Part shown: piece after piece, positions 1 through 64,000 of the stretch
How the letters are laid out: every line of letters starts with the position of its first letter
How positions within the stretch are numbered: the first letter of the stretch is position 1
Assembly: GCA_025936115.1 (NCBI GenBank)
Contig: JAICTZ010000024.1
Location: 1-64,000 of the forward strand
Origin: Polyangiaceae bacterium
GTDB lineage: Bacteria; Myxococcota_A; Polyangia; Polyangiales; Polyangiaceae
Length of the DNA: 64,000 nucleotides
Reading direction: 5' to 3'
Notes under the pieces: model-generated
What the model was told of the DNA's origin: nothing
Seen by the model: only the letters and a program-made list of their open reading frames with translations
Databases searched by the model: none
Position numbers and translations under genes: made by a program

Positions 1-1
1 C

Positions 2-181
2 TGGACGCCGATCGCGAGCACGCCTGCTACGGGCGGCAGCACCGGCACCAAATCCTGGACCGTGCCTCGCGCAACCTTGGGCGAAACGGCCGCCAGCGAG
101 CTCGCCGACGTCGTCTTTCACGGCAGCGGCGGCCCGGCCGAGTACAGCGCCCCCGTCTACCGGCACGTCTACACGCCGTGA
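2..181 (+). CDS. C-terminal end of an unidentified protein (partial)
   Basis: An open frame enters from the left edge and ends at TGA 179-181. The last residues read ...GGPAEYSAPVYRHVYTP. Only about 59 residues are visible, with no recognisable motif, so no function is assigned. It points toward the minus-strand cluster and the two are separated by a GC hairpin. Confidence 0.5.
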   Translation, partial: WTPIASTPATGGSTGTKSWTVPRATLGETAASELADVVFHGSGGPAEYSAPVYRHVYTP

Positions 182-214
182 CCCGCCACACGCCGTGACC
201 CGCCACTCCCGTGC

Positions 215-231
215 GCGGCCCTTTGGGCCGC
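215..231. terminator. GC hairpin between convergent genes
   Basis: A perfect 7-bp stem GCGGCCC/GGGCCGC with a TTT loop lies between the partial plus-strand gene and the end of the minus-strand cluster. There is no T-run on either side, so it is at best a weak bidirectional terminator. Confidence 0.4.
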
Positions 232-427
232 TAGAGACGCACACCGCCTGACGATCACCTCGCGTTGCTACTCGCCAGCGGGCAATACCGCGGGTGCGAG
301 CGCTGCCCAACCGCCCCCGTCCGCAGATCTCGCCCACACCCTTAGTGCTCTGGGCGTCAGCACGACTATCGATGGCATCGTCGATAGTGCCAGGCTCGAG
401 TTGCCCGGCGCCGGCGTGGAAACTACC

Positions 428-452
428 CGGGCGGACGTGGAGGACGTGGCGC
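428..452 (+). repeat. 25-bp direct repeat, left copy
   Basis: This 25-bp string starts CGGGCGGACGTGG and ends GGACGTGGCGC, and recurs exactly at 26272-26296 in the same orientation. The copies sit just outside the two ends of the lipid cluster. The unit contains an internal GGACGTGG duplication, so low complexity may contribute. Confidence 0.5.
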
Positions 453-460
453 GCGGACCC

Positions 461-1729
461 TCACGCGGAGGCGCGAATCCGGCCCGCGCGCGGAAGCTTG
501 AGCAGCGTGAGCGAGATCGCGAGAAGACCCGCGAACGTGACTCCACGAATCACCTTGACTTGATCGCCTAGAACCAGGACGCAAATCGCGACGAGCAGCG
601 CGGCCACGACGGCGAACGAGCCGCGCGGCAGCCGCGAGCGGAAACCTTCTGCCGCGCCATGCTGGCGGTTCTTGAAGGCCGCGAGCAGGAGCAGCGCGTA
701 CACACAACACTCGACGACCGCCGCGAGCACGGCAAGCTCGAGGGCCGCTCCTGTAATGGTCCCGACGTACGCCGCAATGCCGCTGACAAGGCAAAGCGAG
801 GCGAGCGCCACGACGGGAGTCCCGCGCCGCACCCAGACGCGCGAAAGGACGCTCGGCAAAGCCCCTTCGCGCGCGAGCACGTACAGCATGCGCGCGCCGC
901 CGAGCAGCCCTGCATTCAGGGTACTCGCAGCTGCGAACGAGCCGATGGTCAGCGCGAGCCAGCGTCCGAGCGAACCGAAGCGACCGACGCAGTAAGCGAG
1001 GAGCGCGCTCGCTGGCACTCCGGGACGCAAGAGCCAGTACGACCACGCGAACGCCAGGTAGACGACCGCCAGCACGCCGAGCGCGACGAACATCGCCAGA
1101 GGCATGTCACGCCGGTACTCCTCTTTGCGCCGGCCGGACGCCGTGACCCACTCGAAACCCATGAACAAGAAGATGACGATGATCGACGTGGACGCGACGG
1201 AACCGAGGCGCGTGCCGTGCTCGAGCACCGCGCGCGCGGCAACGGGCGACGCCGGCCCCGAGGAGACGCCGAGGCTCGCCACGACCAGCAACACCGTCAT
1301 GACGAATTGGGCGCGCAGCGACAGCGCATAGCCCAGGCAGTTGACGGCCAGCAGCGTCACGAAAACGAGAGCGACAGCGTGCCCTCCGGAAATACCGAGT
1401 CCTACGGCGTCGATGAGCCTCACGAGGCAGTAGGATTCGACCGAGGCGACGGCGGGGATCACGAGCAGGTAGAGGTAACTCGCGAACAACCCCACGCGCG
1501 GGCCCAGAGTCCCCGCGAGAATGGTTCTCACGCCGATCGCCCCAGGGAACCTGCTCGCGAGCTCCGCGATGGCGCCGGCGACGACCAGGACGACGCCGAA
1601 CGCGAGCACGAAAGCCGCGAGCCACTCGGCGAGCGATACACCCGTGAGAGAATCGGCGATGAGCGAGTAGCAACTACTCGACAGGGCCATGCCCACGGCG
1701 ACCGAGGTGAGCAGCATCCTTCGTTTCAT
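461..1729 (-). CDS. APC-superfamily amino acid/amine permease
   Basis: A 422-residue, strongly hydrophobic protein with about 12 predicted membrane segments and the layout of APC amino acid/polyamine transporters, including a glycine-rich first helix region. In the family such proteins move amino acids or amines across the inner membrane. The start at MKRRMLL is chosen because a GGGGAGAG ribosome-binding site precedes it and its ATG overlaps the TGA of the upstream SCP2 gene (ATGA). The open frame extends further upstream but that part only shadows the SCP2 gene. As last gene of the run it could import a precursor or export an amine product; the direction is inference. Confidence 0.8.
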   Translation of the reverse strand: MKRRMLLTSVAVGMALSSSCYSLIADSLTGVSLAEWLAAFVLAFGVVLVVAGAIAELASRFPGAIGVRTILAGTLGPRVGLFASYLYLLVIPAVASVESYCLVRLIDAVGLGISGGHAVALVFVTLLAVNCLGYALSLRAQFVMTVLLVVASLGVSSGPASPVAARAVLEHGTRLGSVASTSIIVIFLFMGFEWVTASGRRKEEYRRDMPLAMFVALGVLAVVYLAFAWSYWLLRPGVPASALLAYCVGRFGSLGRWLALTIGSFAAASTLNAGLLGGARMLYVLAREGALPSVLSRVWVRRGTPVVALASLCLVSGIAAYVGTITGAALELAVLAAVVECCVYALLLLAAFKNRQHGAAEGFRSRLPRGSFAVVAALLVAICVLVLGDQVKVIRGVTFAGLLAISLTLLKLPRAGRIRASA

Positions 1730-2082
1730 GGAATCTCTCCCCAAAGGACCACGCTGATGGCGTCGAGCTTCATCTTGTCCGCCTCGTCGCCGAGCACGGT
1801 GAGCGCGCCGTCCAAGTACTCCTTCGCGGGATTCCGCTCCCCCGCGAAGACTCCCCGAATCAGCTGCTCGTCCCCCGAGAGCAGGATGAGCTCGTCCTCG
1901 CCGTGATCGCCGGGTTCGACTCGGGTGATGGCGCCCGCGTCGACGCGCAACGTGAAGACCTCTCCCGTGTCGTCGGCTTTGACCACGATCATTCTGCGCC
2001 AATTGCGAATCAGGGATTTGACTCGGAGGTCCTCGTTCACGCGGCTGCGAAAACGCTCGAGTGTCTGCTGGAGATTCTGCAT
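1726..2082 (-). CDS. SCP2 sterol-carrier-like domain protein
   Basis: A 118-residue single-domain protein with the SCP2-like pattern: a central hydrophobic region around LRVDAGAITRVEPG and a C-terminal half with LSGDEQLIRGVFAG and ALTVLGDEADKMKL. SCP2 domains form a hydrophobic tunnel that binds lipids or fatty acyl chains. The start is fixed by GGAGGA six bases upstream of ATG 2082. Its stop overlaps the permease start. In this cluster a lipid-binding or chaperoning role for the pathway intermediate is a reasonable inference. Confidence 0.75.
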   Translation of the reverse strand: MQNLQQTLERFRSRVNEDLRVKSLIRNWRRMIVVKADDTGEVFTLRVDAGAITRVEPGDHGEDELILLSGDEQLIRGVFAGERNPAKEYLDGALTVLGDEADKMKLDAISVVLWGEIP

Positions 2083-2168
2083 GGGGTTCCTCCGGGCAAT
2101 GCAAAGCCAAGCCGCTCGGGCGATTGGCCCGCGGCGAGTCAAACCACGTTCGTCGAAGCTCTTACCGA

Positions 2169-3425
2169 CTATCCGATACCGGGAACTGGGAAGCGCAGGC
2201 TCAGAGCCCGCACTTCGGAACCGATGCGATTGAGCGTCGCCGAGTCGTCGGCCGCACGAAGGGCTTCCACGATCCACTGGGCGATTCGCTCCATCTCCGC
2301 GTCACGCATACCCCGGCAAGTGGCGGCCGGGGTGCCGACGCGAATGCCGGACGGTCGGAGCGGCGGATTCGGATCGTCCGGAATGATTTGTTTGTTGGTG
2401 GTGATACCCACCTGATCGAGGATTGCTTCGGCCCGGTTGCCCGCGAGGCCGAAGGACTTCACGGTATCGACCACGAGCAGGTGGTTGTCCGTTCCGCCCG
2501 TCACGAGCGTCACTCCTCTCGCGAGCAGCCCCTTCGCGAGTGTTTGCGCGTTCGAAAGGGTGCTTCTCGCGTACTCCTGAAACTCCGGCTCCGCCGCTTT
2601 TTTCAAAGTGATGGCGACACCGGCGATCGTGTTCATGTGGGGCCCGCCCTGCAAACCGGGAAACACCGACGCGTCGATGGCTTTGGCGTATTGGCTCCGG
2701 CACAGGATCAAGCCCGAGCGTGGCCCGCGCAGACTCTTGTGCGTCGTGGTCGTCACGATGTCGAATCCGAGGTCGAGCGGATTTTTCATCACGCCCGCTG
2801 CGATCAAGCCGCCGACGTGTGAAACGTCGGCCATCGTCACGGCACCGACGCGGTCGGCGACGCGCTTGAACGCTGCGTAGTCGTAGTCGCGAGGGTACGA
2901 AGTGTAGCCGCAGAGCACGACCTTGGGCCGCGTCTCGAGCGCGAGCTTGAGCACGTGGTCGAAATCGATGATCCCGCCACGGTCGAGGTCCGTCTTGTAG
3001 CGGGCGAAATTGAATATCTTGCCCATGTGCGAGACGGGCGCCCCGTGAGTGAGGTGCCCGCCGTGGCTGAGATCCATGGCGAGCACCGTCTCTCCCGGTT
3101 TGAGCAGCGCAAAATAGACGGCCTGGTTCATCGGCGACCCCGACAGCGCCTGCACGTTGGCGTGCTCGGCGCGAAAGAGGCGTTTCGCGCGGTCCACGGC
3201 GATGGTCTCGATCTTGTCCGTGTACGTCTGACCCCCGTAGTAACGACGTCCTGGATAACCCTCCGAGTATTTGTTCGTCAGTACCGAACCGAGCGCGACG
3301 AGTACTTCCGGGTACGTGTAGTTCTCCGACGGAATGAGCTCGATACCCGCCTGCTGGCGGCGCTCCTCGCCGACGATTGCTTGAAAAATCTCTGGGTCGT
3401 TGCGTTCTAGAATGTCACGGTCCAT
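2169..3425 (-). CDS. glyA: Serine hydroxymethyltransferase (cluster paralogue)
   Basis: A 418-residue fold-type I PLP enzyme with SHMT landmarks: IPSENYTYPEV near residue 31, YYGGQ near 62, and TTTTHKSLRGPRSG with the PLP lysine at K230. SHMTs interconvert serine and glycine or perform related aldol and alpha-methylation chemistry. Some segments depart from housekeeping enzymes (DVSHVGGLIAAG where DxAHxAGL is usual). That departure and the location suggest a pathway paralogue. The start at MDRDILE follows a weak CGAGG; an upstream ATG at 3452 would add nine residues. About 175 bp separate it from the MmgE gene, so a separate promoter is possible. Confidence 0.88.
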   Translation of the reverse strand: MDRDILERNDPEIFQAIVGEERRQQAGIELIPSENYTYPEVLVALGSVLTNKYSEGYPGRRYYGGQTYTDKIETIAVDRAKRLFRAEHANVQALSGSPMNQAVYFALLKPGETVLAMDLSHGGHLTHGAPVSHMGKIFNFARYKTDLDRGGIIDFDHVLKLALETRPKVVLCGYTSYPRDYDYAAFKRVADRVGAVTMADVSHVGGLIAAGVMKNPLDLGFDIVTTTTHKSLRGPRSGLILCRSQYAKAIDASVFPGLQGGPHMNTIAGVAITLKKAAEPEFQEYARSTLSNAQTLAKGLLARGVTLVTGGTDNHLLVVDTVKSFGLAGNRAEAILDQVGITTNKQIIPDDPNPPLRPSGIRVGTPAATCRGMRDAEMERIAQWIVEALRAADDSATLNRIGSEVRALSLRFPVPGIG

Positions 3426-3565
3426 CGAAACCTCGTGCCGGACGCCTCGCATCGCATGCTCACGCACTTGGCCACCTTGATTGGTCTCTGCCCGCCCGGC
3501 GCGACGGAGCGTACGCGAGGCGGAGGGCGGCAAACAAGCCCGCGACGCGGCGAGCTGCCGCTCTG

Positions 3566-3579
3566 GCCGTCCGGACGGC
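3566..3579. terminator. GC palindrome between MmgE/PrpD and SHMT genes
   Basis: GCCGTCCGGACGGC is a perfect 14-bp palindrome in the 176-bp gap (3426-3601) downstream of the MmgE/PrpD gene. No T-run follows. It might attenuate read-through into the SHMT gene or be an operator. Nothing else is clear in the gap. Confidence 0.25.
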
Positions 3580-3601
3580 GCCGCGACGCGCGCGGTGTTC
3601 G

Positions 3602-4948
3602 TCACGAGTCGCCCCAGCGAGCTTTGAAGCACCCGAGGAGGTCCGACGGCCGAGAGCTCGGCAGCGCCGAAACGGTCGTCCAAAGAGCGTCGTACGCGCT
3701 CGGCGGGACGCCTTCGTCACGGCCGGCCCGAATCACGAGCTCGGTCAGGCGCTTCCGATCGGGCGGCGGTTCGTCCGGCGTTCGCCGATACTTCCTTGCA
3801 CTAGGAGGCCCGTCGTCGCCGCTGACCTCGAGCGTTACGTCGTAGAGCCCGAGCTCCGGATCGGCAACGAGCGTGACGCGTCGAGCCAGGTCGAGCACGC
3901 GGGGATCGTCGCCGCCGAAGCTCGCCAGATCGAGCTTGCCCTGAATCAGCACGGCGGCGACGCAAAATGGGATGCTCGTCTGGGCCGCCGAACGAGTCGC
4001 AAACGGCCCCTGCGCGCTCACTCCAGGGTACGCGGCCGCGGGCGGTGAGAGAGCGATCTTGATCGCCGAGATGCGTTCGACGTTCCGCTCTTCACGCAGC
4101 CGGAGCGAGAGCAGCGCCGGGATCTGAGCCGCTCCGCACGCGGGGAACGGCTTGAACGCGACGCGACGCATGGCCCACTCGCGTCCGAGTCCGGAAAAGG
4201 CCGCTATGTCGCAGTCCATGCGCGCGTAGACGCGCGCGAATCCCGCCGGCCCTTCGAAAGCGGAACATGATGCCCGCGAGCCTCGCCGCGCCAGCTCCGC
4301 CGCCATGAGTCCCTGCTCGGCGGCGAACCCTAGCTGGTAACGCCATTCGTCCGATCCATCGACGAGCGACTGCATCGGCCCGCCGCTGTACGAGACCGCG
4401 GCGGCGATCGCGTTCGCGAGCTCGTCCACCGGGAGACGCATGAGTCTACCCGCCGCCGCGGCAGCCGCGATCGGCCCGTAAAGGGACGAGCCGCGGTGGC
4501 CGCCCGCGGCGGTTTGCACGCCGCAGACGGCCTGAACCGCCGCGCCGACCTCGTAACCTGCGACCAGCGCCGGCATGAAGCCTGCGGGGTCGTACCGGCC
4601 CGACTCGAGCAAGGCGGTCAACACCGGGATCACGACGGCACCGAAATGCGACGCACCGCAGGTGTCCTCTTGCGATCGGGCATGGAAGAGAGCGCTGTTG
4701 CCGAACGCGGCGCCCGCCACCGAAGTCCGTTCACCGCTCGCGAGCAGCGTGGCTCCGCCCGACGAAACCACGCCGTGGAGCTCGATACTCGCTTGCGCTG
4801 CGAGCCGTGCGTAGGGAACGCGGCACGAGCCGAGAGCGATGCCGTAACCCCAAAAGAGACACTGCTGCGCCTTCTCGAGAACGACCGCGGGAATCACCGC
4901 AGGTTCCAGCTCAGCCACGAACCGCGCCAGACGCATCGCAACGGACAT
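3602..4948 (-). CDS. MmgE/PrpD-family protein
   Basis: A 448-residue protein of the MmgE/PrpD superfamily, which includes 2-methylcitrate dehydratase and cis-aconitate decarboxylase. Family-like segments include GASHFGAVVIP near residue 98, an alanine-rich helical core, RVAFKPFPACGAAQ near 258 and a C-terminal SGDDGPPSARKYRRTPDEPP. Substrate cannot be read from sequence; dehydration or decarboxylation of an organic acid is the family expectation. The gene overlaps the reductase gene before it by 38 bp, implying coupled translation. Confidence 0.75.
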   Translation of the reverse strand: MSVAMRLARFVAELEPAVIPAVVLEKAQQCLFWGYGIALGSCRVPYARLAAQASIELHGVVSSGGATLLASGERTSVAGAAFGNSALFHARSQEDTCGASHFGAVVIPVLTALLESGRYDPAGFMPALVAGYEVGAAVQAVCGVQTAAGGHRGSSLYGPIAAAAAAGRLMRLPVDELANAIAAAVSYSGGPMQSLVDGSDEWRYQLGFAAEQGLMAAELARRGSRASCSAFEGPAGFARVYARMDCDIAAFSGLGREWAMRRVAFKPFPACGAAQIPALLSLRLREERNVERISAIKIALSPPAAAYPGVSAQGPFATRSAAQTSIPFCVAAVLIQGKLDLASFGGDDPRVLDLARRVTLVADPELGLYDVTLEVSGDDGPPSARKYRRTPDEPPPDRKRLTELVIRAGRDEGVPPSAYDALWTTVSALPSSRPSDLLGCFKARWGDS

Positions 4949-5993
4949 CGTTCATGTTCCTTTCGGGCTCCGCGCGCCGAGCGGCCGCGAAGCGTTCCGT
5001 CCAAACGTTCTCTGCCTGCACGCCGAGGGCACGCACGTGACCCTCGACGCCGCGCACGAATTCACCGCCGCCGCACACGTAGAATTCCGCGGTGTGTGCC
5101 ACTTCGGCGACCTCCTCGAGCCAATCACTCACGCGCCCGAAGACGGCGCGCTCGTCGTGCACGGCCTCGCGCGAGACGACGAACTTGAGCTCGAAGCGGG
5201 TCTTCCAGCGCGCTTTCAACGCGAGCAGCGCCGGCTCGTACGCGATCTCCGACCGGTAACGGGCGCCGTAAAAGAGATGGACACGCGGGTGAACCGGCGC
5301 GTCAACGAGCGTCTCGAGCATGGCCTTGATCGGTCCAATGCCGCTTCCGCCCGCGAGGAACACGCTCGCTTTGCGGGTGCCCCGGTAATGAAAGCGGCCG
5401 CGAGGCGCCGTCACTTCGACGCTGGCACCGAGATGCGCTCGGTCGGTGAGCCACGACGAGACGAGCCCGCCGCTCACGCGCCGCACGCAGAGCTCGTAGT
5501 GTTCCGCGTCGGCCTGGGGCGCGCACGCCAGCGAGTACTCGCGTGCGGCGCCCATGCCTCGCGGCCGCACGACGATGAATTGACCGGGAACGTAGTCGGC
5601 GCGGCGGGCCGGCCGGAGCAGGACTCGATGGATGTCGCGCCCCAGCTCGTCACTCTGGACGAGCTCGGCGGGTTGCCATTCGTCGCACGTCGGGCCGAGC
5701 TCGATCTCGAGCTTGGCATCGAGCGGCACGGATTGGCACGCGAGAACGTAGCCGTCCGCGAGCGCCCGTTCCGAAAGCACGTAAGCGAACTCGGTACGGG
5801 CCTTGATCCGCCCGGAAACCAGCTTGAGAGCACACGTGCCGCAACTTCCGACGCGACAGCTGAACGGTATGTCGACCTTGGCGCGCAGCGCCCCGTCGAG
5901 CAGTGTCTGCTTCGAAGCGACCGGGAAGCTCGTACCGAGCGACGGGACGTGCACCTCGCTGTTGCTCGGCTTCGGGGCGCGGCGAAAAAACAC
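4911..5993 (-). CDS. 2Fe-2S/FAD/NAD(P) oxidoreductase (electron donor)
   Basis: A three-domain reductase of about 360 residues. The N-terminal plant-type ferredoxin domain carries C46, C51, C54 and C86 (CRVGSCGTC...ACQS). It is followed by an FAD domain with REYSLAC and an NAD-binding domain with GGSGIGPIKAM. Such proteins pass electrons from NAD(P)H to oxygenases. It lies directly after the AlkB-like oxygenase gene and overlaps its stop region, so it is the likely partner. Start choice: GTG 5993 has GGAAGG nine bases upstream. A TTG at 6002 would overlap the AlkB stop but leave no ribosome-binding spacing. Confidence 0.85.
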   Translation of the reverse strand: MFFRRAPKPSNSEVHVPSLGTSFPVASKQTLLDGALRAKVDIPFSCRVGSCGTCALKLVSGRIKARTEFAYVLSERALADGYVLACQSVPLDAKLEIELGPTCDEWQPAELVQSDELGRDIHRVLLRPARRADYVPGQFIVVRPRGMGAAREYSLACAPQADAEHYELCVRRVSGGLVSSWLTDRAHLGASVEVTAPRGRFHYRGTRKASVFLAGGSGIGPIKAMLETLVDAPVHPRVHLFYGARYRSEIAYEPALLALKARWKTRFELKFVVSREAVHDERAVFGRVSDWLEEVAEVAHTAEFYVCGGGEFVRGVEGHVRALGVQAENVWTERFAAARRAEPERNMNDVRCDASGAVRG

Positions 5994-5998
5994 GATAT

Positions 5999-7105
5999 TC
6001 AACCTTCCGAGAGCAGACCGAGCTCCCCGCTCGACGCAAGTTCGCGATCCCACTTCGCGATCATGGGCCGCATCATGCGTTGCCAGAGCGGAGGCAAAAG
6101 CACGACGAGCGCAGCCGTCTTGTAGCCAATCGGCAGCGTCAGCGTCTCGAGTTTGGGCTCGAGACGAAAGAACGGCTTGTCGCCGTAGAGATGATGATCG
6201 GCGTGACGTGGCATGTTGAAAGTGAGCATGTTCGTCGAACCGGCGTACTGGTCCCACGCGTGCCGCGACTGAACCGTCGTGCCGGGAACGCGCACGAGGC
6301 CGTAGTGTTGTACGTAATTCGAGACCTCGAGATAATAGCGCCCGATCACCAAGACGAGCCCGTAAGCCACGACGCCGCGCGCACCGCCGAGCGAGGCACT
6401 CACCGCCACGAAGCACGCGAGCATGACGTAGCCTTGGAGCAGCCGGTTCGCCGGACCGTACAGCGACGAGCGCCGCGTGCGCAGGCGGCGAGCTTCGATG
6501 TGCCACGCGCTCCGAAACTGCCCCCACACCGATCGGAAGAAGAACGCATAGATGGACTCACCCCGCCGCGCCGTGGTCGGATCTTCGCCCGTCCCTACGT
6601 TCAGATGATGACCGTGTACGTGCTCGACGCCGAACGCGGGGCTGCCAGCGAAAGCGAGCAGCACGCGCGCGACGCCGGTCGCGAACCCGCTGCCCGTGCG
6701 ATGAATCAGCTCGTGTCCGACGACGAACCCGATCGCGCCGAACAGGATCCCGAGCGAAGTCACGCTGCCCCCGAGCTCGAGCGCGCTCGACGCCGCTTTG
6801 GCCGCCACCCACGCCGCGGGCAGGTGACGCTCGTAGGCGTGCACGGGCCCCACGAGCCAAAGTAGACTGAGCCAGACGCAGAAGAGCGCGAGGGTGCTCG
6901 CAGCGAGCGCGAGGTCGAGCAGCAGGGGCCAGCGATAGCTCGGAGTCGCGAGATTTTGGCGTCCGAGCCACTCCCGCCCGACACCGACCGACAGCATGAA
7001 CGCGGTCGGAAACCAGAGCCAGCCGCGTCCGGCGAGATTGCACGCGAGCGTCATTCCCATGATGAAGATTGGGAAGAAGAACTTCAGACCCCGTGCTTGA
7101 CTCAT
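5999..7105 (-). CDS. AlkB-like membrane di-iron oxygenase/desaturase
   Basis: A 368-residue membrane protein with three histidine boxes in alkane-hydroxylase style: HELIHR at 131-136, EHVHGHH at 161-167 and RHADHH near the C-terminus, plus the AlkB-like QHYGL. Members hydroxylate or desaturate alkyl chains at a di-iron centre in the inner membrane. Its ATG overlaps the stop of the preceding desaturase gene (ATGA). The reductase gene downstream supplies a plausible electron donor. Terminal or mid-chain oxidation of the lipid intermediate is inferred. Confidence 0.82.
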   Translation of the reverse strand: MSQARGLKFFFPIFIMGMTLACNLAGRGWLWFPTAFMLSVGVGREWLGRQNLATPSYRWPLLLDLALAASTLALFCVWLSLLWLVGPVHAYERHLPAAWVAAKAASSALELGGSVTSLGILFGAIGFVVGHELIHRTGSGFATGVARVLLAFAGSPAFGVEHVHGHHLNVGTGEDPTTARRGESIYAFFFRSVWGQFRSAWHIEARRLRTRRSSLYGPANRLLQGYVMLACFVAVSASLGGARGVVAYGLVLVIGRYYLEVSNYVQHYGLVRVPGTTVQSRHAWDQYAGSTNMLTFNMPRHADHHLYGDKPFFRLEPKLETLTLPIGYKTAALVVLLPPLWQRMMRPMIAKWDRELASSGELGLLSEG

Positions 7106-8124
7106 GGCGCTCGCTCCGCGGTGCCGAATACAGCCGGCATTAGACCTACCGGCATCGAATCCGTCGCTGCGCGAGCCGGCGCACTCGGGTAGCTGTAGCG
7201 CGTCCCGGCGTGTTTGTACGCGTCCCAAAGCGTTCGATCGATGCGAACGCCGGGACGATCGTAGTGACCGCTCCCTACGAGCAGGGCATGCACCGCAGGC
7301 AAGCGGTAGCAGGCGACGGACGGATAGAGGTGATGCTCCAGGTGGTAGTTGTTCCCGAAATAGAGAGCGGTCAAAAGCGGCGAGGTGCGCGTCCGGGCGT
7401 TCACGAAGTCGCCCACGCGTGTGTCCGCGTGCTCCAGGTACGAGCGAATGCCCGTGTAAAACGACGCGGCGACGTGGGGTAGAACGATGGCGACGAATCC
7501 CAACCTCGGATCGCGCCACAGGACGAGGGCATAGACGACGAGCCACGCCGACGCGCAGCCGACGTTCAGCCACGCCAGTCGCCGCACCACGTGCGGTGGA
7601 AACGGCAGCGACGACGCGTAGAGCAGCGGCTCGCCGCGCAAAATACGCAGCGTGTTTCGGCGGTAGATGCCGTTCGCATACGTGCGGGCGCACAAGACGC
7701 GCATGAACGCGCTCTTGAAGCGGGTGAAAATCGGGATATCCGGGTCTTGCTCCAGATTGGTGTAGAGGTGGTGATTCCAATGCGAGATCGAAGCGCCGAT
7801 CTGCAAGAACGAACCGATCATCGACGAGAAGAAGATACCGAGCACGCAACTTACGACGTTGTTTTTGTGCAGACTGAAATGAAAACCGTCGTGACCGACC
7901 CAGGCCAAGAGATGTAGGCCTTGCTGAGCGAGGAACAGCGCCGCGAGCACGAGCGGCGCCTTCGACCACCACGACCACGGCGAGCAGACGATACCGAACG
8001 CTCCGAGCCCTCCCCCCACGTACATCAGGATCGCGTAGAGCACGAACACCGACGACCAGAGCGGTGAGCTCGAGTACCATTCGAGCGGCAGGTCAGGCTT
8101 TTTGGCCATCGACGTGCTGTCCAT
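7102..8124 (-). CDS. Fatty acid desaturase
   Basis: A 340-residue integral membrane desaturase with HDGFH, HWNHH and YHLEHH boxes and four or more membrane spans, matching the front-end/acyl-lipid desaturase superfamily. It would insert a double bond in an acyl chain using a di-iron site. GGAGGA sits six bases before ATG 8124. The 3' end overlaps the AlkB-like gene by 4 bp and the 5' end overlaps the Mpo1-like gene by 32 bp, so the three are translated together. Confidence 0.88.
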   Translation of the reverse strand: MDSTSMAKKPDLPLEWYSSSPLWSSVFVLYAILMYVGGGLGAFGIVCSPWSWWSKAPLVLAALFLAQQGLHLLAWVGHDGFHFSLHKNNVVSCVLGIFFSSMIGSFLQIGASISHWNHHLYTNLEQDPDIPIFTRFKSAFMRVLCARTYANGIYRRNTLRILRGEPLLYASSLPFPPHVVRRLAWLNVGCASAWLVVYALVLWRDPRLGFVAIVLPHVAASFYTGIRSYLEHADTRVGDFVNARTRTSPLLTALYFGNNYHLEHHLYPSVACYRLPAVHALLVGSGHYDRPGVRIDRTLWDAYKHAGTRYSYPSAPARAATDSMPVGLMPAVFGTAERAP

Positions 8125-8440
8125 CGCCGGTCCTCCTTCCGGCGAGCTCGTTGCGCAGAGTCTCGGCGGCCATGCGAAAGTCCGCGATAAAACTGTAGAA
8201 GGGGTGTCCGAACGCCGCGGGCTTGTTGCGCTCGAACACGAAGTGCCCCGTCCAACCGAAGCCGTAGCCGAACAGAGCGGCAAGCCCGAGGCTCGGCCAG
8301 CTCCCACCCAGTATTGCGTAAACTAGACAGGGCGCACCGAGCAGGACACCCGCGAGATGCAACAACCGGCAGACACGATTACCGTGCTGGGCGAGGTAGT
8401 ACGGATAAAACTCGGCGAACGAGTCGAATTGGAGCTTCAC
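8093..8440 (-). CDS. Mpo1-like (DUF962) protein, possible 2-hydroxy-acyl dioxygenase
   Basis: A 115-residue protein with the DUF962/YGL010w signature: FYPYYLAQH near the N-terminus, LLHLAGVLLG, then WTGHFVFERNKPAAFGHP. In yeast Mpo1 is an Fe(II) dioxygenase that shortens 2-hydroxy fatty acids by one carbon. Invariant histidines (H19, H28 and the GHF and GHP positions) are present. The GTG start has GGGGAGGAG upstream and forms a GTGA overlap with the fatty acid hydroxylase gene. That gives an attractive sequence of 2-hydroxylation then alpha-oxidation, which is inferred. Confidence 0.78.
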   Translation of the reverse strand: MKLQFDSFAEFYPYYLAQHGNRVCRLLHLAGVLLGAPCLVYAILGGSWPSLGLAALFGYGFGWTGHFVFERNKPAAFGHPFYSFIADFRMAAETLRNELAGRRTGDGQHVDGQKA

Positions 8441-9186
8441 GGCGCGCTCCTCCCCGCGCTCATGGCGCGGTAGTCTTCGGCCCGCGCGTGGGTACCGAAC
8501 AACCGATCGTACAGGGTCGTGAAGAACGCGAAGTTCTTGTCCGGATACACGTGGTGCAGGGCGTGCGTCGTCGAGGAGCCCAACAGACTGAAGCGCGCCG
8601 GATCGGCGTGCGGCTTCAACATCTCCACGTTGGCGTGGGCAACCGCGCTCGCAAAAAAATAGAAGACGTAAAATAAGCCGAGCCCCGTCAAGGATATCGG
8701 CAAGACTCGAGACAAGAGTGCGGCGCCGCCGAGCCAGGGAACCGTGTAACACGCCATCTTCTCCATGAAGGAGAACGAGAGCGCGCTCTCGGCGCGAGGG
8801 ACGAGCGACGCATGGTGATGCCGATGCCACGCGATGCAGAGTGGAATCCGGTGCATCGCCACGTGATTGAGATACATGAACAAATCTACCCAGACGAACA
8901 TCGACACGAACGTGAGCGCCGCGTGCGCAGGCGTGTCCGCCGCGAACCGGAACGCACCCGCCGCGCAAAAGGCGACGAGCACCGCGGCGTCGGTGAGGAC
9001 GAGCCACTGGCTCTTACGCTCGCGCTCCCGTTGCGCAGGCGACGCCGCTTTCTTGACGATCGCCCCGCGGCGCGTCGCGAACCAGGCCGCGGCGCGCGCG
9101 ACCGAAGCGACGACGAGCGGCTTACCCACGGCGATCGTCGCGACCACGGCGACGAAGGTCGGCCGACCCCAATCGGTCATACGCAT
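8437..9186 (-). CDS. Fatty acid hydroxylase / sterol-desaturase superfamily protein
   Basis: A 249-residue membrane protein with the clustered histidines of the superfamily: NHVAMHR (HxxxH), WHRHHH and THALHHVYP. Members hydroxylate sterols, carotenoids or fatty acids (for example at C2). ATG 9186 follows GGGAGGAG; an in-frame ATG at 9180 is the alternative. It is coupled by GTGA to the Mpo1-like gene, which suggests that it makes the 2-hydroxy substrate. Chain position cannot be deduced. Confidence 0.82.
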   Translation of the reverse strand: MRMTDWGRPTFVAVVATIAVGKPLVVASVARAAAWFATRRGAIVKKAASPAQRERERKSQWLVLTDAAVLVAFCAAGAFRFAADTPAHAALTFVSMFVWVDLFMYLNHVAMHRIPLCIAWHRHHHASLVPRAESALSFSFMEKMACYTVPWLGGAALLSRVLPISLTGLGLFYVFYFFASAVAHANVEMLKPHADPARFSLLGSSTTHALHHVYPDKNFAFFTTLYDRLFGTHARAEDYRAMSAGRSAP

Positions 9187-9872
9187 CCTGCACTCCTCCC
9201 GGCTCCATGAAACCGACTGGTCGCGCGCAGCGCCTCGATCAGCGAAGGGGACGCCTTGCGCACCGAACCCACGTCGAACGGCGGCGTCGGATCGTACTCC
9301 ATGGCGAGCGTGATCCGTCGCGCCTCCTCCGCACCGAACAGATCGCGAGCGAGTACGATCGCGAGATCGATGCCCGCGGAAACTCCCGCGCAAGTGTAGA
9401 GCGTGCCGTCACGCGTGAGACGCTCACCCGTGGGTACGCCGCCGAGCCGGGCGAGCTCTTCCGTCGCTAGCCAGTGCGTCGACGCTCGACGCCCCCGCGC
9501 CGGACCGGCGGCGGCGAGCAACAACACCCCGGTGCACACCCCCGCGACGATGCTGGCACGCTGCGCGCTCGAACGAAGGAAGGCGAGCAACTCTGCGTCC
9601 TCCATGGCAGCGGTCTGTCCGGGTCCACCCGGCACGACCAAAACGTCAACCTCCGAACAGTCTGCGAACGCGAGATGGGGCATGAGCGTGAGCCCCCGAT
9701 CGGAGCTAACGGGAGCGAGCCGAGCCGCGGCAATGCTGCAGGTCGCGGGCGTGCGCGCGAGGACCTCGTGCGGTCCCACGAGATCGAGCGCCGTAAAGCC
9801 CGGGTACGCAGCGAACACGACGTGCGGCACGACTGCGGCCACGAGCGTCTCGGAAGACTCGAGCCCAGCCAT
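9177..9872 (-). CDS. DJ-1/PfpI-family protein, isonitrile-hydratase-like
   Basis: A 231-residue single-domain DJ-1/PfpI protein. The nucleophile elbow GVCTGVLLLAAAG puts Cys at 113 followed by Thr114. ALDLVGP near residue 30 and a late YDPTPPFDVGS segment are the pattern of isonitrile hydratase-type members, which hydrate R-NC to N-formamide. Relatives include transcription factors, but no AraC-type HTH is present here. Its start overlaps the upstream stop as TGATG. A role on an isonitrile or another electrophile in the pathway is speculative. Confidence 0.72.
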   Translation of the reverse strand: MAGLESSETLVAAVVPHVVFAAYPGFTALDLVGPHEVLARTPATCSIAAARLAPVSSDRGLTLMPHLAFADCSEVDVLVVPGGPGQTAAMEDAELLAFLRSSAQRASIVAGVCTGVLLLAAAGPARGRRASTHWLATEELARLGGVPTGERLTRDGTLYTCAGVSAGIDLAIVLARDLFGAEEARRITLAMEYDPTPPFDVGSVRKASPSLIEALRATSRFHGAGRSAGCV

Positions 9873-10969
9873 CAGTCCGCCCCCGCTTGGACGATGCTCG
9901 GGCGGGGCTCGCCCATCGTCGAAGCCGTGACGATGCCGTGCTCGATGGCGCCACCGAGCGCGGCCAGCGTTGCGGGCTGTGCAATCTCGAGCGGACGGGC
10001 ATAAGCGCCGTGGTAACGCGCCCACGCCTTGTCGAGGTGCTCGTCGAGCGTCGTGAAGTGCTTCTCGGCGACGTTGAAGTTCGGCGCGCACCAGCCCATC
10101 GCGAAGAAGAGCCGGCGAAAGACGAGCTCCACGCGCGGTGGCGTCGCGTTTGCGACGTGGAAAATGCTCGATTCGCTCCCGCTCGCCTCGATTCGCGCCA
10201 TGGCGTCGGCGAGCAGGTCAACGGGCAACGCATGAAAGAAAGCTTGCCCGTTGGCTCGCAGATTGACGGCCCGATGGGCGAGGAAGCTCCCCATGTGCTG
10301 GTCCGTCATGAGGTCGCGTAGGAGGCGGAGCTCGTGGGCAAAGCGATCGAGGCCCCGTCGTGCGAAAGCCTCGCCCGTCTTCGAATGGCCGACCGGCGTG
10401 ACGCAGCGAAAGATCGCGAGCCGGGGGCCACCCCGCTGCGCGAGCAGCCACTGCTCCGCCTCGAGCTTGCTGCGGTGATAGGGCTCGGTCACGGCGAGCG
10501 GGTCGCACGCGCGCTCGAACGCCACGGCTCCCTCCGTCGCGACGAGCGCCGAGGAGGCGTCACTCACGAAGCAAAAGCGCCGAGCACCAGCGGCGCGCGC
10601 CACCTCGAATGCCGTCTGAGTGCCGGTGACGTTCGTGCGCGCGAGCTCGGCGCGGTACTGCTCCTCGGTTCTCTGTGCGGCGGCTACGTGCCACATCGCG
10701 TGGACGGGCGCCCGGTCGACGGTCGTCGCGAGCCCTCCCGCGAGATCAAAGACGACTGGCGACACGCGCGCGAGCTCTCCCGCCTCGAGCTCGCGGCCGG
10801 CCAAGCGAGCAGCCTCCCGCAACGCGCTTTCCACGCGTATGCGCGCTTGGTCGCGGTCCTTCGCGCGCGCGCCGCAGACGATCGTGTTGCCTTGCTCGGC
10901 GAGCAGGCGAAGGACCAGCGCGCTACCCACGAAACCCGTGGCACCCGTGACGAAATGAGTCGTTTCCAT
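9872..10969 (-). CDS. Extended SDR / NAD-dependent epimerase-reductase
   Basis: A 365-residue Rossmann protein beginning with VTGATGFVGS (residues 7-16) and carrying the SDR catalytic pair Y164-x3-K168 in PYHRSK. The length and the late substrate-binding half fit extended SDRs, including the thioester-reductase/NAD_binding_4 group. It could reduce a ketone or acyl thioester or epimerise an intermediate. It is 6 bp downstream of a nitroreductase-like gene and shares TGATG with the DJ-1 gene. Confidence 0.72.
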   Translation of the reverse strand: METTHFVTGATGFVGSALVLRLLAEQGNTIVCGARAKDRDQARIRVESALREAARLAGRELEAGELARVSPVVFDLAGGLATTVDRAPVHAMWHVAAAQRTEEQYRAELARTNVTGTQTAFEVARAAGARRFCFVSDASSALVATEGAVAFERACDPLAVTEPYHRSKLEAEQWLLAQRGGPRLAIFRCVTPVGHSKTGEAFARRGLDRFAHELRLLRDLMTDQHMGSFLAHRAVNLRANGQAFFHALPVDLLADAMARIEASGSESSIFHVANATPPRVELVFRRLFFAMGWCAPNFNVAEKHFTTLDEHLDKAWARYHGAYARPLEIAQPATLAALGGAIEHGIVTASTMGEPRPSIVQAGAD

Positions 10970-10975
10970 GTCGCT

Positions 10976-11608
10976 TCACTCGCCGAGCTGACGGCTCACC
11001 CCAAAAACGACGCGAGCCTTGTCCACCTTGCGCGTGACGGTGACGGGCGGACCGAATGCCTGAGCCGCGACCGGCAGAAACTCCCGCTCACCGAGGGTGC
11101 GTGCGACGGCGTCGTCCGAAAAGCCACCGATGCTGGTCGTACCGATTCCGAGCCGAGCCGCACTCCGGTAAAGCCACCCGAGCAGTAGGCCGGCGCTCAA
11201 CGCCGCACGCCTGAAACCGTCGTAAGGCCCCTCTGCCAGGCTTGGCGCCGACACGCCGACGATCAAAAGGCAGCTCGCGCGGCGGACGATGGCCTGCCCC
11301 TGGCAAGCTCGACTCCAGGTTTCCGCCTGGTCCGCACCTTCGACGCGAGCGCAGGGCGACCACTCCCCTGCTCCGAGTCTAGTCTTCTCGACGCCGAAGT
11401 CGGGCGCGGCATCGACGAGCAGCGGAACGGAGTAGAGATGGAGCGCCGGGCAGCCCCGCCCGAGTGACTGCGGTGCCTCGGCCGCCGCTCGCTGCAGTCG
11501 CCGGTAGGCAACGAGCGACAAGGGCAATGCCGCAAATTCCTTGGCCGAGCGACGCGCTGCCAAAAAGCCGAGCACGTCGGCCACGGCGTCTTTCGCAGGC
11601 GCGCTCAT
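10976..11608 (-). CDS. Nitroreductase-like flavoprotein, second half of a SagB/ThcOx-type pair
   Basis: A 210-residue protein of the nitroreductase fold, recognisable by the early RRSAKEFAALPLS segment and a late GLLLGWLYRSAARLGIGTTSIGGFS helix-turn region. Its ATG overlaps the stop of the preceding SagB-like gene. In SagB/ThcOx-type oxidases two nitroreductase domains are often fused in one chain. Here they appear as two adjacent genes that may form an FMN heterodimer. The usual reactions are FMN-dependent oxidation of azolines or amide bonds; the substrate here is unknown. Confidence 0.6.
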   Translation of the reverse strand: MSAPAKDAVADVLGFLAARRSAKEFAALPLSLVAYRRLQRAAAEAPQSLGRGCPALHLYSVPLLVDAAPDFGVEKTRLGAGEWSPCARVEGADQAETWSRACQGQAIVRRASCLLIVGVSAPSLAEGPYDGFRRAALSAGLLLGWLYRSAARLGIGTTSIGGFSDDAVARTLGEREFLPVAAQAFGPPVTVTRKVDKARVVFGVSRQLGE

Positions 11609-12393
11609 GCGCGCTCCGCCGCCGCGAGCGCGCGGGCGTGAAACATGGTCGCGCGCCGGAGCGCGGGCGACAGCGTCGGAGGCATCTCGGATTCGGCTTC
11701 GAGCGCAGCGTTCTCTTGCCGGGGAGGCTCGGGCAGTCTGGCCAAGGCTCTCACGGCGCTCGGCGAGAGCGCGAGCCCGAGCACGCAAGCCTCGCCGTGA
11801 ACCAAACCGAGCATCCGCTCCGTCCGAGCCGTCGGCGTCATCGCTTCGACCCCCGCTTCTTCCCCGACGGCGGCGAGCACCTCGCTCAGGTTGAACGCGA
11901 CGGCCCCCGCGTCGAGCAAACAATAGCGATATCCCCTGACCCCGTAACGCTGCACGGTGCGCCACAGGACGGTTCCCAGGACGATAGCCATGCCCTCCCG
12001 CGTACAGCGCAGTTGCGAGACCAGGCCGTGGCAATCGGCGTCTTCGACCTCGTAATAGGCGTGTCGTCTGAACGAGAAGTAGAGTCCTCGCGGCTCACCG
12101 CGATCGTAACCGAACACGTAGACTTCGGTGGGATACAGAGCGCCCGCCGAAGGCGCGCGCCGGGCCCCGGGTTCGCCGGGCGAGTAGCCGTAGCCCCACT
12201 CGATCCAACGACGCACGGCCTCGAGCCGCTGCTCGAACGCGGGCTCGCTCCCGGCGTACCGAGCCCCTTCGTCTTCGAAGCGACGACAAGGATCGACGTA
12301 ACAAGAGATCGGCACCGTCCTCGAGTGGTGCCCCTCGACCTCCTGCAATCCGAGATGTTGCCAAAATCGATTGTCGGTCAGGACGCTTTCCAT
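11605..12393 (-). CDS. SagB-type dehydrogenase / nitroreductase-like protein
   Basis: A 262-residue FMN-oxidoreductase-like protein with SagB hallmarks: RRAPSAGALYPTEVYV near residue 95, GLYFSFRRHAYYEVE, and WRTVQRYGVRGYRYCLLDAG. SagB-type enzymes oxidise peptide azolines, and related tandem-domain oxidases act on NRPS or lipid intermediates. GGAGGTGA lies just upstream of ATG 12393. The next gene overlaps by 4 bp and encodes the second nitroreductase half. Confidence 0.72.
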   Translation of the reverse strand: MESVLTDNRFWQHLGLQEVEGHHSRTVPISCYVDPCRRFEDEGARYAGSEPAFEQRLEAVRRWIEWGYGYSPGEPGARRAPSAGALYPTEVYVFGYDRGEPRGLYFSFRRHAYYEVEDADCHGLVSQLRCTREGMAIVLGTVLWRTVQRYGVRGYRYCLLDAGAVAFNLSEVLAAVGEEAGVEAMTPTARTERMLGLVHGEACVLGLALSPSAVRALARLPEPPRQENAALEAESEMPPTLSPALRRATMFHARALAAAERA

Positions 12394-13148
12394 GCCTTCA
12401 CCTCCGGCATCTTCCGTTCGACCGTGCGCACGCTGTAGTCCCAAAAGGCCTTCAGCGAAGTCTCACCAAAGATGTACTCGCGCTTTCGGACTATGTCGTC
12501 GGGAGTCGACGTGCTGTGTGCGTGATGCGGCAGCATCGCGGCGAGCATTTGGAGCCAACAGGCGCGTTCGAGCGCACACGCGAGAACGGTGGCTTCACGC
12601 AGCGTTTTGCCGACGACGACGCTCCCATGATTGACGAGCAGGACCGCGCGATGCTCGCCGAGCGTCCGCGCCACGGCGTCCCCCGTTTCGAACCCGAGGA
12701 TCGTATGGCTCGTTTCGGTGAAACGCGGCAACGCATCGACGAAGACGGCGCCTTCGTGCGAGAGCGCCTCGATCTCGAGCCCCTTCGCTCCGATCAGGAT
12801 GCCGTACGGCGCGTGACTGTGGACGATGGCATTCACGTCCGAGCGCCGACGATAGATGGCTTGGTGGAGCGGCAGCTCCGGCGGGCACGACGGCGCGTGC
12901 GGCAGCGCAGGCTCGACGGGTGCCTCGATCATGTCGCTCGGAACCGCCTCGTTGAAGCCAACCAGCGCTTGTTTGATGAGGAACACCTCGCTTCGTGGCA
13001 GTCGCCCGGAGACCTGGCCTTGATTGAAATCGTCGTGCCCGCCTTCCGAGAGAATTCGGGCGGCATACGCGAGCCTGTGCCGCAGCGTGCGCTGCGCCGG
13101 CGATTCGAGCGGCCGGCCTTTGACCATCGTAGTTTCCATGGCGCTCAT
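12378..13148 (-). CDS. Class II aldolase/adducin-family protein
   Basis: A 256-residue class II aldolase/adducin-like protein. The N-terminal YAARILSEGGHDDFNQGQVSGR matches the family's phosphate/metal pocket region. HSHAPYGILIGAKG provides the HxH metal ligands and VNHGSVVVG the third histidine. Members are zinc-dependent retro-aldolases of small sugar phosphates or hydroxyacids. ATG 13148 with GAGGAA upstream was preferred over an internal ATG. It overlaps the SagB-like gene by 16 bp. Confidence 0.8.
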   Translation of the reverse strand: MSAMETTMVKGRPLESPAQRTLRHRLAYAARILSEGGHDDFNQGQVSGRLPRSEVFLIKQALVGFNEAVPSDMIEAPVEPALPHAPSCPPELPLHQAIYRRRSDVNAIVHSHAPYGILIGAKGLEIEALSHEGAVFVDALPRFTETSHTILGFETGDAVARTLGEHRAVLLVNHGSVVVGKTLREATVLACALERACWLQMLAAMLPHHAHSTSTPDDIVRKREYIFGETSLKAFWDYSVRTVERKMPEVKAWKAS

Positions 13149-13161
13149 CGTTCGTTCTTCC

Positions 13162-13950
13162 TCAGACCGAGAGCAGCTCGGACTCCGGAGCGCGCGGCCG
13201 TGCGCCGGCACCCGAGCCGGCGCACGCAGATCCCGCGGCCACCACCGGAAGAGTGGACAAGCCGAGTAGCTCAGCCATCAGACTACCGGCGTCGTAGGCG
13301 GCGGCCGGCTTCGACTGCAACAGCGCCGCCATGCGGACGGCACAGCGCGCGGGCCCTTCGCGATGTTCGACGGCATGCAGAATGGACAGCCGTTCGCCGT
13401 CGAAGTCCAGGTCGACGCGATGATCGGAGACCTCCTTGCCGTCCCGAACCGATGTGATTTCGGGCAGGACGCCTTGGTCTTTACGCCAGCATTCGGCGAG
13501 CGCCACGGCCGAAGCACTCGGCTTGTCCCGCTTGAAGACGGGATGCCTCTCGACGACGCTCACGCGCGGAGCGACGGCCACGGTCGTGCACGCGCCCGCC
13601 AGAAGCTCGAGGATCGCGCGTTGCAGGTAGTGGAGCATGGAAAAGTTGGCGACGCGGCACACGGGTATCTCCGCGCCCGCGGCCGAGAGTTCGTCCTTGA
13701 GTTCCTGAGAGAGACCGGAAGCGCCCACCAAGAGAGGGAGCCCGCGCGCACGGCAGAACGCGAGACTCGATGCCACACCGAGCGGCGATGAAACGTCGAC
13801 CAACACCGAGGGCGCATCGCTCTCGCTTTGTTCCTGTGAGCTCCGGCGCCAACACACCACGGCTCCGGCGCGCTCTGCCTGTCGCACGATCGCGGATCCG
13901 AAGCGACCGCGATAACCCGCAACACCGAGTTTAAGCAATCGCGAGTTCAT
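13162..13950 (-). CDS. Dihydrodipicolinate-reductase-like (DapB-like) oxidoreductase
   Basis: A 262-residue protein with an N-terminal Rossmann loop GVAGYRGRFGSAI and the DapB-type catalytic block VVERHPVFKRDKPSASA near residue 135. DapB reduces a cyclic imine with NAD(P)H. A divergent copy in a lipid cluster could reduce an imine or enamine; this is inference. The GC-rich C-terminal tail after SACAGSG looks disordered. It overlaps the ACP gene by 20 bp. No strong ribosome-binding site is seen for the chosen ATG. Confidence 0.68.
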   Translation of the reverse strand: MNSRLLKLGVAGYRGRFGSAIVRQAERAGAVVCWRRSSQEQSESDAPSVLVDVSSPLGVASSLAFCRARGLPLLVGASGLSQELKDELSAAGAEIPVCRVANFSMLHYLQRAILELLAGACTTVAVAPRVSVVERHPVFKRDKPSASAVALAECWRKDQGVLPEITSVRDGKEVSDHRVDLDFDGERLSILHAVEHREGPARCAVRMAALLQSKPAAAYDAGSLMAELLGLSTLPVVAAGSACAGSGAGARPRAPESELLSV

Positions 13951-14227
13951 GAGCCACGAACTTTGCAACGCTGTCCACCGAAGCGAGCGTTTCGGCCGGA
14001 ACGTCGTCGTTCCACTCGATTCCGAATTCGTCTTCGACCTCCACGAGAAACGAGAGCGTCGCCGAGGAATCGATGCCGAGCTCCCGCAGCGGGCTCGTGA
14101 CGATCTCGCGCGAGCCGAGCTCGAGCGGCCGGCCGAGCGCGGCTACGTAGGCGCGTTGGAGACAGGCGACGACCCGTTGCGTGGTGACGTCGAGCTCACC
14201 CGCGATATCGATCCCCGAACTCAACAT
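13931..14227 (-). CDS. Acyl carrier protein
   Basis: A 98-residue single-domain ACP. The phosphopantetheine site is GIDSSATLSF with Ser54. The acidic helix III region VEVEDEFGIEWNDDV and the terminal SVAKFVAHEL match ACPs. It overlaps the acyl-adenylating ligase gene by 7 bp, so that ligase is the likely loading enzyme. In the pathway it would carry the acyl chain during desaturation or oxidation. Confidence 0.85.
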   Translation of the reverse strand: MLSSGIDIAGELDVTTQRVVACLQRAYVAALGRPLELGSREIVTSPLRELGIDSSATLSFLVEVEDEFGIEWNDDVPAETLASVDSVAKFVAHELAIA

Positions 14228-15666
14228 CCTGATACCTCCTCGGACACGAGACGCATTTGCCCGATCGAAATCTTGCCGCTCGAAGAGCGCGGAAACGCGC
14301 GAACGAGATGGACGATGTGCGGCACCTTGTACCCGGCGAGTCGCTCCGCGCAGTGGCGCAGGACGGCCTGCTCCGACAATCCGCCGCTCTCCACGTACGC
14401 GACGAGCGCCGTCTTACCGAGTCGCTCCTCGCCCCGAACGATGACGGCGCTCACTTCAGCGAGCTCCCGAATCGCGGTCTCGACCTCGAGCGGCTCGATC
14501 TTGCGCCCGTTCACGTTGACGAGCGCATCCACTCGACCGAGCAAGCAGAGCCGGCCCTCGCCGTCGAAGCGTGCGCGATCGCTCGTTACGTAGTAACCTC
14601 GCTCGTCGAGACGGGCACTGAACGTCGGCGAATCGGCGTCGAGGTAGTCCACCGCCATCGACGTGGTCTTGACGCGGAGGACGCCCGACTCGCCGCGCGG
14701 CCGCACGGAGCCGCCGTCGTCGGTGATCAAGAGCTCCGCGTGCGACAGCGGGCGCCCGAGCGACTCGGCGTCGCCGTCGAGGTTGCACGTGACCGGCCCG
14801 GCCTCGGCGAGACCGTAGTAGTTGCAGATTGGCGTCCCGCGTTGGAAGAAGTAGCGCTGAGTGACCGCGTCGAGCTTGGCCGCAGAGCTCACGGCGGCGC
14901 GGATGCTCGTCGGCAAGTCGCGGCCGGCGCGCATCAAAAGGTCGAACGCGAAGGGAAATGCCACGAGCACGGTACTGCCGCCGTCCGCGAGCGCACGGTG
15001 GATCGCCGAGGGCAAGAGCCGCTGGGCGGGCAAGAGCCCGAGCTCGGCCCCCACCAGGAAAACGGAGAGAAACGATGTGTTGAACCCGAGTCCGTTGTTC
15101 AACGTCGCGAGGCAGAGCACGCGATCCCCAACGTCGAGCCCGACCGCTCGCTGCCAACCCGAAGCGGCCGCGTGGACGGCCGACCACGGGAACTGCAGGC
15201 ATCGCGGCAGCGAGGTCGAACCCGACGTGAAGCGCCCGAGGATGGTTCCCGACAACAACCGTGGAGCGCCGCCGCGCGCTTCGTCGTGCACGACGAACCG
15301 ACTCAGGTCGAGCGGGGCTCGATCCATCGCCTCGAGCACTCCGCCGGCGCAGCTGATGAAAAGATCGACGCCGTCGCGTGCTCGGATCTTCTCGCGCTCG
15401 TTGTCGGTCCAGACCGGGTCTGCGAGCACCGGCACCGCGCCGGCACTGAACGCTGCGAGGATGAGCGCCACCGAGGGTGGGTCGTTGCGCGGCGCGAACC
15501 AAAACGCGCGTCCTCGGTAGCGCTCGAGTTCCGCCGCGAGCACGGCCACGTGACGAGCGAGCTCGGCATACGTCAGCGTGCGAGCTCCGAAGCGCAGCGC
15601 GGATCGCTCCGCGTGCCGCGCTGTCAGCGACCGCCATGCGGCAGCGAAATCTGAGGGCTCTGTCAT
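14221..15666 (-). CDS. Acyl-AMP/acyl-CoA-type ligase
   Basis: A 481-residue ANL-superfamily adenylating enzyme. The phosphate loop reads FTSGSTSLPRC, where the usual TGxPK is altered to TSLPR. The motifs YYGLAEAGP, VTSDRARF and C-terminal RSSSGKIS (catalytic lysine) are intact. It probably activates a carboxylic acid and loads the ACP encoded immediately downstream. Its ATG overlaps the hydrolase stop (ATGA). The altered P-loop may change rate or substrate but does not by itself suggest inactivity. Confidence 0.82.
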   Translation of the reverse strand: MTEPSDFAAAWRSLTARHAERSALRFGARTLTYAELARHVAVLAAELERYRGRAFWFAPRNDPPSVALILAAFSAGAVPVLADPVWTDNEREKIRARDGVDLFISCAGGVLEAMDRAPLDLSRFVVHDEARGGAPRLLSGTILGRFTSGSTSLPRCLQFPWSAVHAAASGWQRAVGLDVGDRVLCLATLNNGLGFNTSFLSVFLVGAELGLLPAQRLLPSAIHRALADGGSTVLVAFPFAFDLLMRAGRDLPTSIRAAVSSAAKLDAVTQRYFFQRGTPICNYYGLAEAGPVTCNLDGDAESLGRPLSHAELLITDDGGSVRPRGESGVLRVKTTSMAVDYLDADSPTFSARLDERGYYVTSDRARFDGEGRLCLLGRVDALVNVNGRKIEPLEVETAIRELAEVSAVIVRGEERLGKTALVAYVESGGLSEQAVLRHCAERLAGYKVPHIVHLVRAFPRSSSGKISIGQMRLVSEEVSGC

Positions 15667-16529
15667 TTTCGTCCCTGCGTGTCGGCGACGAATCCGCCCA
15701 CCCATTTCTCGAAGGCGGGCGTCGCCTCGAAGTAGGGCACGTGACCCGCAAACGGGATCGTCCGCGCGCGCCCGTTGCGCAGGAGCTTCGCCGCGGCTTC
15801 GAGGGACGAGCTCGACATGAAGAAGTCGCCGTCACCCGCCAAGAGCAGCGTCGGTGCCTCGATTCGTGTCAGCTTGTCAGGCGCGTCGTCCGTGCTGAGC
15901 GAGACGTTCAGAAAGAGTCTGAGTTGCTCGTACGAATTGAGCGCCATGAAGCGGTCGCGGAGCGTGAGGTAAGTGGCGCTCCCGCCCGACTCGATGGTTC
16001 GGTCGCTGTAAACCAACGGATATATCATGTTGAAAAGCCCCTGCACTCCGGAAGTCTCGAGGGCATGCAGCCACGAGCGAGTGAGGTAGCGCCGACGCCG
16101 CGAGCCGTAGGGGCAGAACAGCGGACCGACCATGATGAGGCCCTGGACGCGCTCGGGATATTTCAACGTAAAATCTCGACAGATCAGCGTCGACGTGGAC
16201 GTACCGAGCAAGAAGGTGCGCTCGATCCCACGCGCGTCGAGCACGAGCTTCAGATCCTCGACGAGTGATTCGAACGCGAGGCCACTCTCCGAACGCGAAG
16301 AGGCACCTTGGTTCCTGAGGTCGAACGACAAGATCGAATGATCGCGCGCGAGCGTCTTCGTGAAGTTGCGCCACAAGGTCGCGATGATGAAGAAGTTATT
16401 GACTATCGTGAGCGGAGGGCCGTCCGCATTGCCGTACTGTTCGTAATAGAGTTCGGTGCCGTCGTCGCAGCGGATGCGCGCCGTCGCGTTGTAGTTGAGA
16501 TCGAACTGATTCAGAGCTGCCGCGTCCAT
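15663..16529 (-). CDS. Alpha/beta hydrolase (thioesterase/lipase type)
   Basis: A 288-residue alpha/beta hydrolase. The oxyanion region VNNFFIIATLW, the nucleophile elbow LLGTSTSTLI (Ser111, GxSxS instead of GxSxG), acid region LLLAGDGDFF and terminal FAGHVPYFEA histidine are all present. It may act as a type II thioesterase or product-releasing hydrolase. The serine at the usual second glycine of the elbow is unusual. The start has GAGG upstream and the 3' end overlaps the ligase gene. Confidence 0.78.
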   Translation of the reverse strand: MDAAALNQFDLNYNATARIRCDDGTELYYEQYGNADGPPLTIVNNFFIIATLWRNFTKTLARDHSILSFDLRNQGASSRSESGLAFESLVEDLKLVLDARGIERTFLLGTSTSTLICRDFTLKYPERVQGLIMVGPLFCPYGSRRRRYLTRSWLHALETSGVQGLFNMIYPLVYSDRTIESGGSATYLTLRDRFMALNSYEQLRLFLNVSLSTDDAPDKLTRIEAPTLLLAGDGDFFMSSSSLEAAAKLLRNGRARTIPFAGHVPYFEATPAFEKWVGGFVADTQGRK

Positions 16530-16566
16530 GTCGATTTGCCTCGCAACGTTCGAGCGTTTTCCTGGG

Positions 16567-17985
16567 TTAGACGGGCGTAGCGAAGCCGGGCGCTCGCTCC
16601 TTCGCGGGCGCCCGTACCTCCGCGGCGCGCACCGGCCCGGCACGCAAGATCCCGCGCCGCACGGCGACGACCAGCACGCCGGCCTGCAGCATGAATCCCG
16701 TAGCGATCGCTGCAAAGACGGGCCCAACGCCGCCGAACCAGCGCAAGCCGAGCCACCCGCCCCCAACCGTCGCCGCGAATCGCGCCAAGCTTCCGAAGAG
16801 CGGCCAGCGCGGCTTGCCCGCGCCCTGTGCTGCGAAGAAGAGCGCGAGCCCGCAGCCGAAGAACAGGTAAGTCGGAGCGACGAGCGAAAGGTAGCGGCAG
16901 CCGTAATCCACGACCTCGGGCTCCGTCGAGAAAGCGTGCATGTAAGCCGAGGGGAACAGCGCCACGGTGCCGCCCACCAAGCCGCAGACTCCAGCCGTGA
17001 TCGCAGCGCCCCGCCACGCGACACGCTCCGCGCGATCGGATTTGCCGGCGCCGCGATTCATTCCAACCATGGTGAGGATCGCGGCGCCGAGCCCGAAGGC
17101 GACGAGCGCAAGCAGGTACTCGAGCCGCGCTCCCATGCCATAGCCTGCGACGGCCGACGGCCCCGACCGACCGACGAATCCCGTCGCGAACAGGACGTTG
17201 CCGTTCATCAGCAGCGCACCGATCGATGCCGGCGCGGCGACGCGCAGAATCTCCCAGAACAAGCCCGCTCGCGGGCGGAACCCCTGAAATGAAATCCGAA
17301 TCGGAGCGCGCGACGAGCGTAGATAGATCGCCAGTAGCGCGAGCCTCGTGCCCGCCAGCGCAACCACCGACGCCGCCGCGCCGGCAATCCCCAAGGCGCG
17401 CACCGGCCCCCACCCGAACATGAGGAGCGGCGCGAGGCCGAGATGGAGGAGCTCGCCGCCCACGACGAGGGCGGCCGGCACTCCCATCCTCCCACTGCCG
17501 CGCACGACGGCCGAAAGCGTCTGAAAGAGCCACAGCGCAGCCGCCCCGCCGAACATGACGTTCGAATAGGCGAGAGCCTGCCCGAGCGCGTGACTTCGAG
17601 CGCCCATGGCGCCGTACAGAGCAGGTCCCCCCGCGCATAGCGCCACCGCGAACACCGTCGCGAGCCCGAGCGCCAGCGCGAGCGCGTGCGAAGCGAGTGC
17701 CTGCGCCTTCTCGCGATCGCCTGCCCCCATCGCCCGAGCGATCGCGGAGGTGACGCCCACGCCGAGGCCGCCGACGACGAGGCCCTGCATGAGCGTGAGC
17801 GCCGGAAACGCGAGCGACACGCCCGCAAGGCTGTCGGAACCGAGCTTGCCGATGTAGTACGCGTCCACGCCGCTCGAGACGGCCAGCATGGCATTGATAG
17901 CGACGTTCGGCGCTGCGAGTCGCAGAAGCGTCGGAACGATTGGCGCGTCGAGCACTTCGGCTCTCATCTGTTGAGGGTGTCGCAT
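16567..17985 (-). CDS. MATE-family efflux transporter
   Basis: A 472-residue, 12-span MATE exporter formed of two homologous halves, with typical DAYYIGKLGSDSLAGV near residue 41 and FATGFVGRSGPSAVAGYGM in the second half. MATE pumps export cationic or amphipathic compounds using sodium or proton gradients. This fits an amine-containing product. Only 5 bp separate it from the acyl-AMP ligase gene upstream. Confidence 0.88.
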   Translation of the reverse strand: MRHPQQMRAEVLDAPIVPTLLRLAAPNVAINAMLAVSSGVDAYYIGKLGSDSLAGVSLAFPALTLMQGLVVGGLGVGVTSAIARAMGAGDREKAQALASHALALALGLATVFAVALCAGGPALYGAMGARSHALGQALAYSNVMFGGAAALWLFQTLSAVVRGSGRMGVPAALVVGGELLHLGLAPLLMFGWGPVRALGIAGAAASVVALAGTRLALLAIYLRSSRAPIRISFQGFRPRAGLFWEILRVAAPASIGALLMNGNVLFATGFVGRSGPSAVAGYGMGARLEYLLALVAFGLGAAILTMVGMNRGAGKSDRAERVAWRGAAITAGVCGLVGGTVALFPSAYMHAFSTEPEVVDYGCRYLSLVAPTYLFFGCGLALFFAAQGAGKPRWPLFGSLARFAATVGGGWLGLRWFGGVGPVFAAIATGFMLQAGVLVVAVRRGILRAGPVRAAEVRAPAKERAPGFATPV

Positions 17986-17990
17986 GGCAT

Positions 17991-20102
17991 CTATCGCATT
18001 GAGGTGACCGGTACGATCGACGATTGTTCCGCAAGCTCGTCGGCGCGGCGCAGCGCGAGCGCCCGTGCCAAGCCTCGAATCGTGGGCTGCTCGTAAAGCA
18101 GGTCCGTCGGGATGGCGCGACTGGCGGCGCGCTCGAGCTCGCCTACGAGAGTGAGCGCCGTGAGTGAATCGAGGCCGAGCTGAGCGAAGGAGTGCTCCGG
18201 GCTCACCTCTTCGGGGCTGCGACCCAGCTTCTCGACGAGCTGATCGATGATGAACGTCTCGATGCTGCCCGCGTCTCCGAGGTCGAGCGTCGGGGCAGCC
18301 GTGCCGTCCTCGCCCGGGAGCCAGTCACGCGCCTCGTCTCGACGCCCGCCGAACGAACCCTGGGGGCGCTTCCACATGCCCCGCTGAGTCAACGTGCGCT
18401 CGAGATACGCGTTCTTCGTTTCGCGCCGCATCAGCTTGCCGCTCGACGTGACGGGGACGCTGCCTCGCGCCACGAGCACGATGGCGGCGGGAACGATCCC
18501 GTGAACCTCGAGCACTCTCTCGGCGAGCTTCGGTAGAAGCTCCCCCATGCTCGAACCGGACGGAACGGCGAGCTCCTGCACGATCACGAGCTCCTCGCCG
18601 TCCTTGCGCTCGAGCGAGAAGGCCACACCGCGTCCTTGCCGCAGCAGCGGACTCACCGACTGCACGGTCGCTTCGATGTCCTGCGGGTAATGGTTGAGCC
18701 CCCGAATGATGATGAGCTCCTTCAACCGCCCGGTGACGAACAGCTCACCGTCGTGGAAAAAGCCCAGGTCCCCCGTGCGCAGGTAGCGCCCCGGCGCGTG
18801 GGCGCGCTCGGCGCCGAACGTGGCCAACGTCTCTTCCGGCTTCTGCCAATAGCCGGCCGCCACGCTCGGTCCCGCGATCCAGACTTCGCCGACCTCCCCT
18901 TCGCCGAGCCCTTCCCGCGTCATCGGATCGACGATCGCCACGCTCTGGCCTCCGACGGGACGGCCAGCGCTCACGAGCGTGAGTGCCTTGGGCGCACGAG
19001 CGTCGAGCGGCCGAGCCCGACCGCGCTCGAGCTCGGCGAGCTCGAAGCTATATTCTCTTGCGCCCCGGCCCTTCGTGCCGCCCGTGACGAATAGGGTCGA
19101 CTCCGCGAGCCCGTAGCACGGATAAAATGCTTCCGGGCGAAATCCACTCGGCTCGAACGCCCGAGCGAAGGCGCGCAGCACGTCCGCCCGCACGGGCTCC
19201 GAGCCGCAGAACGCGAGTTGCCAGCTACTCAGATCGAGCGCCGCTCGCTCCTCCGGCGTCGTCTTGCGAACGCAGAGATCATAAGCGAACGTCGGGCCTC
19301 CGCTGGTGACCGCGCCGTACCTGTGGATCGCCTGCAACCAGGCAATGGGCCTGCGCAGAAAGGCCGAAGGTGTCATGAGCACGGTGCGCGAACCGACGTA
19401 CACCGCATGCAGGACGCCTCCGAGTAGCCCCATATCGTGATAAGGAGGCAGCCAAATCACTCCGTAAGGCTTGCCGAAATCGTGCCGGAACTCGCACCGG
19501 ATGGTCTCCAGATTGTGCATCAAGTTGCCGTGCGTAATGATCACGCCCTTCGGCGAACCCGTAGAACCCGACGTGTACTGGATCACGGCTGGTGTCTCGG
19601 GATCGATTTCGGTCGCCCGCGCAAGGTCGCCGGACTGACACTCTTCTAGAGCGAGCACGCGCACGTGAGAGTCCTCGACGAGGCACGCGCGAATCGACGG
19701 GACGAGGTCCGCGTGCGTCACGACGAGCCTTGCGCCAGCATCGCGCAGAATGGCGCGAAACCTCGCCTGCTGTGCGCCGGGGCGTGGAGGAAACGCCGGA
19801 ACCGCGAGCGCTCCCGCGTAGAAGCAGCCCATGAGCGCCGTGACGAACGGCCTACCCGGCGACAGCGCGAGAATTACGGGTGCCCCCTCCGTTCGCAAGG
19901 CTGCTAGGCCTTCAGCGACGCCGCGCGCACCGCGATCGAGTTCGGCGTACGTCACGCAATCTTCCGATTTACCGTCGCTGGCTATGACCGTGTAAACAGG
20001 CTCACTTCCGGTGGTCGCGGCCCTCCACTCGAGCACCTCGACGAGGCTCGCGGGACGATCGTTGATGGCGGCGACGCTGACGGCCGAAGACTGCCTGGGC
20101 AT
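17991..20102 (-). CDS. Fatty acyl-AMP ligase fused to ACP
   Basis: A 703-residue loading module. Residues 1 to about 590 are a FadD32-like fatty acyl-AMP ligase with YTSGSTGSPKGV, WLPPYHDMGLLGG, PCYGLAESTLFVTGG, TGDLGFFHDGELFVTGR and terminal TSSGKLMRRET. Residues about 615-703 are an ACP with FAQLGLDSLTALTL. FAALs take free fatty acids as acyl-adenylates onto an ACP without CoA. AAGGAAGA lies before ATG 20102. This is the probable entry enzyme of the pathway, capturing a ready-made fatty acid in the absence of any ketosynthase in the cluster. Confidence 0.92.
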   Translation of the reverse strand: MPRQSSAVSVAAINDRPASLVEVLEWRAATTGSEPVYTVIASDGKSEDCVTYAELDRGARGVAEGLAALRTEGAPVILALSPGRPFVTALMGCFYAGALAVPAFPPRPGAQQARFRAILRDAGARLVVTHADLVPSIRACLVEDSHVRVLALEECQSGDLARATEIDPETPAVIQYTSGSTGSPKGVIITHGNLMHNLETIRCEFRHDFGKPYGVIWLPPYHDMGLLGGVLHAVYVGSRTVLMTPSAFLRRPIAWLQAIHRYGAVTSGGPTFAYDLCVRKTTPEERAALDLSSWQLAFCGSEPVRADVLRAFARAFEPSGFRPEAFYPCYGLAESTLFVTGGTKGRGAREYSFELAELERGRARPLDARAPKALTLVSAGRPVGGQSVAIVDPMTREGLGEGEVGEVWIAGPSVAAGYWQKPEETLATFGAERAHAPGRYLRTGDLGFFHDGELFVTGRLKELIIIRGLNHYPQDIEATVQSVSPLLRQGRGVAFSLERKDGEELVIVQELAVPSGSSMGELLPKLAERVLEVHGIVPAAIVLVARGSVPVTSSGKLMRRETKNAYLERTLTQRGMWKRPQGSFGGRRDEARDWLPGEDGTAAPTLDLGDAGSIETFIIDQLVEKLGRSPEEVSPEHSFAQLGLDSLTALTLVGELERAASRAIPTDLLYEQPTIRGLARALALRRADELAEQSSIVPVTSMR

Positions 20103-20176
20103 GAATCTTCCTTTGAGCCTCGCGACTCTCGACAAGCGGCGCAAGGCAACCCATCTCGCCCGCGACCACGACTACC

Positions 20177-20205
20177 TTTCTGCACATTAACTCACGGCGC
20201 GTCAA
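20177..20205 (-). promoter_or_regulatory. Possible promoter of the FAAL-to-permease run
   Basis: On the minus strand TTGACG (20200-20205) is followed after 17 bp by CAGAAA (20177-20182). The -10 match is poor. It lies in the largest gap inside the cluster (20103-20258), about 75 bp before the FAAL start, where a second transcript could begin. Confidence 0.3.
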
Positions 20206-20218
20206 GCACACTCCACAT

Positions 20219-20238
20219 GATCTCGGTGAGTCGAGATC
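20219..20238. promoter_or_regulatory. Inverted repeat GATCTCG/CGAGATC in the cluster's main gap
   Basis: Perfect 7-bp arms with a 6-nt loop. On the plus strand it is followed by GCTTTTATTT, so it resembles a terminator for antisense transcripts. It could equally be an operator for the promoter just below. The surrounding 40 bp are the most AT-rich of the cluster. Confidence 0.35.
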
Positions 20239-20258
20239 GCTTTTATTTGTTCATTCAC

Positions 20259-22055
20259 TTATTCGTTGCCGCGAGCGGACTCGGTCGTTGTCACCGAATC
20301 GAAGCTCCCGGCGAGACGCAGCGGAGCGAGCGAAAACAAGCGCCCCTCACGTCGCAAAGCGAGCAAGGCCTCCGCCATCGCTGCCGCGAAAGGCCTCGCT
20401 TCGAATGCATGCTCCGGGCAGAGCGGCTCGAGCGCGCGATGTAGCGTGTAGGCGAGCCATTCCCCTCCCATGAACACCGGGTGCAACTGCGCACGGCTCG
20501 TGAACCACGAGCCGAAACACGCCGCGGCGGCGTGCAGGCGCGCGTAGCGGCGTGCGAGCTCGAAGCACTCTGCGGACGCAGGGGCTGCGGCGCCGAGCCG
20601 CGCGTGGGTCGATTCGACCGCCGTCTCGCAGACGTCGCGCTCTCGAATCAAGCGGCGCAACAGCGACTCGATGCACGCGTGCACGTCCGTGCTCACGTGA
20701 GGCAGGCCGCCGGCCGCAAAGCGTTCGAACGCGAGCTCGAGCCCCTGGAGCGCAGCGTCCTTGCCGAAGTTCAAGAGCTGCAAGCGACGAGCATCGAAGT
20801 TGGGGAGCGGTGCGCCGAGCCGGTACCTCGACGCCGCACGCTCCGAGAGCTCCTCGGCCGCGGGCCGAGTCATGCGCAGTCTCGTCTGACGTAACGCCCT
20901 GAGCTGCACGGCCAGCGTGCTCAAATTCACGGCGGTACTGCCGTCGAAGAGCGAGACCACGGCGCTGTCGCGCAGAATCTTCTGGAAAATGCCGGATTCG
21001 TATTCCTCGCGCAGGTAGTAGCGTGCACCCATCACGACGCCGAGCTCCCGAACGAGCCGCTCGCACAGCGTGGGCACGAGGTACTTCACCACGGCGGAAA
21101 CGACGCTGAGCTCCTCGGGCGCCAAGTGCATGACTCGATGGGCGACGATCGCCGTAGCGTCCGCGAGCAGCAGGTCGGCGAAGGCGTCGACGACCGCGGC
21201 GCGCGCGCTGTCGATGTCCCACACGGTCGCGCCGAAGAGCTCGCGCGACCTCACGAAGTCGAGCGTCAAGCGCAGCGCCGTATCGGCCGCCCCGAGCGAA
21301 AAACCCGCGCAAAACAGCCGCGTCACCTGCAGACCGCGGATGGCGACGTCGAGCCCACCGCCGCGCGCGCCCACGAGCGCCGCGTCCGGGACGAAGGCAC
21401 GCTCGAAGCGAATACCGCTGATGTCGGCGCCGCGGATTCCGAGCGTATGGATCTTCGGCAGATGGGCGTAGCTGCCCGCCGCGAGCGCCGCTTTGTTCAC
21501 GAGCAAGAGCGAGCACGAGCGAGCGCCTTCGACGGCCTCGGTCCGAGCAAGGACGGTGAGCGCTGCGCTCCGCGTGCCGTTGTTGGTGAGCCATTTTTCC
21601 CCGTCGAGAAGGTAACCGCCGGCGACGGGTTCGGCGCGGACCGCGGTGCGCGTCACGTCGCCGCCGTGAGCCTTCTCCGTGAGTCCGAATGACACGGGTT
21701 CGCCGCGTCGCACGAGATCGGCGAGCTCGCGTTGCTGCGCCGGCGTGCCCGCAATCCAGACGTGAATGGCGCCGAGATAGGTTTTGCCGAGCGCAATCGC
21801 GACCGACAAGTCTCTGCGCGACACGCAGCGCAGGATCGACAGCGCTTCCTCGCCGTTCGCGAGCGCGCCACCGAGCGAGCTGGGCACGAAGTAGTCCGGT
21901 AAACCCCATGTCTTCAGCACGTCGCAGGCTGCTTGAGGAAAGCGCTCGAGTTCGTCGTCCTGCACGAGGACGGGGTAAGAAAAAACGCCGTCGTCGTGAG
22001 GCGCGAGGTACCGTTCGAGCGCCTCCGCCCGTTCATACGTCGCCGTCTTCAACAT
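20259..22055 (-). CDS. Acyl-CoA/acyl-ACP dehydrogenase
   Basis: A 598-residue flavoenzyme of the acyl-CoA dehydrogenase superfamily: SFGLTEKAHGGDVTRT (flavin/substrate loop), GEKWLTNNGTRS, LGIRGADISGIRF and a catalytic-helix region YESGIFQKILRDS. It exceeds the usual 380-residue core by an approximately 200-residue helical C-terminal extension, as in longer FadE-like proteins. In FAAL clusters such enzymes often desaturate ACP-bound chains; that assignment is inferred. It starts 28 bp downstream of the fusion enzyme gene. Confidence 0.85.
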   Translation of the reverse strand: MLKTATYERAEALERYLAPHDDGVFSYPVLVQDDELERFPQAACDVLKTWGLPDYFVPSSLGGALANGEEALSILRCVSRRDLSVAIALGKTYLGAIHVWIAGTPAQQRELADLVRRGEPVSFGLTEKAHGGDVTRTAVRAEPVAGGYLLDGEKWLTNNGTRSAALTVLARTEAVEGARSCSLLLVNKAALAAGSYAHLPKIHTLGIRGADISGIRFERAFVPDAALVGARGGGLDVAIRGLQVTRLFCAGFSLGAADTALRLTLDFVRSRELFGATVWDIDSARAAVVDAFADLLLADATAIVAHRVMHLAPEELSVVSAVVKYLVPTLCERLVRELGVVMGARYYLREEYESGIFQKILRDSAVVSLFDGSTAVNLSTLAVQLRALRQTRLRMTRPAAEELSERAASRYRLGAPLPNFDARRLQLLNFGKDAALQGLELAFERFAAGGLPHVSTDVHACIESLLRRLIRERDVCETAVESTHARLGAAAPASAECFELARRYARLHAAAACFGSWFTSRAQLHPVFMGGEWLAYTLHRALEPLCPEHAFEARPFAAAMAEALLALRREGRLFSLAPLRLAGSFDSVTTTESARGNE

Positions 22056-22083
22056 GCGATCACCCAAAGGCGAAGAGCGCCCG

Positions 22084-24912
22084 CTAGAACATGCGGTCGA
22101 GTTTGTACGAGCCCAGGCCAAACCCGTGAAGCTTCGCGAGCGCCGTGATCTCGCGCACCTGATCCGTCGTGATCGGCCCGCGGCTGAAGTCGGCGGCGAC
22201 ACCGCCGAGCCCGAGAACGAGCGTCTCGGCGGCACAGGCGAACGTCTCTCCCGCCGGCAGCGGAAAGCCGGGCAGCTCGAAGTCACGATCGCCGGGAACC
22301 GCGACGAGCCCGCCAAAGATCACCTTGGCGTTCGGTCGTTGTGCCGCGACCTCACGCGATACGTCCGCAGGAACCGCCACGTCGCAGAGCAGCACCGGAC
22401 GATGCTGCGCGACGTGGCGCGGCTCGATCACCGGCTCTGCACTGTTGGAGGCGCTGATGATCACGTCCGCAGCGAGGAGTGCACGTGCGTCTTCTTCGGT
22501 CGCAACCAACGGGTTACCGAGCGCCGACTCGATCAGCGGTAGGAGCCGCGGGAATGCGGGCGGCGGTCGATCGATGCGCTCGTACGCGGCGGTAAAGCGG
22601 CCGAACAGGCCCGTCGTCCCCCGCAGCCCGCGCCCGTAGAGCATTGCCAACTCGGCGGCGACCTCGGCGGCCACGGCTTCGAGTCGTAGTTTCGAGCCGG
22701 GCCGCCCCACCAGAAGCAACGACTCGCAGTCGGGAGCTACCAATCGAGCGTGCACGCTGCCGATGTTACCGGTCGCACCGAAGATGGCCACCGTACTCCG
22801 CTCGAGCTCGATGCCGAGCTCGCGAGCGGTCCGCCGCACGGCTTCGTGGCTCGCGGCGACCGTGAGCGCGTTGCCCGTCGTGACGGCGGGCTCGTCTTCC
22901 GCGAACTCGACGCAATTGGCGGTCGCGATCGAAGTGTAGCCACCGAACCCTACCAGTGAGCAACCGAGCTCTCGCGCGCGCTCGTAGGCTGCGAACACTT
23001 GCGCGCGGATCTTGCGACCGCTGTTCTCGTGCAGGTCGCGCTCGATGTCCTTGGCAGTCATGAAGATAACGATCAGCGCGAGCTCCGCCGCCGCGCCGCA
23101 GTCGGAGCGTACGGCATAGCGTCCGACGACGTTCGGGCCGAGCGTTCCGGAGAGGCGGCGCATCAACCGTTCGAGCTCCCCAGCGCTGAAGCCGGCGAGC
23201 GTGGGATCCCAGCGGGGGAGCGTTTGGGCGTCGATCGCATGTGCGACGAAGGCGACGCGCGATCGCATCGTCTCGAGGGGCTCGCGCCGCCGGCGCGTGA
23301 GCGGTCGAGGCGGTTCGTCGACCAGCGGACGCCCCGGACAAGTGAGATAGCGCAAGAGGTAGTGGGCATCGCCGCCGGCCAGAGCCGCGCAGACGCCATC
23401 GAGCGCGTGGCGCACGCGAGCGATGGCGTCTGGCCGGATATAGGCGGAGGGTTGAAAACGTAGAACGCTGCGACGCCCGACCGTCGGCAAAACGCGAATG
23501 TCGCGTTCGTGCAGCAGGTGTCCGGAAATGATCATCGTGAGGATGTTCTCCTCGGCGAGCACGCGAAGCGTGTGCGACGGGTTCTCGTCCTGGCTCTTGA
23601 ACTCGATCCCGAGCATGAGGCCGCGGCCCCGAACGTCCGCGATTTGCTCCGGCCAACGCTCCCGCACGAAATTGAGCTCCCGCTTCAACGCGCCGCCCGA
23701 CTCCTGCGCCTTTTGCTGGAGGTTCTCTTCGTCGATGACCTCCAGGGCACGGAGCGCCACCGCCGAGCTGAGGTCGTCGTCGGCGAACGTCGAGGTATGA
23801 AGCAGTGAGTATTCGGACCGGTAGCGGCGCGCATCGACGGCGAGCGCGGAGACTTTGACGAGCCCGCCCCCGAGCGATTTGCCGAGCGTGATGTAGTCGG
23901 CTGGCAGCTCGCGGCGCGCACCTTCGAGCAAGCAACCCGTGCGACCGAGGCCGGTTTGGACTTCGTCGATCAGCAGCGGAATCTCGGGATGGGATTCCCG
24001 AAAGCACACGAGCTCGTCCGCGATCGCCCCCTCGAGCTCCTGGACTCCGCCTTCGCCGCGAATCGGTTCGGCGATGACCGCACAGATACGACCGAATCGG
24101 CGGCTCGAAATCGTAGGAGTCGGGTCGAGCACGAGCTCGTAGAGATCCGCCGTCAGCTCGTCGTGAATCTCGGCCATGCGATCCCCGTCGCGCACGAAGC
24201 GCACGAGCGACGGCCCGCGCACGAACGGTTGCCGCGCATCCGGGTTCCACGTTACGGCCAGGGAGCCCATCGTCTTGCCGTGAAAGCCGCCTTCGACCGC
24301 CAATAGGTGGCCGGGATGGGCGAGCGCCTCGAGGTTCGCAACGGTAAGGGCGGCCTCGAGGGCGGCAAGATCTTCGATCGGCGCGATCCGGAGCGTCCGT
24401 TCGGCACTTCGGAAGAAGTCGTCCGTGAGTTCGTAATTGCTGCGCTGTAGACGACGCCGAAGCTCGCGCAGACGCGACTCGATTTCCGCGCGCGCATCCA
24501 GCTGCCGCTGAACGAACTCGAGCCGAGCGTGCTTGAGGGCCGCTTCGACGGCTTCGGTACCGGTGCTGTACAGGAGCACCTCGTAGGCAGTTCCCGTTTG
24601 GGCCTCGAGCAGCGTCGCGAGCGTGCGGCGCAGTTCGTCCGACGGGGGCCGCCTGGACGCCTGCACGAGAGTCGGGCGCTGCTCGGCAAGATGACGCTCC
24701 ACGACGTCTCTGATTTTCGGGTGATTGTGACCGAGCAGCGTCGAGCCGAAACCGCCCACGAAGTCCGTCGCGATGCGCGCCGCACCACTCTCGTCCACCC
24801 AGTGCAAGTCGTCGCCGACTGCGCGCGCGAAGCTGACGCTCAGCCCCAAGAGCTCGAGCAAAGCTTCACGCCCGAGGTAGGCCCACCCAACCTTGTCTAC
24901 TTGCTTTCCCAC
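22084..24912 (-). CDS. Class III aminotransferase fused to acyl-ACP-reductase-like domain
   Basis: A 942-residue bifunctional protein. The N-terminal ~480 residues are a class III PLP aminotransferase: FVGGFGSTLLGHNHP, GFHGKTMGSLA, LLIDEVQTGLGRTG and ITLGKSLGGG with the PLP lysine. There is a helical insertion around residues 135-205. The C-terminal ~380 residues parallel cyanobacterial acyl-ACP reductase: GFGGYTSI, TTGNALTV, GATGNIGS, IFGGLVAVPG, ETFACAAETLVLGL and KLHGFGLGSYKL. That enzyme reduces acyl-ACP to fatty aldehyde, so the fusion should make a fatty amine. GTG 24912 is chosen because GGGAG lies six bases upstream. Confidence 0.85.
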   Translation of the reverse strand: MGKQVDKVGWAYLGREALLELLGLSVSFARAVGDDLHWVDESGAARIATDFVGGFGSTLLGHNHPKIRDVVERHLAEQRPTLVQASRRPPSDELRRTLATLLEAQTGTAYEVLLYSTGTEAVEAALKHARLEFVQRQLDARAEIESRLRELRRRLQRSNYELTDDFFRSAERTLRIAPIEDLAALEAALTVANLEALAHPGHLLAVEGGFHGKTMGSLAVTWNPDARQPFVRGPSLVRFVRDGDRMAEIHDELTADLYELVLDPTPTISSRRFGRICAVIAEPIRGEGGVQELEGAIADELVCFRESHPEIPLLIDEVQTGLGRTGCLLEGARRELPADYITLGKSLGGGLVKVSALAVDARRYRSEYSLLHTSTFADDDLSSAVALRALEVIDEENLQQKAQESGGALKRELNFVRERWPEQIADVRGRGLMLGIEFKSQDENPSHTLRVLAEENILTMIISGHLLHERDIRVLPTVGRRSVLRFQPSAYIRPDAIARVRHALDGVCAALAGGDAHYLLRYLTCPGRPLVDEPPRPLTRRRREPLETMRSRVAFVAHAIDAQTLPRWDPTLAGFSAGELERLMRRLSGTLGPNVVGRYAVRSDCGAAAELALIVIFMTAKDIERDLHENSGRKIRAQVFAAYERARELGCSLVGFGGYTSIATANCVEFAEDEPAVTTGNALTVAASHEAVRRTARELGIELERSTVAIFGATGNIGSVHARLVAPDCESLLLVGRPGSKLRLEAVAAEVAAELAMLYGRGLRGTTGLFGRFTAAYERIDRPPPAFPRLLPLIESALGNPLVATEEDARALLAADVIISASNSAEPVIEPRHVAQHRPVLLCDVAVPADVSREVAAQRPNAKVIFGGLVAVPGDRDFELPGFPLPAGETFACAAETLVLGLGGVAADFSRGPITTDQVREITALAKLHGFGLGSYKLDRMF

Positions 24913-24955
24913 CGTCCACTCCCGAAAAATGTTTCGCGTTTCGCGTTCGAGCGAG

Positions 24956-25654
24956 CTAGGCAACGCGCTCCTTGCCGCGCGGCACGGCCGGTGCCGGTAC
25001 GGCGCTAGGAGCAGTGGTGACGGGGCGCGAAGCCATGCGCGGCGCATCGAGCCGACCGCTGAGCTCGGTGAGGTGCCCGAGCGTGGCCCTGAGCTCGTCG
25101 ATCATACGCATATCGACTCCGAGCTCTTCACATTGGGACAGAACGCCACGAAAGTCGTCGCTGACGCGCTTGATGTTCTTCAGCAGGCGCCGCTTCGGAT
25201 CGAGCGGCGGACGTCCGCGCTTGCCGCCCGACCGATGGCGCGCCTCTCGAACCAAGCCGCGCAACGCGCGCGCGGTCAGCCCGCGCTGCTCTGCCTCGAA
25301 GAGGAACGCTTCTTGAGCGTCGTCCGGAAGCGGCAATACCGCTTCCAAGTGCGCCAACGACAAGCGCGAGCTTCTGACAATCCACGAAATACGGCCGGAC
25401 AACTCATGAACACCGACTGCCCTGCTGATTGCGGACGCACTGACCGGCAAATCGGGGCGCCGCGCGAGCTTTCTATAAGAAACGGGCAGCACGCGTGCGC
25501 ATTTGAGTGCTCGCGGATCCCCGCTGAAACATCCGTCCACGACGATCTTACCGATACGGAGCGCGCGCTCGATACCGTGTAAGCGGCAGAGAGACTGCAG
25601 CTGACTCACGATCTCGTCGACAACCGATGCTTGACTTCGGATTTCCGAGACCAT
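24956..25654 (-). CDS. ParB/KorB-like DNA-binding protein, possible cluster regulator
   Basis: A 232-residue protein. Residues about 95-140 (SRLSLAHLEAVLPLPDDAQEAF then EQRGLTARALRGLVREARH) resemble the helix-turn-helix block of ParB/KorB proteins, followed by a basic GGKRGRPPLDPKRR stretch. The N-terminal half and the proline/alanine tail are not recognised. GGGAGGTTGCG precedes ATG 25654 ideally. It is the first gene of the run, 43 bp before the fusion enzyme gene, so a regulatory role is plausible. Plasmid or phage origin is an alternative. Confidence 0.55.
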   Translation of the reverse strand: MVSEIRSQASVVDEIVSQLQSLCRLHGIERALRIGKIVVDGCFSGDPRALKCARVLPVSYRKLARRPDLPVSASAISRAVGVHELSGRISWIVRSSRLSLAHLEAVLPLPDDAQEAFLFEAEQRGLTARALRGLVREARHRSGGKRGRPPLDPKRRLLKNIKRVSDDFRGVLSQCEELGVDMRMIDELRATLGHLTELSGRLDAPRMASRPVTTAPSAVPAPAVPRGKERVA

Positions 25655-25738
25655 CGCAACCTCCCAGCGCCGCAGCGCCCTCGCTCACCGCCCAGCGTGG
25701 CCAGCGCCACCAGCGTGGCACCGCCACGTCAGAGTCGG

Positions 25739-25767
25739 CGAATATCGCAACCCCCAGGGGCTGTCAA
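25739..25767 (-). promoter_or_regulatory. Candidate main promoter of the lipid cluster
   Basis: On the minus strand a perfect TTGACA (25762-25767) is followed by TATTCG after 17 bp (25739-25744), or by the better GATATT after 15 bp (25741-25746). It ends about 85 bp upstream of the regulator's start codon. Confidence 0.5.
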
Positions 25768-26539
25768 GGCTCGCACCGGATCACGCGAGACGTTTTCAAT
25801 AACGAGTGTTGATACTTGGGGGTGAAAGCATCTGTCTGGACGCCGCAACTCATCTTCGCGCACGTCACAACGAGCGTGGGAGCTTTGGAGCTGTCGCGTT
25901 CGCGTGATGTGACGTCGCAACACCTGCGACCCTTCAGCCGGTCGGAAGTCACCACATCACGGCGCCTACTGTAAGGGCCCACGAAAGAAGAAGTCGGTCG
26001 ATCAACTCTGCTTGCTTGGCCTGATGACGTAGTTCCAGTCGCCATGAAAGGCGTCTCGCTCGATGTTCAGGGCACGCAGTTCCGCCACGGAAACCTTCTT
26101 GCGGTCGGATAGCGGCGGCGATCGAGGCGAGCACGGACCACCAAAGCCGCCACGATTGGTCGTGTTGCTAATGAGGCCTAGGACTGTCTCTTACGAGCGG
26201 AGCGGTCTGCCTGGCGTGGACGTTGACGCCGCGGTGCTCGGCGACCGGCTCGTCCGCTCTGGATGCCGCCGCGGGCGGACGTGGAGGACGTGGCGCACCG
26301 CACGGCAGCCGGCATCGAGAAAGCTCAGCGAGCAGCCCCAGTTCGACTGCCCTTGGCGCCCGTCGCTCGCGATGAAGCTGGCGGCACCAGCGAGTTCGAC
26401 GTCCTGGTCGACTTTCGCGGCCTCCCCGAGTTCCAGAACAAGTTCGACAAAATGGATCGCCGCTGCATAGCACGTGAAGCTCCTACTTCAGTTGGCACTG
26501 GCGCACCATGCGCCAAGTGATGGCGCTAGTTGCGCCAAC
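25768..26539. other. Region without a confident gene upstream of the lipid cluster
   Basis: About 770 bp hold only short open frames without recognisable domains. Visible elements are an inverted repeat with 9-bp arms CGTGATGTG (25903-25911) and CACATCACG (25953-25961), which may be an operator, and the right copy of the 25-bp repeat at 26272-26296. It marks the change from the cluster to a decayed mobile zone. Confidence 0.5.
26272..26296 (+). repeat. 25-bp direct repeat, right copy
   Basis: Identical to 428-452. In both places the reading frame would give ADVEDVA, so shared descent from one coding sequence is possible. Confidence 0.5.
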
Positions 26540-27128
26540 TGCGCAATACGAGCTGGTGTGCCGTCGCCAAGAATCTCAAGCTGACGAGCATGACGGTCAG
26601 TGGTTGGGCGTTCGGCGGCATCGGAGGGCTGGCGAATGGCGCGGGAGACTCGACCATTCAGAACTGCGCAGTGGAAGTGACCATGAACGTCTCTGCCGCG
26701 TACGCCGGGCGGTCTCGTCGGGTCGACGTACGGGAGCACCATCTATCGTTCGTACGCAAAAGGCTCGCTCAGCGGTGCCGTCAGCTACATCGGTGGTCTC
26801 GTCGGAATAGCCAACCAGAGCAACGGCGTGGGGATCGGTCGGCACGGTGCCTAACTGCGGAGGGCGCTTCCTTCCAAACTTCTACGAGCGGACACTGGAT
26901 CAATCCCTGCACCACTACCCTGGCGACGCTACCCATGGCGTCGTGGGTTATACGACTGGTGAGCTGACATCGCCGACCACGGTCATCCCGGGCGTCTTCT
27001 GCGAGCCCGATACCGTCCAAGGCCGCTGTGGCGACAATACCTGGTCGTCTCCGCGCTGGACCGCGGGCACTAGCAGCCAGTATCACGTGCTCCTGAACAT
27101 GCCCGGGCCGAACATTCAGCCGCGGTAA
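26540..27128 (+). pseudogene. Frameshifted GLUG-motif surface protein fragment
   Basis: Three successive reading frames together give one GLUG-type repeat protein. The first reads LKLTSMTVSGWAFGGIGGLANG and STIQNCAVEVT. After a frame change near 26709 comes GGLVGSTYGSTIYRSYAKGS and YIGGLVGIANQSNG. After another near 26840 comes an end reading TWSSPRWTAGTSSQYHVLLN, the usual C-terminal close of such repeats. GLUG proteins are secreted adhesins or enzymes. No N-terminus or signal peptide is left, so this is a remnant. Confidence 0.7.
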
Positions 27129-27158
27129 CCGTAGCGCGCAAAGCGGCTCTGCCATCAC

Positions 27159-27190
27159 GCACCCCGCCGTCGTCCTACGCCGGCGGGTGC
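27159..27190 (+). terminator. Hairpin after the GLUG remnant
   Basis: GCACCCCGCCG and CGGCGGGTGC form a ten-pair stem with one bulge around an 11-nt loop, about 30 bp after the pseudogene stop. No T-run follows, so termination is not certain. Confidence 0.45.
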
Positions 27191-27392
27191 TTCATGCCTG
27201 AGCTTCCGAAGAGTCACGACTGTGTCCGCGTCACGCGGCGCATCGCGTGCTCTCGCCTGCGGCCCCTCGAGCGACTCGGGGGCAGTCGATCGACCGCCGC
27301 CGCGCGCACCGGCGCCGTCTCGAGCTCAATAGTTCGGCAGCGCCCACCCGCACTGCATGGTCCGCCTCTTTGCTCGTGCGAGATCCGAAAAG

Positions 27393-27926
27393 CTACGATT
27401 GATCGGCGATGCTCTTCAACACGAGCCGCACTTCATCGCCGAGTCTCCGACGAAGACCCGCTGTCAACGCGGGTACATTCGTGGCCCCGCCGCACCCGTG
27501 GCGAACGATGCGATTGTCGTCGAGCTGGGCAGCAAGCTCGAGATCGGTCCCCCAGGGCTCGCGGAGTTCGTAGAAGACTCGGTCGCCCGTGGCGTGTACT
27601 CTCGGCCCTGCGAGCTCGATCAAGGGCTTCTTGCTGAGTACGGAGACGACATCCGCGAGCGAGTTGCAGCGCTCGAGACGCAGGAGCTGCCAGTACCAGA
27701 TCAGGTACCGGTTCACACTCCGGATCTCCATCCGATTGAGCTCTTCGGGACCAGCGTCGAAGGCCCACATAGTCTCCACAGCCGTCTTGGCGATGTCCAA
27801 GAAGAGCGCCCGCTCGTTTGCTGCTTGCTCCGGGTGAAATCGCTTCGTGAACGCGAACTCGTGAAGCATGCTCCACACGTCGACTTGGTAGTCGACCTCC
27901 TCCAGTATCTTGGGGAAGCGACGCAT
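27393..27926 (-). CDS. Uncharacterised protein
   Basis: A 177-residue open frame with balanced composition (MRRFPKILEEVDYQVDVWSML..., aromatic-rich YLIWYWQLLRLER near the middle). I do not recognise the family. There is no clear ribosome-binding site and it is head-to-head with a recombinase remnant, so it may itself be a truncated passenger of an old mobile element. Confidence 0.4.
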   Translation of the reverse strand: MRRFPKILEEVDYQVDVWSMLHEFAFTKRFHPEQAANERALFLDIAKTAVETMWAFDAGPEELNRMEIRSVNRYLIWYWQLLRLERCNSLADVVSVLSKKPLIELAGPRVHATGDRVFYELREPWGTDLELAAQLDDNRIVRHGCGGATNVPALTAGLRRRLGDEVRLVLKSIADQS

Positions 27927-27931
27927 CGCCG

Positions 27932-28576
27932 GTGCCGTTGCCTGCGGCGATGGTCGTCAGCGGCGGCTCATCAGCGAGCTACTATCGATGCGGCGACAAC
28001 AAGAAACGCGGCACTTGCACAAACGCTTTGTCGGTTCGCGAGGATGTCGCCCGTAAGTGCATCTACGCCGCGATCCACGCCCAGCTGTTCTCTCCTTCTG
28101 CGGTGGATCACCTCCGTCGAAAGATCGCCGTCTTGCTGGGCGAGTCGGGTCGCAACATGAACCGCGAGCTGGATGAACACCGCACCCGCCTCGGGCGGAT
28201 CGACCAAAAGATGTTCGAGTTGCTCGAGGCGGGCGTTGAGCCGACGCAGATCGTCATCCGGCTCAGGGTGCCGCCGGACGCGGTGCAAGCCCTTCGGGCG
28301 CAATGGCTGGACATGGTGAGGAACTCGACGTGCCAGAAGTGCGGACAAAGCCGCAGCGTCGTCTGCCGCGCATGCCTCGTCGACGTGTTGGACGCGCCCT
28401 GTCCGACCTGCTCGCGCGCGTGCCGGGAGTGCGCCCACCCGCTGCCGAAGGGGCGGATCAAGTGCAAGGATTGTGGGGCGTGGAACGCCGAAAACGGTGA
28501 TGGCGCAGCGGGCGACCGAGCCCCCGTGCATGCGGCGAACGGTGACTTTTCTGGCGGGAATCCCGACGTCAGGTAG
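27932..28576 (+). pseudogene. Chimeric remnant: large serine recombinase C-terminus joined to a Cys-rich regulator end
   Basis: Residues about 5-85 read MVVSGGSSASYYRCGDNK and CTNALSVREDVARK, which is the zinc ribbon and start of the coiled coil of a large serine recombinase lacking everything upstream. From about residue 95 the frame changes family: AGVEPTQIVIRLRVPPDAV resembles DGVEPADIVKRLRVDPTRV in the regulator at 50922-51578. A set of CxxC pairs follows (CQKC, CRAC, CPTC, CREC, CKDC), likely zinc binding. It looks like a recombination product; whether the second half is expressed is unknown. Confidence 0.6.
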
Positions 28577-28585
28577 TATTCAGGG

Positions 28586-28831
28586 ATGGCCGTCACCGTG
28601 ACCGTTACCGTGCCCGAGGGCGCGCTTTCGGCGTTGCGCCAAGGTCCGCTCGAGTTTGCTGAAGAGTTGAAGCGCGCTGCCGTCGCCAAGTGGTACGAGC
28701 TCGGCGTCGTGTCGCAGAGCAAGGGCGCCGAGATCCTCGGGATCAGTAGGTCGGAGTTCTTGGATTTTCTTTCGAAGTACCGCGTCACCCCGTACCAAGT
28801 GGACGATGCTGAGCTCGCGGCGAGCCCCTGA
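28586..28831 (+). CDS. UPF0175-family antitoxin
   Basis: An 81-residue protein with the UPF0175 pattern: FAEELKRAAVAKWYELGVVS then SKGAEILGISRSEFLDFL, a small helix-turn-helix antitoxin. It lies directly before a PIN/DUF3368-type toxin gene whose GTG follows its TGA without a gap. The toxin is frameshifted, so this antitoxin is probably an orphan. It resembles the intact pair at 33459-34188. Confidence 0.75.
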   Translation: MAVTVTVTVPEGALSALRQGPLEFAEELKRAAVAKWYELGVVSQSKGAEILGISRSEFLDFLSKYRVTPYQVDDAELAASP

Positions 28832-29312
28832 GTGGCTGAAGTCTGGATCGTCAACGCGTCCCCGCTGATCTCGCTTGCGCGAATCGGGCACGTTCACTTG
28901 CTCGCCGCGCTCGCGGCCGATGTGGTCGTGCCTGAAGGCGTGGTCACTGAGGTGGGCCGCGGACCGCAGGCGCTCGGCACGGGGGATCTCGGCGTGCATC
29001 GGGTCGTCCGCCTCGGAGAAATGCACCCGACCGTGGCCGCATGGGATCTCGGCCTCGGCGAAGGAGAGGTCCTGTCATGGACAGCCGCAACGCCCGGAGG
29101 GCGGGCGATCCTGGATGACGGCGCCGCCCGACAATGCGCCGCCGCGCTTGGCGTCGCCGTGCGTGGCACGCTGGGAGTTCGTCTTGGAGGCGAAGCGGGC
29201 GGGTATCGTGCGAACCGTCGCTCCGCTGATCGACGGGCTTCGGAGCGCTGGCTTATTCCTATCGGAGAGCTTGGTTCAGCGCGCCCTGGCGTCGGTGGGC
29301 GAGCAGCACTAA
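28832..29312 (+). pseudogene. PIN/DUF3368-type toxin, frameshifted
   Basis: The first ~115 residues read as a DUF3368 PIN-like toxin (IVNASPLISLARIGHVHLL, VVVPEGVVTEV, ILDDGAARQCAAALGV). After VRGTLGV the expected ending (VLEAKRAGIVRTVAPLIDG...ALASVGE) appears in the next frame, consistent with a single extra base near 29179-29181. The annotated frame would instead run to 29329 with an unrelated tail. Toxin activity is probably lost. Confidence 0.7.
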
Positions 29313-29429
29313 GCCCGGCCTGGCTCTGAACCCTCACCTGAGCCGGGGCGACGCGTCGTCCGCGCGTTGCCAAGTCCTGATCCGGGTCTGGCCGCACCGG
29401 TGAGTCGTCGCCACCTGCGGTGCGCCGAA

Positions 29430-29540
29430 CAAGCGCCCGTCGTGGTCAGGATCTTCGAGCTGTATCGCGACGGTCACTCTCTCGCGGGAATCGCGAAGGG
29501 GCTCAACGCAGACGGCGTGGCGCCACCGCGCGGCGACCAT
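29430..29540 (+). pseudogene. Large serine recombinase fragment (recombinase-domain helix)
   Basis: About 37 codons read VVRIFELYRDGHSLAGIAKG followed by LNADGVAPPRG, which is the conserved core of the Recombinase domain (compare VVRIFRDFAEGVSLKRIAAA in the intact enzyme at 54164-55837). No catalytic domain is nearby. It is the second recombinase relic in this 2-kb graveyard and ends where the duplicated block at 29559 begins. Confidence 0.7.
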
Positions 29541-29558
29541 CCTGGACGTACACGGCGA

Positions 29559-29760
29559 TTAGTTGCGCGGGGGCGATACCCAGCGTGGGCAACGGAGATT
29601 TCCGTGGCCGTGGAGATACGGGTGGCGTAGCCGGACGAGACAGGCGGCTTTAGTAACTTAGGCCGCGGGGGGTGCGAAGGTTGACCCATGGCGAGGCCTA
29701 ACGAGGCACAGGCTCTACCGTCCCCGTAGGCGGCGCCGGCCGTTCCCGCTCGGCGGCGCT
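29559..29760 (+). repeat. Diverged ~200-bp direct repeat, copy 1, with antitoxin stub
   Basis: This block matches 31931-32135 with substitutions. Shared parts include GATACCCAGCGTGGGCAACGG, a GGGTGGCGTAG segment and the start of an antitoxin gene. In this copy the antitoxin frame begins ATG 29688 (MARPNEAQALPSP) and stops at TAG 29727-29729 after 13 codons. The block begins with TTAGTTGCGCGGG, repeated exactly at 36880-36892. The 29761-29999 stretch after it shows no gene. Confidence 0.75.
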
Positions 29761-29999
29761 AGTGACCAATGATTTGGGCTGGTCGCCTGAAGGCGGCAAC
29801 AGCCCCTGAACACCAGTTGCGCCTCCGCAGCGCCACCGTGGGGTGACGGGCGCGCAACCTTGATGCACCCCGCGCGCCGCAGCTTTGATTCAAAACTTGT
29901 TACTATCCGTCAGTCGTCTTGTGTCGTGCTACACGATCGGGGGAGCAATCGAGCGCAGCAGAAGGCGAGGTTTGCTGCATCGCACGATGGGAGCAATAC

Positions 30000-30359
30000 G
30001 TGACTGCAATACTCGTTAAGACGGCTGAAGGGCGCACGGTCATCATCGAAACCGGTGACGATCCCAAGATCATCTCGGCGGCAGGCGGCGGCGGAACGAC
30101 GGCGAACGCGGCCGAAAAGGTGCTGGATCGCTTGAAGGACGTCGGCGACACGATCGCCGACGTTTGTAAGTCAGTGCAGATCCAGGTGATGGAGACCTTG
30201 AAAGCCACCAGACCGACTGAGCTAACCCTCGAATTCGGAGTCAAGCTGGCCGGAGAGGCCGGCGTGCCACTGGTGACGAAAGGCTCCGTCGAAGGCACCT
30301 TTCAAGTGACCGCAAGCTGGAAATTCGAGGCAGCGTCAGGTGGCGGTCACAATGTGTGA
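30000..30359 (+). CDS. Trypsin-co-occurring-domain-like (Trypco1/CU044_2847-type) protein
   Basis: A 119-residue protein beginning MTAILVKTAEGRTVIIETG and ending in the beta-rich ELTLEFGVKLAGEAGVPLVT...GTFQVTASWKFE. This matches Trypco1/CU044_2847-type domains, which occur beside peptidases in bacterial conflict systems. GTG 30000 is chosen because GGGAG lies seven bases upstream. The stop region overlaps the subtilase gene. The pairing suggests that it controls or targets the protease. Base composition is less GC-rich than the neighbours. Confidence 0.7.
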   Translation: MTAILVKTAEGRTVIIETGDDPKIISAAGGGGTTANAAEKVLDRLKDVGDTIADVCKSVQIQVMETLKATRPTELTLEFGVKLAGEAGVPLVTKGSVEGTFQVTASWKFEAASGGGHNV

Positions 30360-31599
30360 GACCATCCCGGGGGAACTCCTGCTTAGCTTCCACCGGCGCG
30401 ACGTCGCGGCGCAGGGCCTGGTCGAACGGCTCAGGGGCGGAGCGATCGAGCACGTTACCTTCGTGGACACGCTGCGCGACCGCTTGTTTCATATGGGCCT
30501 GCACCAGCAAAAGCTAGAGCTCGACTTCTGTCGCGTGCGCGTTCCCGAAGGACAGGAAGCCTTCAAGATCAACTACCTGCAATTCTTTTACAAGCATGAA
30601 TTGCTGCACGCATTGGGCAGCGGACAAATGTCGCCCGCGACGCATGGCGAAATTCTAGGTCGGTCCGACTTCCACCTGCAGATTGTCCCGCACTCGTTGA
30701 TGAGCGTCGCGTCTTACGCGCCACTCGGCTTTCACCTCGACGCCATTCACAACACCTATACCAGCATGGTCGGTATGAGCTCATCGACGGGCACCGGCAG
30801 GGATCGAGCGCTCTTGCTTCTCGATACAGGCATCGACAAGACCTCGCCCTTCAATCTGATTTCCGAGCGCAACTTCGTCGATCCTGCCAACGCTAACGAC
30901 GCTCAGGATGACGCGGGCCACGGTACGGTTATCGCGTCGATCATTCGAGACATCTGTCCCGATGCTCAGATCATCGCGTTCAAAGTTGCCGATGCCTCAG
31001 GTCGAGCCAGCGAATGGGACCTGCTAGCAGGGCTCGCCGCCCACACGACGGCGCATGTCGTCAACATCAGCCTCGCCTTTGGCCTAGGCGGGACAAAGTG
31101 CATGATTTGCGGGCGAGAGTCACATCAATCCCGATCCGCGGTTTTCGAAAACTTGGTCGGTCAAGTCAGAGCGGCTTCGCAGGGACCGCTGATTGTCGCG
31201 GCCGCGGGCAACGAAACGAAGTCTGAGCTGGCCTTCCCCGCGCGGTTTGGCAACGTCCTGGCAATCCAAAGCGTCAATAGTCAAAAGCACCTTTCGCAAT
31301 TCTCCAACCGCAGCACGCTCGACGAGGCTGGCCAACGACATAACAATGTCTTCCTAGCGCCGGGCGGAGACGACGCGGTACCACAAGAATCCGTGGGGGT
31401 GTCGAGCCGCGCGCAACACTACTGGGGCACCTCATTCTCTGCTGCGTACGCGAGTGGTCTCGTGCTGCGCACGTGGTCGGAGCCCGCAAACTTAGCCAAA
31501 GACCGCAACCAAATCCTCGATGAGCTCAGGGCCCACGCCGACCGCTCCTTCGATTGGTACGACCCATCAATTCACGGCAACGGGGTGCTATCGCTCTAA
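30340..31599 (+). CDS. Subtilisin-family (S8) serine protease
   Basis: A 419-residue protein with a full S8 triad: D162 in LLLLDTGID, H194 in DAGHGTVIAS and S365 in GTSFSAAYASG, plus oxyanion N291 in VAAAGNE. The first ~150 residues are not a known propeptide and there is no signal peptide, suggesting cytoplasmic action. An inserted CMICGRESH loop near residue 254 is unusual. Start may be GTG 30340 or ATG 30352; both overlap the Trypco1-like gene. The two genes form a compact unit set between direct repeats and are probably an abortive or defence protease module. Confidence 0.88.
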   Translation: MAVTMCETIPGELLLSFHRRDVAAQGLVERLRGGAIEHVTFVDTLRDRLFHMGLHQQKLELDFCRVRVPEGQEAFKINYLQFFYKHELLHALGSGQMSPATHGEILGRSDFHLQIVPHSLMSVASYAPLGFHLDAIHNTYTSMVGMSSSTGTGRDRALLLLDTGIDKTSPFNLISERNFVDPANANDAQDDAGHGTVIASIIRDICPDAQIIAFKVADASGRASEWDLLAGLAAHTTAHVVNISLAFGLGGTKCMICGRESHQSRSAVFENLVGQVRAASQGPLIVAAAGNETKSELAFPARFGNVLAIQSVNSQKHLSQFSNRSTLDEAGQRHNNVFLAPGGDDAVPQESVGVSSRAQHYWGTSFSAAYASGLVLRTWSEPANLAKDRNQILDELRAHADRSFDWYDPSIHGNGVLSL

Positions 31600-31902
31600 C
31601 GTTGGTGCCCTCTCGGGCGCGCGCGGAAGGCGCGTCACGGTCACGGCTTCGCTCGCGCCGAAGGCGCGGCGTCCACGGTCACAACGACCGTCACGTCTGC
31701 TTTGGCCAGCCAAAGTAGCCTGGCTCCGACACAGAAGCATGATGCGAATCGGGCTGCATCTTGGCATCCCTCGGAAAACGAAAAGAGCCTCGAAGCTTGG
31801 GCCTCGGGCCTCAAGGCTTTCGTTTCTTCTGCGATTGCGCCGGGAGCTTTCGCCGCGCAATCGCGGCGGACGACCAGTCAATCCGATCCCGAAATGGCGA
31901 AG
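31600..31902. other. Non-coding stretch after the subtilase gene
   Basis: About 300 bp without a convincing gene. Short open frames have no recognised content. It leads into the hairpin and the second copy of the ~200-bp repeat. Confidence 0.4.
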
Positions 31903-31925
31903 AGGCGGCCCTTGTAGGGCCGCCT
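31903..31925. terminator. Strong hairpin before repeat copy 2
   Basis: Perfect 9-bp stem AGGCGGCCC/GGGCCGCCT with loop TTGTA, followed on the plus strand by AAAA. Read on the minus strand the A-run gives a T-rich side, so it could stop minus-strand transcripts as well. Confidence 0.5.
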
Positions 31926-31930
31926 AAAAT

Positions 31931-32135
31931 CGGGTTGCGTGGGGGGCGGATACCCAGCGTGGGCAACGGGGATTTCCGTCGCGATTGAGGTGCGGGTGGC
32001 GTAGTCGGGCACGCGTCGGCCGGTTTCGTGACTTCGGCGCCGGGCGGTGCGATGGTTGACCGATGGCGAGGCCTAGCGAGGCACAAGCTCTACCGGTACC
32101 CGAGACGGCGCCAGCCGTTCCCGCCCGGCGTGTGG
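31931..32135 (+). repeat. Diverged ~200-bp direct repeat, copy 2
   Basis: Homologous to 29559-29760. It begins with GGGTTGCGTGGGG in place of AGTTGCGCGGGG and includes the promoter region and first codons of the intact antitoxin gene at 32063. The two copies bracket the Trypco1-like/subtilase pair. Confidence 0.75.
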
Positions 32136-32281
32136 TCGCAGCGGACGCCGATTTGGAGCGCGAGCTCATTCAGGCGGAACAGGACTTCGACACCGGGGAC
32201 TACATCGAGCTTACCGTGGAGCAGCTCGAACACTGCGCCGCGACGGGGGAGTCGCCGTGGCCCGACGAGTCGCCCAGCTAA
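32063..32281 (+). CDS. Putative antitoxin of a type II pair
   Basis: A 72-residue acidic protein with a proline/alanine-rich N-terminus and DLERELIQAEQDFDTGDYIE followed by LTVEQLEHCAATGES. Size, acidity and a 25-bp overlap with the next gene fit a type II antitoxin whose C-terminal half binds a toxin. The family is not one I can name. A truncated copy of its start survives in repeat copy 1. Confidence 0.55.
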   Translation: MARPSEAQALPVPETAPAVPARRVVAADADLERELIQAEQDFDTGDYIELTVEQLEHCAATGESPWPDESPS

Positions 32282-32637
32282 GCACGACTTTTCGACGAAG
32301 CGTGGTCGAGCTCGGGCTCACGCCGGGGTCGCCGGGTTTCCGTGCGGTGTTCGCAACCGTCGCGGCGCTGGCGAACGCCGATGAGCTGCCGGGACCGGGA
32401 GACGATGAGACGACGTTCGGGGTTGGGCGCGCGTTCGTGCGTCGCGTGAGCGGGCGGAACGTTTGGATACTCTACCGATTCGACGAGGACCACGTCTACG
32501 CAATGACCGTACGCGGTCAGCCGCCGGTTGATCGGCGTCAACTATTCCTGCACGGTGGCGACAACTATTTTTGCAGAGCCGGAGCAGGTAGATGGAACGC
32601 CGCGGCGACCACGGGGCGGTCCTGGGGGATTGGGTGA
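32257..32637 (+). CDS. Putative RelE/ParE-like toxin
   Basis: A 126-residue basic protein starting at GTG inside the antitoxin gene. Helices TFRRSVVELGLTPGSPGFRAV and strands FVRRVSGRNVWILYRF and VYAMTVRG suggest the small alpha/beta RelE-like fold. No catalytic residues can be fixed by eye. The terminal ~25 residues look extended and unconserved. Paired with the overlapping antitoxin it is probably a plasmid-type addiction module. Confidence 0.5.
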   Translation: MARRVAQLSTTFRRSVVELGLTPGSPGFRAVFATVAALANADELPGPGDDETTFGVGRAFVRRVSGRNVWILYRFDEDHVYAMTVRGQPPVDRRQLFLHGGDNYFCRAGAGRWNAAATTGRSWGIG

Positions 32638-32665
32638 GCGGTCGCACAGTCACGGATAATTGTCG

Positions 32666-33021
32666 TTAGGGGTTTGGGGTAGATGTCGTGGGAGTAGTTG
32701 TCGTCAGCCCGGGTGGGCGGTGGAGCGTGGTCTGCAGCCGATACGCCGGGTCGGGATGCACCCGATCCACTCGTGCTTGTAGGGCTTGCGCACCGGGACA
32801 TGTGTCGCCAACTTCTTTACGCCCATCGCCTCCGCGAAGTTCTGGCCTAAGGCGAGAAATGCAGGATCGAACGGGTCCGCGGCGGGTTCGCGTGGCTCAT
32901 CACGTTGCGGTACCGCACGGCTCGCTTCACCGAGCATCCCCCTTTCGGTTTCAGATGGCGCCGCGTGGTGCAGCTCCGCTTCGTCCATGCCTTTCGCCTG
33001 ATGATCAAGTATTTTTTTCAT
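32666..33021 (-). pseudogene. Frameshifted conserved mobile-element protein
   Basis: From ATG 33021, with AAGGAG upstream, the frame reads MKKILDHQAKGMDEAEL..., then DPFDPAFLALGQNFAEAMG and THVPVRKPYKHEWI. After that the expected continuation RVHPDPAYRLQT appears one frame over, consistent with a lost base near 32760. The shifted frame stops at 32666. Proteins ending VPVRKP-K-EF-RVHPDPEYR recur in integrative elements and plasmids, function unknown to me. This copy is probably dead. Confidence 0.6.
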
Positions 33022-33054
33022 GCAATCTGCTCCTTGGTCGGGTCGGGTTGGATC

Positions 33055-33087
33055 GACGGCGCGGCTGAAGCCGCGCCGTCTTTTTTT
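33055..33087 (+). terminator. Rho-independent terminator
   Basis: Perfect 11-bp stem GACGGCGCGGC/GCCGCGCCGTC with loop TGAA, followed by TTTTTTT. This is the clearest intrinsic terminator of the window. It points along the plus strand although the flanking genes are on the minus strand, so it would stop read-through from the toxin-antitoxin pair at 32063-32637. Confidence 0.85.
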
Positions 33088-33118
33088 CGAACGTTCAGTG
33101 AAACCCGTTGAACGCGCT

Positions 33119-33334
33119 TTACGGCGCGTTGGCGGGCGGCTCGGAAGTAGCGGCGGTCGCCGGGGTCACGCTGTGCTCTCGGAGCCACGCATCGAGGCTG
33201 GTCCGCGAAAAGCGAACCAACCGACGTCCGAGGCGGACGTGCGGCACGCGCCCCTGGGACACCAAGGCGTAGAGCGTGCCGAGCTTGAGATTGACGTGGG
33301 ATGACGCCTGCGCGTACGTGAGAAGGTCTTCCAT
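33119..33334 (-). CDS. Excisionase-family / MerR-type HTH protein
   Basis: A 71-residue protein, LTYAQASSHVNLKLGTLYAL then VSQGRVPHVRLGRRLVRFSR and SLDAWLREH, the winged-helix pattern of excisionase-family DNA-binding proteins. GGGAGG precedes ATG 33334. It may act as directionality factor for the tyrosine integrase at 35612-36718. A 36-bp split motif upstream of this gene recurs upstream of the integrase gene. Confidence 0.82.
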   Translation of the reverse strand: MEDLLTYAQASSHVNLKLGTLYALVSQGRVPHVRLGRRLVRFSRTSLDAWLREHSVTPATAATSEPPANAP

Positions 33335-33395
33335 GTCAGAGCCTCCCGGCCTTAGTGGCCTGGTGTGCATGTGCCTTCCCACGCTGCTCTGGACC

Positions 33396-33431
33396 CCGTC
33401 TCCTGCAGCGAATCGGCGCTTCGCTGCAGGA
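33396..33431. promoter_or_regulatory. Split motif CCGTCTCCTGCAG-N13-CGCTGCAGGA, copy A
   Basis: The two arms and the 13-bp spacing recur exactly at 36749-36784. In this copy 12-bp arms TCCTGCAGCGAA/TTCGCTGCAGGA form a perfect inverted repeat. It lies between the excisionase-like start (33334, minus) and the antitoxin start (33459, plus), so it may be an operator or integrase arm site. Confidence 0.65.
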
Positions 33432-33458
33432 CCGGGTTTTCGCTGGTATCCTGATGGG

Positions 33459-33722
33459 ATGACGCACGCGGTGACCCTCCAGGTTGGCGACGACGTTCTG
33501 CTCGCAACCGGGCAATCCCCATCGGAGTTCGCCGACGAGGCTCGCCTGCTCCTTGCAGCGAAGCTCTACGAGCTGGGTCGCGTGTCCTCGGAGCAAGCCG
33601 GCAAGCTCTGCGGCCGTTCTCGGGTTGACTTTTTGAACGCGCTCCCCCGCGTCTCCGTAGCCGTGAGCAACATCACGCCCGAGGATCTCGAGGACGATAT
33701 CGCTTACGCGAAGCATGGCTGA
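33459..33722 (+). CDS. UPF0175-family antitoxin
   Basis: An 87-residue protein with VTLQVGDDVLLATGQSPSEF, ARLLLAAKLYELGRVSS and AGKLCGRSRVDFLNALP, the UPF0175 pattern. It overlaps the PIN-like toxin gene by 8 bp. ATG 33459 has no strong ribosome-binding site. The acidic tail NITPEDLEDDIAYAKHG likely contacts the toxin. The promoter probably lies by the split inverted repeat. Confidence 0.8.
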   Translation: MTHAVTLQVGDDVLLATGQSPSEFADEARLLLAAKLYELGRVSSEQAGKLCGRSRVDFLNALPRVSVAVSNITPEDLEDDIAYAKHG

Positions 33723-34188
33723 GCGCCTCGTCGTCAACACGGGTCCGCTCATCGCGTTGCATCGAGCCGAGGCCCTCGACGTCATCGGTCAACTGCCCGT
33801 CGAGTTCCTGTCGCCTCATGAGGTACGGGACGAGTTGGTTGAAGGCGTTCGGCACGGTCACCCGCCCGTCTCGCCGTCCTGGGTTCGCTTCGTCGCGCTC
33901 GCGAAACCGCTCGACCTCGTCGCTCGGGCGAACCTCGGCGCGGGCGAAGCCGCGGTGATCGAACTCGCTCTCCAAGACGGCGTTGCTCGCGTAGTCATTG
34001 ACGAGCGTCGAGGTCGCCGCGCGGCGCTTGCTGTCGGCCTTCGCGTAACTGGGACGCTCGGTCTGCTCGGGCGCGCGAAGGAGCTGGGCATCGTTCCCGC
34101 CGTGCGCCCGTTCGTCGAGGCCCTTCGTGCAGGCGGGTGGTATCAGCCCGCGATCATCGAGCAGTTCCTCTCGATTATGAGCGAGTGA
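33715..34188 (+). CDS. PIN/DUF3368-family toxin
   Basis: A 157-residue DUF3368 protein: LVVNTGPLIALHRAEALDVI at the N-terminus (acidic/polar PIN residues), ANLGAGEAAVIELALQDG and VVIDERRGRRAALAVGLRV in the middle, TGTLGLLGRAKELG near the C-terminus. PIN-like toxins cleave RNA. Intact, unlike its relative at 28832. The last bases overlap the GTG of the HEPN-motif gene, so the pair may be coexpressed with it. Confidence 0.8.
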   Translation: MAERLVVNTGPLIALHRAEALDVIGQLPVEFLSPHEVRDELVEGVRHGHPPVSPSWVRFVALAKPLDLVARANLGAGEAAVIELALQDGVARVVIDERRGRRAALAVGLRVTGTLGLLGRAKELGIVPAVRPFVEALRAGGWYQPAIIEQFLSIMSE

Positions 34189-35615
34189 ACAGGCCGCGTG
34201 CTCGCGGGCGCCCCACTTCCGCGACATTGGAGAAAATCTTGGAACCGTCGACCGACCTCACAGATGCGCCGCTTCCGATGCTGGCCAGTCTTCCGGCACC
34301 AAACGAGCCCCTACCTTTGAAAACGGGGAATTTCAAAGTCGAGTTCACCGAGCAACACCTTTGCTTGGATGCAGAGCTCGTCGGTGAATTGGCATGGCGC
34401 CGAAAGCCGGGCCCACGGTTCGAGCTCGTCATCCGTTCGTTTCCGACCGGGCTTTTTAGGCCGATGTTCTGCACGGTACTTGATGTCGACGGTTCGCGAG
34501 TCGAATGCGCTGTGGTGCACGTTAATATTTCTCGCCGATTCGGCGAGCAGCCCGTGCTGCGATGTGAGTTGCGCCTTCGTGGCACGACAGACTTTGGCGA
34601 CCCCTCACGGATGCGCAGAGTTACATTCGGCCTAGTCAACTTTGGGCAGTACATCGGGAGCTTTCTCCGAGCGAACGATGGAGGGGGATGGGCGGGCAGG
34701 CTGGTCCTCGAAGGAGGCGGATGGCGATGCACCCTGGATGGGCGTCGGGATCTCGGTGAGGTCGTGAAGCAGCTCGGACGCGAGGGCGGCTTTGCGATTA
34801 CTCACGCCGGATGCCTTGAGCGCGTGGACTCAAGTGATTTCTCGGTCGCCGACATGCAGGCTGCGCTTGATGCTCTGTACGTTCTGCTTTCCTTCGCCCG
34901 TGGACACTCGGTTTCTTTCGTAATGCTCAGCGGTGAAGACGATGCCGGAACTCCGCGGTGGTGGCGCTGGCATATTCCTTCCGTGGATGACTGGTCGGAT
35001 CCAGTAACCTGGTTCGACGAGCAGCGGCCCCATCAACTGTCGCCGATATTCGAGACGTTGGTGACCCGATCAATCGACCCCGGTTGGCGCGACGCTGTGC
35101 AGCTCGCAGTCTATTGGTACGTCCTATCGCTTCAGACGACGTCAACTTCGGACGCGGCGGTCGTGCTCGCCTTTACCGGACTCGACTTGGTCGGATGGTT
35201 TCGACTGGTGGAACTAGAAAAGATCCATTCAAGCGCGGCGTTCGACACGCTCGACGCCGCTGAACGACTGAGGCGTCTTTTGCTCCACATCAGTGTGGAC
35301 GTGCAGATGCCCGCTGGGCTGTCGCGCGTTGCGCAACATGCGGCGACAGAGGGTTGGGCCGATGGCCCTGCTGCGTTGGCGGTGTTGCGAAACTCCGCCG
35401 TCCACCCAAAACGTCGGGCGCGAATCTTTGACGCTCCGGATCCCGTTCGATGGGACGCGTGCACTCTTGCGACGTGGTATTTGGAGCTAGCTTTGCTCGC
35501 GCTGCTCGACCACCGCGGCGTGTACATCAATCGCATCGAGCATCTAACCAGTCACGGTCTCGAGTACGTTCCGTGGGCCACCGCTGACGACATACGTGCG
35601 AGCGAAGAGCCTTAG
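34185..35615 (+). CDS. Large protein with C-terminal HEPN-like motif
   Basis: About 476 residues from GTG 34185, which overlaps the toxin stop as GTGA; ATG 34278 is an alternative. The N-terminal half is beta-rich and unrecognised. The helical C-terminal third contains VLRNSAVHPKR near residue 400, matching the HEPN R-x4-H signature seen in ApeA-like antiphage proteins and many RNases. Its stop overlaps the integrase stop (shared TTAG, convergent). Role in RNA-targeting defence is an inference from this motif and location. Confidence 0.55.
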   Translation: MNRPRARGRPTSATLEKILEPSTDLTDAPLPMLASLPAPNEPLPLKTGNFKVEFTEQHLCLDAELVGELAWRRKPGPRFELVIRSFPTGLFRPMFCTVLDVDGSRVECAVVHVNISRRFGEQPVLRCELRLRGTTDFGDPSRMRRVTFGLVNFGQYIGSFLRANDGGGWAGRLVLEGGGWRCTLDGRRDLGEVVKQLGREGGFAITHAGCLERVDSSDFSVADMQAALDALYVLLSFARGHSVSFVMLSGEDDAGTPRWWRWHIPSVDDWSDPVTWFDEQRPHQLSPIFETLVTRSIDPGWRDAVQLAVYWYVLSLQTTSTSDAAVVLAFTGLDLVGWFRLVELEKIHSSAAFDTLDAAERLRRLLLHISVDVQMPAGLSRVAQHAATEGWADGPAALAVLRNSAVHPKRRARIFDAPDPVRWDACTLATWYLELALLALLDHRGVYINRIEHLTSHGLEYVPWATADDIRASEEP

Positions 35616-36718
35616 CGCGCGGCGAGCGGGATCACCGCCGCATCACCGCCATCTAGCGCGTGCCCAAGTCTCGAATAGTCGTCGCGGAACGCATCAGGCG
35701 CGAGGTGGGCGTATCGCATCGTCATCTGGACCGACTGGTGTCCAAGAATCCTCTGCAGCTTGAAGAGGTCTCCGCCCTTCATCACCCAGCGGGAAGCGAA
35801 CGTGTGCCGCAGGTCGTGAAAGCGCAGATACGGCCGCTCCTTCCCGTTGCGCTGAATGAGCGGGAACCCTGCTCGGTGCAGCACTTCCTGAAAGACCCGC
35901 GCCGACGGCTGTAGCATCGTGCCGGCCTGGTTGGTGAACACGAGCCGCCCTGAGTGCCGCAATCGCCAAGCCCGAAGCACCGGCAGAAGTGGGTCGAGGA
36001 TCGGCACGTACCGAACGCGGTCGCTCTTCGTCGGCCCGTCGAAGCTCCGCTGCACCGTGACCAAGCGTCGCTCGAGGTCGACGTCCGACCACTCGAGGCC
36101 CGCCATCTCTCCAGCGCGCAGCCCCGTGTAGATCGCCAGCGTGTAGAGAACCGCGACGTACTCGTCCTCGCCCGCCGTTGCGCCGAGAAACCGCCGCACC
36201 TCCTCGTCACTTCGGAGCCACTGGTAGTCGCGACCGAACAGCGCGACCTTCGGCTTCCGGAACCGCGGCACGTTGAGCAGCCACGGAACCTTGAAGGCGG
36301 TTGCCGTCCGCAGCATCGTCCCGAGGAGCGTGATGTGGTTGGCGACCGTCTTGTCCGAGAGCTCGTCACCGTCGATCTTCTCGGCCACGTACGTGTCGAC
36401 GTCTTCGACGCCGACATCGCGGACCCTCATCGCCCCGAAGGCCGGCCGCAGATGCCGCCGGATGATGCTCTCGTCATCTTTCGCGCTCCGCTTCCGGGGC
36501 GCTCGATTCTCGAGCCAGTAATCGCAGAGGTCCCCGAACGTCTTTTCCGGGGGCGGAGCGTTCCGGATGCCCCGCTTGATCTCCTCGGCCTCAACCTGAT
36601 GGCGGCTCAGCTCCGTCTGGGCGCGCCGATAGTCGTCGAAGACGGCGCTCTGTCGTTCACCCTTCTCGTCAATCCAACGGATGCGCCACTTTCCGCGGTG
36701 CTTGGTGGGCTTGGCCAC
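35612..36718 (-). CDS. int: Tyrosine recombinase / integrase
   Basis: A 368-residue tyrosine recombinase. The N-terminal AP2-like arm domain (GKWRIRWIDEKGERQSAVF) and SAM-like core-binding domain precede the catalytic domain with R201 (TGLRAGEM), K231, H301-R304 (FHDLRHTFAS), H327 (LGHQS) and Y336 (MRYAHL). It integrates or excises an element, commonly at tRNA 3' ends. GTG 36718 with GAGG upstream is preferred to the earlier ATG at 36742, giving the common VAKPTKHRGKW start. Candidate attachment repeats lie at 36880 and 29559. Confidence 0.93.
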   Translation of the reverse strand: MAKPTKHRGKWRIRWIDEKGERQSAVFDDYRRAQTELSRHQVEAEEIKRGIRNAPPPEKTFGDLCDYWLENRAPRKRSAKDDESIIRRHLRPAFGAMRVRDVGVEDVDTYVAEKIDGDELSDKTVANHITLLGTMLRTATAFKVPWLLNVPRFRKPKVALFGRDYQWLRSDEEVRRFLGATAGEDEYVAVLYTLAIYTGLRAGEMAGLEWSDVDLERRLVTVQRSFDGPTKSDRVRYVPILDPLLPVLRAWRLRHSGRLVFTNQAGTMLQPSARVFQEVLHRAGFPLIQRNGKERPYLRFHDLRHTFASRWVMKGGDLFKLQRILGHQSVQMTMRYAHLAPDAFRDDYSRLGHALDGGDAAVIPLAAR

Positions 36719-36727
36719 GGCCTCATT

Positions 36728-36744
36728 CCTTGCTCCGAGCAAGG
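36728..36744. promoter_or_regulatory. Inverted repeat at the integrase start
   Basis: CCTTGCTC and GAGCAAGG flank a single C just upstream of the integrase start codon. It may be an operator or hide the ribosome-binding site in the mRNA. Confidence 0.45.
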
Positions 36745-36748
36745 CCGA

Positions 36749-36784
36749 CCGTCTCCTGCAGGACCTTCACCACCCGCTGCAGGA
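36749..36784. promoter_or_regulatory. Split motif CCGTCTCCTGCAG-N13-CGCTGCAGGA, copy B
   Basis: Same arms and same 13-bp spacer as 33396-33431, placed 31 bp upstream of the integrase start. Two copies, each upstream of an integration gene, suggest a common regulator or recombinase arm sites. Confidence 0.65.
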
Positions 36785-36840
36785 TCGCAGCGGGTCGGTC
36801 GAAGGTTGCGTGGCCCCATTGTGGCCCCACAAAAGCGAAA

Positions 36841-36871
36841 CGCGGAGCGCCCGTCTTGGGCTAACTCCGCG
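36841..36871. terminator. Hairpin CGCGGAG/CTCCGCG near the integrase
   Basis: Seven-bp outer stem with a loop that can itself pair GCCC with GGGC, followed on the plus strand by CAGCTGTTTT. It lies in the 394-bp gap 36719-37112 that holds the integrase control region, a doubled GTGGCCCCA at about 36810-36830 and the attachment-like repeat below. No gene is seen in the gap. Confidence 0.45.
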
Positions 36872-36879
36872 CAGCTGTT

Positions 36880-36892
36880 TTAGTTGCGCGGG
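36880..36892 (+). repeat. Attachment-like direct repeat TTAGTTGCGCGGG
   Basis: Identical to 29559-29571. The inner GTTGCGCGGG also occurs at 55818-55827 as the 3' end of the tRNA-fMet gene, and as GTTGCGTGGG at 31934-31943, all in the same orientation. Position just beyond the integrase suits an attachment core. Confidence 0.5.
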
Positions 36893-37112
36893 CTTGCAAC
36901 TCGACTTTCCGCCCCAGCCGGATCCTGGGGTTCCGGAGGTGTGGGTGCCGTTCGAGGGCTCTGTCGCCGTCGGTTGGTAGGTGGGCAACCCGGCAGATGT
37001 GGCCACGAGAGGCCCTCCCGGCACGACGGGGCCGCTGTCGTCGGGCTGACGCGGTCTCGATGGCGTCAGACGGAACCCGACGGCCCTGGTGTAGCCTGCT
37101 CTCCGCCGCAGC

Positions 37113-38282
37113 ATGGCGACCATCCCTTACATCATCGAGACTTCGTGTGCGCACCACCCGCTGAGACCGGCAGGCAGGCTGCCGTCGACAGGGCACGTTC
37201 CGATGAATCTGAAGAGGTTGTTCAGCTACGGCTCGCTGCTCTTTCAGGACAAGAAGAAGCTTCAGCGGAAGCTGTATGCAGATGTCTTGCCGCTGTGGAG
37301 TACTCTTCACGAGCAATACGGCATCTACGTTCGAGACGAGCTCGACACGCTCGTCTCAGATGCCGACGGCGAGGACCTTCGCAAGATAAGTGAGATCGTC
37401 GGCATCGCCTGCGGCGCGAAGGTACTCTGCTCGGCATTCCGTGTGAACCCCAATAGGTTGGTGCGTCATCAGGCCACGAGCGGCAAGCGGCTTGACTTCG
37501 AGTTTCACAAAGGCGGCCATCACTACTTTCACGAGATGAAGGGTACGACCTACGAGTCGAAGGCCAGCCAAAAGGCGAAGGACATCACCAATCAAAAATC
37601 CGGAGCAAGCCTCGTCAGCGTACGCGCGTCGAGCGCAACAATCACGGTATACGAGCAGGACGGTCGTCGCGGTGACGGCACGTACGTACTACTCATCGAC
37701 CCACCCACACAGGGCAAATCGCGGCGGAGTCGCCGCGAGGATGAGCTGGCAACTGTGCTCGTCTACTACCGGAACATTCTCTCGGTAACCCACTCGGGCA
37801 ACGGGAACGATTGGCTAGCCAGCATAATTGTCGAACTCCGTGCGGGCAGGCGGCCGCCAACGCAGGCGCCCTCGACGCTGCGTATCGTGCCCCGCGTGCT
37901 CGAACCGACCAACGCCGAACGGCCAAGTGGGTACTCCGGAACCGTGTTCGACCGCAGAACCTACGAAGCTGCCATCACGAAGTACCTGTCCTTCGAGGCT
38001 GCGTCCGCAGCCATTGAGCGGCCAGTCTTCTTCCATGGAGTATCCGACGAGATCGTCTCGGCAATACGCGAATGTCGATGGGACGATGTCCTCGGTTACG
38101 AGGATCCTTCCGCGAACGACGAAGATGAAAAAGACCGAGCCGACGATCGACTCGTGTTGCGAAGCGGCACGGTAACCCGAGACCTCGTTGAAGACGGCGA
38201 GCTTGCGGCTGCCGCACGGAATACCTTTCAGCTGCTCAGGCGCGCCTACTTGAGACGACGCGCCGCTGGTCTGTCGCGCTGA
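37113..38282 (+). CDS. Putative PD-(D/E)xK-type nuclease, family unknown
   Basis: A 389-residue protein. RLDFEFHKGGHHYFHEMKGTT gives D128, then E141-x-K143, the D-x12-E-x-K arrangement of PD-(D/E)xK nucleases with predicted strands around it. The remainder is not recognised; the C-terminus is basic. It stops exactly where the opposing gene stops (38282/38283). ATG 37113 lacks a good ribosome-binding site, and ATG 37203 is an alternative. Defence or restriction is a guess from motif and neighbourhood. Confidence 0.5.
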   Translation: MATIPYIIETSCAHHPLRPAGRLPSTGHVPMNLKRLFSYGSLLFQDKKKLQRKLYADVLPLWSTLHEQYGIYVRDELDTLVSDADGEDLRKISEIVGIACGAKVLCSAFRVNPNRLVRHQATSGKRLDFEFHKGGHHYFHEMKGTTYESKASQKAKDITNQKSGASLVSVRASSATITVYEQDGRRGDGTYVLLIDPPTQGKSRRSRREDELATVLVYYRNILSVTHSGNGNDWLASIIVELRAGRRPPTQAPSTLRIVPRVLEPTNAERPSGYSGTVFDRRTYEAAITKYLSFEAASAAIERPVFFHGVSDEIVSAIRECRWDDVLGYEDPSANDEDEKDRADDRLVLRSGTVTRDLVEDGELAAAARNTFQLLRRAYLRRRAAGLSR

Positions 38283-39242
38283 CTACATTGGAAGCGGAAA
38301 CTCACAAGGACCCGTGGGTAGCTTTCCGACATGGAAGTGACCGCGACTGCAATACGGGAGAACGTGCCCGAGCGTGTCGAGCGCGCGGTGACTGCGGGAG
38401 TAGATCGGTTCCACGATCGTGCACCACGCACCGTCGCGGTGGGCGTAGTCGAAAAAGCAGATGAGGTCGATCGGCTGGGCCCAGTCGAACGCCATCCATC
38501 CGCGGATCGTTTCACGAAGGTTAACCAGATAAGGGTTGCCGTCGAGGTCGAGGAAAAGAATCCCGGGTACGCTAAGCGCCGGACGACTGACGCGTCTCGT
38601 AGCTTTGGAAGCAGACTGTTCGATCTGCCTGGCGGCGTGGCGGACGCGTGGGTAGAGGCGACGAGCATCTTCCCTGGCGTTCTCGACGTTTTCGTCCGGT
38701 GCAAACACCGGCCCGGATCGTCCCCAATCCGCAACGAGGCGCTCCATCGTGACCTTTTCCTGTCGGAGCGATGTGCAAAGCCGCTTCACCTCCGCCACGT
38801 GCACGCCATAGCCGTGACCGACTTGATAATCCGCGCCATGACCGGCGCCCTGTGGCTGCCACGTCACGTGTCCCACCGGGCGCAGGATGGGCCCGACCAG
38901 AAGCTCGCTCTTCGTCGGCTCGTAGAGGCTGGGGCATCGGAGGCGTCCCTGCATTGGAATCTGCGCTCCCGCCTCGGTGCTCGACGTTCGAAGGAGTTCA
39001 GCCGCGAGCGCCACGAGGCGTGTCCGTCCCCCAACCGTTGCAATATCCCCGCGCAGCTGGTGCCTCGACGACCGCTTACCGAGCTCGGCCGCACGCCACT
39101 CAAACGGGAACAGGCGATCGAGTAGCGCGAGCTCGTCGAGCAGGGAGGCGCGGTCCGGAAAGTGCGGGGCCCACTTGGGCATCGCCCACAGGTCGTGCGA
39201 GGTCCCCGGGAGCCCGACATCGGCGTTCTCATACGTTTCCAT
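38283..39242 (-). CDS. Putative PD-(D/E)xK-type nuclease, family unknown
   Basis: A 319-residue protein with ADYQVGHGYGVHVAEVKRL: D138 and E151-V-K153, the same D-x12-E-x-K spacing as the convergent neighbour. GGAGGA lies seven bases upstream of ATG 39242. The N-terminal 100 residues contain LLDELALLDRLFPFEW and are not recognised. ILFLDLDGNPYLVNLRE in the C-terminal half suggests a further beta strand unit. Tail-to-tail placement with a similar-motif gene is unusual. Confidence 0.45.
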   Translation of the reverse strand: METYENADVGLPGTSHDLWAMPKWAPHFPDRASLLDELALLDRLFPFEWRAAELGKRSSRHQLRGDIATVGGRTRLVALAAELLRTSSTEAGAQIPMQGRLRCPSLYEPTKSELLVGPILRPVGHVTWQPQGAGHGADYQVGHGYGVHVAEVKRLCTSLRQEKVTMERLVADWGRSGPVFAPDENVENAREDARRLYPRVRHAARQIEQSASKATRRVSRPALSVPGILFLDLDGNPYLVNLRETIRGWMAFDWAQPIDLICFFDYAHRDGAWCTIVEPIYSRSHRALDTLGHVLPYCSRGHFHVGKLPTGPCEFPLPM

Positions 39243-39284
39243 CGAATTCCTCCTGAGCGTTCACGTAGCGGCGTACGATTCGAC

Positions 39285-39785
39285 CTACTCTTTGAGCCCA
39301 AGCCCGGTGAGAAATCTCGCGAGCACCGCCCGTCCAATTCGCTTGTTCGTTGCAGCGATGCTCTTGGCGATACCACGCGCATCGGCGGTGCTCAGCGCAC
39401 GAGCCTCAACGAGGAGCGCGAGAACCTGAAGGCCCCATAGCACCGGCACCTTCGACCGTTCGCACGCGGCCCGCAGCTGTTTGTCGTTTGAAACACATGT
39501 CCATCCCTCGGCCTTTGCAATGGCAAGGCAGAGCCTGTCCTGGAAAGACAGACGGCCATCCTTCGAGGTTGCCACCGACGACGCGAGCTCGAGCGAGGGC
39601 TCGTAGACCTTGATCCCCAGAGAGGCCGCCATGGTCGCGTCAATGTCGTCAACTTCCTCGAACACCGGCGTCGCCACGTGTACTTCACCGACGTGTCGGG
39701 ACACGAGCGTGATGATCGCCGGATCCGCTTTCGCGAAATCGATGAGCACGCACGCATCGACGATGAGGAAGCGGACGACCCCCAT
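39285..39785 (-). CDS. PIN-domain toxin
   Basis: A 166-residue PIN domain: LIVDACVLIDFAKAD (D10), PVFEEVDDID, SFQDRLCLAIAKAEGWTCVSND supplying the remaining acidic residues. It is encoded 6 bp after the XRE/ImmA-type gene, a pairing known for toxin-antitoxin modules with metallopeptidase-domain antitoxins. Likely RNase toxin. The LSTADARGIAKSIAATNKRIG tail is helical and may be the antitoxin-binding region. Confidence 0.82.
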   Translation of the reverse strand: MGVVRFLIVDACVLIDFAKADPAIITLVSRHVGEVHVATPVFEEVDDIDATMAASLGIKVYEPSLELASSVATSKDGRLSFQDRLCLAIAKAEGWTCVSNDKQLRAACERSKVPVLWGLQVLALLVEARALSTADARGIAKSIAATNKRIGRAVLARFLTGLGLKE

Positions 39786-39791
39786 GGCAAC

Positions 39792-40940
39792 TTATGCAAT
39801 CCAAGAGTTCGAAAGGCCGCGCATGGAATCGATGTCCATGCCGAGGATCTCGGCAGCCCGCGACAATGAAATCTCCTCCGCCTCCACGGCCTGGCGGACG
39901 AGCCGATGGAGGCGCCCCTCAACGAAGTCGCCGGCCAGCAGATGCTCCGGCTCGTCCGCGACCCTCGCAGAGGGGCCACCGCGAAACGCGCCGGCATCCA
40001 GACCATCGGGTTCGTCGGTCTTGCCGAGAGAGTATCCCGTGAGCGACTTGTACTCCCAGTGGAAGCGCGACCAGAGCTTCGAGCCGTCCGATGACTTTGC
40101 TGCAACTCGATAGAGGACAGACTGCCAGCTCATGCGGAAGAACCGCTTCAGGGTGAACACGACCTTCACGAGTGGGAGACCCCGGGCCTCCTCGAGCTTG
40201 CGATCGAACAGGTCGTCGGGCATCAGAAAATAACTCGCGAAAGTGTCGGCCTCCTTCTCCTGCGAAAGGTCCTCCTCCGTTTTCGCCACGTCGTAGGCGT
40301 CGAAGTGAAGCAGTAGATGCCCCAGCTCGTGCGCAGCCGTGAAGATCCAGCGCTCGACAGAGAGTCGCTCCCACACGTTCACGACGACGGCTGGCCCTCC
40401 ATCCTTCGCTGCGACGGAAAGGCCAAAAAAGCCCTCTGATGCAAGCTTCGGCGTAAACACTTTTACGCCGTTGTTCTCGAGGACACCGCAAATGTCCCAG
40501 ACCACTTCGTGCTGCCCTGCGACTGCTCGGGCAAGGTCGGCTGCTTTCCGCGGTCGGTCCGCCTTCGGCACGCCCTTGAGTTTCTCGGCAACGCTCGCGA
40601 ATTTGAACTTCTCTCGCGCGTGAAGCAGCTCCTCGAGCTCGTTGTAGTCGTCGAGCCAGCGGGCGACGTCGGCGAGGAGTTCACCGCGCGTCGTCATTTT
40701 TTTCTGAGCGCGGAATCTAACGGCAGTCAGAGTGCGGACCGGTGCCAGCAGCTCTTCGAGCCGAACATCCAGCGCGCTGGCGATGCGCATCAGGGAATCA
40801 ACGCGCGGCGCCGACGCTCCACTCTCGATATTTCGGTAGCCCACGCGCGAGAGTCCAGCCGCGTCCGCGACGTCCGCCTGACTCTTCCCTTTTGCGCCTC
40901 TGATCCGCCGTAGGTTCCCACTTAGGATGGTGAGGTCCAT
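39792..40940 (-). CDS. XRE HTH + ImmA/IrrE metallopeptidase regulator/antitoxin
   Basis: A 382-residue protein. Residues 6-65 are an XRE HTH (SQADVADAAGLSRVGYRNIE). A helical linker follows, then a DUF955/ImmA-IrrE domain with AAHELGHLLLH (H204-E205-x2-H208) and EKEADTFASYFLMP. A C-terminal EISLSRAAEILGMD helix-turn element follows. Such proteins repress their own promoter and are inactivated or act by proteolysis under stress. It faces the Ubl operon across 132 bp that contain a perfect palindrome. Confidence 0.9.
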   Translation of the reverse strand: MDLTILSGNLRRIRGAKGKSQADVADAAGLSRVGYRNIESGASAPRVDSLMRIASALDVRLEELLAPVRTLTAVRFRAQKKMTTRGELLADVARWLDDYNELEELLHAREKFKFASVAEKLKGVPKADRPRKAADLARAVAGQHEVVWDICGVLENNGVKVFTPKLASEGFFGLSVAAKDGGPAVVVNVWERLSVERWIFTAAHELGHLLLHFDAYDVAKTEEDLSQEKEADTFASYFLMPDDLFDRKLEEARGLPLVKVVFTLKRFFRMSWQSVLYRVAAKSSDGSKLWSRFHWEYKSLTGYSLGKTDEPDGLDAGAFRGGPSARVADEPEHLLAGDFVEGRLHRLVRQAVEAEEISLSRAAEILGMDIDSMRGLSNSWIA

Positions 40941-40957
40941 GATTTCGCCATGTCCCT

Positions 40958-40990
40958 ATTCTGCCCACCTTGACAGAACTCGTCAAGGTG
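40958..40990. promoter_or_regulatory. Palindromic operator with divergent promoter elements
   Basis: CACCTTGAC (40966-40974) and GTCAAGGTG (40982-40990) form a perfect inverted repeat with a 7-nt spacer. Leftward, TTGACG (40981-40986) plus CAGAAT (40958-40963) with 17-bp spacing makes a promoter for the XRE/ImmA-PIN pair. Rightward, TTGACA (40970-40975) has only weak -10 candidates near AAGTTTACT. Binding at the palindrome would cover both -35 boxes and could co-control the Ubl operon. Confidence 0.72.
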
Positions 40991-41072
40991 ACAAGTTTAC
41001 TGGCGTAGCGAGCAAAATCGGTTGACCGCGCCATCCCGGCGCCACCCAGATCCAGCCGCTCCAGGCCCCAAA

Positions 41073-41372
41073 ATGTCCCATGAAAACCCGCCGAACCGAG
41101 AGCTACGCGTCGTAGTCCACTATCCCCCCGCCGCTCAACCCTACCGCAAGCACGCGCCGCCAACGGAAACGGTTGGGCAGCTCAAGACCCACGTCTTGGA
41201 TGCCTTCGACCTGAAGGAGGGACCGCAGCCCGACGGCAGCAACGTGACCTACACCCTCTATCACGGGAAGACGCCGCTCGAGAACATGCAGGAGACGCTC
41301 GGCGCGCTTGCTGGCCACTCCGACGAGTTGCAGCTCAAGCTCTCGCAGCAGATCACCCAAGGCGCGGCGTGA
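41073..41372 (+). CDS. Ubiquitin-like protein (Ubl)
   Basis: A 99-residue beta-grasp-like protein: ELRVVVHYPPAAQPYRKH (first hairpin), ETVGQLKTHVLDAFDL (helix), VTYTLYHGKTPLENMQETLG and DELQLKLSQQ strands. The chain ends ...QITQGAA rather than diglycine. It opens a four-gene run with E2, JAB and E1 homologues, which fits the modifier of a bacterial conjugation pathway. ATG 41073 was chosen; a TTG at 41022 would extend it. GTGA couples it to the E2 gene. Confidence 0.78.
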   Translation: MSHENPPNRELRVVVHYPPAAQPYRKHAPPTETVGQLKTHVLDAFDLKEGPQPDGSNVTYTLYHGKTPLENMQETLGALAGHSDELQLKLSQQITQGAA

Positions 41373-41809
41373 CGCCGCCGGAGCTCTCGGCCATCAACCT
41401 CGACTCCGACTACGATGAGGCGCTCGGTACACCGGACGCCTCTCGCTGGTCGCTGGAGAAGGCCGCCCCGTTGGAGATCCTCGCCACGATGAGTCCGGCG
41501 GCGGTGACGGCCGAGAAGTTCCAAGCTCGGTTCTTGTGGAGCTCGTATCCCGACGAACCCCCGTCCATGAAGTTTCGCGACCCGGCGAGCGGGCGACTCG
41601 ATCTCCCTTCCGCTTGGCCGCAGGTGCGTGGCTTCCGACCGCCGAGCTTGGATGCGTGCGTGAACTGGTGCCTGGAGGGCTTCGCGATCCATCCTGAGTG
41701 GCGGCAGGACGCTCGCTTTCGATGGATGACTGACGGGAATGTTCTGCTGAAGGTTCTGCGGACCCTTCAAAGCGAACTCGACGACTACTTCACCGGGAGG
41801 CATCCGTGA
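41369..41809 (+). CDS. E2-like ubiquitin-conjugating enzyme homologue
   Basis: A 146-residue protein with an E2/UBC-like core: KFQARFLWSSYPDEPPSMKF gives the beta-meander and the YPDEPP element, followed by a loop and SLDACVNWCLEG where C97 (or C101) is the candidate catalytic cysteine, then a terminal helix. It would receive the Ubl from E1 and transfer it to targets. GTG start overlaps the Ubl stop and its own stop overlaps the JAB start. Eukaryotic HPN is absent, as in other bacterial E2s. Confidence 0.7.
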   Translation: MTPPELSAINLDSDYDEALGTPDASRWSLEKAAPLEILATMSPAAVTAEKFQARFLWSSYPDEPPSMKFRDPASGRLDLPSAWPQVRGFRPPSLDACVNWCLEGFAIHPEWRQDARFRWMTDGNVLLKVLRTLQSELDDYFTGRHP

Positions 41810-42345
41810 ATCCCAAGTTTTTCCCCGCTGTAGACACGTGGCGGGTGCCGCGCGAGGCGCTAGAGGCGTCCGTTCGCGAGATGGCGCGCGACGGGATCCA
41901 CGGGAACGAGGGGATCGCTCTCTGGTTGGGCACGAGGGAAGGAGGGGTCGTGACCATCACCCACGTCGTTTGCGTGCGGGGGCAGGACGTGGTGCGCGAG
42001 CCAGCCTATCTCAGCGTCGGCTCTGCAACGCTCAATGAAGTCGGCGACGTGGCGATCGAGCACGGGGTGACATTCGTCGGCCAAATTCATTCGCACGGGC
42101 CTCGCTTCGGTGTCGACCTGTCTCCCACGGACCGACGCTTCGGCGTGGCTGTCCCCTACTTCTTGTCCCTCGTTGCTCCGGACTATGCGCTTCGCACGCA
42201 CATCTCGTTGGACGCTTGTGGCGTGCATGTCTTCGAACCGGCCAACGGCTTTCGCCGACTCGGCGGGCACGAGATCACCGAACGGCTCGCTGTTGTTGAG
42301 GACACCGAGGTCACCGAGATCACCGTGGGCCAACCAACGCCATGA
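41806..42345 (+). CDS. JAB/MPN (JAMM) deubiquitinase-like metalloprotease
   Basis: A 179-residue JAMM domain. E35 (NEGIALW) with H95-x-H97 (GQIHSHG) and LSPTD (S106-x2-D109) completes the zinc signature E...HxH...SxxD. Such peptidases trim Ubl precursors or remove conjugated Ubl. With a Ubl ending in GAA it could expose a glycine terminus. Start GTG and stop both overlap neighbouring genes, so stoichiometric coexpression is likely. Confidence 0.88.
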   Translation: MNPKFFPAVDTWRVPREALEASVREMARDGIHGNEGIALWLGTREGGVVTITHVVCVRGQDVVREPAYLSVGSATLNEVGDVAIEHGVTFVGQIHSHGPRFGVDLSPTDRRFGVAVPYFLSLVAPDYALRTHISLDACGVHVFEPANGFRRLGGHEITERLAVVEDTEVTEITVGQPTP

Positions 42346-43817
42346 CTGGAGCCGCGTTCAGCCGGATCACCGCGACCGCGAGCCGTCTCGGTGATGATGC
42401 AACCGATCGCCATCGATTTCTCGACAAGCGAGTGCTGTTGACGGGGGAACCGGCCACGCTCGCGACCGAGAACGGCCGCGACTGCCTACTTGCATCGCTG
42501 CAGCTTCTGCCTCGCATCTGCACAAACGTTTCGGTCGCCTTACCCGAGGGCGTCCTGCTCGACAAGGCGCGGGAGGTAGCCGCTCACATAGCCTTCGAAC
42601 AGCAAGTCCACTTCATCCCGGTGGAACAGGAGCACGGGCCTTTTGACTCGGTATTGAACGTCGGTACTCGGGCGCGTTCTGACCGGCCGTGGACCGTGAT
42701 CAACAACGACGGCTGGCTGGCTCGAGTCTCGTCCGGCGGAAATGATCTTCGCACCCCGACGGGGCAGACCAACCCCGTCTCGGCCCTCGCGGCTGCTTCG
42801 CTCGGGGCTGCCGATACGTTCAAGCGCTTGTTGGGCGTGCGCCCGAGCAAGGCACCGTTGTTTCGCGACTTGAGCTGGAGCCTGCACACCTACGAGGTCA
42901 CCGATGACGTGGGCCCGTCGCTGCCCGTCGTCGTGCCCGTTAACCTGCTACTCGGTGGCGTTGGGGCGATCGGCAACGGCGTCGTCCACCTGCTGAGCCG
43001 ACTCCCGCTCCGCGGCTATGTCGCCGCCGTCGACGGGCAGACGTTCGGGCAAGAGAACCTCGGCACCTGTATTCTTATCGGGCCGGCGGATCTCGGTACG
43101 CCAAAAGCGAAGCTCGCCGAGCGGTGGCTGTCGGGACGCACCTCGGTCCAAGGCTTCCATGAGCCGCTTGAAGTCTTCGTTCGTCGCCTCGGGGGCGAAC
43201 TGGCGTATCCGAACGTGATCATCGGCGCGCTCGACAACATCGACGCACGCCATACCTTGCAGGACCTTTGGCCGGACCTGATGCTGGACGGCGCGATCGG
43301 CCCGTTCTTGTGCCAGGTTAGCCGCCACCCGATTGGTGGGGACATCGCGTGCGTGCGGTGCCTCTTTCGCCACCCCGCTGGCGAACGTGCCGAGGTAGTG
43401 GCAAGCCGCGCCACTGGCTTGACCATTGAGCGGGCCGTCATGCCCGACGACACCGTCAGCGAGGCCGATGTTGCGGCAGCACCGCCCACGAGGCGCGAGT
43501 GGCTCGCGAACCGGCTCGGAAAGCCGATCTGCTCTGTGATCTCCGAGGCGACCACGCTCGAACTATCGGACGGAAAGCGCGAAGGCTTCGAGCCATCGGT
43601 TCCTTTCGTAGCAACCCTGGCGTCGAGCATGGTCGTCGCCGAACTCGTTCGAGCAGCAACGGATCCCCAGTCCCCGATTGAGCCGCGTTTTCAGTTCGAT
43701 GTGCTTCGCGGGCCGGCGAATGGCCAGTTCCTGCCGCAGGAACGCCGTCGAGACTGCTATTGCACCACGCGCGCGCGGTCGGTCGCCAAATGGCGTGAGA
43801 CGCGCCGTGCCGGGTGA
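42342..43817 (+). CDS. E1-like ThiF-family adenylating enzyme
   Basis: A 491-residue E1-like protein. The first ~195 residues are an unrecognised N-terminal domain. The ThiF Rossmann core begins LLLGGVGAIGNG (205-213) with ribose-binding D231 in DGQTFGQENLG and ALDNIDARH near 297. C337/C340 (CVRC) and C472/C474 (CYC) are the structural zinc ligands. C397 (KPICSVISE) is the best catalytic-cysteine candidate. It should adenylate the Ubl C-terminus. ATGA overlap with the JAB gene. A promoter-proximal repeat cluster follows its stop. Confidence 0.85.
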   Translation: MTGAAFSRITATASRLGDDATDRHRFLDKRVLLTGEPATLATENGRDCLLASLQLLPRICTNVSVALPEGVLLDKAREVAAHIAFEQQVHFIPVEQEHGPFDSVLNVGTRARSDRPWTVINNDGWLARVSSGGNDLRTPTGQTNPVSALAAASLGAADTFKRLLGVRPSKAPLFRDLSWSLHTYEVTDDVGPSLPVVVPVNLLLGGVGAIGNGVVHLLSRLPLRGYVAAVDGQTFGQENLGTCILIGPADLGTPKAKLAERWLSGRTSVQGFHEPLEVFVRRLGGELAYPNVIIGALDNIDARHTLQDLWPDLMLDGAIGPFLCQVSRHPIGGDIACVRCLFRHPAGERAEVVASRATGLTIERAVMPDDTVSEADVAAAPPTRREWLANRLGKPICSVISEATTLELSDGKREGFEPSVPFVATLASSMVVAELVRAATDPQSPIEPRFQFDVLRGPANGQFLPQERRRDCYCTTRARSVAKWRETRRAG

Positions 43818-43843
43818 ACGCTCGGTCAAGCGGCGACCGGCGT

Positions 43844-43871
43844 GTCACCACTGGTCACCACTGGTCACCAC
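43844..43871 (+). repeat. Three tandem GTCACCAC units with 10-bp period
   Basis: GTCACCACTG is repeated nearly three times, 27 bp after the E1 stop and before a small plus-strand gene. It could be a regulator-binding iteron. It is too short and regular for a CRISPR array. Confidence 0.6.
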
Positions 43872-43935
43872 GGAAACCACGCCAATCCGTGTGACCTCGC
43901 ACAACTGAATCCCGCGAGCGGTCGATCCAGGCCCT

Positions 43936-44169
43936 GTGAAGGGCGCGGAAGTCTCAAGTTGCGGGCGATTCATTGTGATCGACGGGCTCCACATCGATCG
44001 TCACGTCTTTGCCGTTCTGGCTCGCTGGGCCAACAACCGAGGCCTGTGCATGCAGGACGCAATCCAGCTCGCCGTCTGCGCCTTCAACGAGCGCAATCAC
44101 GACCCATGCAACGCCGACGATGGCGCCCCCGTGCCGGTCCTGGCCGCACGCCTTCGACGCGTCGATTGA
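43936..44169 (+). CDS. Small uncharacterised protein after the Ubl operon
   Basis: A 77-residue frame from GTG 43936 reading FIVIDGLHIDRHVFAVLARW then QDAIQLAVCAFNERNHD. The central helix suggests a small DNA- or protein-binding fold but no family is recognised. Only a weak AGG precedes the start. It stops 4 bp before the opposing helicase gene stop. It could belong to the Ubl operon or be independent. Confidence 0.4.
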   Translation: MKGAEVSSCGRFIVIDGLHIDRHVFAVLARWANNRGLCMQDAIQLAVCAFNERNHDPCNADDGAPVPVLAARLRRVD

Positions 44170-44173
44170 TCCC

Positions 44174-47100
44174 CTATGCTCCGTGCCCTCGAAACGGAAG
44201 CACCACGGTCGCATCCGGCTTCTTCGCATTCCTTACCGCGTAGATCCGCACGAACGCGCCTTCCGTCTCCGGCGCCATCACGTCAAAGCCGAGCCGACCT
44301 AACTTCGAGATGAACTTGCTGAGGTCGTCGAAATACTTCGCCGGTTCCCAGATATGGACCCAGCCGTCCAACCTCAGGCAGCGGTGCGCCTCCCGCACGT
44401 AGTCGGTGAAGTTCGCGCCCATGAGGGACAGGCAGAAGATCGCGATGTCCAGGGCGCCGTCGTCGAGAGGGACATGGGCGATGTCGCAAGCCGTCACGCG
44501 GTGGTCGATGGCGACGTGGTCGAAGCTGTGGACCTGATGGCGGTCCGAGACCTCTGCGCCGATGAATGCCTCGCCGCAGCCAAAGTCGCCGACAACGAGA
44601 CCCTCACGCTCGGAGAGCCAGCGGATTTCCTCCTTGTAGGGAACGACCGGCCACGACTCGCGCAGCTGGCGGTACATGGTGTGGTAGTGCGCCCATTCCT
44701 CGGGGTTCTGCGCGAGTCGCGCGTGCGTTGAGTCGCTCGTCGACGCGTACCAGCGGTTGTTCATCTTCGAGAAGTCGCCGTAGCGCGCGTTGCGGCGGTC
44801 GACTTCGCTCGGTTCACCCGACAGCGGGATCTTGATCACAGGCCGCTGGACCTCATTGACCTTGCCGGTCTCGAGGCGCGTGAGCCAGTCCATGATGTCC
44901 TGCTGCGCTTGAGCTGGGGTACGAAGGTTACCCTCGGGCACGACACCGTCCACGGCAGCGTCGGCGATTGACTTCTTGTACTCGAGGCGCTGGAGTTTAG
45001 ACTCGCAGTACGACCAGCGCTCACCCTTCACCATCGCGAACGTCACCGGGATGACGACGCTGACTTTGTCGAAGCGGCTGCCCTGCCGGTACAGGCGGCC
45101 GACGAGTTGCTCGTATTCGGCGTTCGTCCAAGGCAGCGAGTTGATGATCAGCTTGTTGCAAACGTGCTGGAGTCCGTTGACCCCCGTGCCGACGCGGCTC
45201 GATGCGATCAGGACATCGATGTTGCCGTCTGGGTTGAGGAACTCGTCAAGGTGACTATCGTCGGTGTCGCCGGTCAGGAGCCCCACGCGAAAGCCGGCGT
45301 TCTTGACGGCCTCGCGGAGCGGGCCCGCGATTCCGTCGACGTAGTGGGTGTAAATGAGCGTCTTCTCGTTCGGGGACAAGTGCGCGAGGATCGTTGGTGT
45401 GCGGAGCCGGGTCAGAACCTGCTCGAGCTGCAGCACGGTCCCGCGGCCCACTTCGCGGATGTCGTCGAGCGACGACTCACAGTCGATCTCTTCCTTATGG
45501 ACGTCGAGTTGGATCTTGTAGTCGGGCTTCCAGCGCGTACCGAGCGTAACGAGTCGCTGGTAAAGCCGCATGCAATTCTGGACCGTCGCGCGTGTCTCGA
45601 GATCGTCGTGGCGATGGCCGGTGATCAGCTCAACGAGGCTCTTCCCCTCCTGCAGGGTATTGATGACGGGCGTCCCGCTCATGCCGAGCACACACAGATC
45701 CGCGCTCTTCTTGCCCGCCTCGAGGATCAAACCTTGAACGAGCCGCTTGCGTTTGGACATCACCGCGCCGGCGTCGCGCTGCTTGGCGTAGTGAATCTCG
45801 TCGACGACGACGAAATCGACAAGGTTCCGGTCCAGGAAGCCGACCAGCTCGGCCTCTGAAGTCGGTTGCTGGAAGTGCTCGTAGTTGAGGACCAAGTAAC
45901 GCGACGACGTCTCCGGGGAGTCCGTCCACTCTGGATGCCAGGTCTTCTTCGCCACTTCGGAGGCCGGGAACGCCCCCTTGATCTCGTTCTCCCAGTTGTC
46001 GACCACGGCGTTGGGACAGCAGATCACGGTCAGGGTGGCCCCGGTGACGCGCGTCGCGACGATGGCGCTCAATGTCTTGCCGGCGCCCATACCAGACCAG
46101 TTCCCGAACCGACGCTCGTTGCGCACTGATACGGCAACGCGACGCTGCATCAGGTTCGGCGGTGTGACCGGAGCCTTCGCGGCGGGACGGAAGGCATACC
46201 CGGCGGGCAGCTCGAGCGCCTCTGCCTCATCGAACTCGAGCAGGAACCTATCGCGGACGAGCGTCGAATAGACGTCTCCCTTGAACGTCGCTGCCTGCTC
46301 GCGTGCTTCCTTCGCATCGATGTAAGCGTGGCGCCAGATCTTCGCCTTCGCACTATCGAGTAAGAATTTCACCGTCTCGGCGTCGGCATTCGCGATCAGG
46401 GCGTTGTCGAGCGCTGCAAGGGCATCCTGGGCCTTGACGATGGGCAGCTCGTTCTCTGCGTCCGCGACTGGAGTTGCCGATGGCCCCGTGGCGTCAATCT
46501 CTCGGCTGACGTCGACGTCTACCCGCTCACCTGCATCGACCGGCTCAGGAGCCGCCGGCAGCGCGAACGGATCAACCACTGCCGCTGGTTTCGGCGCCTG
46601 CCGGCCGTCCACGATCTCGAGCGTGAACGCCTCATCCGCCGCGAACCGATCAACGAGCGAAGGTCTGCCCTGGACAAATTTCTCGAGTTCTTCCCGCGGG
46701 AACCGCCCAGTCGAGATTGCCATGGCGAAAGGACGCGACTCCTTGTCGGCGAAGGCGCCGGCCTGCATGGCGAGGGCGAACAACTCGCTAGGGCTGAACG
46801 CAGAGACGTGGGAGAGAAGCGATTGCACGAACGCTCGGATGTTCTCGAGCGACCAACCGCCGTAACACGCGGGGCATCTGCGGCTGCCTCGCGCGCGGGA
46901 GCGAACGGTTGCCTGATACTCGTGTCCGTTCGGACAGAGCCACCACGCGTTCATGATGTGGTCGGCGTCGACCTGCGCGGGCGTCACCGCGCCGTTTCGA
47001 TTCGGGTGCCACTCGGCCGCGACCGCCGTGCACTTAGCGGCCAGGGATTTCTCGGCGACCGTGCAGACGGGGCAGGTCGAGTCTCTCATCATGAGCAGCG

Positions 47101-47443
47101 GCGGGCGCTGAAAGTCGTGCCCCTTGGCGCATCGCCACCAGGCGCTGCCAGCATGCGCCGCATCCACCACAGTCGGTGAGAGGTCACCATTCTTGTCTGG
47201 ATTCCAAAGCGGCACGAGGCTCGGCCGAGCCTTGGCGATCGAATTCGCGGTCGGACCGCGGCGACAGTCCGGGCACGACGAGTCGCTCAGCATGCTGCGC
47301 GGCGAGCGTTGAAACGAGTGACCGTGCTCGCAGCGCCACCATGCGGCGCGGAAGCTCCGCACCGGAACGGTCCCCGCGGCACCGTTCTTCTTGTCGTCCC
47401 AGAGCTTGCTCAGCTTCGGATGGACCGCAATTGACTCAGCCAC
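44174..47443 (-). CDS. Zn-finger / SNF2-type helicase / Rrp8-like methyltransferase giant protein
   Basis: A 1089-residue protein. Residues 35-193 hold three treble-clef units of the form W-x-C-x2-GH...CPxC (36-60, 102-127, 167-192). A SNF2-type motor follows with GMGAGKT (451-457), DEIH (548-551), SGTPVINTLQEG and QLVGRLYRQGSRF. The C-terminal ~150 residues are an Rrp8-like SAM methyltransferase (VGDFGCGEAFIG, VHSFDHVAID, VTACDIAHVPL, IFCLSLMGANFTDYVREAHR). GTG 47443 follows GGAGGGAGC. It lies 12 bp after the DNA methyltransferase gene, so the two form one unit, probably phage defence. Confidence 0.85.
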   Translation of the reverse strand: MAESIAVHPKLSKLWDDKKNGAAGTVPVRSFRAAWWRCEHGHSFQRSPRSMLSDSSCPDCRRGPTANSIAKARPSLVPLWNPDKNGDLSPTVVDAAHAGSAWWRCAKGHDFQRPPLLMMRDSTCPVCTVAEKSLAAKCTAVAAEWHPNRNGAVTPAQVDADHIMNAWWLCPNGHEYQATVRSRARGSRRCPACYGGWSLENIRAFVQSLLSHVSAFSPSELFALAMQAGAFADKESRPFAMAISTGRFPREELEKFVQGRPSLVDRFAADEAFTLEIVDGRQAPKPAAVVDPFALPAAPEPVDAGERVDVDVSREIDATGPSATPVADAENELPIVKAQDALAALDNALIANADAETVKFLLDSAKAKIWRHAYIDAKEAREQAATFKGDVYSTLVRDRFLLEFDEAEALELPAGYAFRPAAKAPVTPPNLMQRRVAVSVRNERRFGNWSGMGAGKTLSAIVATRVTGATLTVICCPNAVVDNWENEIKGAFPASEVAKKTWHPEWTDSPETSSRYLVLNYEHFQQPTSEAELVGFLDRNLVDFVVVDEIHYAKQRDAGAVMSKRKRLVQGLILEAGKKSADLCVLGMSGTPVINTLQEGKSLVELITGHRHDDLETRATVQNCMRLYQRLVTLGTRWKPDYKIQLDVHKEEIDCESSLDDIREVGRGTVLQLEQVLTRLRTPTILAHLSPNEKTLIYTHYVDGIAGPLREAVKNAGFRVGLLTGDTDDSHLDEFLNPDGNIDVLIASSRVGTGVNGLQHVCNKLIINSLPWTNAEYEQLVGRLYRQGSRFDKVSVVIPVTFAMVKGERWSYCESKLQRLEYKKSIADAAVDGVVPEGNLRTPAQAQQDIMDWLTRLETGKVNEVQRPVIKIPLSGEPSEVDRRNARYGDFSKMNNRWYASTSDSTHARLAQNPEEWAHYHTMYRQLRESWPVVPYKEEIRWLSEREGLVVGDFGCGEAFIGAEVSDRHQVHSFDHVAIDHRVTACDIAHVPLDDGALDIAIFCLSLMGANFTDYVREAHRCLRLDGWVHIWEPAKYFDDLSKFISKLGRLGFDVMAPETEGAFVRIYAVRNAKKPDATVVLPFRGHGA

Positions 47444-47455
47444 GTGCTCCCTCCA

Positions 47456-50400
47456 TCACGAGCCTGGAGGCTCGATGCAATCGTCGCTCATCCAGCGTGG
47501 ATCGCGCGGGTCTAGCCCGCGGGGCACACCGGGACCCTGAACCGCCCTGCCATCTGACTCGTCCTCTGCGACCAGCTGATTTAGTTCCAACAGGAACTCC
47601 GGGGCCGCCTGATCAGGAGGCATCCCGTACGCCTTCCGAACAGCTTCGTCGAGGATCGTCTGGGCGTCTTTAAGAGGATGGGGACCGGATACCTCTGCCG
47701 CTTGGTAGAGCGCCCGCAGCGACCAATTGTTCTCCTTCATGAGCGAGGCACGGACGGAGCGAAGGTTACGCGCGGCTTCAGCCACGGCCACGACTTCGCT
47801 TTCCCGCGGCTCCTGCGGCCACGGCATGGTGCACCACACCGTCTTCGTGTAGCGCACCCTTTCGGTCTTTTTGCCACCGGCGGCAACCGTCCACGCCCAA
47901 TGCATGTCCGACTGAATGATGCCGAAGCTGTAGTCGTCCTCATAGGCAAAGACCTGAACAGTGTCGTTCGGGACAAACAGGGCTGACGCAAAAGCGAACA
48001 CCGGGCGCGACTGCACCTTCGAGCAGATGATGAGCCGGCTCAACTTCGAAGCCACGGAAAAGTACTCGGGGCGCGGTCGCCAGGGCTGCCACCATCGCGA
48101 ATCCCAGCCGGCGTACTGGCGCACCACAGCAAGCACGTGAGGTCGCACATGTTCCCGGAGATAATCGAACGCTGCCCCTCCTAAATGTGCAGCCTCCTGC
48201 TCCGTCTCGCAACCTCCGAGGTACAGGACATAAAGAGGATCGACGGACAGCGTCCCAGTGAGCATTCCCGTCCCCGTTGCAACCGGCCAAACGACACCTT
48301 TCCCCCGCAATCGGTTGTCGGCCACAAGTGCAGATGCCCGGGAAACGAAGAACGCGTCCGTAGCGAACGTCAGACCGACCATCGCACCCGTGATGTTGGC
48401 CGCTAGTTCACGCGCTCCATCGACGTCCATGTGGAGTTGTAGGTGAGTGGGGATCCTGGCAAGTGGAAAGACCTGATCCTCGATGATCAGGTGGTGCGGC
48501 CCTTCGAGTGGACCGCGATGCCAGTTGACCATCGACACGTTGAGCGCCGCGTCGCCCGGCCACAGACGTGACGATACAGCATTCGTGAGTGTCCCGCCGT
48601 TGGCGACGATGTAGTCGAGCGATGCCTCACGAGCCTTCCCCACCCTAATGCCGCTCGTACCCACGAGCCCCGCTCTTGCCCCAACTGGCAGACGGTCATG
48701 AGCGCGCCGGAACCAGTAGCACGAAAGGTCGACAACCCCGGGCACTTTGGATGTTTGCCGGAGGCGATCGAGATAATCAGCCCCAAGCTCGCCTCGAATC
48801 TTCCGATCGCCGAGAATCGGTGGATTTCCAACGATCGCATCCGCTTCCGGCCACTCCATAAACAGCGCATCTGCACAGACAATGTTCTCGTTGAGATTGT
48901 CGAGCGGCAACGACGGATCAACGTCGAGTTCCATTTGCCCAGCGATATCCGCGGCAACTTCTCGCCGTTCGTCGAACGCGATCTTCTTCGCTATATTCAA
49001 CGTCACCTTGGCGAGCTCGACCGCGAACGGATTGATGTCGATCCCGAAGAAGTTCGACGTCTGGATCCCCACGCCCCAAGTAACCTTCGCCTTGCCCTGC
49101 GCCTGAGTGGACGGAAACTCGCGAATGCGTGCGAGAAGCTCCGTGTCGAGACGGTACAGTTCGCGGAACGCGACGTACAGAAAATTCCCGCTACCGCACG
49201 CCGGATCGAGAACGCGGAACTTGAGGAGCGCCGCGCGCACGTCCATAAGTTCGGCAAGAGTTTTCGCGTCACGGATCCGCTGGCGCCAGGGCTCGACGAT
49301 GGTTGGCCCCACAACCCTCATGATGTCGTCGTGCGCCGTGTAGTGCGCACCGTGTTTGTGGCGCTCCGCGTCGTTCATGATGCCCTGAAAGACGCTGCCG
49401 AAGATGTGCGGATCTACGTATTTCCAGTTGGCTTCTGATGCTTTGGTGAGCGCCGCAAGCTGGGCGTCGCCGAGGGGCAGCGTCACTGGCTCGGTGAACA
49501 GGCCGCCGTTGAAGAACGGAACCACACGAGGACTCGGAACGTCCCGCGTACTCATCAGCCGGAAGAGGTCGCGTAGCCGGTTCTCGACATCACGTCCCCG
49601 GGCGCCATCGTAGAGAAGCGTCGTGAAGTACTCCTGCGGCAGGAGCCCAATGTCCTCGGCGAACATGGTGAGGATGCACTGTAGGGTGAATTGGGCCACG
49701 GCGCGGTCGCGTTCCGGGTGCTGCTCTTTCAGGCTTCGGTAGACCCGGGCAACGAGTTCTGCGACTTCGCCCGATACCTTCGACACGTTGATAATCTTCG
49801 GTAGCGTGCCGGGCGTCCACGTGGTCGATAGGAAAGGGAACGCTTCGCTGTACTTCGGGAGGTCGTCGAGCGGTATGGACAGCCTTGGCGTGTCGCGGTC
49901 GCGACCGAGATCATAGAGCTGGAGGTCGCGTTGGTTCGTCAGCACCACGTATTGGGGGACCGGATCGGTCTGAAGGCAGACGTGAAGCAGCTCTTTCCAC
50001 GCGAAGTCGAGCATCACGTCATGCTTCGCAACCTCAACCAGTACTCGTCGCGCCTTCCAGAAGAGCGCCACGGTTCTCGTTGTCCGCTCCCCGTTCGCGA
50101 CAATGGACAGCGACGCGGGCATCAGTGCGTCCGGAACGTTCCCGTCCGGCCACCCGAAGCATTGCAGGAGGCGCGCGGTGAACTCCGTACTCGCCTCGCG
50201 ACTTCTGAACCCACCGGCAACGTCGAGCACGAACCGCCTGAGCGCGGACTTCAAAGCGCCGGTCGAGCCGACGCTCATCGGGGGTGGCGCACTGCTGGAA
50301 GATGCAGCGGGGGCCGTCTCCCCGTCATCGCCAGCAATTTCATCGTTGTCGTCATCGTCGTCGTCGATCGCGCTGCCACCATGCGCGTCGTCGCCAACGA

Positions 50401-50728
50401 TGCGTTCGACGAGTTTCGATTTCTCCCGGCCGCCGGGGTCGAGCCCAAGGGCCGCGCAGGCAGCCTGGAGCTCGTGGCGTCGGAGAACTTCGAGTACGCG
50501 GCGAAAATCCAGCGAGCGCTTTCGGACAATCGCGTCGATGTGCGAGTCGGTTGACCGCCGGTCTCCAACCTCGAGCTCAAACTTGTTCGTCAGCTCTGAC
50601 AGCCGGTCACGGGAGAGTTGCTGCAGGACAACGCGACGGTCACGGGGCGAAAGACGAGCAGCAGCTGACACGGTTTCCGCCCAGAGTACCGAAACGCGGG
50701 CCGCGTGGGCGGACAAACCCTCGCACAC
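47456..50728 (-). CDS. DNA adenine methyltransferase, type IIG-like
   Basis: About 1090 residues. SAM motif VLDPACGSGNFLYVAFRELY and catalytic NPPI (usually NPPF/Y) define an N6-adenine MTase of the MmeI/type IIG shape. FFGIDINPFAVELAKVTLNI and a long C-terminal specificity half support this. An SAP-like segment LQAACAALGLDPGGREKSKLVERI lies near residue 90. The N-terminal nuclease-like region reads RRVLVEVAKHD, lacking a proper ExK, so cleavage may be lost. Start uncertain: GTG 50728 lies beside a hairpin, GTG 50671 has GGGCGG upstream. The paired SNF2-Rrp8 protein may be the effector. Confidence 0.8.
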   Translation of the reverse strand: MCEGLSAHAARVSVLWAETVSAAARLSPRDRRVVLQQLSRDRLSELTNKFELEVGDRRSTDSHIDAIVRKRSLDFRRVLEVLRRHELQAACAALGLDPGGREKSKLVERIVGDDAHGGSAIDDDDDDNDEIAGDDGETAPAASSSSAPPPMSVGSTGALKSALRRFVLDVAGGFRSREASTEFTARLLQCFGWPDGNVPDALMPASLSIVANGERTTRTVALFWKARRVLVEVAKHDVMLDFAWKELLHVCLQTDPVPQYVVLTNQRDLQLYDLGRDRDTPRLSIPLDDLPKYSEAFPFLSTTWTPGTLPKIINVSKVSGEVAELVARVYRSLKEQHPERDRAVAQFTLQCILTMFAEDIGLLPQEYFTTLLYDGARGRDVENRLRDLFRLMSTRDVPSPRVVPFFNGGLFTEPVTLPLGDAQLAALTKASEANWKYVDPHIFGSVFQGIMNDAERHKHGAHYTAHDDIMRVVGPTIVEPWRQRIRDAKTLAELMDVRAALLKFRVLDPACGSGNFLYVAFRELYRLDTELLARIREFPSTQAQGKAKVTWGVGIQTSNFFGIDINPFAVELAKVTLNIAKKIAFDERREVAADIAGQMELDVDPSLPLDNLNENIVCADALFMEWPEADAIVGNPPILGDRKIRGELGADYLDRLRQTSKVPGVVDLSCYWFRRAHDRLPVGARAGLVGTSGIRVGKAREASLDYIVANGGTLTNAVSSRLWPGDAALNVSMVNWHRGPLEGPHHLIIEDQVFPLARIPTHLQLHMDVDGARELAANITGAMVGLTFATDAFFVSRASALVADNRLRGKGVVWPVATGTGMLTGTLSVDPLYVLYLGGCETEQEAAHLGGAAFDYLREHVRPHVLAVVRQYAGWDSRWWQPWRPRPEYFSVASKLSRLIICSKVQSRPVFAFASALFVPNDTVQVFAYEDDYSFGIIQSDMHWAWTVAAGGKKTERVRYTKTVWCTMPWPQEPRESEVVAVAEAARNLRSVRASLMKENNWSLRALYQAAEVSGPHPLKDAQTILDEAVRKAYGMPPDQAAPEFLLELNQLVAEDESDGRAVQGPGVPRGLDPRDPRWMSDDCIEPPGS

Positions 50729-50731
50729 CGT

Positions 50732-50747
50732 CGCGGCGTAAGCCGCG
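50732..50747. promoter_or_regulatory. Hairpin CGCGGC-GTAA-GCCGCG before the methyltransferase start
   Basis: A perfect 6-bp stem with a 4-nt loop directly upstream of GTG 50728. It would block initiation there or regulate it, and favours the downstream start. Confidence 0.4.
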
Positions 50748-50921
50748 TCACCGCCGAGCTATTTGCACTTCTCGAGGATCTCGCAGACCTTGTCCACACT
50801 GCCGTCCGACCCGGACCAGCTCCTACAAGTAAGGAAGTGCCCGCCTTCAGACGTAACGCGTAGGCTACAAGTACCGGGTGCGCATCTTCCTCGATGCCGA
50901 CTCGACTCGCCCCGCTCGCGC

Positions 50922-51578
50922 TCAGCGCGTAATTTCGGAGAGGAACCTGAACGGCTCGAAGCTCTGCTGCCACCTCTGAAGCTCCGCGCGCAGCCCCTGT
51001 TCCGTCTCACTCGCCCGTTGAAGGACGCCGCGCACCGCGAGTACCAAATGTGGCGCGCTCTTCGCCGCGCCCGCGCCGAGCAACTGTGACAAGTGCTCAC
51101 GAAGGTTCTGGGGGATCGTGATCACCCCACGCATGTGCGCCCACTGCGCGTGAAGATTGAGCACGCGCGTCGGATCGACACGCAGGCGTTTCACGATGTC
51201 CGCAGGCTCCACGCCGTCGTCGAGGGCCGCGAAGACCTCTGCTGCTAGATCACCAGGGTCACGGTCGGTGCGGACCGACCGCCGCCGCGTAACGATCCTA
51301 TCGCGGACTTCCTCGACCGCTTCGACCGCGAAACGGTGGACCCCGCTCGCATCAATCGTCGGCCTTAGCCTTGCTTCGAGCCGCCGAACCTGTGTTTTGC
51401 TGATGCCGAGCTCGTCCGCGACCTGACCACGGGTAAGCAGCCTGGGTGACTGTGATGCCGGTACTGGTGCCGGCATCACGTCGGCGACGACCGTCGGTAC
51501 CGGATTTGCAGCGTCTTCGCCCGATTCCTGGTGTTTCTCGGCCCCGTTCTGCACCTGGCGACGCTTCAACTTCGACAT
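50922..51578 (-). CDS. MerR-like HTH protein with conserved C-terminal domain
   Basis: A 218-residue protein. Residues about 48-95 (LLTRGQVADELGISKTQVRRLEARL then ASGVHRFAVEAVEEVRDRI) form a MerR/excisionase-like winged helix. The later DGVEPADIVKRLRVDPTRVLNLHAQW block recurs in the chimeric remnant at 27932-28576, showing it is a mobile-element domain. A coiled C-terminal LRAELQRWQQSFEPFRFL follows. ATG 51578 lacks a clear ribosome-binding site. It may regulate the methyltransferase operon 194 bp downstream or the replicon. Confidence 0.68.
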   Translation of the reverse strand: MSKLKRRQVQNGAEKHQESGEDAANPVPTVVADVMPAPVPASQSPRLLTRGQVADELGISKTQVRRLEARLRPTIDASGVHRFAVEAVEEVRDRIVTRRRSVRTDRDPGDLAAEVFAALDDGVEPADIVKRLRVDPTRVLNLHAQWAHMRGVITIPQNLREHLSQLLGAGAAKSAPHLVLAVRGVLQRASETEQGLRAELQRWQQSFEPFRFLSEITR

Positions 51579-52798
51579 GGTTTGAGAACCATAGCTCCGT
51601 CTGGCACGTGACCCGGCACCCTTGTGTCGAACGCGTTCGGAACAACCGTGCCCGCGCGGCGTGCGAGCCTCCGCTCCACCCTCGCCGCTAGGTTTCGGGC
51701 ACTTGCGACACGCCGGCGTGCAGTCGTCCATGCGCTCTAAGTATTGGGAACCACTCCGCAGAGACTTACGTGCAGCGCGATGCGCGACGCTCTCGTGTCC
51801 CCGCTTGCCAGGCGACGCGTTCGGGACCAGAGTCGTCGTGCGGACAGGAGTCCGCGACCCCAATTCCTTTGGTCGGGATGGGTCGCAAGACACCTCTCGC
51901 CGCGCGACAAGGCGATGCGCAACGGCGATTTCGACAGCGTAGCTCACACGGGGGATGGCCGCCACAGCTGGGCCTGCGTCGACCAGCAGGGACTCGACGC
52001 TGAAGTGCAGCTCTTCGCGGAACTGTACGCCGTCGACGTGAGCGCGCTCGCACAGGGGCTTGAACTCTGCGCAAGTCTGCGGTGGATGGTGGCTCAAGGC
52101 TGCGGGCCCGAAGCAACAAGGGCGCTGCTCATTCAAGAGCGCGCCATCCAAGTCGCGCATGAGCTCCGCAAAGCTGCCGCCATAGCAAACCTTGCTGGCG
52201 TTTTCGCCGAGCAAGCGGCTGCCGCTCCTCACGCCCAGCGTGCATTCGTCGGGCGGCAGGAACCGCGTGTCCGTCCATGGGCTCGCCAGCAGCTCCGGCG
52301 TGCTGTCCGGCATCGTTACCGTCAGGAAGGCACGGATCGCGCGCCTCGTCTGAGGTGTGCAGGTCGTCGCCGCGCTCCGCGCCGTGTGGGTCGCCGTGTT
52401 TCGACGCGCGTCGCGCGGACGCCCGACCCGCCTGGCGAAGGCGACGGCCCAGACCCGCCACCAGCGTGGGGCGGCGATGAGCGGCACGCACACGCCCTCG
52501 CCGACCGCCCGCAAGTAGCCGCCCACGATTCCGATCGTGCAAGCTCGGAGTCCCGAGCCCCCGCCGGAGGCGCCCGTGTGCCCGTCGCCCGCGAGGTTGA
52601 CGCGGCGCCGCGCGGAGCCGCGGTCAAGGCCGCCCGTAGGGCGCCCGCGAAGCGGGCCGTAGCGGAGCGTAGGGCCTCGACGGCGGCGAGCACGGCGCGA
52701 CGCTGTGCGAGCGATGGGCCGTTGGCTGTCGCGTCGCCCAGCCCTGCAACCCGATCTCGGGAAGACACGAGTATCGTAACCCCTGCGGGGCACACGGG
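51579..52798. other. Unresolved 1.2-kb region upstream of rep, hairpin-rich near its right end
   Basis: Long open frames exist on both strands (plus from about 51921 reading ELRKAAAIANLAGVFAEQAA; minus from about 52317 reading MPDSTPELLASPWTDTRFLP) and I cannot decide between them. No family is recognised. At its right end GCCCGC-GAA-GCGGGC (52643-52657) and CCCC-TGC-GGGG (52780-52790) form hairpins just before the Rep gene. That is where a rolling-circle double-strand origin could lie, but no nick-site consensus is identified. Confidence 0.35.
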
Positions 52799-53944
52799 GT
52801 GGGAGCCGTGAAGGCTGTCGGCCGTGCAGAGACGAGGCTGCGGAGCGACGGCCGTCGTCCGCTGACGCGAGCCCAAAGGCGACGCCAGAAGCTCACCATG
52901 CAGGATGGCCTTCGGCCCCTGCAGTGCGACCGCGTTGCCAAGTGCGGACTCGTTCGCATCGCCACGCACGTCGAGCTGCGGAAGCGCACCGACCATCCAC
53001 ACGCCTACTTCGAGAACGTCCTCGTTTGCGGGAGCGTCTGGGCTTGCCCGACTTGCGGCGCGAAGATCAGAGCAACTCGCGCCGAGGAAGTTCGAATCGT
53101 CGTCGAAGCGGTCGGGTTCGACCGCGTTGCCATGTTGACGCTGACGGTCGCGCACGGCCTCGGAGACGGCCTGCGCAGCGTTCGAGCTGGCCTCACGAAC
53201 GCGATGCGCCGATTCGTTCGAGGAAAACCCTGGACGCGGTTCAAGGCACTCAACGGAATCGTCGGTTCGATTCGTGCGCTCGAGGCGACACACGGTTTTC
53301 AGAACGGGTGGCACCCGCATCTTCACGTGCTGCTCCTGCTGGATGCACCGGTCGCCAGCCGGCTCGACGATGCTCGCGAGTGGTTGAGTGAGCGGTGGAT
53401 TCGGTGTGTTGCAACCGAACTTGGTCCTCAGCATGCGCCAGACACCGTTCACGGCGTCGTGCTGACGCGAGTGCACCGGGCGAACTACCTCGCGAAGCTC
53501 GGTCTCGAGCTCACCGCACCTGGACGCGGAAAGCGAGCAAAGCCTGACCATCGCACGCCTTTCGAAATCGGTTGGGACTACGCCACTCAACGCAACCCGA
53601 CGGATGCAACTCTGTGGAGGTCCTACTGCGAAGGCATGTTCAGGGCGAAGGCACTCACGTGGTCTGCAGGCCTTCGCAGACGATTCGGACTCGGCAAGGA
53701 TCGCGACGACAAAGAACTCGTCCGGGACCGCGCTGCGACGAGCGAGCTCCTCGCTAGGATCAACTCCCAAGACTGGGAAGTCCTGCGGCGTGATCCTGGG
53801 GCACGCGCCGCGCTGCTCGAGATTGCCGAAGGCGAAGGGGCGCTTGGCGTGCAGGAAGCGCTGGCCGGCCTTTTCGGAACGACTTCGGAATCTGACGATG
53901 ACTGGGGATTCGTCTCGACTCCCGGCAAGCCGGACGTGGATTGA
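52799..53944 (+). CDS. rep: Rolling-circle replication initiator (Rep)
   Basis: A 381-residue HUH endonuclease. VCGSVWACPTCGAKI (77-90) is the zinc-binding segment seen in Rep_1-type proteins. LTLTVAH is motif 1, WHPHLHVLLLLD is the HUH motif with H172, H174 and H176, and NYLAK carries the likely nicking tyrosine Y230. It nicks a plasmid double-strand origin. GTG 52799 starts the frame. Followed by TGATG overlap with a small gene and then the serine recombinase, so this end derives from an integrating rolling-circle element. Confidence 0.9.
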   Translation: MGAVKAVGRAETRLRSDGRRPLTRAQRRRQKLTMQDGLRPLQCDRVAKCGLVRIATHVELRKRTDHPHAYFENVLVCGSVWACPTCGAKIRATRAEEVRIVVEAVGFDRVAMLTLTVAHGLGDGLRSVRAGLTNAMRRFVRGKPWTRFKALNGIVGSIRALEATHGFQNGWHPHLHVLLLLDAPVASRLDDAREWLSERWIRCVATELGPQHAPDTVHGVVLTRVHRANYLAKLGLELTAPGRGKRAKPDHRTPFEIGWDYATQRNPTDATLWRSYCEGMFRAKALTWSAGLRRRFGLGKDRDDKELVRDRAATSELLARINSQDWEVLRRDPGARAALLEIAEGEGALGVQEALAGLFGTTSESDDDWGFVSTPGKPDVD

Positions 53945-54177
53945 TGTCGCGCAAGGCGCCTGGCAACCCCAGCGGTACGGTCCCGCGACGCAGCGGTGAC
54001 CTCGTGTTGCCAGGACCGCGAAAGCCGCGTTGCTGCGCACCCGTACGGGCGGAGCCAGACGCATCCGCTATCCTTTCGTTCTTGGACGAGCTTGGTCGCC
54101 TTACCGCAAATCTCTGGGCCGAGGGGCGCCTTCATAACTTCCCTAACCGCAAAGAAACGCCCGATGACGATGACTGA
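53944..54177 (+). CDS. Small acidic-tailed protein between rep and recombinase
   Basis: A 77-residue protein (MSRKAPGNPSGTVPRRSG..., ILSFLDELGRLTANLWAEGR, ending in DDDD). It begins within the rep stop (TGATG) and overlaps the recombinase start by 14 bp. The basic N-terminus and acidic C-terminus suggest an accessory factor such as a DNA-binding or recombination directionality factor. No family recognised. Confidence 0.6.
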   Translation: MSRKAPGNPSGTVPRRSGDLVLPGPRKPRCCAPVRAEPDASAILSFLDELGRLTANLWAEGRLHNFPNRKETPDDDD

Positions 54178-55815
54178 CCCGGAACAGTCGGTGGTGATCT
54201 ACGCGCGCTACTCGAGCGACCGGCAGGATGCGCGCTCGATTGACGACCAGCTGCGCAGATGCCGGGCGTACGCGGCGACCAACGGCTACAGCGTCACGGG
54301 CGAATACAGCGACGCGGCCATCACGGGCGCGCATGCTCAGCGTCCCGACATGCAGCGACTGCTGGCGGATGCTCGCGCTAGAGGCGGAGCTCCGTTCCGT
54401 GCCGTGCTCGTTGACGATCTCTCGCGGCTTTCACGCGACCTCGGTGACACATGGCAACTGGTCTTCAGAGATCTGGCCGCGGTGCAGGTAACCGTCATCG
54501 ACGTGACGACGAACATGGCCTCCGACGGCGCCGGAGCGCGGCTGATGTTCGGCGCGATGGGCCTTGTGAACGACACCTTTCTTCAGCTGGTTCGCACCGA
54601 AACCCATCGCGGTCTCGAGGGTCGGGCGCTCGGCGGCTTTTGGACGGGCGGGCGTTGTTACGGTTACGCAACGGTCGCCGAGGACAACCCGCCGGACCCC
54701 GAGCGGCCACGCAAGCGCTTGGTCATCAACCCGAGTGAGGCGGCGACGGTCGTGCGCATCTTCCGCGACTTCGCCGAGGGCGTTTCGCTCAAGCGGATCG
54801 CTGCGGCGCTGAACGATGAAGGCCTACCCGCTCCGAATGATGGCGGGCGCGGCAACAAATATGGCCATGGGTGGGGGCACACCACGGTGCGCGCAATGCT
54901 CGGCAACGAACGCTATTGGGGGCACTTCGTGTGGAACCAGTCGAAATGGGTGCGCGTCCCCGGCCGTAAGAGCAGGCGACGCGTAATGCGGCCGGAGGGG
55001 GAGTGGGTCGCGAGCGAGCACGCCGAGCTCGCCATCGTGTCACGCGAGCTTTGGGATCTCGTTCAAGCAAGACTGCGGCGCACGCGCGCGCAATTGCGAG
55101 GCAGACCGGCCGGGACCGGCGCGCGACCGAGCCTGGTCTCTGGATTGCTCCGCTGCGGGGTGTGCGGCGGCAGCATGACGGTCGTACGCCGCAAGGTGAA
55201 AGCTGGCGTTTCATACGCAAGTCTTGGCTGCACTTCGCACGCGTCGCGTGGCCCCGCCATCTGCCCCAACGCGCTCTCCGTCTCCGAGAAGAAAGCATCG
55301 CGCACGCTCGTTGGCGCGTTGCGCGAGAAGCTGGACAGGCCCGAGTTCATCGAACGGTTCATCGCCGCCTTCCGGCAGCGCTCGACGGAGCTTCGCACCG
55401 AGACTCCGAGCGCAGCTGCCGAAGCCGACCGTCGCGTTCGCGAAGCGGAGCGGCGAATCGCCAACCTCACGGACGCCCTCGCCCGCGTCGGCTGGTCCGA
55501 GTCCGTCGCCGCAAAGCTCCGCGACGAGGAGGCTCAGCTGGGCCTGCTCAAGGCCGAACGCGCGACGGCAGCAAGGTCTCGCTCCGAGTACCCCACCCCG
55601 CACCCGACTGTCATCGCGGGCTACCTCAAGAACCTGTTCGCGCTGCTCGACACCGACCCGGCGCGCGGCCGTGAGCTTCTCTCGCGCTTCATCTCCCCCG
55701 TCGTCATGACCCCAGAAGCCGAAGGCCCCGTGCGCCGTTACCGGGCTACCGGGGCCTTCAACTTGTCTTTCCTACTCGGTGCCGCCACTGCTGGCGGCGA
55801 CCGGCGCGGAAAGGA

Positions 55816-55837
<22 letters not shown>
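54164..55837 (+). CDS. Large serine recombinase
   Basis: A 557-residue recombinase. The N-terminal catalytic domain has VVIYARYSSDRQ with Ser17 and DDLSRLSRD. The Recombinase domain (VVRIFRDFAEGVSLKRIAAA) and zinc ribbon (LLRCGVCGGSMTVV...GPAICPNA) follow, then a coiled coil (LRDEEAQLGLLKAERATAA) and C-terminal strand region. Start ATG 54164 (MTMTDPEQ) fits family length. Its final seven codons and stop lie in the antisense of the tRNA-fMet gene, so part of the C-terminus (GKDGCAGRI) is coded by the chromosome side of the junction. Confidence 0.92.
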
Positions 55838-55892
<55 letters not shown>

Positions 55893-55904
55893 TCAGAGGC
55901 GGGT

Positions 55905-55932
55905 ACCTTAGTCGCGGCGGGGGGGTTGTCAA
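55905..55932 (-). promoter_or_regulatory. Promoter of tRNA-fMet
   Basis: On the minus strand a perfect TTGACA (55927-55932) and TAAGGT (55905-55910) are separated by 16 bp, with the tRNA 5' end 12 bp downstream. Confidence 0.6.
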
Positions 55933-56144
55933 GCATCTCGACGCGGAGAATTTCCGAGCAGGTTTCAGCAGTTTTACTGGGATTTGCGAGCGCCGTGAGC
56001 TAGCGCCGAACCGCGCCGCTTCGGTTTCAGGTAGCGCCGCCGAACACGCGACGAACCACGCCGTCTTCCACGCCGCCGTGCGCCGCTCGACACGCGACGA
56101 ACCCACGTCGCCCTTCAGGTCGCGCCACGCCGTCGAGCGACGCC

Positions 56145-57800
56145 CTACGCCGTCTGCGGCTGCTCGACCTTTGGCGCGGGCTCGCGCAGGAATTCGTCGA
56201 CAGCGGCGTAGAACTCCGCCGGCAAGAAGGGCTTCGGGACGAATTGTTCGGTCTCGCGGAGCGGGCGGATGCGGTCGCGCTCGGCGTAGCCGGACATGAA
56301 GAGGACTTTGAGATCGGGGCTGCGGCTGCGGACGGCGTCCGCGAGTTCCATGCCGGTCATGCCGGGCATGACGATGTCGGTGACGAGGAGGTCGATCGGC
56401 GAGCCGTGCGCGTTCGCGACTTCGAGGGCCTGTTCGGCGTCGCGCGCTTCGAGGACGCGGTAGGAGCCGATGCGGAGGACGTCTACCAGGAGTTTTCGTA
56501 CGTCGTCTTCGTCGTCGACGATCAGGATGGTTTCGACGGTGGGAAGGCAGGGGACGTAGTCGGATTTTTCGATTTTGGACGGCGTGAGCTCGGAGGCGCT
56601 GTCGACGGCGCGCGGCAGGTAGATGGTGAAGGTGCTGCCGTGGCCTTCGCTGCTCTTGAGGGTGATGCCGCCGCCGCTCTGACGCACGATGCCGTCGGCC
56701 GTCGCGAGGCCGAGGCCGGTGCCCCGCCCGACGTCTTTGGTGGTGAAGAAGGGCTCGAAGATGTGCTTGCGCGTGGCTTCGGGGATGCCGGTGCCCGTGT
56801 CCGAGACGGAGAGGGCGACGTAGGCGCCGTTATTGAGGCCTTCGACGGCCGCGTCTTTGGTGACTTCGTAGTCGAAGGTTTCGAGCGTGACGCGGCCGCC
56901 GTCGGGCATGTCGTCGCGCGCGTTCAAGGTGAGGTTCATGAGCACGTGCTCGATTTGGCCCGGGTCGGCGAGCATCGGGAATTTGGCGCCGAGCACGGTG
57001 ACGAGCTCGACGCGCTCGCCGATGAGGCGCTCGAGCATGCGCCGCGTGCCGTCGACGACGGCGTTGAGATCGGACGGGCGCGGGCGGAGCACTTGGCGGC
57101 GGCTGTACGCGAGCAGCTGGCGCGTGAGATCGGCGGCGCGGCGCGCGCTCGAGACGACGACTTCGGCATGCGACGCAAGCACGGAATCGTGAGCACTGCC
57201 GCGCTTCAAGAGGTCGGCGTAGCCCATGATCACGAGCAGACGATTGTTGAAGTCGTGAGCGACGCCGCCCACTAGCCGTCCGACCGTTTCGAGCTTCTGG
57301 GCTTGGAGCAGACTGCCTTCGAGCTTGGCGCGCTGTTCGAGCGAGCGCTTGTGTTCCTGAATGTCGATACAAGCGAGGATGGTGTAGCGCACGCGGCCGC
57401 GATCATCGCGCGCGCAGGAGAAGCTCAACTGCCCCCAACGCATCTCGCCGTCCTTACGGATGAAGCGCTTTTCGATGCGATAACGATCGATTTCCCCCGC
57501 CACGACGCGCTGGAGCAAGCGGCGTTCCGGATCCAGATCGTCGGCGAACGTCGTCGCCTTCCAGTGTTCATAAGGATCGGCGGCGAGCACTTCCTGTCGC
57601 GAAAATCCGAGGAAGTCGCAATAAGTCTGATTGGTATCGAGGAATCTGCCGTGCTCGAACGACGAAATCAGGTGCCCGACGAGGAGCCCGTCGAAGGCGT
57701 GGCGAAAACGCTCGCGCTCCTCCCCGAGCTCGTGCGTGAGACGGAAATTCTCGGCACGCAGGCGCGTCAGCTCGTCAACGATCGACGGATCCTCGGTCAT
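56145..57800 (-). CDS. PAS hybrid histidine kinase
   Basis: A 551-residue soluble sensor. A short coiled coil leads to a PAS domain (about 35-150, FLDTNQTYCDFLGFSRQEVL). The HisKA box VGGVAHDFNN has H182. The HATPase domain shows NLTLNARDDMPDGG, DTGTGIP and GRGTGLGLATADGI. A receiver domain with LLVTDIVMPGMTG (phosphoacceptor Asp) and FVPKPF ends the protein. No membrane segment, no adjacent response regulator, so it is an orphan cytoplasmic kinase. The 252 bp up to the tRNA hold repeated ACACGCGACGAACC but no gene. Confidence 0.93.
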   Translation of the reverse strand: MTEDPSIVDELTRLRAENFRLTHELGEERERFRHAFDGLLVGHLISSFEHGRFLDTNQTYCDFLGFSRQEVLAADPYEHWKATTFADDLDPERRLLQRVVAGEIDRYRIEKRFIRKDGEMRWGQLSFSCARDDRGRVRYTILACIDIQEHKRSLEQRAKLEGSLLQAQKLETVGRLVGGVAHDFNNRLLVIMGYADLLKRGSAHDSVLASHAEVVVSSARRAADLTRQLLAYSRRQVLRPRPSDLNAVVDGTRRMLERLIGERVELVTVLGAKFPMLADPGQIEHVLMNLTLNARDDMPDGGRVTLETFDYEVTKDAAVEGLNNGAYVALSVSDTGTGIPEATRKHIFEPFFTTKDVGRGTGLGLATADGIVRQSGGGITLKSSEGHGSTFTIYLPRAVDSASELTPSKIEKSDYVPCLPTVETILIVDDEDDVRKLLVDVLRIGSYRVLEARDAEQALEVANAHGSPIDLLVTDIVMPGMTGMELADAVRSRSPDLKVLFMSGYAERDRIRPLRETEQFVPKPFLPAEFYAAVDEFLREPAPKVEQPQTA

Positions 57801-58043
57801 CTGTCAGCGAGGCTACCCGTCCGTAGCACTTTCGCAATAGACACTTCGCCGTCACGCCACGCGACGGACAAGCGCGCGAGACACTGCGCGCAGCGAAGGA
57901 CAGAGCACATTGCGACACGCGCCGCCCATGTGGGACAGGGTGCGCGGGAGGTTCGTACGAATCGGACCCCGTCGCGGGTGGGTCCATAAAGACCCATTTC
58001 CATGTCGCCCGAGGTTTGGCATGAATGGCTGACGCGGCGTTAG

Positions 58044-58499
58044 ATGGCCTCCACACTGGATGCATTCAAGGCTCGCGATGATCGAGCGCAGCGAGCGCGC
58101 TCTCGCAATATCCGGCTGCTACGTGTCACGCGCCGCGAGGCACGCGCGGCCGTCGAGCGCGCCAAAGAGCTGGAAGCCGAGCTCGATCGCCCGAAAACTC
58201 GACGCGAGTGCCTAGACGGTCCGCGCCCGTGCCCGCACGTCGCGTGCCGGCATCATCTCTACCTCGACGTGAACCCGCACACGGGGACCATCAAACTGAA
58301 TTTCCCGGAGCTCGAAGTGTGGGAGCTCGCCGTGTCGTGCGCGCTCGACGTGGCTGACCTCGGCGGTGCGCCAATCGAGAGCGTCGGCGACTTGCTCAAC
58401 GTCACGCGCGAACGCATCCGGCAAATCGAGACGCAAGCCCTCGCCAAGCTGTCGTCGTTCCGCGATACGCGTCACCTGCGCGATTTTCACGACTTCTGA
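58044..58499 (+). CDS. Sigma-70 region-4-like DNA-binding protein
   Basis: A 151-residue protein. The N-terminal half is basic and helical. RRECLDGPRPCPHVACRHH begins a Cys/His-containing segment, then LDVADLGGAPIESVGDLLNV and TRERIRQIETQALAKL form the sigma region 4 HTH with its recognition helix. No region 2 is present, so it cannot act as a full sigma factor; such small proteins occur in delta-proteobacterial genomes. Convergent with the M50 protease gene. No strong ribosome-binding site. Confidence 0.8.
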   Translation: MASTLDAFKARDDRAQRARSRNIRLLRVTRREARAAVERAKELEAELDRPKTRRECLDGPRPCPHVACRHHLYLDVNPHTGTIKLNFPELEVWELAVSCALDVADLGGAPIESVGDLLNVTRERIRQIETQALAKLSSFRDTRHLRDFHDF

Positions 58500-58538
58500 G
58501 TCGTCGCCGACGCGCGATGTACGCCACGGCGTACGCCG

Positions 58539-59234
58539 TCACCCGTAAAGCTGCGTGACCACCCACGCGAGCGCGGGCCCCGCCACGTAATCGAAGAGGC
58601 GCCACGACGCGAGCAAGCCGAGGATCTCGAAGGCCGGCACTTCGCGCAAGCGGTCGTAAATCTTCGTCCCGATGCTCGGTACCGCCCCTTCGGCGACGAC
58701 GGCGCCGTCCAGCGGTGGAAACGGAATCAAATTGAAGAGCCCGAGCACCACGTTCAGCGTGAGCGTGATCGACAGAAAGCGTCCGGCAGCGCCGAGCGGC
58801 GAGCGCGGATTCGCGCCTTCCGGCAAGACGATCAGATTCGAAAACAAGAACTCCGTCGGCCGCGTGAAAATGCCGGCACCGAGCAGCCCGCGCATCGCGA
58901 AGAACGCCGCGAGCGCGAGGCTCAGATTCGTGAGCGGCCCCACGAGCGCCATCAGCGCGGCACGTCGCGGGTGAGCGCGCGCCCAGGTGGGATTCACCGG
59001 CACACTCGCCCACCCGATCATCGAACCGTTCAGCAGGAACGTGAGCACGGGGATCACGACCATGCCCATCGGCGAGCGCCGAATGTGCGGCAGCGGGTCG
59101 AGCGACACGTGCCCGCCCGCGTACGCCGTCGGGTCGCCGCCGCGGTACGCGACGAACGCGTGCGCCGCCTCGTGACACGTCGTGCTGAACACGAACACGA
59201 GGTACCAAATGATGAGATCGGCGAGCTGGTGCAT
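58539..59234 (-). CDS. M50-family site-2-type membrane protease
   Basis: A 231-residue membrane protein. CHEAAHAFVAYRGGD supplies the HExxH zinc site (H21-E22-x2-H25) in the first helix. LFNLIPFPPLDGAVV supplies the third ligand Asp. Five or six membrane spans fit the compact M50 group. Members cleave membrane-anchored regulators or remnants in the bilayer. It is divergent from the lipoprotein gene, 61 bp apart. Confidence 0.88.
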   Translation of the reverse strand: MHQLADLIIWYLVFVFSTTCHEAAHAFVAYRGGDPTAYAGGHVSLDPLPHIRRSPMGMVVIPVLTFLLNGSMIGWASVPVNPTWARAHPRRAALMALVGPLTNLSLALAAFFAMRGLLGAGIFTRPTEFLFSNLIVLPEGANPRSPLGAAGRFLSITLTLNVVLGLFNLIPFPPLDGAVVAEGAVPSIGTKIYDRLREVPAFEILGLLASWRLFDYVAGPALAWVVTQLYG

Positions 59235-59295
59235 GCGGGGTCGCGCCGGCTAATGACTCTCGACGCGTTCGGCGCGCTCACGTAGCATCAACTGC

Positions 59296-59721
59296 ATGCT
59301 AGGACGCCGTTTCCTGCTCGTGGGCCTACTCGCCGCGGCATGCGGTGGGCCGGCGACCCGGCTCGTGACCGTTCGGTCCCCCACCGGCCAGGGCAAAGTC
59401 GACTTCTCGGTGAAGAACCTGACCGACGTGCCCATCAACACCTTCTACCTGGCGAAGACCGAACGCGTCGAAGCCAACGGCAAGCACCAGGTCGACATGA
59501 ACACAGCCGAGGCCGAAGCGCTCTGGGGTCCGGATCTGACCGGTGGCGCCGTCGGCGTCGGCAAGACCGAGCCGATCGCAGTTCCTTCACCCGGCCGCTG
59601 GGACGCCCGGGCCGTGGACCGGGACGGGCGCGAGCAGCTGATCACGGGCCTGCACCTCGATGCCGGCGGCAAATACATCCTCGAGCTGTACGAAGGTAAC
59701 TGGCGCGTCTACTCGCCGTGA
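59296..59721 (+). CDS. Small lipoprotein
   Basis: A 141-residue protein with signal peptide MLGRRFLLVGLLAAAC and lipobox LAAAC (lipidated Cys16). The mature part is beta-rich (VDFSVKNLTDVPINTFYLAK, KYILELYEGNWRVYSP) and unrecognised. Expected on the periplasmic or outer-membrane face. A hairpin follows its stop. Confidence 0.75.
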   Translation: MLGRRFLLVGLLAAACGGPATRLVTVRSPTGQGKVDFSVKNLTDVPINTFYLAKTERVEANGKHQVDMNTAEAEALWGPDLTGGAVGVGKTEPIAVPSPGRWDARAVDRDGREQLITGLHLDAGGKYILELYEGNWRVYSP

Positions 59722-59725
59722 CCGT

Positions 59726-59751
59726 CGCGGGAGCTCTCGGCAGCTCCCGCG
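59726..59751 (+). terminator. Hairpin after the lipoprotein gene
   Basis: Nine-bp stem CGCGGGAGC/GCTCCCGCG with an 8-nt loop, 5 bp after the lipoprotein stop. No T-run follows. Confidence 0.55.
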
Positions 59752-59957
59752 GAGTCAGCCGTGGAGCCGCCTTTCCCTAGGCCGAACGGCCGCTGACGCT
59801 CACAACGACCGCCGATGTTGGCCCGCGAGGAGAACTCACTCAGAAGTATCGCGGGAGCGCTCGATTTATCTCATTTCTGCTCCTTGCAAAAAAGCAGATC
59901 CTCTTGGGCGTGGATGTGCTCATTTGTGAGTGAATCCACTGCAGATCGCGCGATTAT

Positions 59958-59977
59958 GCATGTTGCATGCAACGTGC
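59958..59977. promoter_or_regulatory. Near-perfect 20-bp palindrome upstream of the large gene
   Basis: A 12-bp perfect palindrome GTTGCATGCAAC at 59962-59973 is extended to 20 bp by GCA/TGC ends with one mismatched pair. It lies in a relatively AT-rich stretch (about 59850-59970), 33 bp before the next start codon, and fits a repressor operator. Confidence 0.5.
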
Positions 59978-60009
59978 TCTGTCGTTGCGTGTCGTGATAG
60001 CCTTCTGGC

Positions 60010-62631
60010 GTGGGCTGGCTCAAGGACCTGATGGAGCAAGCTCCGGAATCCGTCCGGAGCTTCGATGAGCTCGCTAAACTCTGCCTGAAACAGGACGCCT
60101 GGCCGGCCTCGGCGCGCATGCAGCACCGCTCGCTCGGCGCGATTCTGGGTCGCCTCGATCGGGGCGAAGGCATCGACTGGCTCGTCAGCCGGAGTGAAGT
60201 CCAACAGGCGCTCGCCACCGTGTTGGGCGTGCCTCGGGGAACGGTGCTCGTGGCGTCTAGCCCAAAGCAGGCCGGCCGAGCGGAACGCTGGATCGCGTGG
60301 CAAGCGATGCCGTACGCGCGGGGACTCGACCTCACCGAGGAGGAGCCGTTCCCGGGCGTACCCGAAATTATATTTCATCCCGAGCGCTGGGAGAGATTGG
60401 TTTGGGTCGCGCCGTACGGCGCCGGGCGGTCCATCGCCGGGCAATGGCTCGCGGCGCGCGGGCTCGCGAAGTTCCACGTGCTCGAGTCGCCGTCCTCGGG
60501 ACCGGCGGCGTCCGGCCGGGTGCCCGAAGAGCGACCGATCTTCGTCGAGCTCGGAGCGGCCACGGATTTCGATGACGCGCTGCTCGGTCCCGGCGTGTGC
60601 GTCTCCGTTCCGGCGCCGTGGGAGCCGCCGCCCGGCTTCGCGGATTGTGTGGTCGTGCGCTCGCCGCCGATCGGGGAGCTCGTGGGACCACTCGTCAAGT
60701 GGGCGCGGGCGCGGCTCGCCGAGCGCTCGGAGGTCGATGCGGCGCGGCTGACTGAGCGCATCGGCGAGTTCGTGCGCGCTGGGTTCGTCGAGAGTGCGGG
60801 CGACGTGCTCGGCCTCGTAGGGCTCGCAGACGCAGACGGCATGGCGGCGCTCGCCGAGGGTTCGCTCGAGCGCGTGGCGCGCGATTGGCTCCGGCAACGC
60901 GCGCGCGAACGCCTGGATCCGGACGCACCCGAAGCGAGCTTCCTGCGAAAGAGCGGCTTCGCGGGACTCACGGGCATCGCGCGGCACGTCGTGATGGACG
61001 GCCGCGCGCCGCTGTTCGCGCCGCGCTCGCTCGAAGACTGGACGGATCTCGTGCCCGAGGACCTGCGGCACGGGCCCGATCTCGAATGGCTCAAGACGGC
61101 CTTGCCGCGTGCGGATCCGAACGTGCGCCCCGCGGCGATCGAGCGCGCATCCGAGCAATTGCCGCCCGGCGCGTTCCGCATCGTGCGTGGGCTCGAGCAC
61201 GCGGGCGTGCTCGTGCGCGACCAGGCAGGCCTCTTGACGCTCCGGCCGCACTGGCTCGGGCGCGTCGCCGTGCACGAAGCGCTCGGCGAGCTCGTGAGCG
61301 GCGCCGCGTTCGATTGGGGCGAGGCGTTGCTCTCGCCCCTGATGGCGCCCGAGACGATGGAGCGCCTGATTGAGCGCGCCCTGAGTCGCGCGCTGACGCC
61401 GGAAGAGCTCGTCGAGCCACGAGCGAGCTCGGATCCGAGCTACGCCGCGGCGATTGAAGGGGCCGTGCGCGCGCTCGGTGCGGCCGAGCTCCGGCGCGTG
61501 CACGCGGGCGGCGACGCGCTCGAGCCGCTCTTCGACGAGCAATTGCGGCTCGCGGTCGAGCTCCCCGATGTGCTCGTGGCGCCCCGCATCGAGCACCGGC
61601 CGCTCGCGGGACGCACAGGCGCGTTCTGGCTGACGCGCGGAGCGTGGTACCTCGCCGTGCTCGCGCTCGGTGAAGCGCTCGAGGCGCATCAGGGCCGTCA
61701 CCATGACGTGTTGCGCCCCTGGCTCGCGACCGCACCGGCCGATGAGCTCGGCGCGCTGCTCGATGAGCTCGTTGTCGCGCTCGAGCGCGCCGACGCGCCG
61801 TCCGACGTGATCGGCGCGGCCGTGGCGCTCGTCACGCGGCTCGGCGCGCTCCTCGGCCCGCTCGCACCGAACCGCGTGCGCCACCGGCTCGAACGCGCCG
61901 CCACTGTCGCCGACGAAGCCGCGGTCGGCGTGCTCGCGTGGTCGAGCGTCGCCGCGCTCGAGGGCGATCGCTTGGGGCTCCTCGGCCTCTTGCACTTGCT
62001 CGACGAGCGACGGCTCGACGGCTCGGCGTTCGCGGCGCAAGTCTTTCAAGCATTCGAGCAGGCGGGCATGCCCGAAGCCGAGCTCGGCGTGTTGCTCGGT
62101 CCCGGGCTCGGGCCGCTGCTCTTGCCGCACGCGCCGCCCGCCGTGCTCCGCGCGCTGCTGCGCGGCATCGCGACGCTCGAGACGCCGCCGCCGCTCAGCG
62201 CGAGCCAGTGGACGACGCTCCTCGCTGATGCGGGCACGGCGCCGCTCGCGCTTTTTCGCCGGTTGCCCGAAAGCGCGCTCGGCGTCGCGGTGGACGCCGC
62301 CTGCCGCGCCGAACGCAGCGACGCGCTGTCCGTGCTCTGGGCTCGCTTTCCCGCAGCGCTCACGCGCATCGCGACCGACTCGTTCGCCGATGCCACGGCG
62401 AGCGCCCGGCGCGGCGCGCTGCTCGTGACCGCACCGCCGCACGTCGCGCCGGCGATCCTCGCGGAGCTTGCCGACACCGACGAGCTCATGCGCGGCCCCA
62501 TGGCAACGCTCGAAGCCGTGCGGCGCTTTTTGCACACGCAAATTGCCGCGCGCGGCCCTGCCTTTCGCGACGCCTACGCACGCCTCGACGAAATCGAAGC
62601 GCATTTCGAGGACGTGCGAGAACGAGCGTGA
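60010..62631 (+). CDS. Large uncharacterised protein (~873 residues)
   Basis: The N-terminal part (MGWLKDLMEQAPESVRSFDE..., VLVASSPKQAGRAERW, FHPERWERLVWVAPYGAGRSIAG) includes a possible nucleotide-binding loop YGAGRS, although not a proper Walker A. The rest is an alanine/leucine-rich helical solenoid. No membrane spans. I do not recognise a family. The opposite strand also carries a long open frame, but its arginine- and histidine-heavy composition marks it as the shadow. Start GTG 60010 lacks a good ribosome-binding site. Confidence 0.65.
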   Translation: MGWLKDLMEQAPESVRSFDELAKLCLKQDAWPASARMQHRSLGAILGRLDRGEGIDWLVSRSEVQQALATVLGVPRGTVLVASSPKQAGRAERWIAWQAMPYARGLDLTEEEPFPGVPEIIFHPERWERLVWVAPYGAGRSIAGQWLAARGLAKFHVLESPSSGPAASGRVPEERPIFVELGAATDFDDALLGPGVCVSVPAPWEPPPGFADCVVVRSPPIGELVGPLVKWARARLAERSEVDAARLTERIGEFVRAGFVESAGDVLGLVGLADADGMAALAEGSLERVARDWLRQRARERLDPDAPEASFLRKSGFAGLTGIARHVVMDGRAPLFAPRSLEDWTDLVPEDLRHGPDLEWLKTALPRADPNVRPAAIERASEQLPPGAFRIVRGLEHAGVLVRDQAGLLTLRPHWLGRVAVHEALGELVSGAAFDWGEALLSPLMAPETMERLIERALSRALTPEELVEPRASSDPSYAAAIEGAVRALGAAELRRVHAGGDALEPLFDEQLRLAVELPDVLVAPRIEHRPLAGRTGAFWLTRGAWYLAVLALGEALEAHQGRHHDVLRPWLATAPADELGALLDELVVALERADAPSDVIGAAVALVTRLGALLGPLAPNRVRHRLERAATVADEAAVGVLAWSSVAALEGDRLGLLGLLHLLDERRLDGSAFAAQVFQAFEQAGMPEAELGVLLGPGLGPLLLPHAPPAVLRALLRGIATLETPPPLSASQWTTLLADAGTAPLALFRRLPESALGVAVDAACRAERSDALSVLWARFPAALTRIATDSFADATASARRGALLVTAPPHVAPAILAELADTDELMRGPMATLEAVRRFLHTQIAARGPAFRDAYARLDEIEAHFEDVRERA

Positions 62632-62758
62632 CACGCCTGCGCCACGACGCAGCGCGCCCCCGGAGCGCCAACCTGGACGATACGGCGTGGCGCCTCCACC
62701 CGTTCGAACCTACTGCACACGTGACCGCGGGCGGCTCGGCGCGTAAAATCCGCACGCG

Positions 62759-63778
62759 ATGCGCGTCGTGTGTTTGCGGGGTGGCTTCGGCCTCGATCAG
62801 CTCGTGCTCGAAGAGCGGCCCGATCCGGTGCCGGGCCCTGGCGAGGTCTTGCTGCGCATGCGCGCGGCGTCGCTGAACTTCCGCGACGTTTCGATCGCGC
62901 GGGGCACGTACGACCCGCGGCTCGCGCTGCCGGTCGTGCTCGGCACGGACGGCGTCGGGCAAGTCGCCGCGCGCGGCCCGGGCGGGACGCGCTTCGAGCT
63001 CGGTGAGCGCGTGTGCCCGCTCTTTGCGCGCGGCTGGTACGAGGGGCCGCCCACGCGCGCCACGGCGCGCAGCATGCTCGGCGGGCCACTCGACGGCACC
63101 TTCGCCGAGCTGCTCGTTGCGCGTGACGACGACCTCGTGCGCGCGCCGCCCGAGCTCACGGACGAAGAAGCGGCGACGCTCGGCTGCGCGGGTGTCACGG
63201 CGTATCGCACGCTGTTCGAGCTCGCACGCGTCGAAGCAGGCACGCGCGTGCTCGTGATTGGCACGGGCGGCGTCGCAAGCTTCGCGCTGGTGCTCGGACA
63301 TGCCGTGGGGGCGCAGGTCATCGTCGTGAGCCGCAGCGCCGAAAAGCTCCGTCACGCGCAAGCGCTCGGTGCCGAGCACGCCGTCAATGCCACGGAGCAG
63401 CCCGAGTGGGGCGTCGCCGTGCGCGAGCTCGCGGGCGGCGAAGGCGCCGATCTCGTCGTGGAGCTCGGCGGCGCGGCGACGCTCGCGCAGTCGCTACGCG
63501 CCGTACGCGCGGGCGGCACGGTGGCGCTCATCGGGCACACGCCGGACGGCTCGCACACGCCGAGCCTCGTGCCCGTCGTCATGCGCGAGATCCGCGTGCA
63601 AGGCGTGCTCGTCGGGCCGCGCGCGTCGTTCGAAGCGTTCACGCGCTTTTTGTCGCAGCGGCGCGTGCGACCCGCGCTCGATCGCGTCTTTGCGCTCGCG
63701 GAGTTTCGGAGCGCGTTCGAGACGCTCGCGCGCGGCGACGCCTTCGGCAAGACGTGCTTGCGCATCGCCGCGCCTTGA
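62759..63778 (+). CDS. Zinc-independent MDR alcohol dehydrogenase / quinone reductase
   Basis: A 339-residue medium-chain dehydrogenase/reductase. The GroES-like half has PGPGEVLLRMRAASLNFRD, typical of quinone oxidoreductases (NxRD). LGCAGVTAYRTLFEL and VLVIGTGGVASFAL form the NAD(P)H Rossmann loop. The structural-zinc cysteines are absent. Likely reduces quinones or enones, or oxidises an alcohol. It is preceded by about 125 bp with no obvious element. Confidence 0.88.
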   Translation: MRVVCLRGGFGLDQLVLEERPDPVPGPGEVLLRMRAASLNFRDVSIARGTYDPRLALPVVLGTDGVGQVAARGPGGTRFELGERVCPLFARGWYEGPPTRATARSMLGGPLDGTFAELLVARDDDLVRAPPELTDEEAATLGCAGVTAYRTLFELARVEAGTRVLVIGTGGVASFALVLGHAVGAQVIVVSRSAEKLRHAQALGAEHAVNATEQPEWGVAVRELAGGEGADLVVELGGAATLAQSLRAVRAGGTVALIGHTPDGSHTPSLVPVVMREIRVQGVLVGPRASFEAFTRFLSQRRVRPALDRVFALAEFRSAFETLARGDAFGKTCLRIAAP

Positions 63779-63816
63779 CGCTGACGCGCATCGAACGGCG
63801 CCGCTCGGCGCCGAGC

Positions 63817-63999
63817 TCACGTCTTGTCCGGTTTCGCGCAGCGCGTGCTGCCCGGCTCGGCAAGACAACGCGTGCCACGTTTGCAGTTCTCGTCGCGCAC
63901 GAAGTGACCGCCACTGCAGCGCACGATCGCAAGCAGATCCTCGGTGCAGGCAAAGGTCCCCTCGAACGCGGCGTCGCACGCGTCACCGCTCCGCGCGAC
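63817..63999 (-). CDS. C-terminal end of a cysteine-rich secreted-type protein (partial)
   Basis: The minus-strand frame entering from the right edge reads GDACDAAFEGTFACTEDLLAI, RCSGGHFVRDENCKRGTRCL, then CAKPDKT and stops at 63817-63819. Regular cysteines suggest a small disulfide-bonded extracellular domain of the type common in myxobacteria. N-terminus not in the window. Confidence 0.6.
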   Translation of the reverse strand, partial: VARSGDACDAAFEGTFACTEDLLAIVRCSGGHFVRDENCKRGTRCLAEPGSTRCAKPDKT

Positions 64000-64000
64000 C

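Follow-up and report, generated by a model that had tools for sequence, protein, structure and literature searches.

A tambjamine-type fatty-amine cassette in a probable two-branch, ketosynthase-free gene cluster of a Polyangiaceae bacterium

Introduction

The closest described system to the cluster considered here is the amine branch of tambjamine YP1 in Pseudoalteromonas, for which TamA, TamT and TamH are the proposed amine-making set. PtTamA and PtTamH together convert a fatty acid to the amine in one pot in vitro, and the role of the Chitinimonas homologue is termed unclear (PMC9594044; here and below, articles are cited for the sections consulted). The chemistry of TamT is predicted (PMC5939613). 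Release of an amine is also predicted for koreenceine KecF, which joins a transaminase to an acyl reductase in one fusion protein (PMC6498172), but the koreenceine chain is proposed to be built by ketosynthases (KS), whereas the present cluster has no KS beside its fusion. The nocuolin A (noc) locus likewise contains FAAL-ACP, aminotransferase and acyl-ACP reductase genes, the latter two listed as separate genes, but unlike the present cluster it also has a KS and an NRPS gene (PMC5333925, PMC11837247). Among the articles listed by literature searches, none showed a fatty-amine cluster of the make-up described below in myxobacteria.

The window, by which we mean the whole 64,000-nucleotide stretch analysed, comes from a Polyangiaceae bacterium and contains a cluster with the same three enzyme types, in the same domain orders, as the tambjamine YP1 amine branch. 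Identities are 36–45%. The cassette genes are adjacent here, no bipyrrole genes and no PigC-like condensing enzyme were found in the cluster, and many extra oxygenases and a second ligase-ACP set are present. What the sequences show, namely protein families, motifs, the order of the genes and a common origin of the cassette proteins, leads us to regard the cluster as a probable KS-free, two-branch biosynthetic operon, in which a tambjamine-type amine cassette is combined with a second branch making a carrier-bound partner.

Extent and layout of the cluster

Our own gene calls place 23 genes, all on the minus strand, at 461–25654, a cluster of about 25 kb. The preliminary description had given the correct coordinates and had rightly seen a co-directional run, although it counted 22 genes. 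Neighbouring genes overlap at 12 of the 22 junctions and the widest gap is 176 nt (with start codons as selected), spacing which suggests that the genes are co-transcribed. Consensus scans detected no sigma-70-like promoter in 25500–27500 and no terminator in 1–600. A short plus-strand frame with a coding score of 11.5 ends at 181, convergent with the cluster, and suggests, short of proof, that the 3' end of the cluster is complete. Since base 1 of the window is also base 1 of its contig (C74), loss of genes at the contig edge must nevertheless be considered.

Gene classes were assigned by Pfam, NCBIfam and PDB searches, which back the enzyme classes proposed earlier, the acyl reductase half of the fusion through alignment and motifs only. 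Eight genes had gone unnamed: those for a second serine hydroxymethyltransferase (SHMT), an MmgE/PrpD protein, a class II aldolase, a divergent DapB-like protein, a thioester-reductase-like SDR, an alpha/beta hydrolase, an isonitrile-hydratase relative and an SCP2-like protein. The first gene (24956..25654) encodes a possible HTH regulator of 232 aa, for which the Pfam HTH_ParB match is below cut-off (E 0.0066) and the structural model poor (pLDDT 48).

The amine cassette

Directly downstream of this gene, the three cassette genes lie side by side. They encode a TamH-like class III aminotransferase-acyl-ACP reductase fusion (22084..24912; Aminotran_3), a TamT-like acyl dehydrogenase of the long form (20259..22055; 598 aa, Acyl-CoA_dh domains) and a TamA-like fatty acyl-AMP ligase-ACP fusion (17991..20102; 703 aa, AMP-binding, DIP2-like C and PP-binding domains). 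Judged by sequence, the three appear to be relatives of TamH, TamT and TamA, and the separate tree of each one places the window protein as sister to a single, recurring group from Chitinimonas and Pseudoalteromonas (100/100, 99 and 92/92). In the comparison loci, TamA, TamT and TamH were assigned by architecture, gene position and published descriptions; the NCBIfam matches by which the tambjamine-type loci are recognised all score under the curated equivalog cut-offs.

The fusion has the TamH architecture, transaminase followed by acyl-ACP reductase, with 942 aa against 941 in PtTamH. It groups at 100/100 with the fusions from clusters of the tambjamine type, to which it is 41–44% identical, and carries the PLP lysine (K345), the GxxGxxG motif (GATGNIG from 712) and the cysteine (C893). 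The top PDB matches, CrmG and PigE, cover the transaminase half. No family model matches the acyl reductase half strongly (Pfam Shikimate_DH, 29 bits), and this half was assigned through its motifs and alignment to full-length relatives. Fusions were extracted from 51 of 85 relative loci; the tree holds 44 of 52 sequences, the window included, after exclusion of eight fragments below 780 aa, and 20 of its 44 rows failed the composition check.

Searched with the dehydrogenase, three tambjamine-type genomes each gave as top match an acyl-CoA dehydrogenase family protein (ACAD) of 37–41% identity (E 2e-88 to 2e-101), while the second-best matches reach 22, 22 and 26% with E no better than 5e-21. 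In two of these genomes the matching ACAD gene lies about 1 kb from a PigC/RedH-like gene, and the third has it on the tam contig. An NCBIfam match to RedW (66 bits) raised the candidate function of prolyl-PCP dehydrogenase, which was rejected because the tree (quick method, first 400 residues) groups the protein with the long ACADs of tam clusters (SH-aLRT 99); the PigA/RedW-like proteins of those same clusters form a separate group. Against PigA the window protein scores 40 bits, and the Chitinimonas protein scores 411 and 409 to RedW and PigA, respectively. The FAAL-ACP, with LGLDSL from 642, is sister to tam-cluster FAALs at 92/92. Its link is the weaker one, as another FAAL scores almost equally in one genome and a FAAL from Chloroflexota has a marginally higher identity (43%).

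Ketosynthase and bipyrrole genes

None of the 23 proteins has a KS or condensation domain at E ≤ 0.001 (Pfam). Genome-wide scans returned seven KS matches at E ≤ 1e-10 and one condensation domain match at E ≤ 0.001, none of them on contig C74, so that the absence of PKS and NRPS condensing domains noted from the sequence alone extends from the cluster to the contig. Nor did the window match two KS queries, or a PigC query at E ≤ 1e-10.

Might a KS present in relatives have been lost here, as the preliminary description allowed? Tambjamine-type loci do carry one (PigJ-like and below the family cut-off in Chitinimonas; also in L016 and L058), but PigJ is, going by its family name, an enzyme of the bipyrrole half, and in L017 and L020, where a FAAL gene adjoins the TamH-like gene, the fetched locus gave no match to the two KS queries. 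A genome scan for TamH-like proteins found at least 80 loci. Among the 80 matches listed, at least 12 loci combine the TamH-like gene with a PigC-like gene and have no match to the KS queries, a count that comes from searching the fetched loci with one PigC and two KS queries and does not extend to more distant members or to genes further away.

The proposal that a finished fatty acid is captured and converted to a fatty amine without a KS is supported by the 100/100 clade of the fusion and by the in vitro conversion by PtTamA and PtTamH (PMC9594044). The logic itself is not new, as TamA, TamT and TamH had already been published. It is also doubtful that such a cluster would be missed by detection tools: in a fungal genome survey, FAALs met the NRPS-like rule, which asks for AMP-binding plus PP-binding or NAD_binding_4 (PMC8070225), and Pfam finds all three domains in the present cluster.

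The second ligase set and the remaining genes

Downstream of a predicted MATE exporter (16567..17967; MatE E 1e-40) lie, contiguously, genes for an alpha/beta hydrolase (15663..16529; Pfam Abhydrolase), a candidate acyl transferase or thioesterase, for a second AMP-forming ligase (14221..15666; Pfam AMP-binding) and for a free-standing ACP (13931..14227; PP-binding E 9e-7, LGIDS from 50), the last two overlapping. The second ligase was considered as a proline ligase; this is unsupported, as it is only 23–27% identical to the ligases of tam clusters and an alignment places Asn where the gramicidin synthase domain has Asp, at a specificity position.

There follow a divergent DapB-like reductase (13162..13950; DapB_N and DapB_C), which is a second copy and 28% identical to the other on contig C78, a class II aldolase family protein (12378..13148; Aldolase_II E 2.3e-32) and two nitroreductase family proteins. 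The latter were described earlier as halves, but two separate proteins are encoded and a split is not demonstrated. One is a SagB-like oxidoreductase of 262 residues (11605..12393; PF00881, with TIGR03605 at 45.9 bits, below the 78.4 cut-off) and the other has 210 residues (10976..11608; PF00881 E 1.3e-8). Next come the thioester-reductase-like SDR (9872..10969; NAD_binding_4 E 1.1e-23, GATGFVG and YHRSK) and an isonitrile hydratase (InhA)-like DJ-1 family protein (9177..9872).

A group of putative chain-tailoring enzymes comprises a member of the fatty acid hydroxylase/sterol desaturase superfamily (8437..9180; FA_hydroxylase E 1.3e-16), an Mpo1-like 2-hydroxy fatty acid dioxygenase family protein (8093..8440; E 2.4e-31), a membrane fatty acid desaturase family protein (7102..8124; FA_desaturase E 4.9e-27, HWNHH and HLEHH) and an AlkB-type alkane monooxygenase relative (5999..7105). 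The last was also considered as a desaturase, but the AlkB type fits better (8f6t E 9.2e-40); the protein has both the sequence match and four conserved His/Asn motifs (HELIH, HGHH, NYVQH and HADHH), which we take to be those that define AlkB. Its gene adjoins one for a ferredoxin-flavin reductase (4911..6002; Fer2, FAD_binding_6 and NAD_binding_1; TTG start uncertain), the likely electron donor. The run closes with an MmgE/PrpD family protein (3602..4948; PF03972 E 5.9e-39), the second SHMT (2169..3425; E 1.3e-143), which is 50% identical to the other copy on contig C25, the SCP2-like protein (1726..2082) and an APC family permease (461..1717; AA_permease_2 E 1.4e-20).

Proposed pathway and alternative readings

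By analogy with P. tunicata TamA and TamH, we infer the same chemistry for the window enzymes. The TamA-like FAAL-ACP would adenylate a free fatty acid and attach it to the carrier domain of the same protein. The TamT-like dehydrogenase would then desaturate the carrier-bound chain, and the TamH-like fusion would reduce the thioester to the aldehyde and transaminate this, which yields a primary (alkenyl) amine. Tailoring of the chain probably falls to the AlkB-type monooxygenase and its reductase, to the hydroxylase/Mpo1-like pair and to the desaturase. Branch two as a whole is likewise inferred: its ligase, ACP, DapB-like protein, aldolase, nitroreductases, thioester-reductase-like SDR and hydrolase would probably build up a small partner on the carrier, which leaves it as an aldehyde or an acyl unit and is then coupled to the amine, in place of the bipyrrole aldehyde of tambjamine. 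As the cluster has no PigC-type condensing enzyme, this presumed joining step lacks an obvious catalyst. The MATE and APC proteins may transport product or substrate.

Because the usual tambjamine partner genes are replaced by a different set, the product is probably a new kind of fatty-amine natural product. The fatty-amine class proposed earlier therefore stands and can be sharpened to the TamA/T/H type, but the second ligase-ACP set was not anticipated, and "modified fatty amine" may cover only part of the product, with most of the cluster lying outside the amine cassette. Going further, we suggest tentatively, and with less than even confidence, that the amine cassette is modular and has moved between phyla, and that it here serves a new class of convergent, KS-free fatty-amine alkaloid composed of an oxygenated alkenyl amine and a second carrier-bound acid, which a ligase, an ACP and a thioester reductase of its own have converted to an aldehyde.

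Other readings of the same genes can be weighed against the two-branch operon. If the second ligase charged the free ACP with an acid and the hydrolase, acting as a transferase, passed this acid to the fatty amine, an N-acyl alkylamine would result. The contiguity of hydrolase, ligase and ACP fits such amide joining, as do the hydrolase's relatives of 39–43% identity, whose genes adjoin or lie near ACP genes in three actinobacterial loci (L025, L096 and L097), one of them also with a TamH-like fusion, and the retention of the putative Ser/Asp/His catalytic residues in all four aligned sequences. However, esterases are among the best PDB relatives of the hydrolase and this route gives no role to the thioester-reductase-like SDR, DapB-like protein, aldolase or nitroreductases, and we consider it unlikely. 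An isonitrile, in the product or needing detoxification, which the InhA-like protein would hydrate to a formamide, is suggested by the strong match of that protein to InhA (6ni5 E 5.8e-52) with Cys113 of its GVCTG motif, presumably the functional residue. Against this, no isonitrile synthase family, judged by family names, was matched among the 23 genes in Pfam, there is no evident isonitrile source, and DJ-1 family members are functionally diverse, which makes the idea improbable.

About equally improbable is a catabolic operon for the breakdown of alkanes, alkylamines or branched lipids: the AlkB relative, MmgE/PrpD protein, SHMT, APC permease and SCP2-like protein would suit it, but the two pairs of ligase and ACP, the TamH-type reductive release as an amine and the MATE exporter are marks of biosynthesis, and further SHMT and DapB copies exist elsewhere in the genome. 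The least probable of these readings, in our view, is that the product is an ordinary tambjamine or prodiginine whose bipyrrole genes lie elsewhere in the genome. The TamA-, TamT- and TamH-like genes, the ligase-ACP pair and the seven KS matches on other contigs agree with it; yet no PigA/RedW-, PigJ- or PigC-like protein is among the 23 cluster proteins, the RedW score of the window ACAD is far below that of the Chitinimonas protein, and most of the extra cluster genes have, to our knowledge, no role in tambjamine biosynthesis.

Related loci and wider use of the cassette

Searches with five cluster proteins in 377 genomes of the phylum, the own genome included, did not turn up a syntenic copy of the cluster as a whole, so the boundaries of the cluster and the unity of its two branches rest on one genome. 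The DapB-like protein (E ≤ 1e-20), the hydrolase (E ≤ 1e-35) and the SagB-like protein (E ≤ 1e-15) matched only the own genome among the 377. TamH (E ≤ 1e-60) gave six matches with the own included; of the other five, G073 alone matched the FAAL (34%) and, weakly, the ACAD as well in the stretch fetched around its TamH match. The second ligase (E ≤ 1e-40) matched the own genome and G327 (33%) among the 377; the latter was judged unrelated, as the next gene is KS-like by eye and no other cluster protein matches there.

The cluster suggests that the tambjamine-tail enzymes form a transferable cassette used beyond bipyrrole pigments and in another phylum, probably Myxococcota. TamH, TamT and TamA could serve as a search key for fatty-amine natural products, the new FAAL/TamH pairs could be tried for enzymatic conversion of fatty acids to amines, and the second branch offers an unusual enzyme set open to assay.

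A search of plasmids returned 23 records for the DapB-like protein, the best 10 of 23 at 26–31% identity and six of those annotated dapB, two good relatives of the hydrolase, and for TamH a top full-length match of 30%. On a plasmid of Mycobacterium intracellulare subsp. chimaera (L096), an ACP-SDR-alpha/beta hydrolase block (SDR 30%, hydrolase 43%), an ACAD and an adenylation protein are shared with the cluster; the fetched 31 kb has no TamH match and encodes a PhyH-type protein annotated as a chlorinating enzyme. In a beta-proteobacterial MAG (L055), a TamH-like fusion is followed by SCP2-like and APC permease genes and, further on, a desaturase gene; the 15.5 kb fetched there gave no match to the FAAL or the second ligase and has diiron-type and MMPL genes instead. 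The SCP2-like protein of the window, whose Pfam SCP2 match is weak and below cut-off (E 0.043) and whose helix and strand order was read from its model (pLDDT 84), is 36% identical to the product of the gene beside that fusion.

Cluster layout and boundaries

Gene calling placed 23 minus-strand genes at 461-25654 of the window; given the start codons chosen, 12 of the 22 junctions overlap and no gap exceeds 176 nt. In order of transcription, with families assigned by Pfam, NCBIfam and PDB sequence searches, these encode a possible HTH regulator, a transaminase-acyl reductase fusion, an acyl dehydrogenase, a FAAL-ACP, a MATE exporter, an alpha/beta hydrolase, an AMP ligase, an ACP, a DapB-like protein, a class II aldolase, a SagB-like protein, a second nitroreductase-family protein, a thioester-reductase-like SDR, an isonitrile-hydratase relative, a fatty acid hydroxylase, an Mpo1-like protein, a desaturase, an AlkB-type monooxygenase, a ferredoxin-flavin reductase, MmgE/PrpD, a second SHMT, an SCP2-like protein and an APC permease. 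The preliminary description had claimed a cluster free of PKS or NRPS condensing domains, and this holds: none of the 23 proteins has a ketosynthase (KS) or condensation domain, and the seven KS matches and one condensation match of the genome all lie on contigs other than that of the window.

Base 1 of the window is also base 1 of its contig (C74, 103,360 bases). On the plus strand a short frame stops at 181, leaving 279 bases to the last cluster gene, and this suggests a convergent neighbour and an intact 3' end. In consensus scans, the region upstream of the cluster gave no sigma-70-type promoter and its 3' end no terminator. The cluster has no distinct base composition relative to the remaining window (G+C 64-69% in 2-kb steps, against 60-73%). 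The neighbouring DNA resembles a mobile island and encodes a tyrosine integrase (35612-36718, minus strand) and a large serine recombinase (54164-55837, plus strand), the 3' end of the latter overlapping a tRNA-Met gene (55816-55892, minus strand). Inside the island are a ThiF-like gene (42342-43817) and an SNF2 helicase-methyltransferase (44174-47443).

A probable tambjamine-type amine cassette

In the tambjamine literature, TamA loads a C12 acid onto its own ACP and TamT is predicted to introduce a double bond at position 3,4 (PMC5939613), and PtTamA and PtTamH together convert fatty acids to amines in one pot (PMC9594044). By analogy, we infer that the FAAL-ACP (17991-20102), dehydrogenase (20259-22055) and fusion (22084-24912) of the window would carry out the same loading, desaturation and amine formation.

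When an alignment of four fusions was used to search named genomes, at least 80 loci matched, and among the matches listed the fusion of Chitinimonas viridis (44%) was nearest by identity, followed by those of two Pseudoalteromonas (41%). Bipyrrole-type genes neighbour the fusion in the Chitinimonas and first Pseudoalteromonas loci. Their PigA/RedW-like dehydrogenases (409-411 and 342-372 bits, respectively) score below the curated equivalog cut-offs, as do the PigJ-like KS scanned in the former (347 bits) and the RedH/PigC-like ligase scanned in the latter (1003 bits). The second Pseudoalteromonas locus has matches to both KS and PigC queries. All three are labelled tambjamine-type clusters from their gene content; PMC9594044 leaves open what the Chitinimonas homologue does. 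In a tree of 44 fusions, 20 of whose rows failed the composition check, the window protein forms a clade with these three (support 100/100). It retains Lys345, GATGNIG and Cys893, which correspond by motif to the K340, GxxGxxG and C887 described for PtTamH (PMC9594044).

The dehydrogenase is the clearest orthologue of the cassette. Its best match in each of the three tambjamine-type genomes is an ACAD at 37-41% identity (E 2e-88 to 2e-101), with runners-up at 22, 22 and 26% and E no better than 5e-21. This ACAD lies about 1 kb from a PigC/RedH-like gene in Chitinimonas and one Pseudoalteromonas, and shares a contig with a FAAL match in the other; we regard it as the FAD enzyme TamT of PMC5939613. 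In a tree on the first 400 residues, the dehydrogenase groups with the tam-cluster ACADs (SH-aLRT 99), and the PigA/RedW-like proteins encoded in those clusters fall elsewhere. For the FAAL-ACP, the sister group is formed by the tam-cluster FAALs (92/92), a weaker link because other FAALs are nearly as similar. All three trees place the window as sister to Chitinimonas and the two Pseudoalteromonas, the pattern predicted by joint inheritance of the cassette. A sequence from G073, a genome labelled as belonging to the same phylum, joins a Kofleriaceae sequence in the fusion and FAAL trees, which points indirectly to Myxococcota as the probable phylum, given that genes of this kind may cross between phyla.

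A proposed second branch

The second ligase gene overlaps both the ACP and hydrolase genes. The ligase has Asn where the aligned gramicidin synthase domain has the Asp that binds the alpha-amino group, which points away from an alpha-amino acid as substrate. Another DapB is encoded on contig C78; the cluster protein is a divergent copy, with 28% identity to it, and retains a His and a Lys aligned to the catalytic pair of DapB. The genome likewise has another SHMT, encoded on contig C25 and sharing 50% identity with that of the cluster.

It is plausible that this branch would make an ACP-bound partner, which the SDR would release as an aldehyde; this would join the amine in the role that the bipyrrole aldehyde plays in tambjamine. 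Alternatively, the hydrolase may act as a transferase, moving an acyl unit onto the amine. Hydrolase relatives at 39-43% occur in three actinobacterial loci, paired with an ACP in all three, with an SDR in one and with a fusion in one. A Saccharomonospora locus groups the hydrolase closely with an ACP (52% over 48 residues) and with a TamH-like fusion (35%); a Streptomyces plasmid carries hydrolase and ACP; and a mycobacterial plasmid has consecutive ACP, thioester-reductase-like SDR (30%) and hydrolase genes. This last locus, L096 (13586-20938), from a non-tuberculous mycobacterium, also encodes an ACAD, an adenylation protein, a PCP and a protein annotated as a chlorinating enzyme, and is perhaps a small natural-product cluster.

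Probable lipid tailoring and transport

The AlkB-type enzyme has all four motifs expected for its family and its gene adjoins that of a likely reductase; terminal or near-terminal hydroxylation is therefore likely. The hydroxylase and Mpo1-like genes stand side by side, and the Mpo1 family name suggests 2-hydroxylation followed by alpha-oxidation, which would leave the chain one carbon shorter. The SCP2-like protein and APC permease may serve amine or lipid handling, since such a pair (36% each) also follows a TamH-like fusion in L055, from a beta-proteobacterial MAG. L055 (3089-13119) further carries diiron-type, desaturase and MMPL genes, and is perhaps another fatty-amine cluster.

Novelty and distribution

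KS-free conversion of fatty acids to amines is already known from tambjamine, and a transaminase-acyl reductase fusion is also known from koreenceine, whose chain is proposed to be assembled by KS enzymes (PMC6498172); the window cluster has none. The novelty is the gene combination: no cluster of such make-up stood among the open-access papers listed by the searches, and it is worth pursuing for its product. That mining tools would miss it, as had been proposed, is doubtful. FAALs satisfied the NRPS-like rule in a fungal genome survey (PMC8070225), so standard mining would probably flag the cluster, though under a poor name.

Among 377 genomes of the phylum, a set that contains its own, a TamH query matched six, own included (E <= 1e-60), and the second ligase one besides its own (33%, E <= 1e-40). 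The DapB-like (E <= 1e-20), hydrolase (E <= 1e-35) and SagB-like (E <= 1e-15) queries found the own genome only.

A PigC-like and a TamH-like gene share a fetched locus that two KS queries did not match in 12 of the 80 scan loci listed and in two of five other genomes of the phylum (L009, L010, L018, L019, L026, L028, L029, L031, L032, L033, L038, L041, L045 and L090, the last by an 89-residue PigC-like match). These may be amine-condensing pathways without a bipyrrole. In L013 (10206-13616) and L014 (12941-17446), from two genomes of the same phylum, translations inspected by eye place an AMP-ligase-like N-terminal part in frame with the transaminase-reductase. In L012 (1703-4540, genome G258) the fusion gene is broken in its reductase part, perhaps through assembly error or decay.
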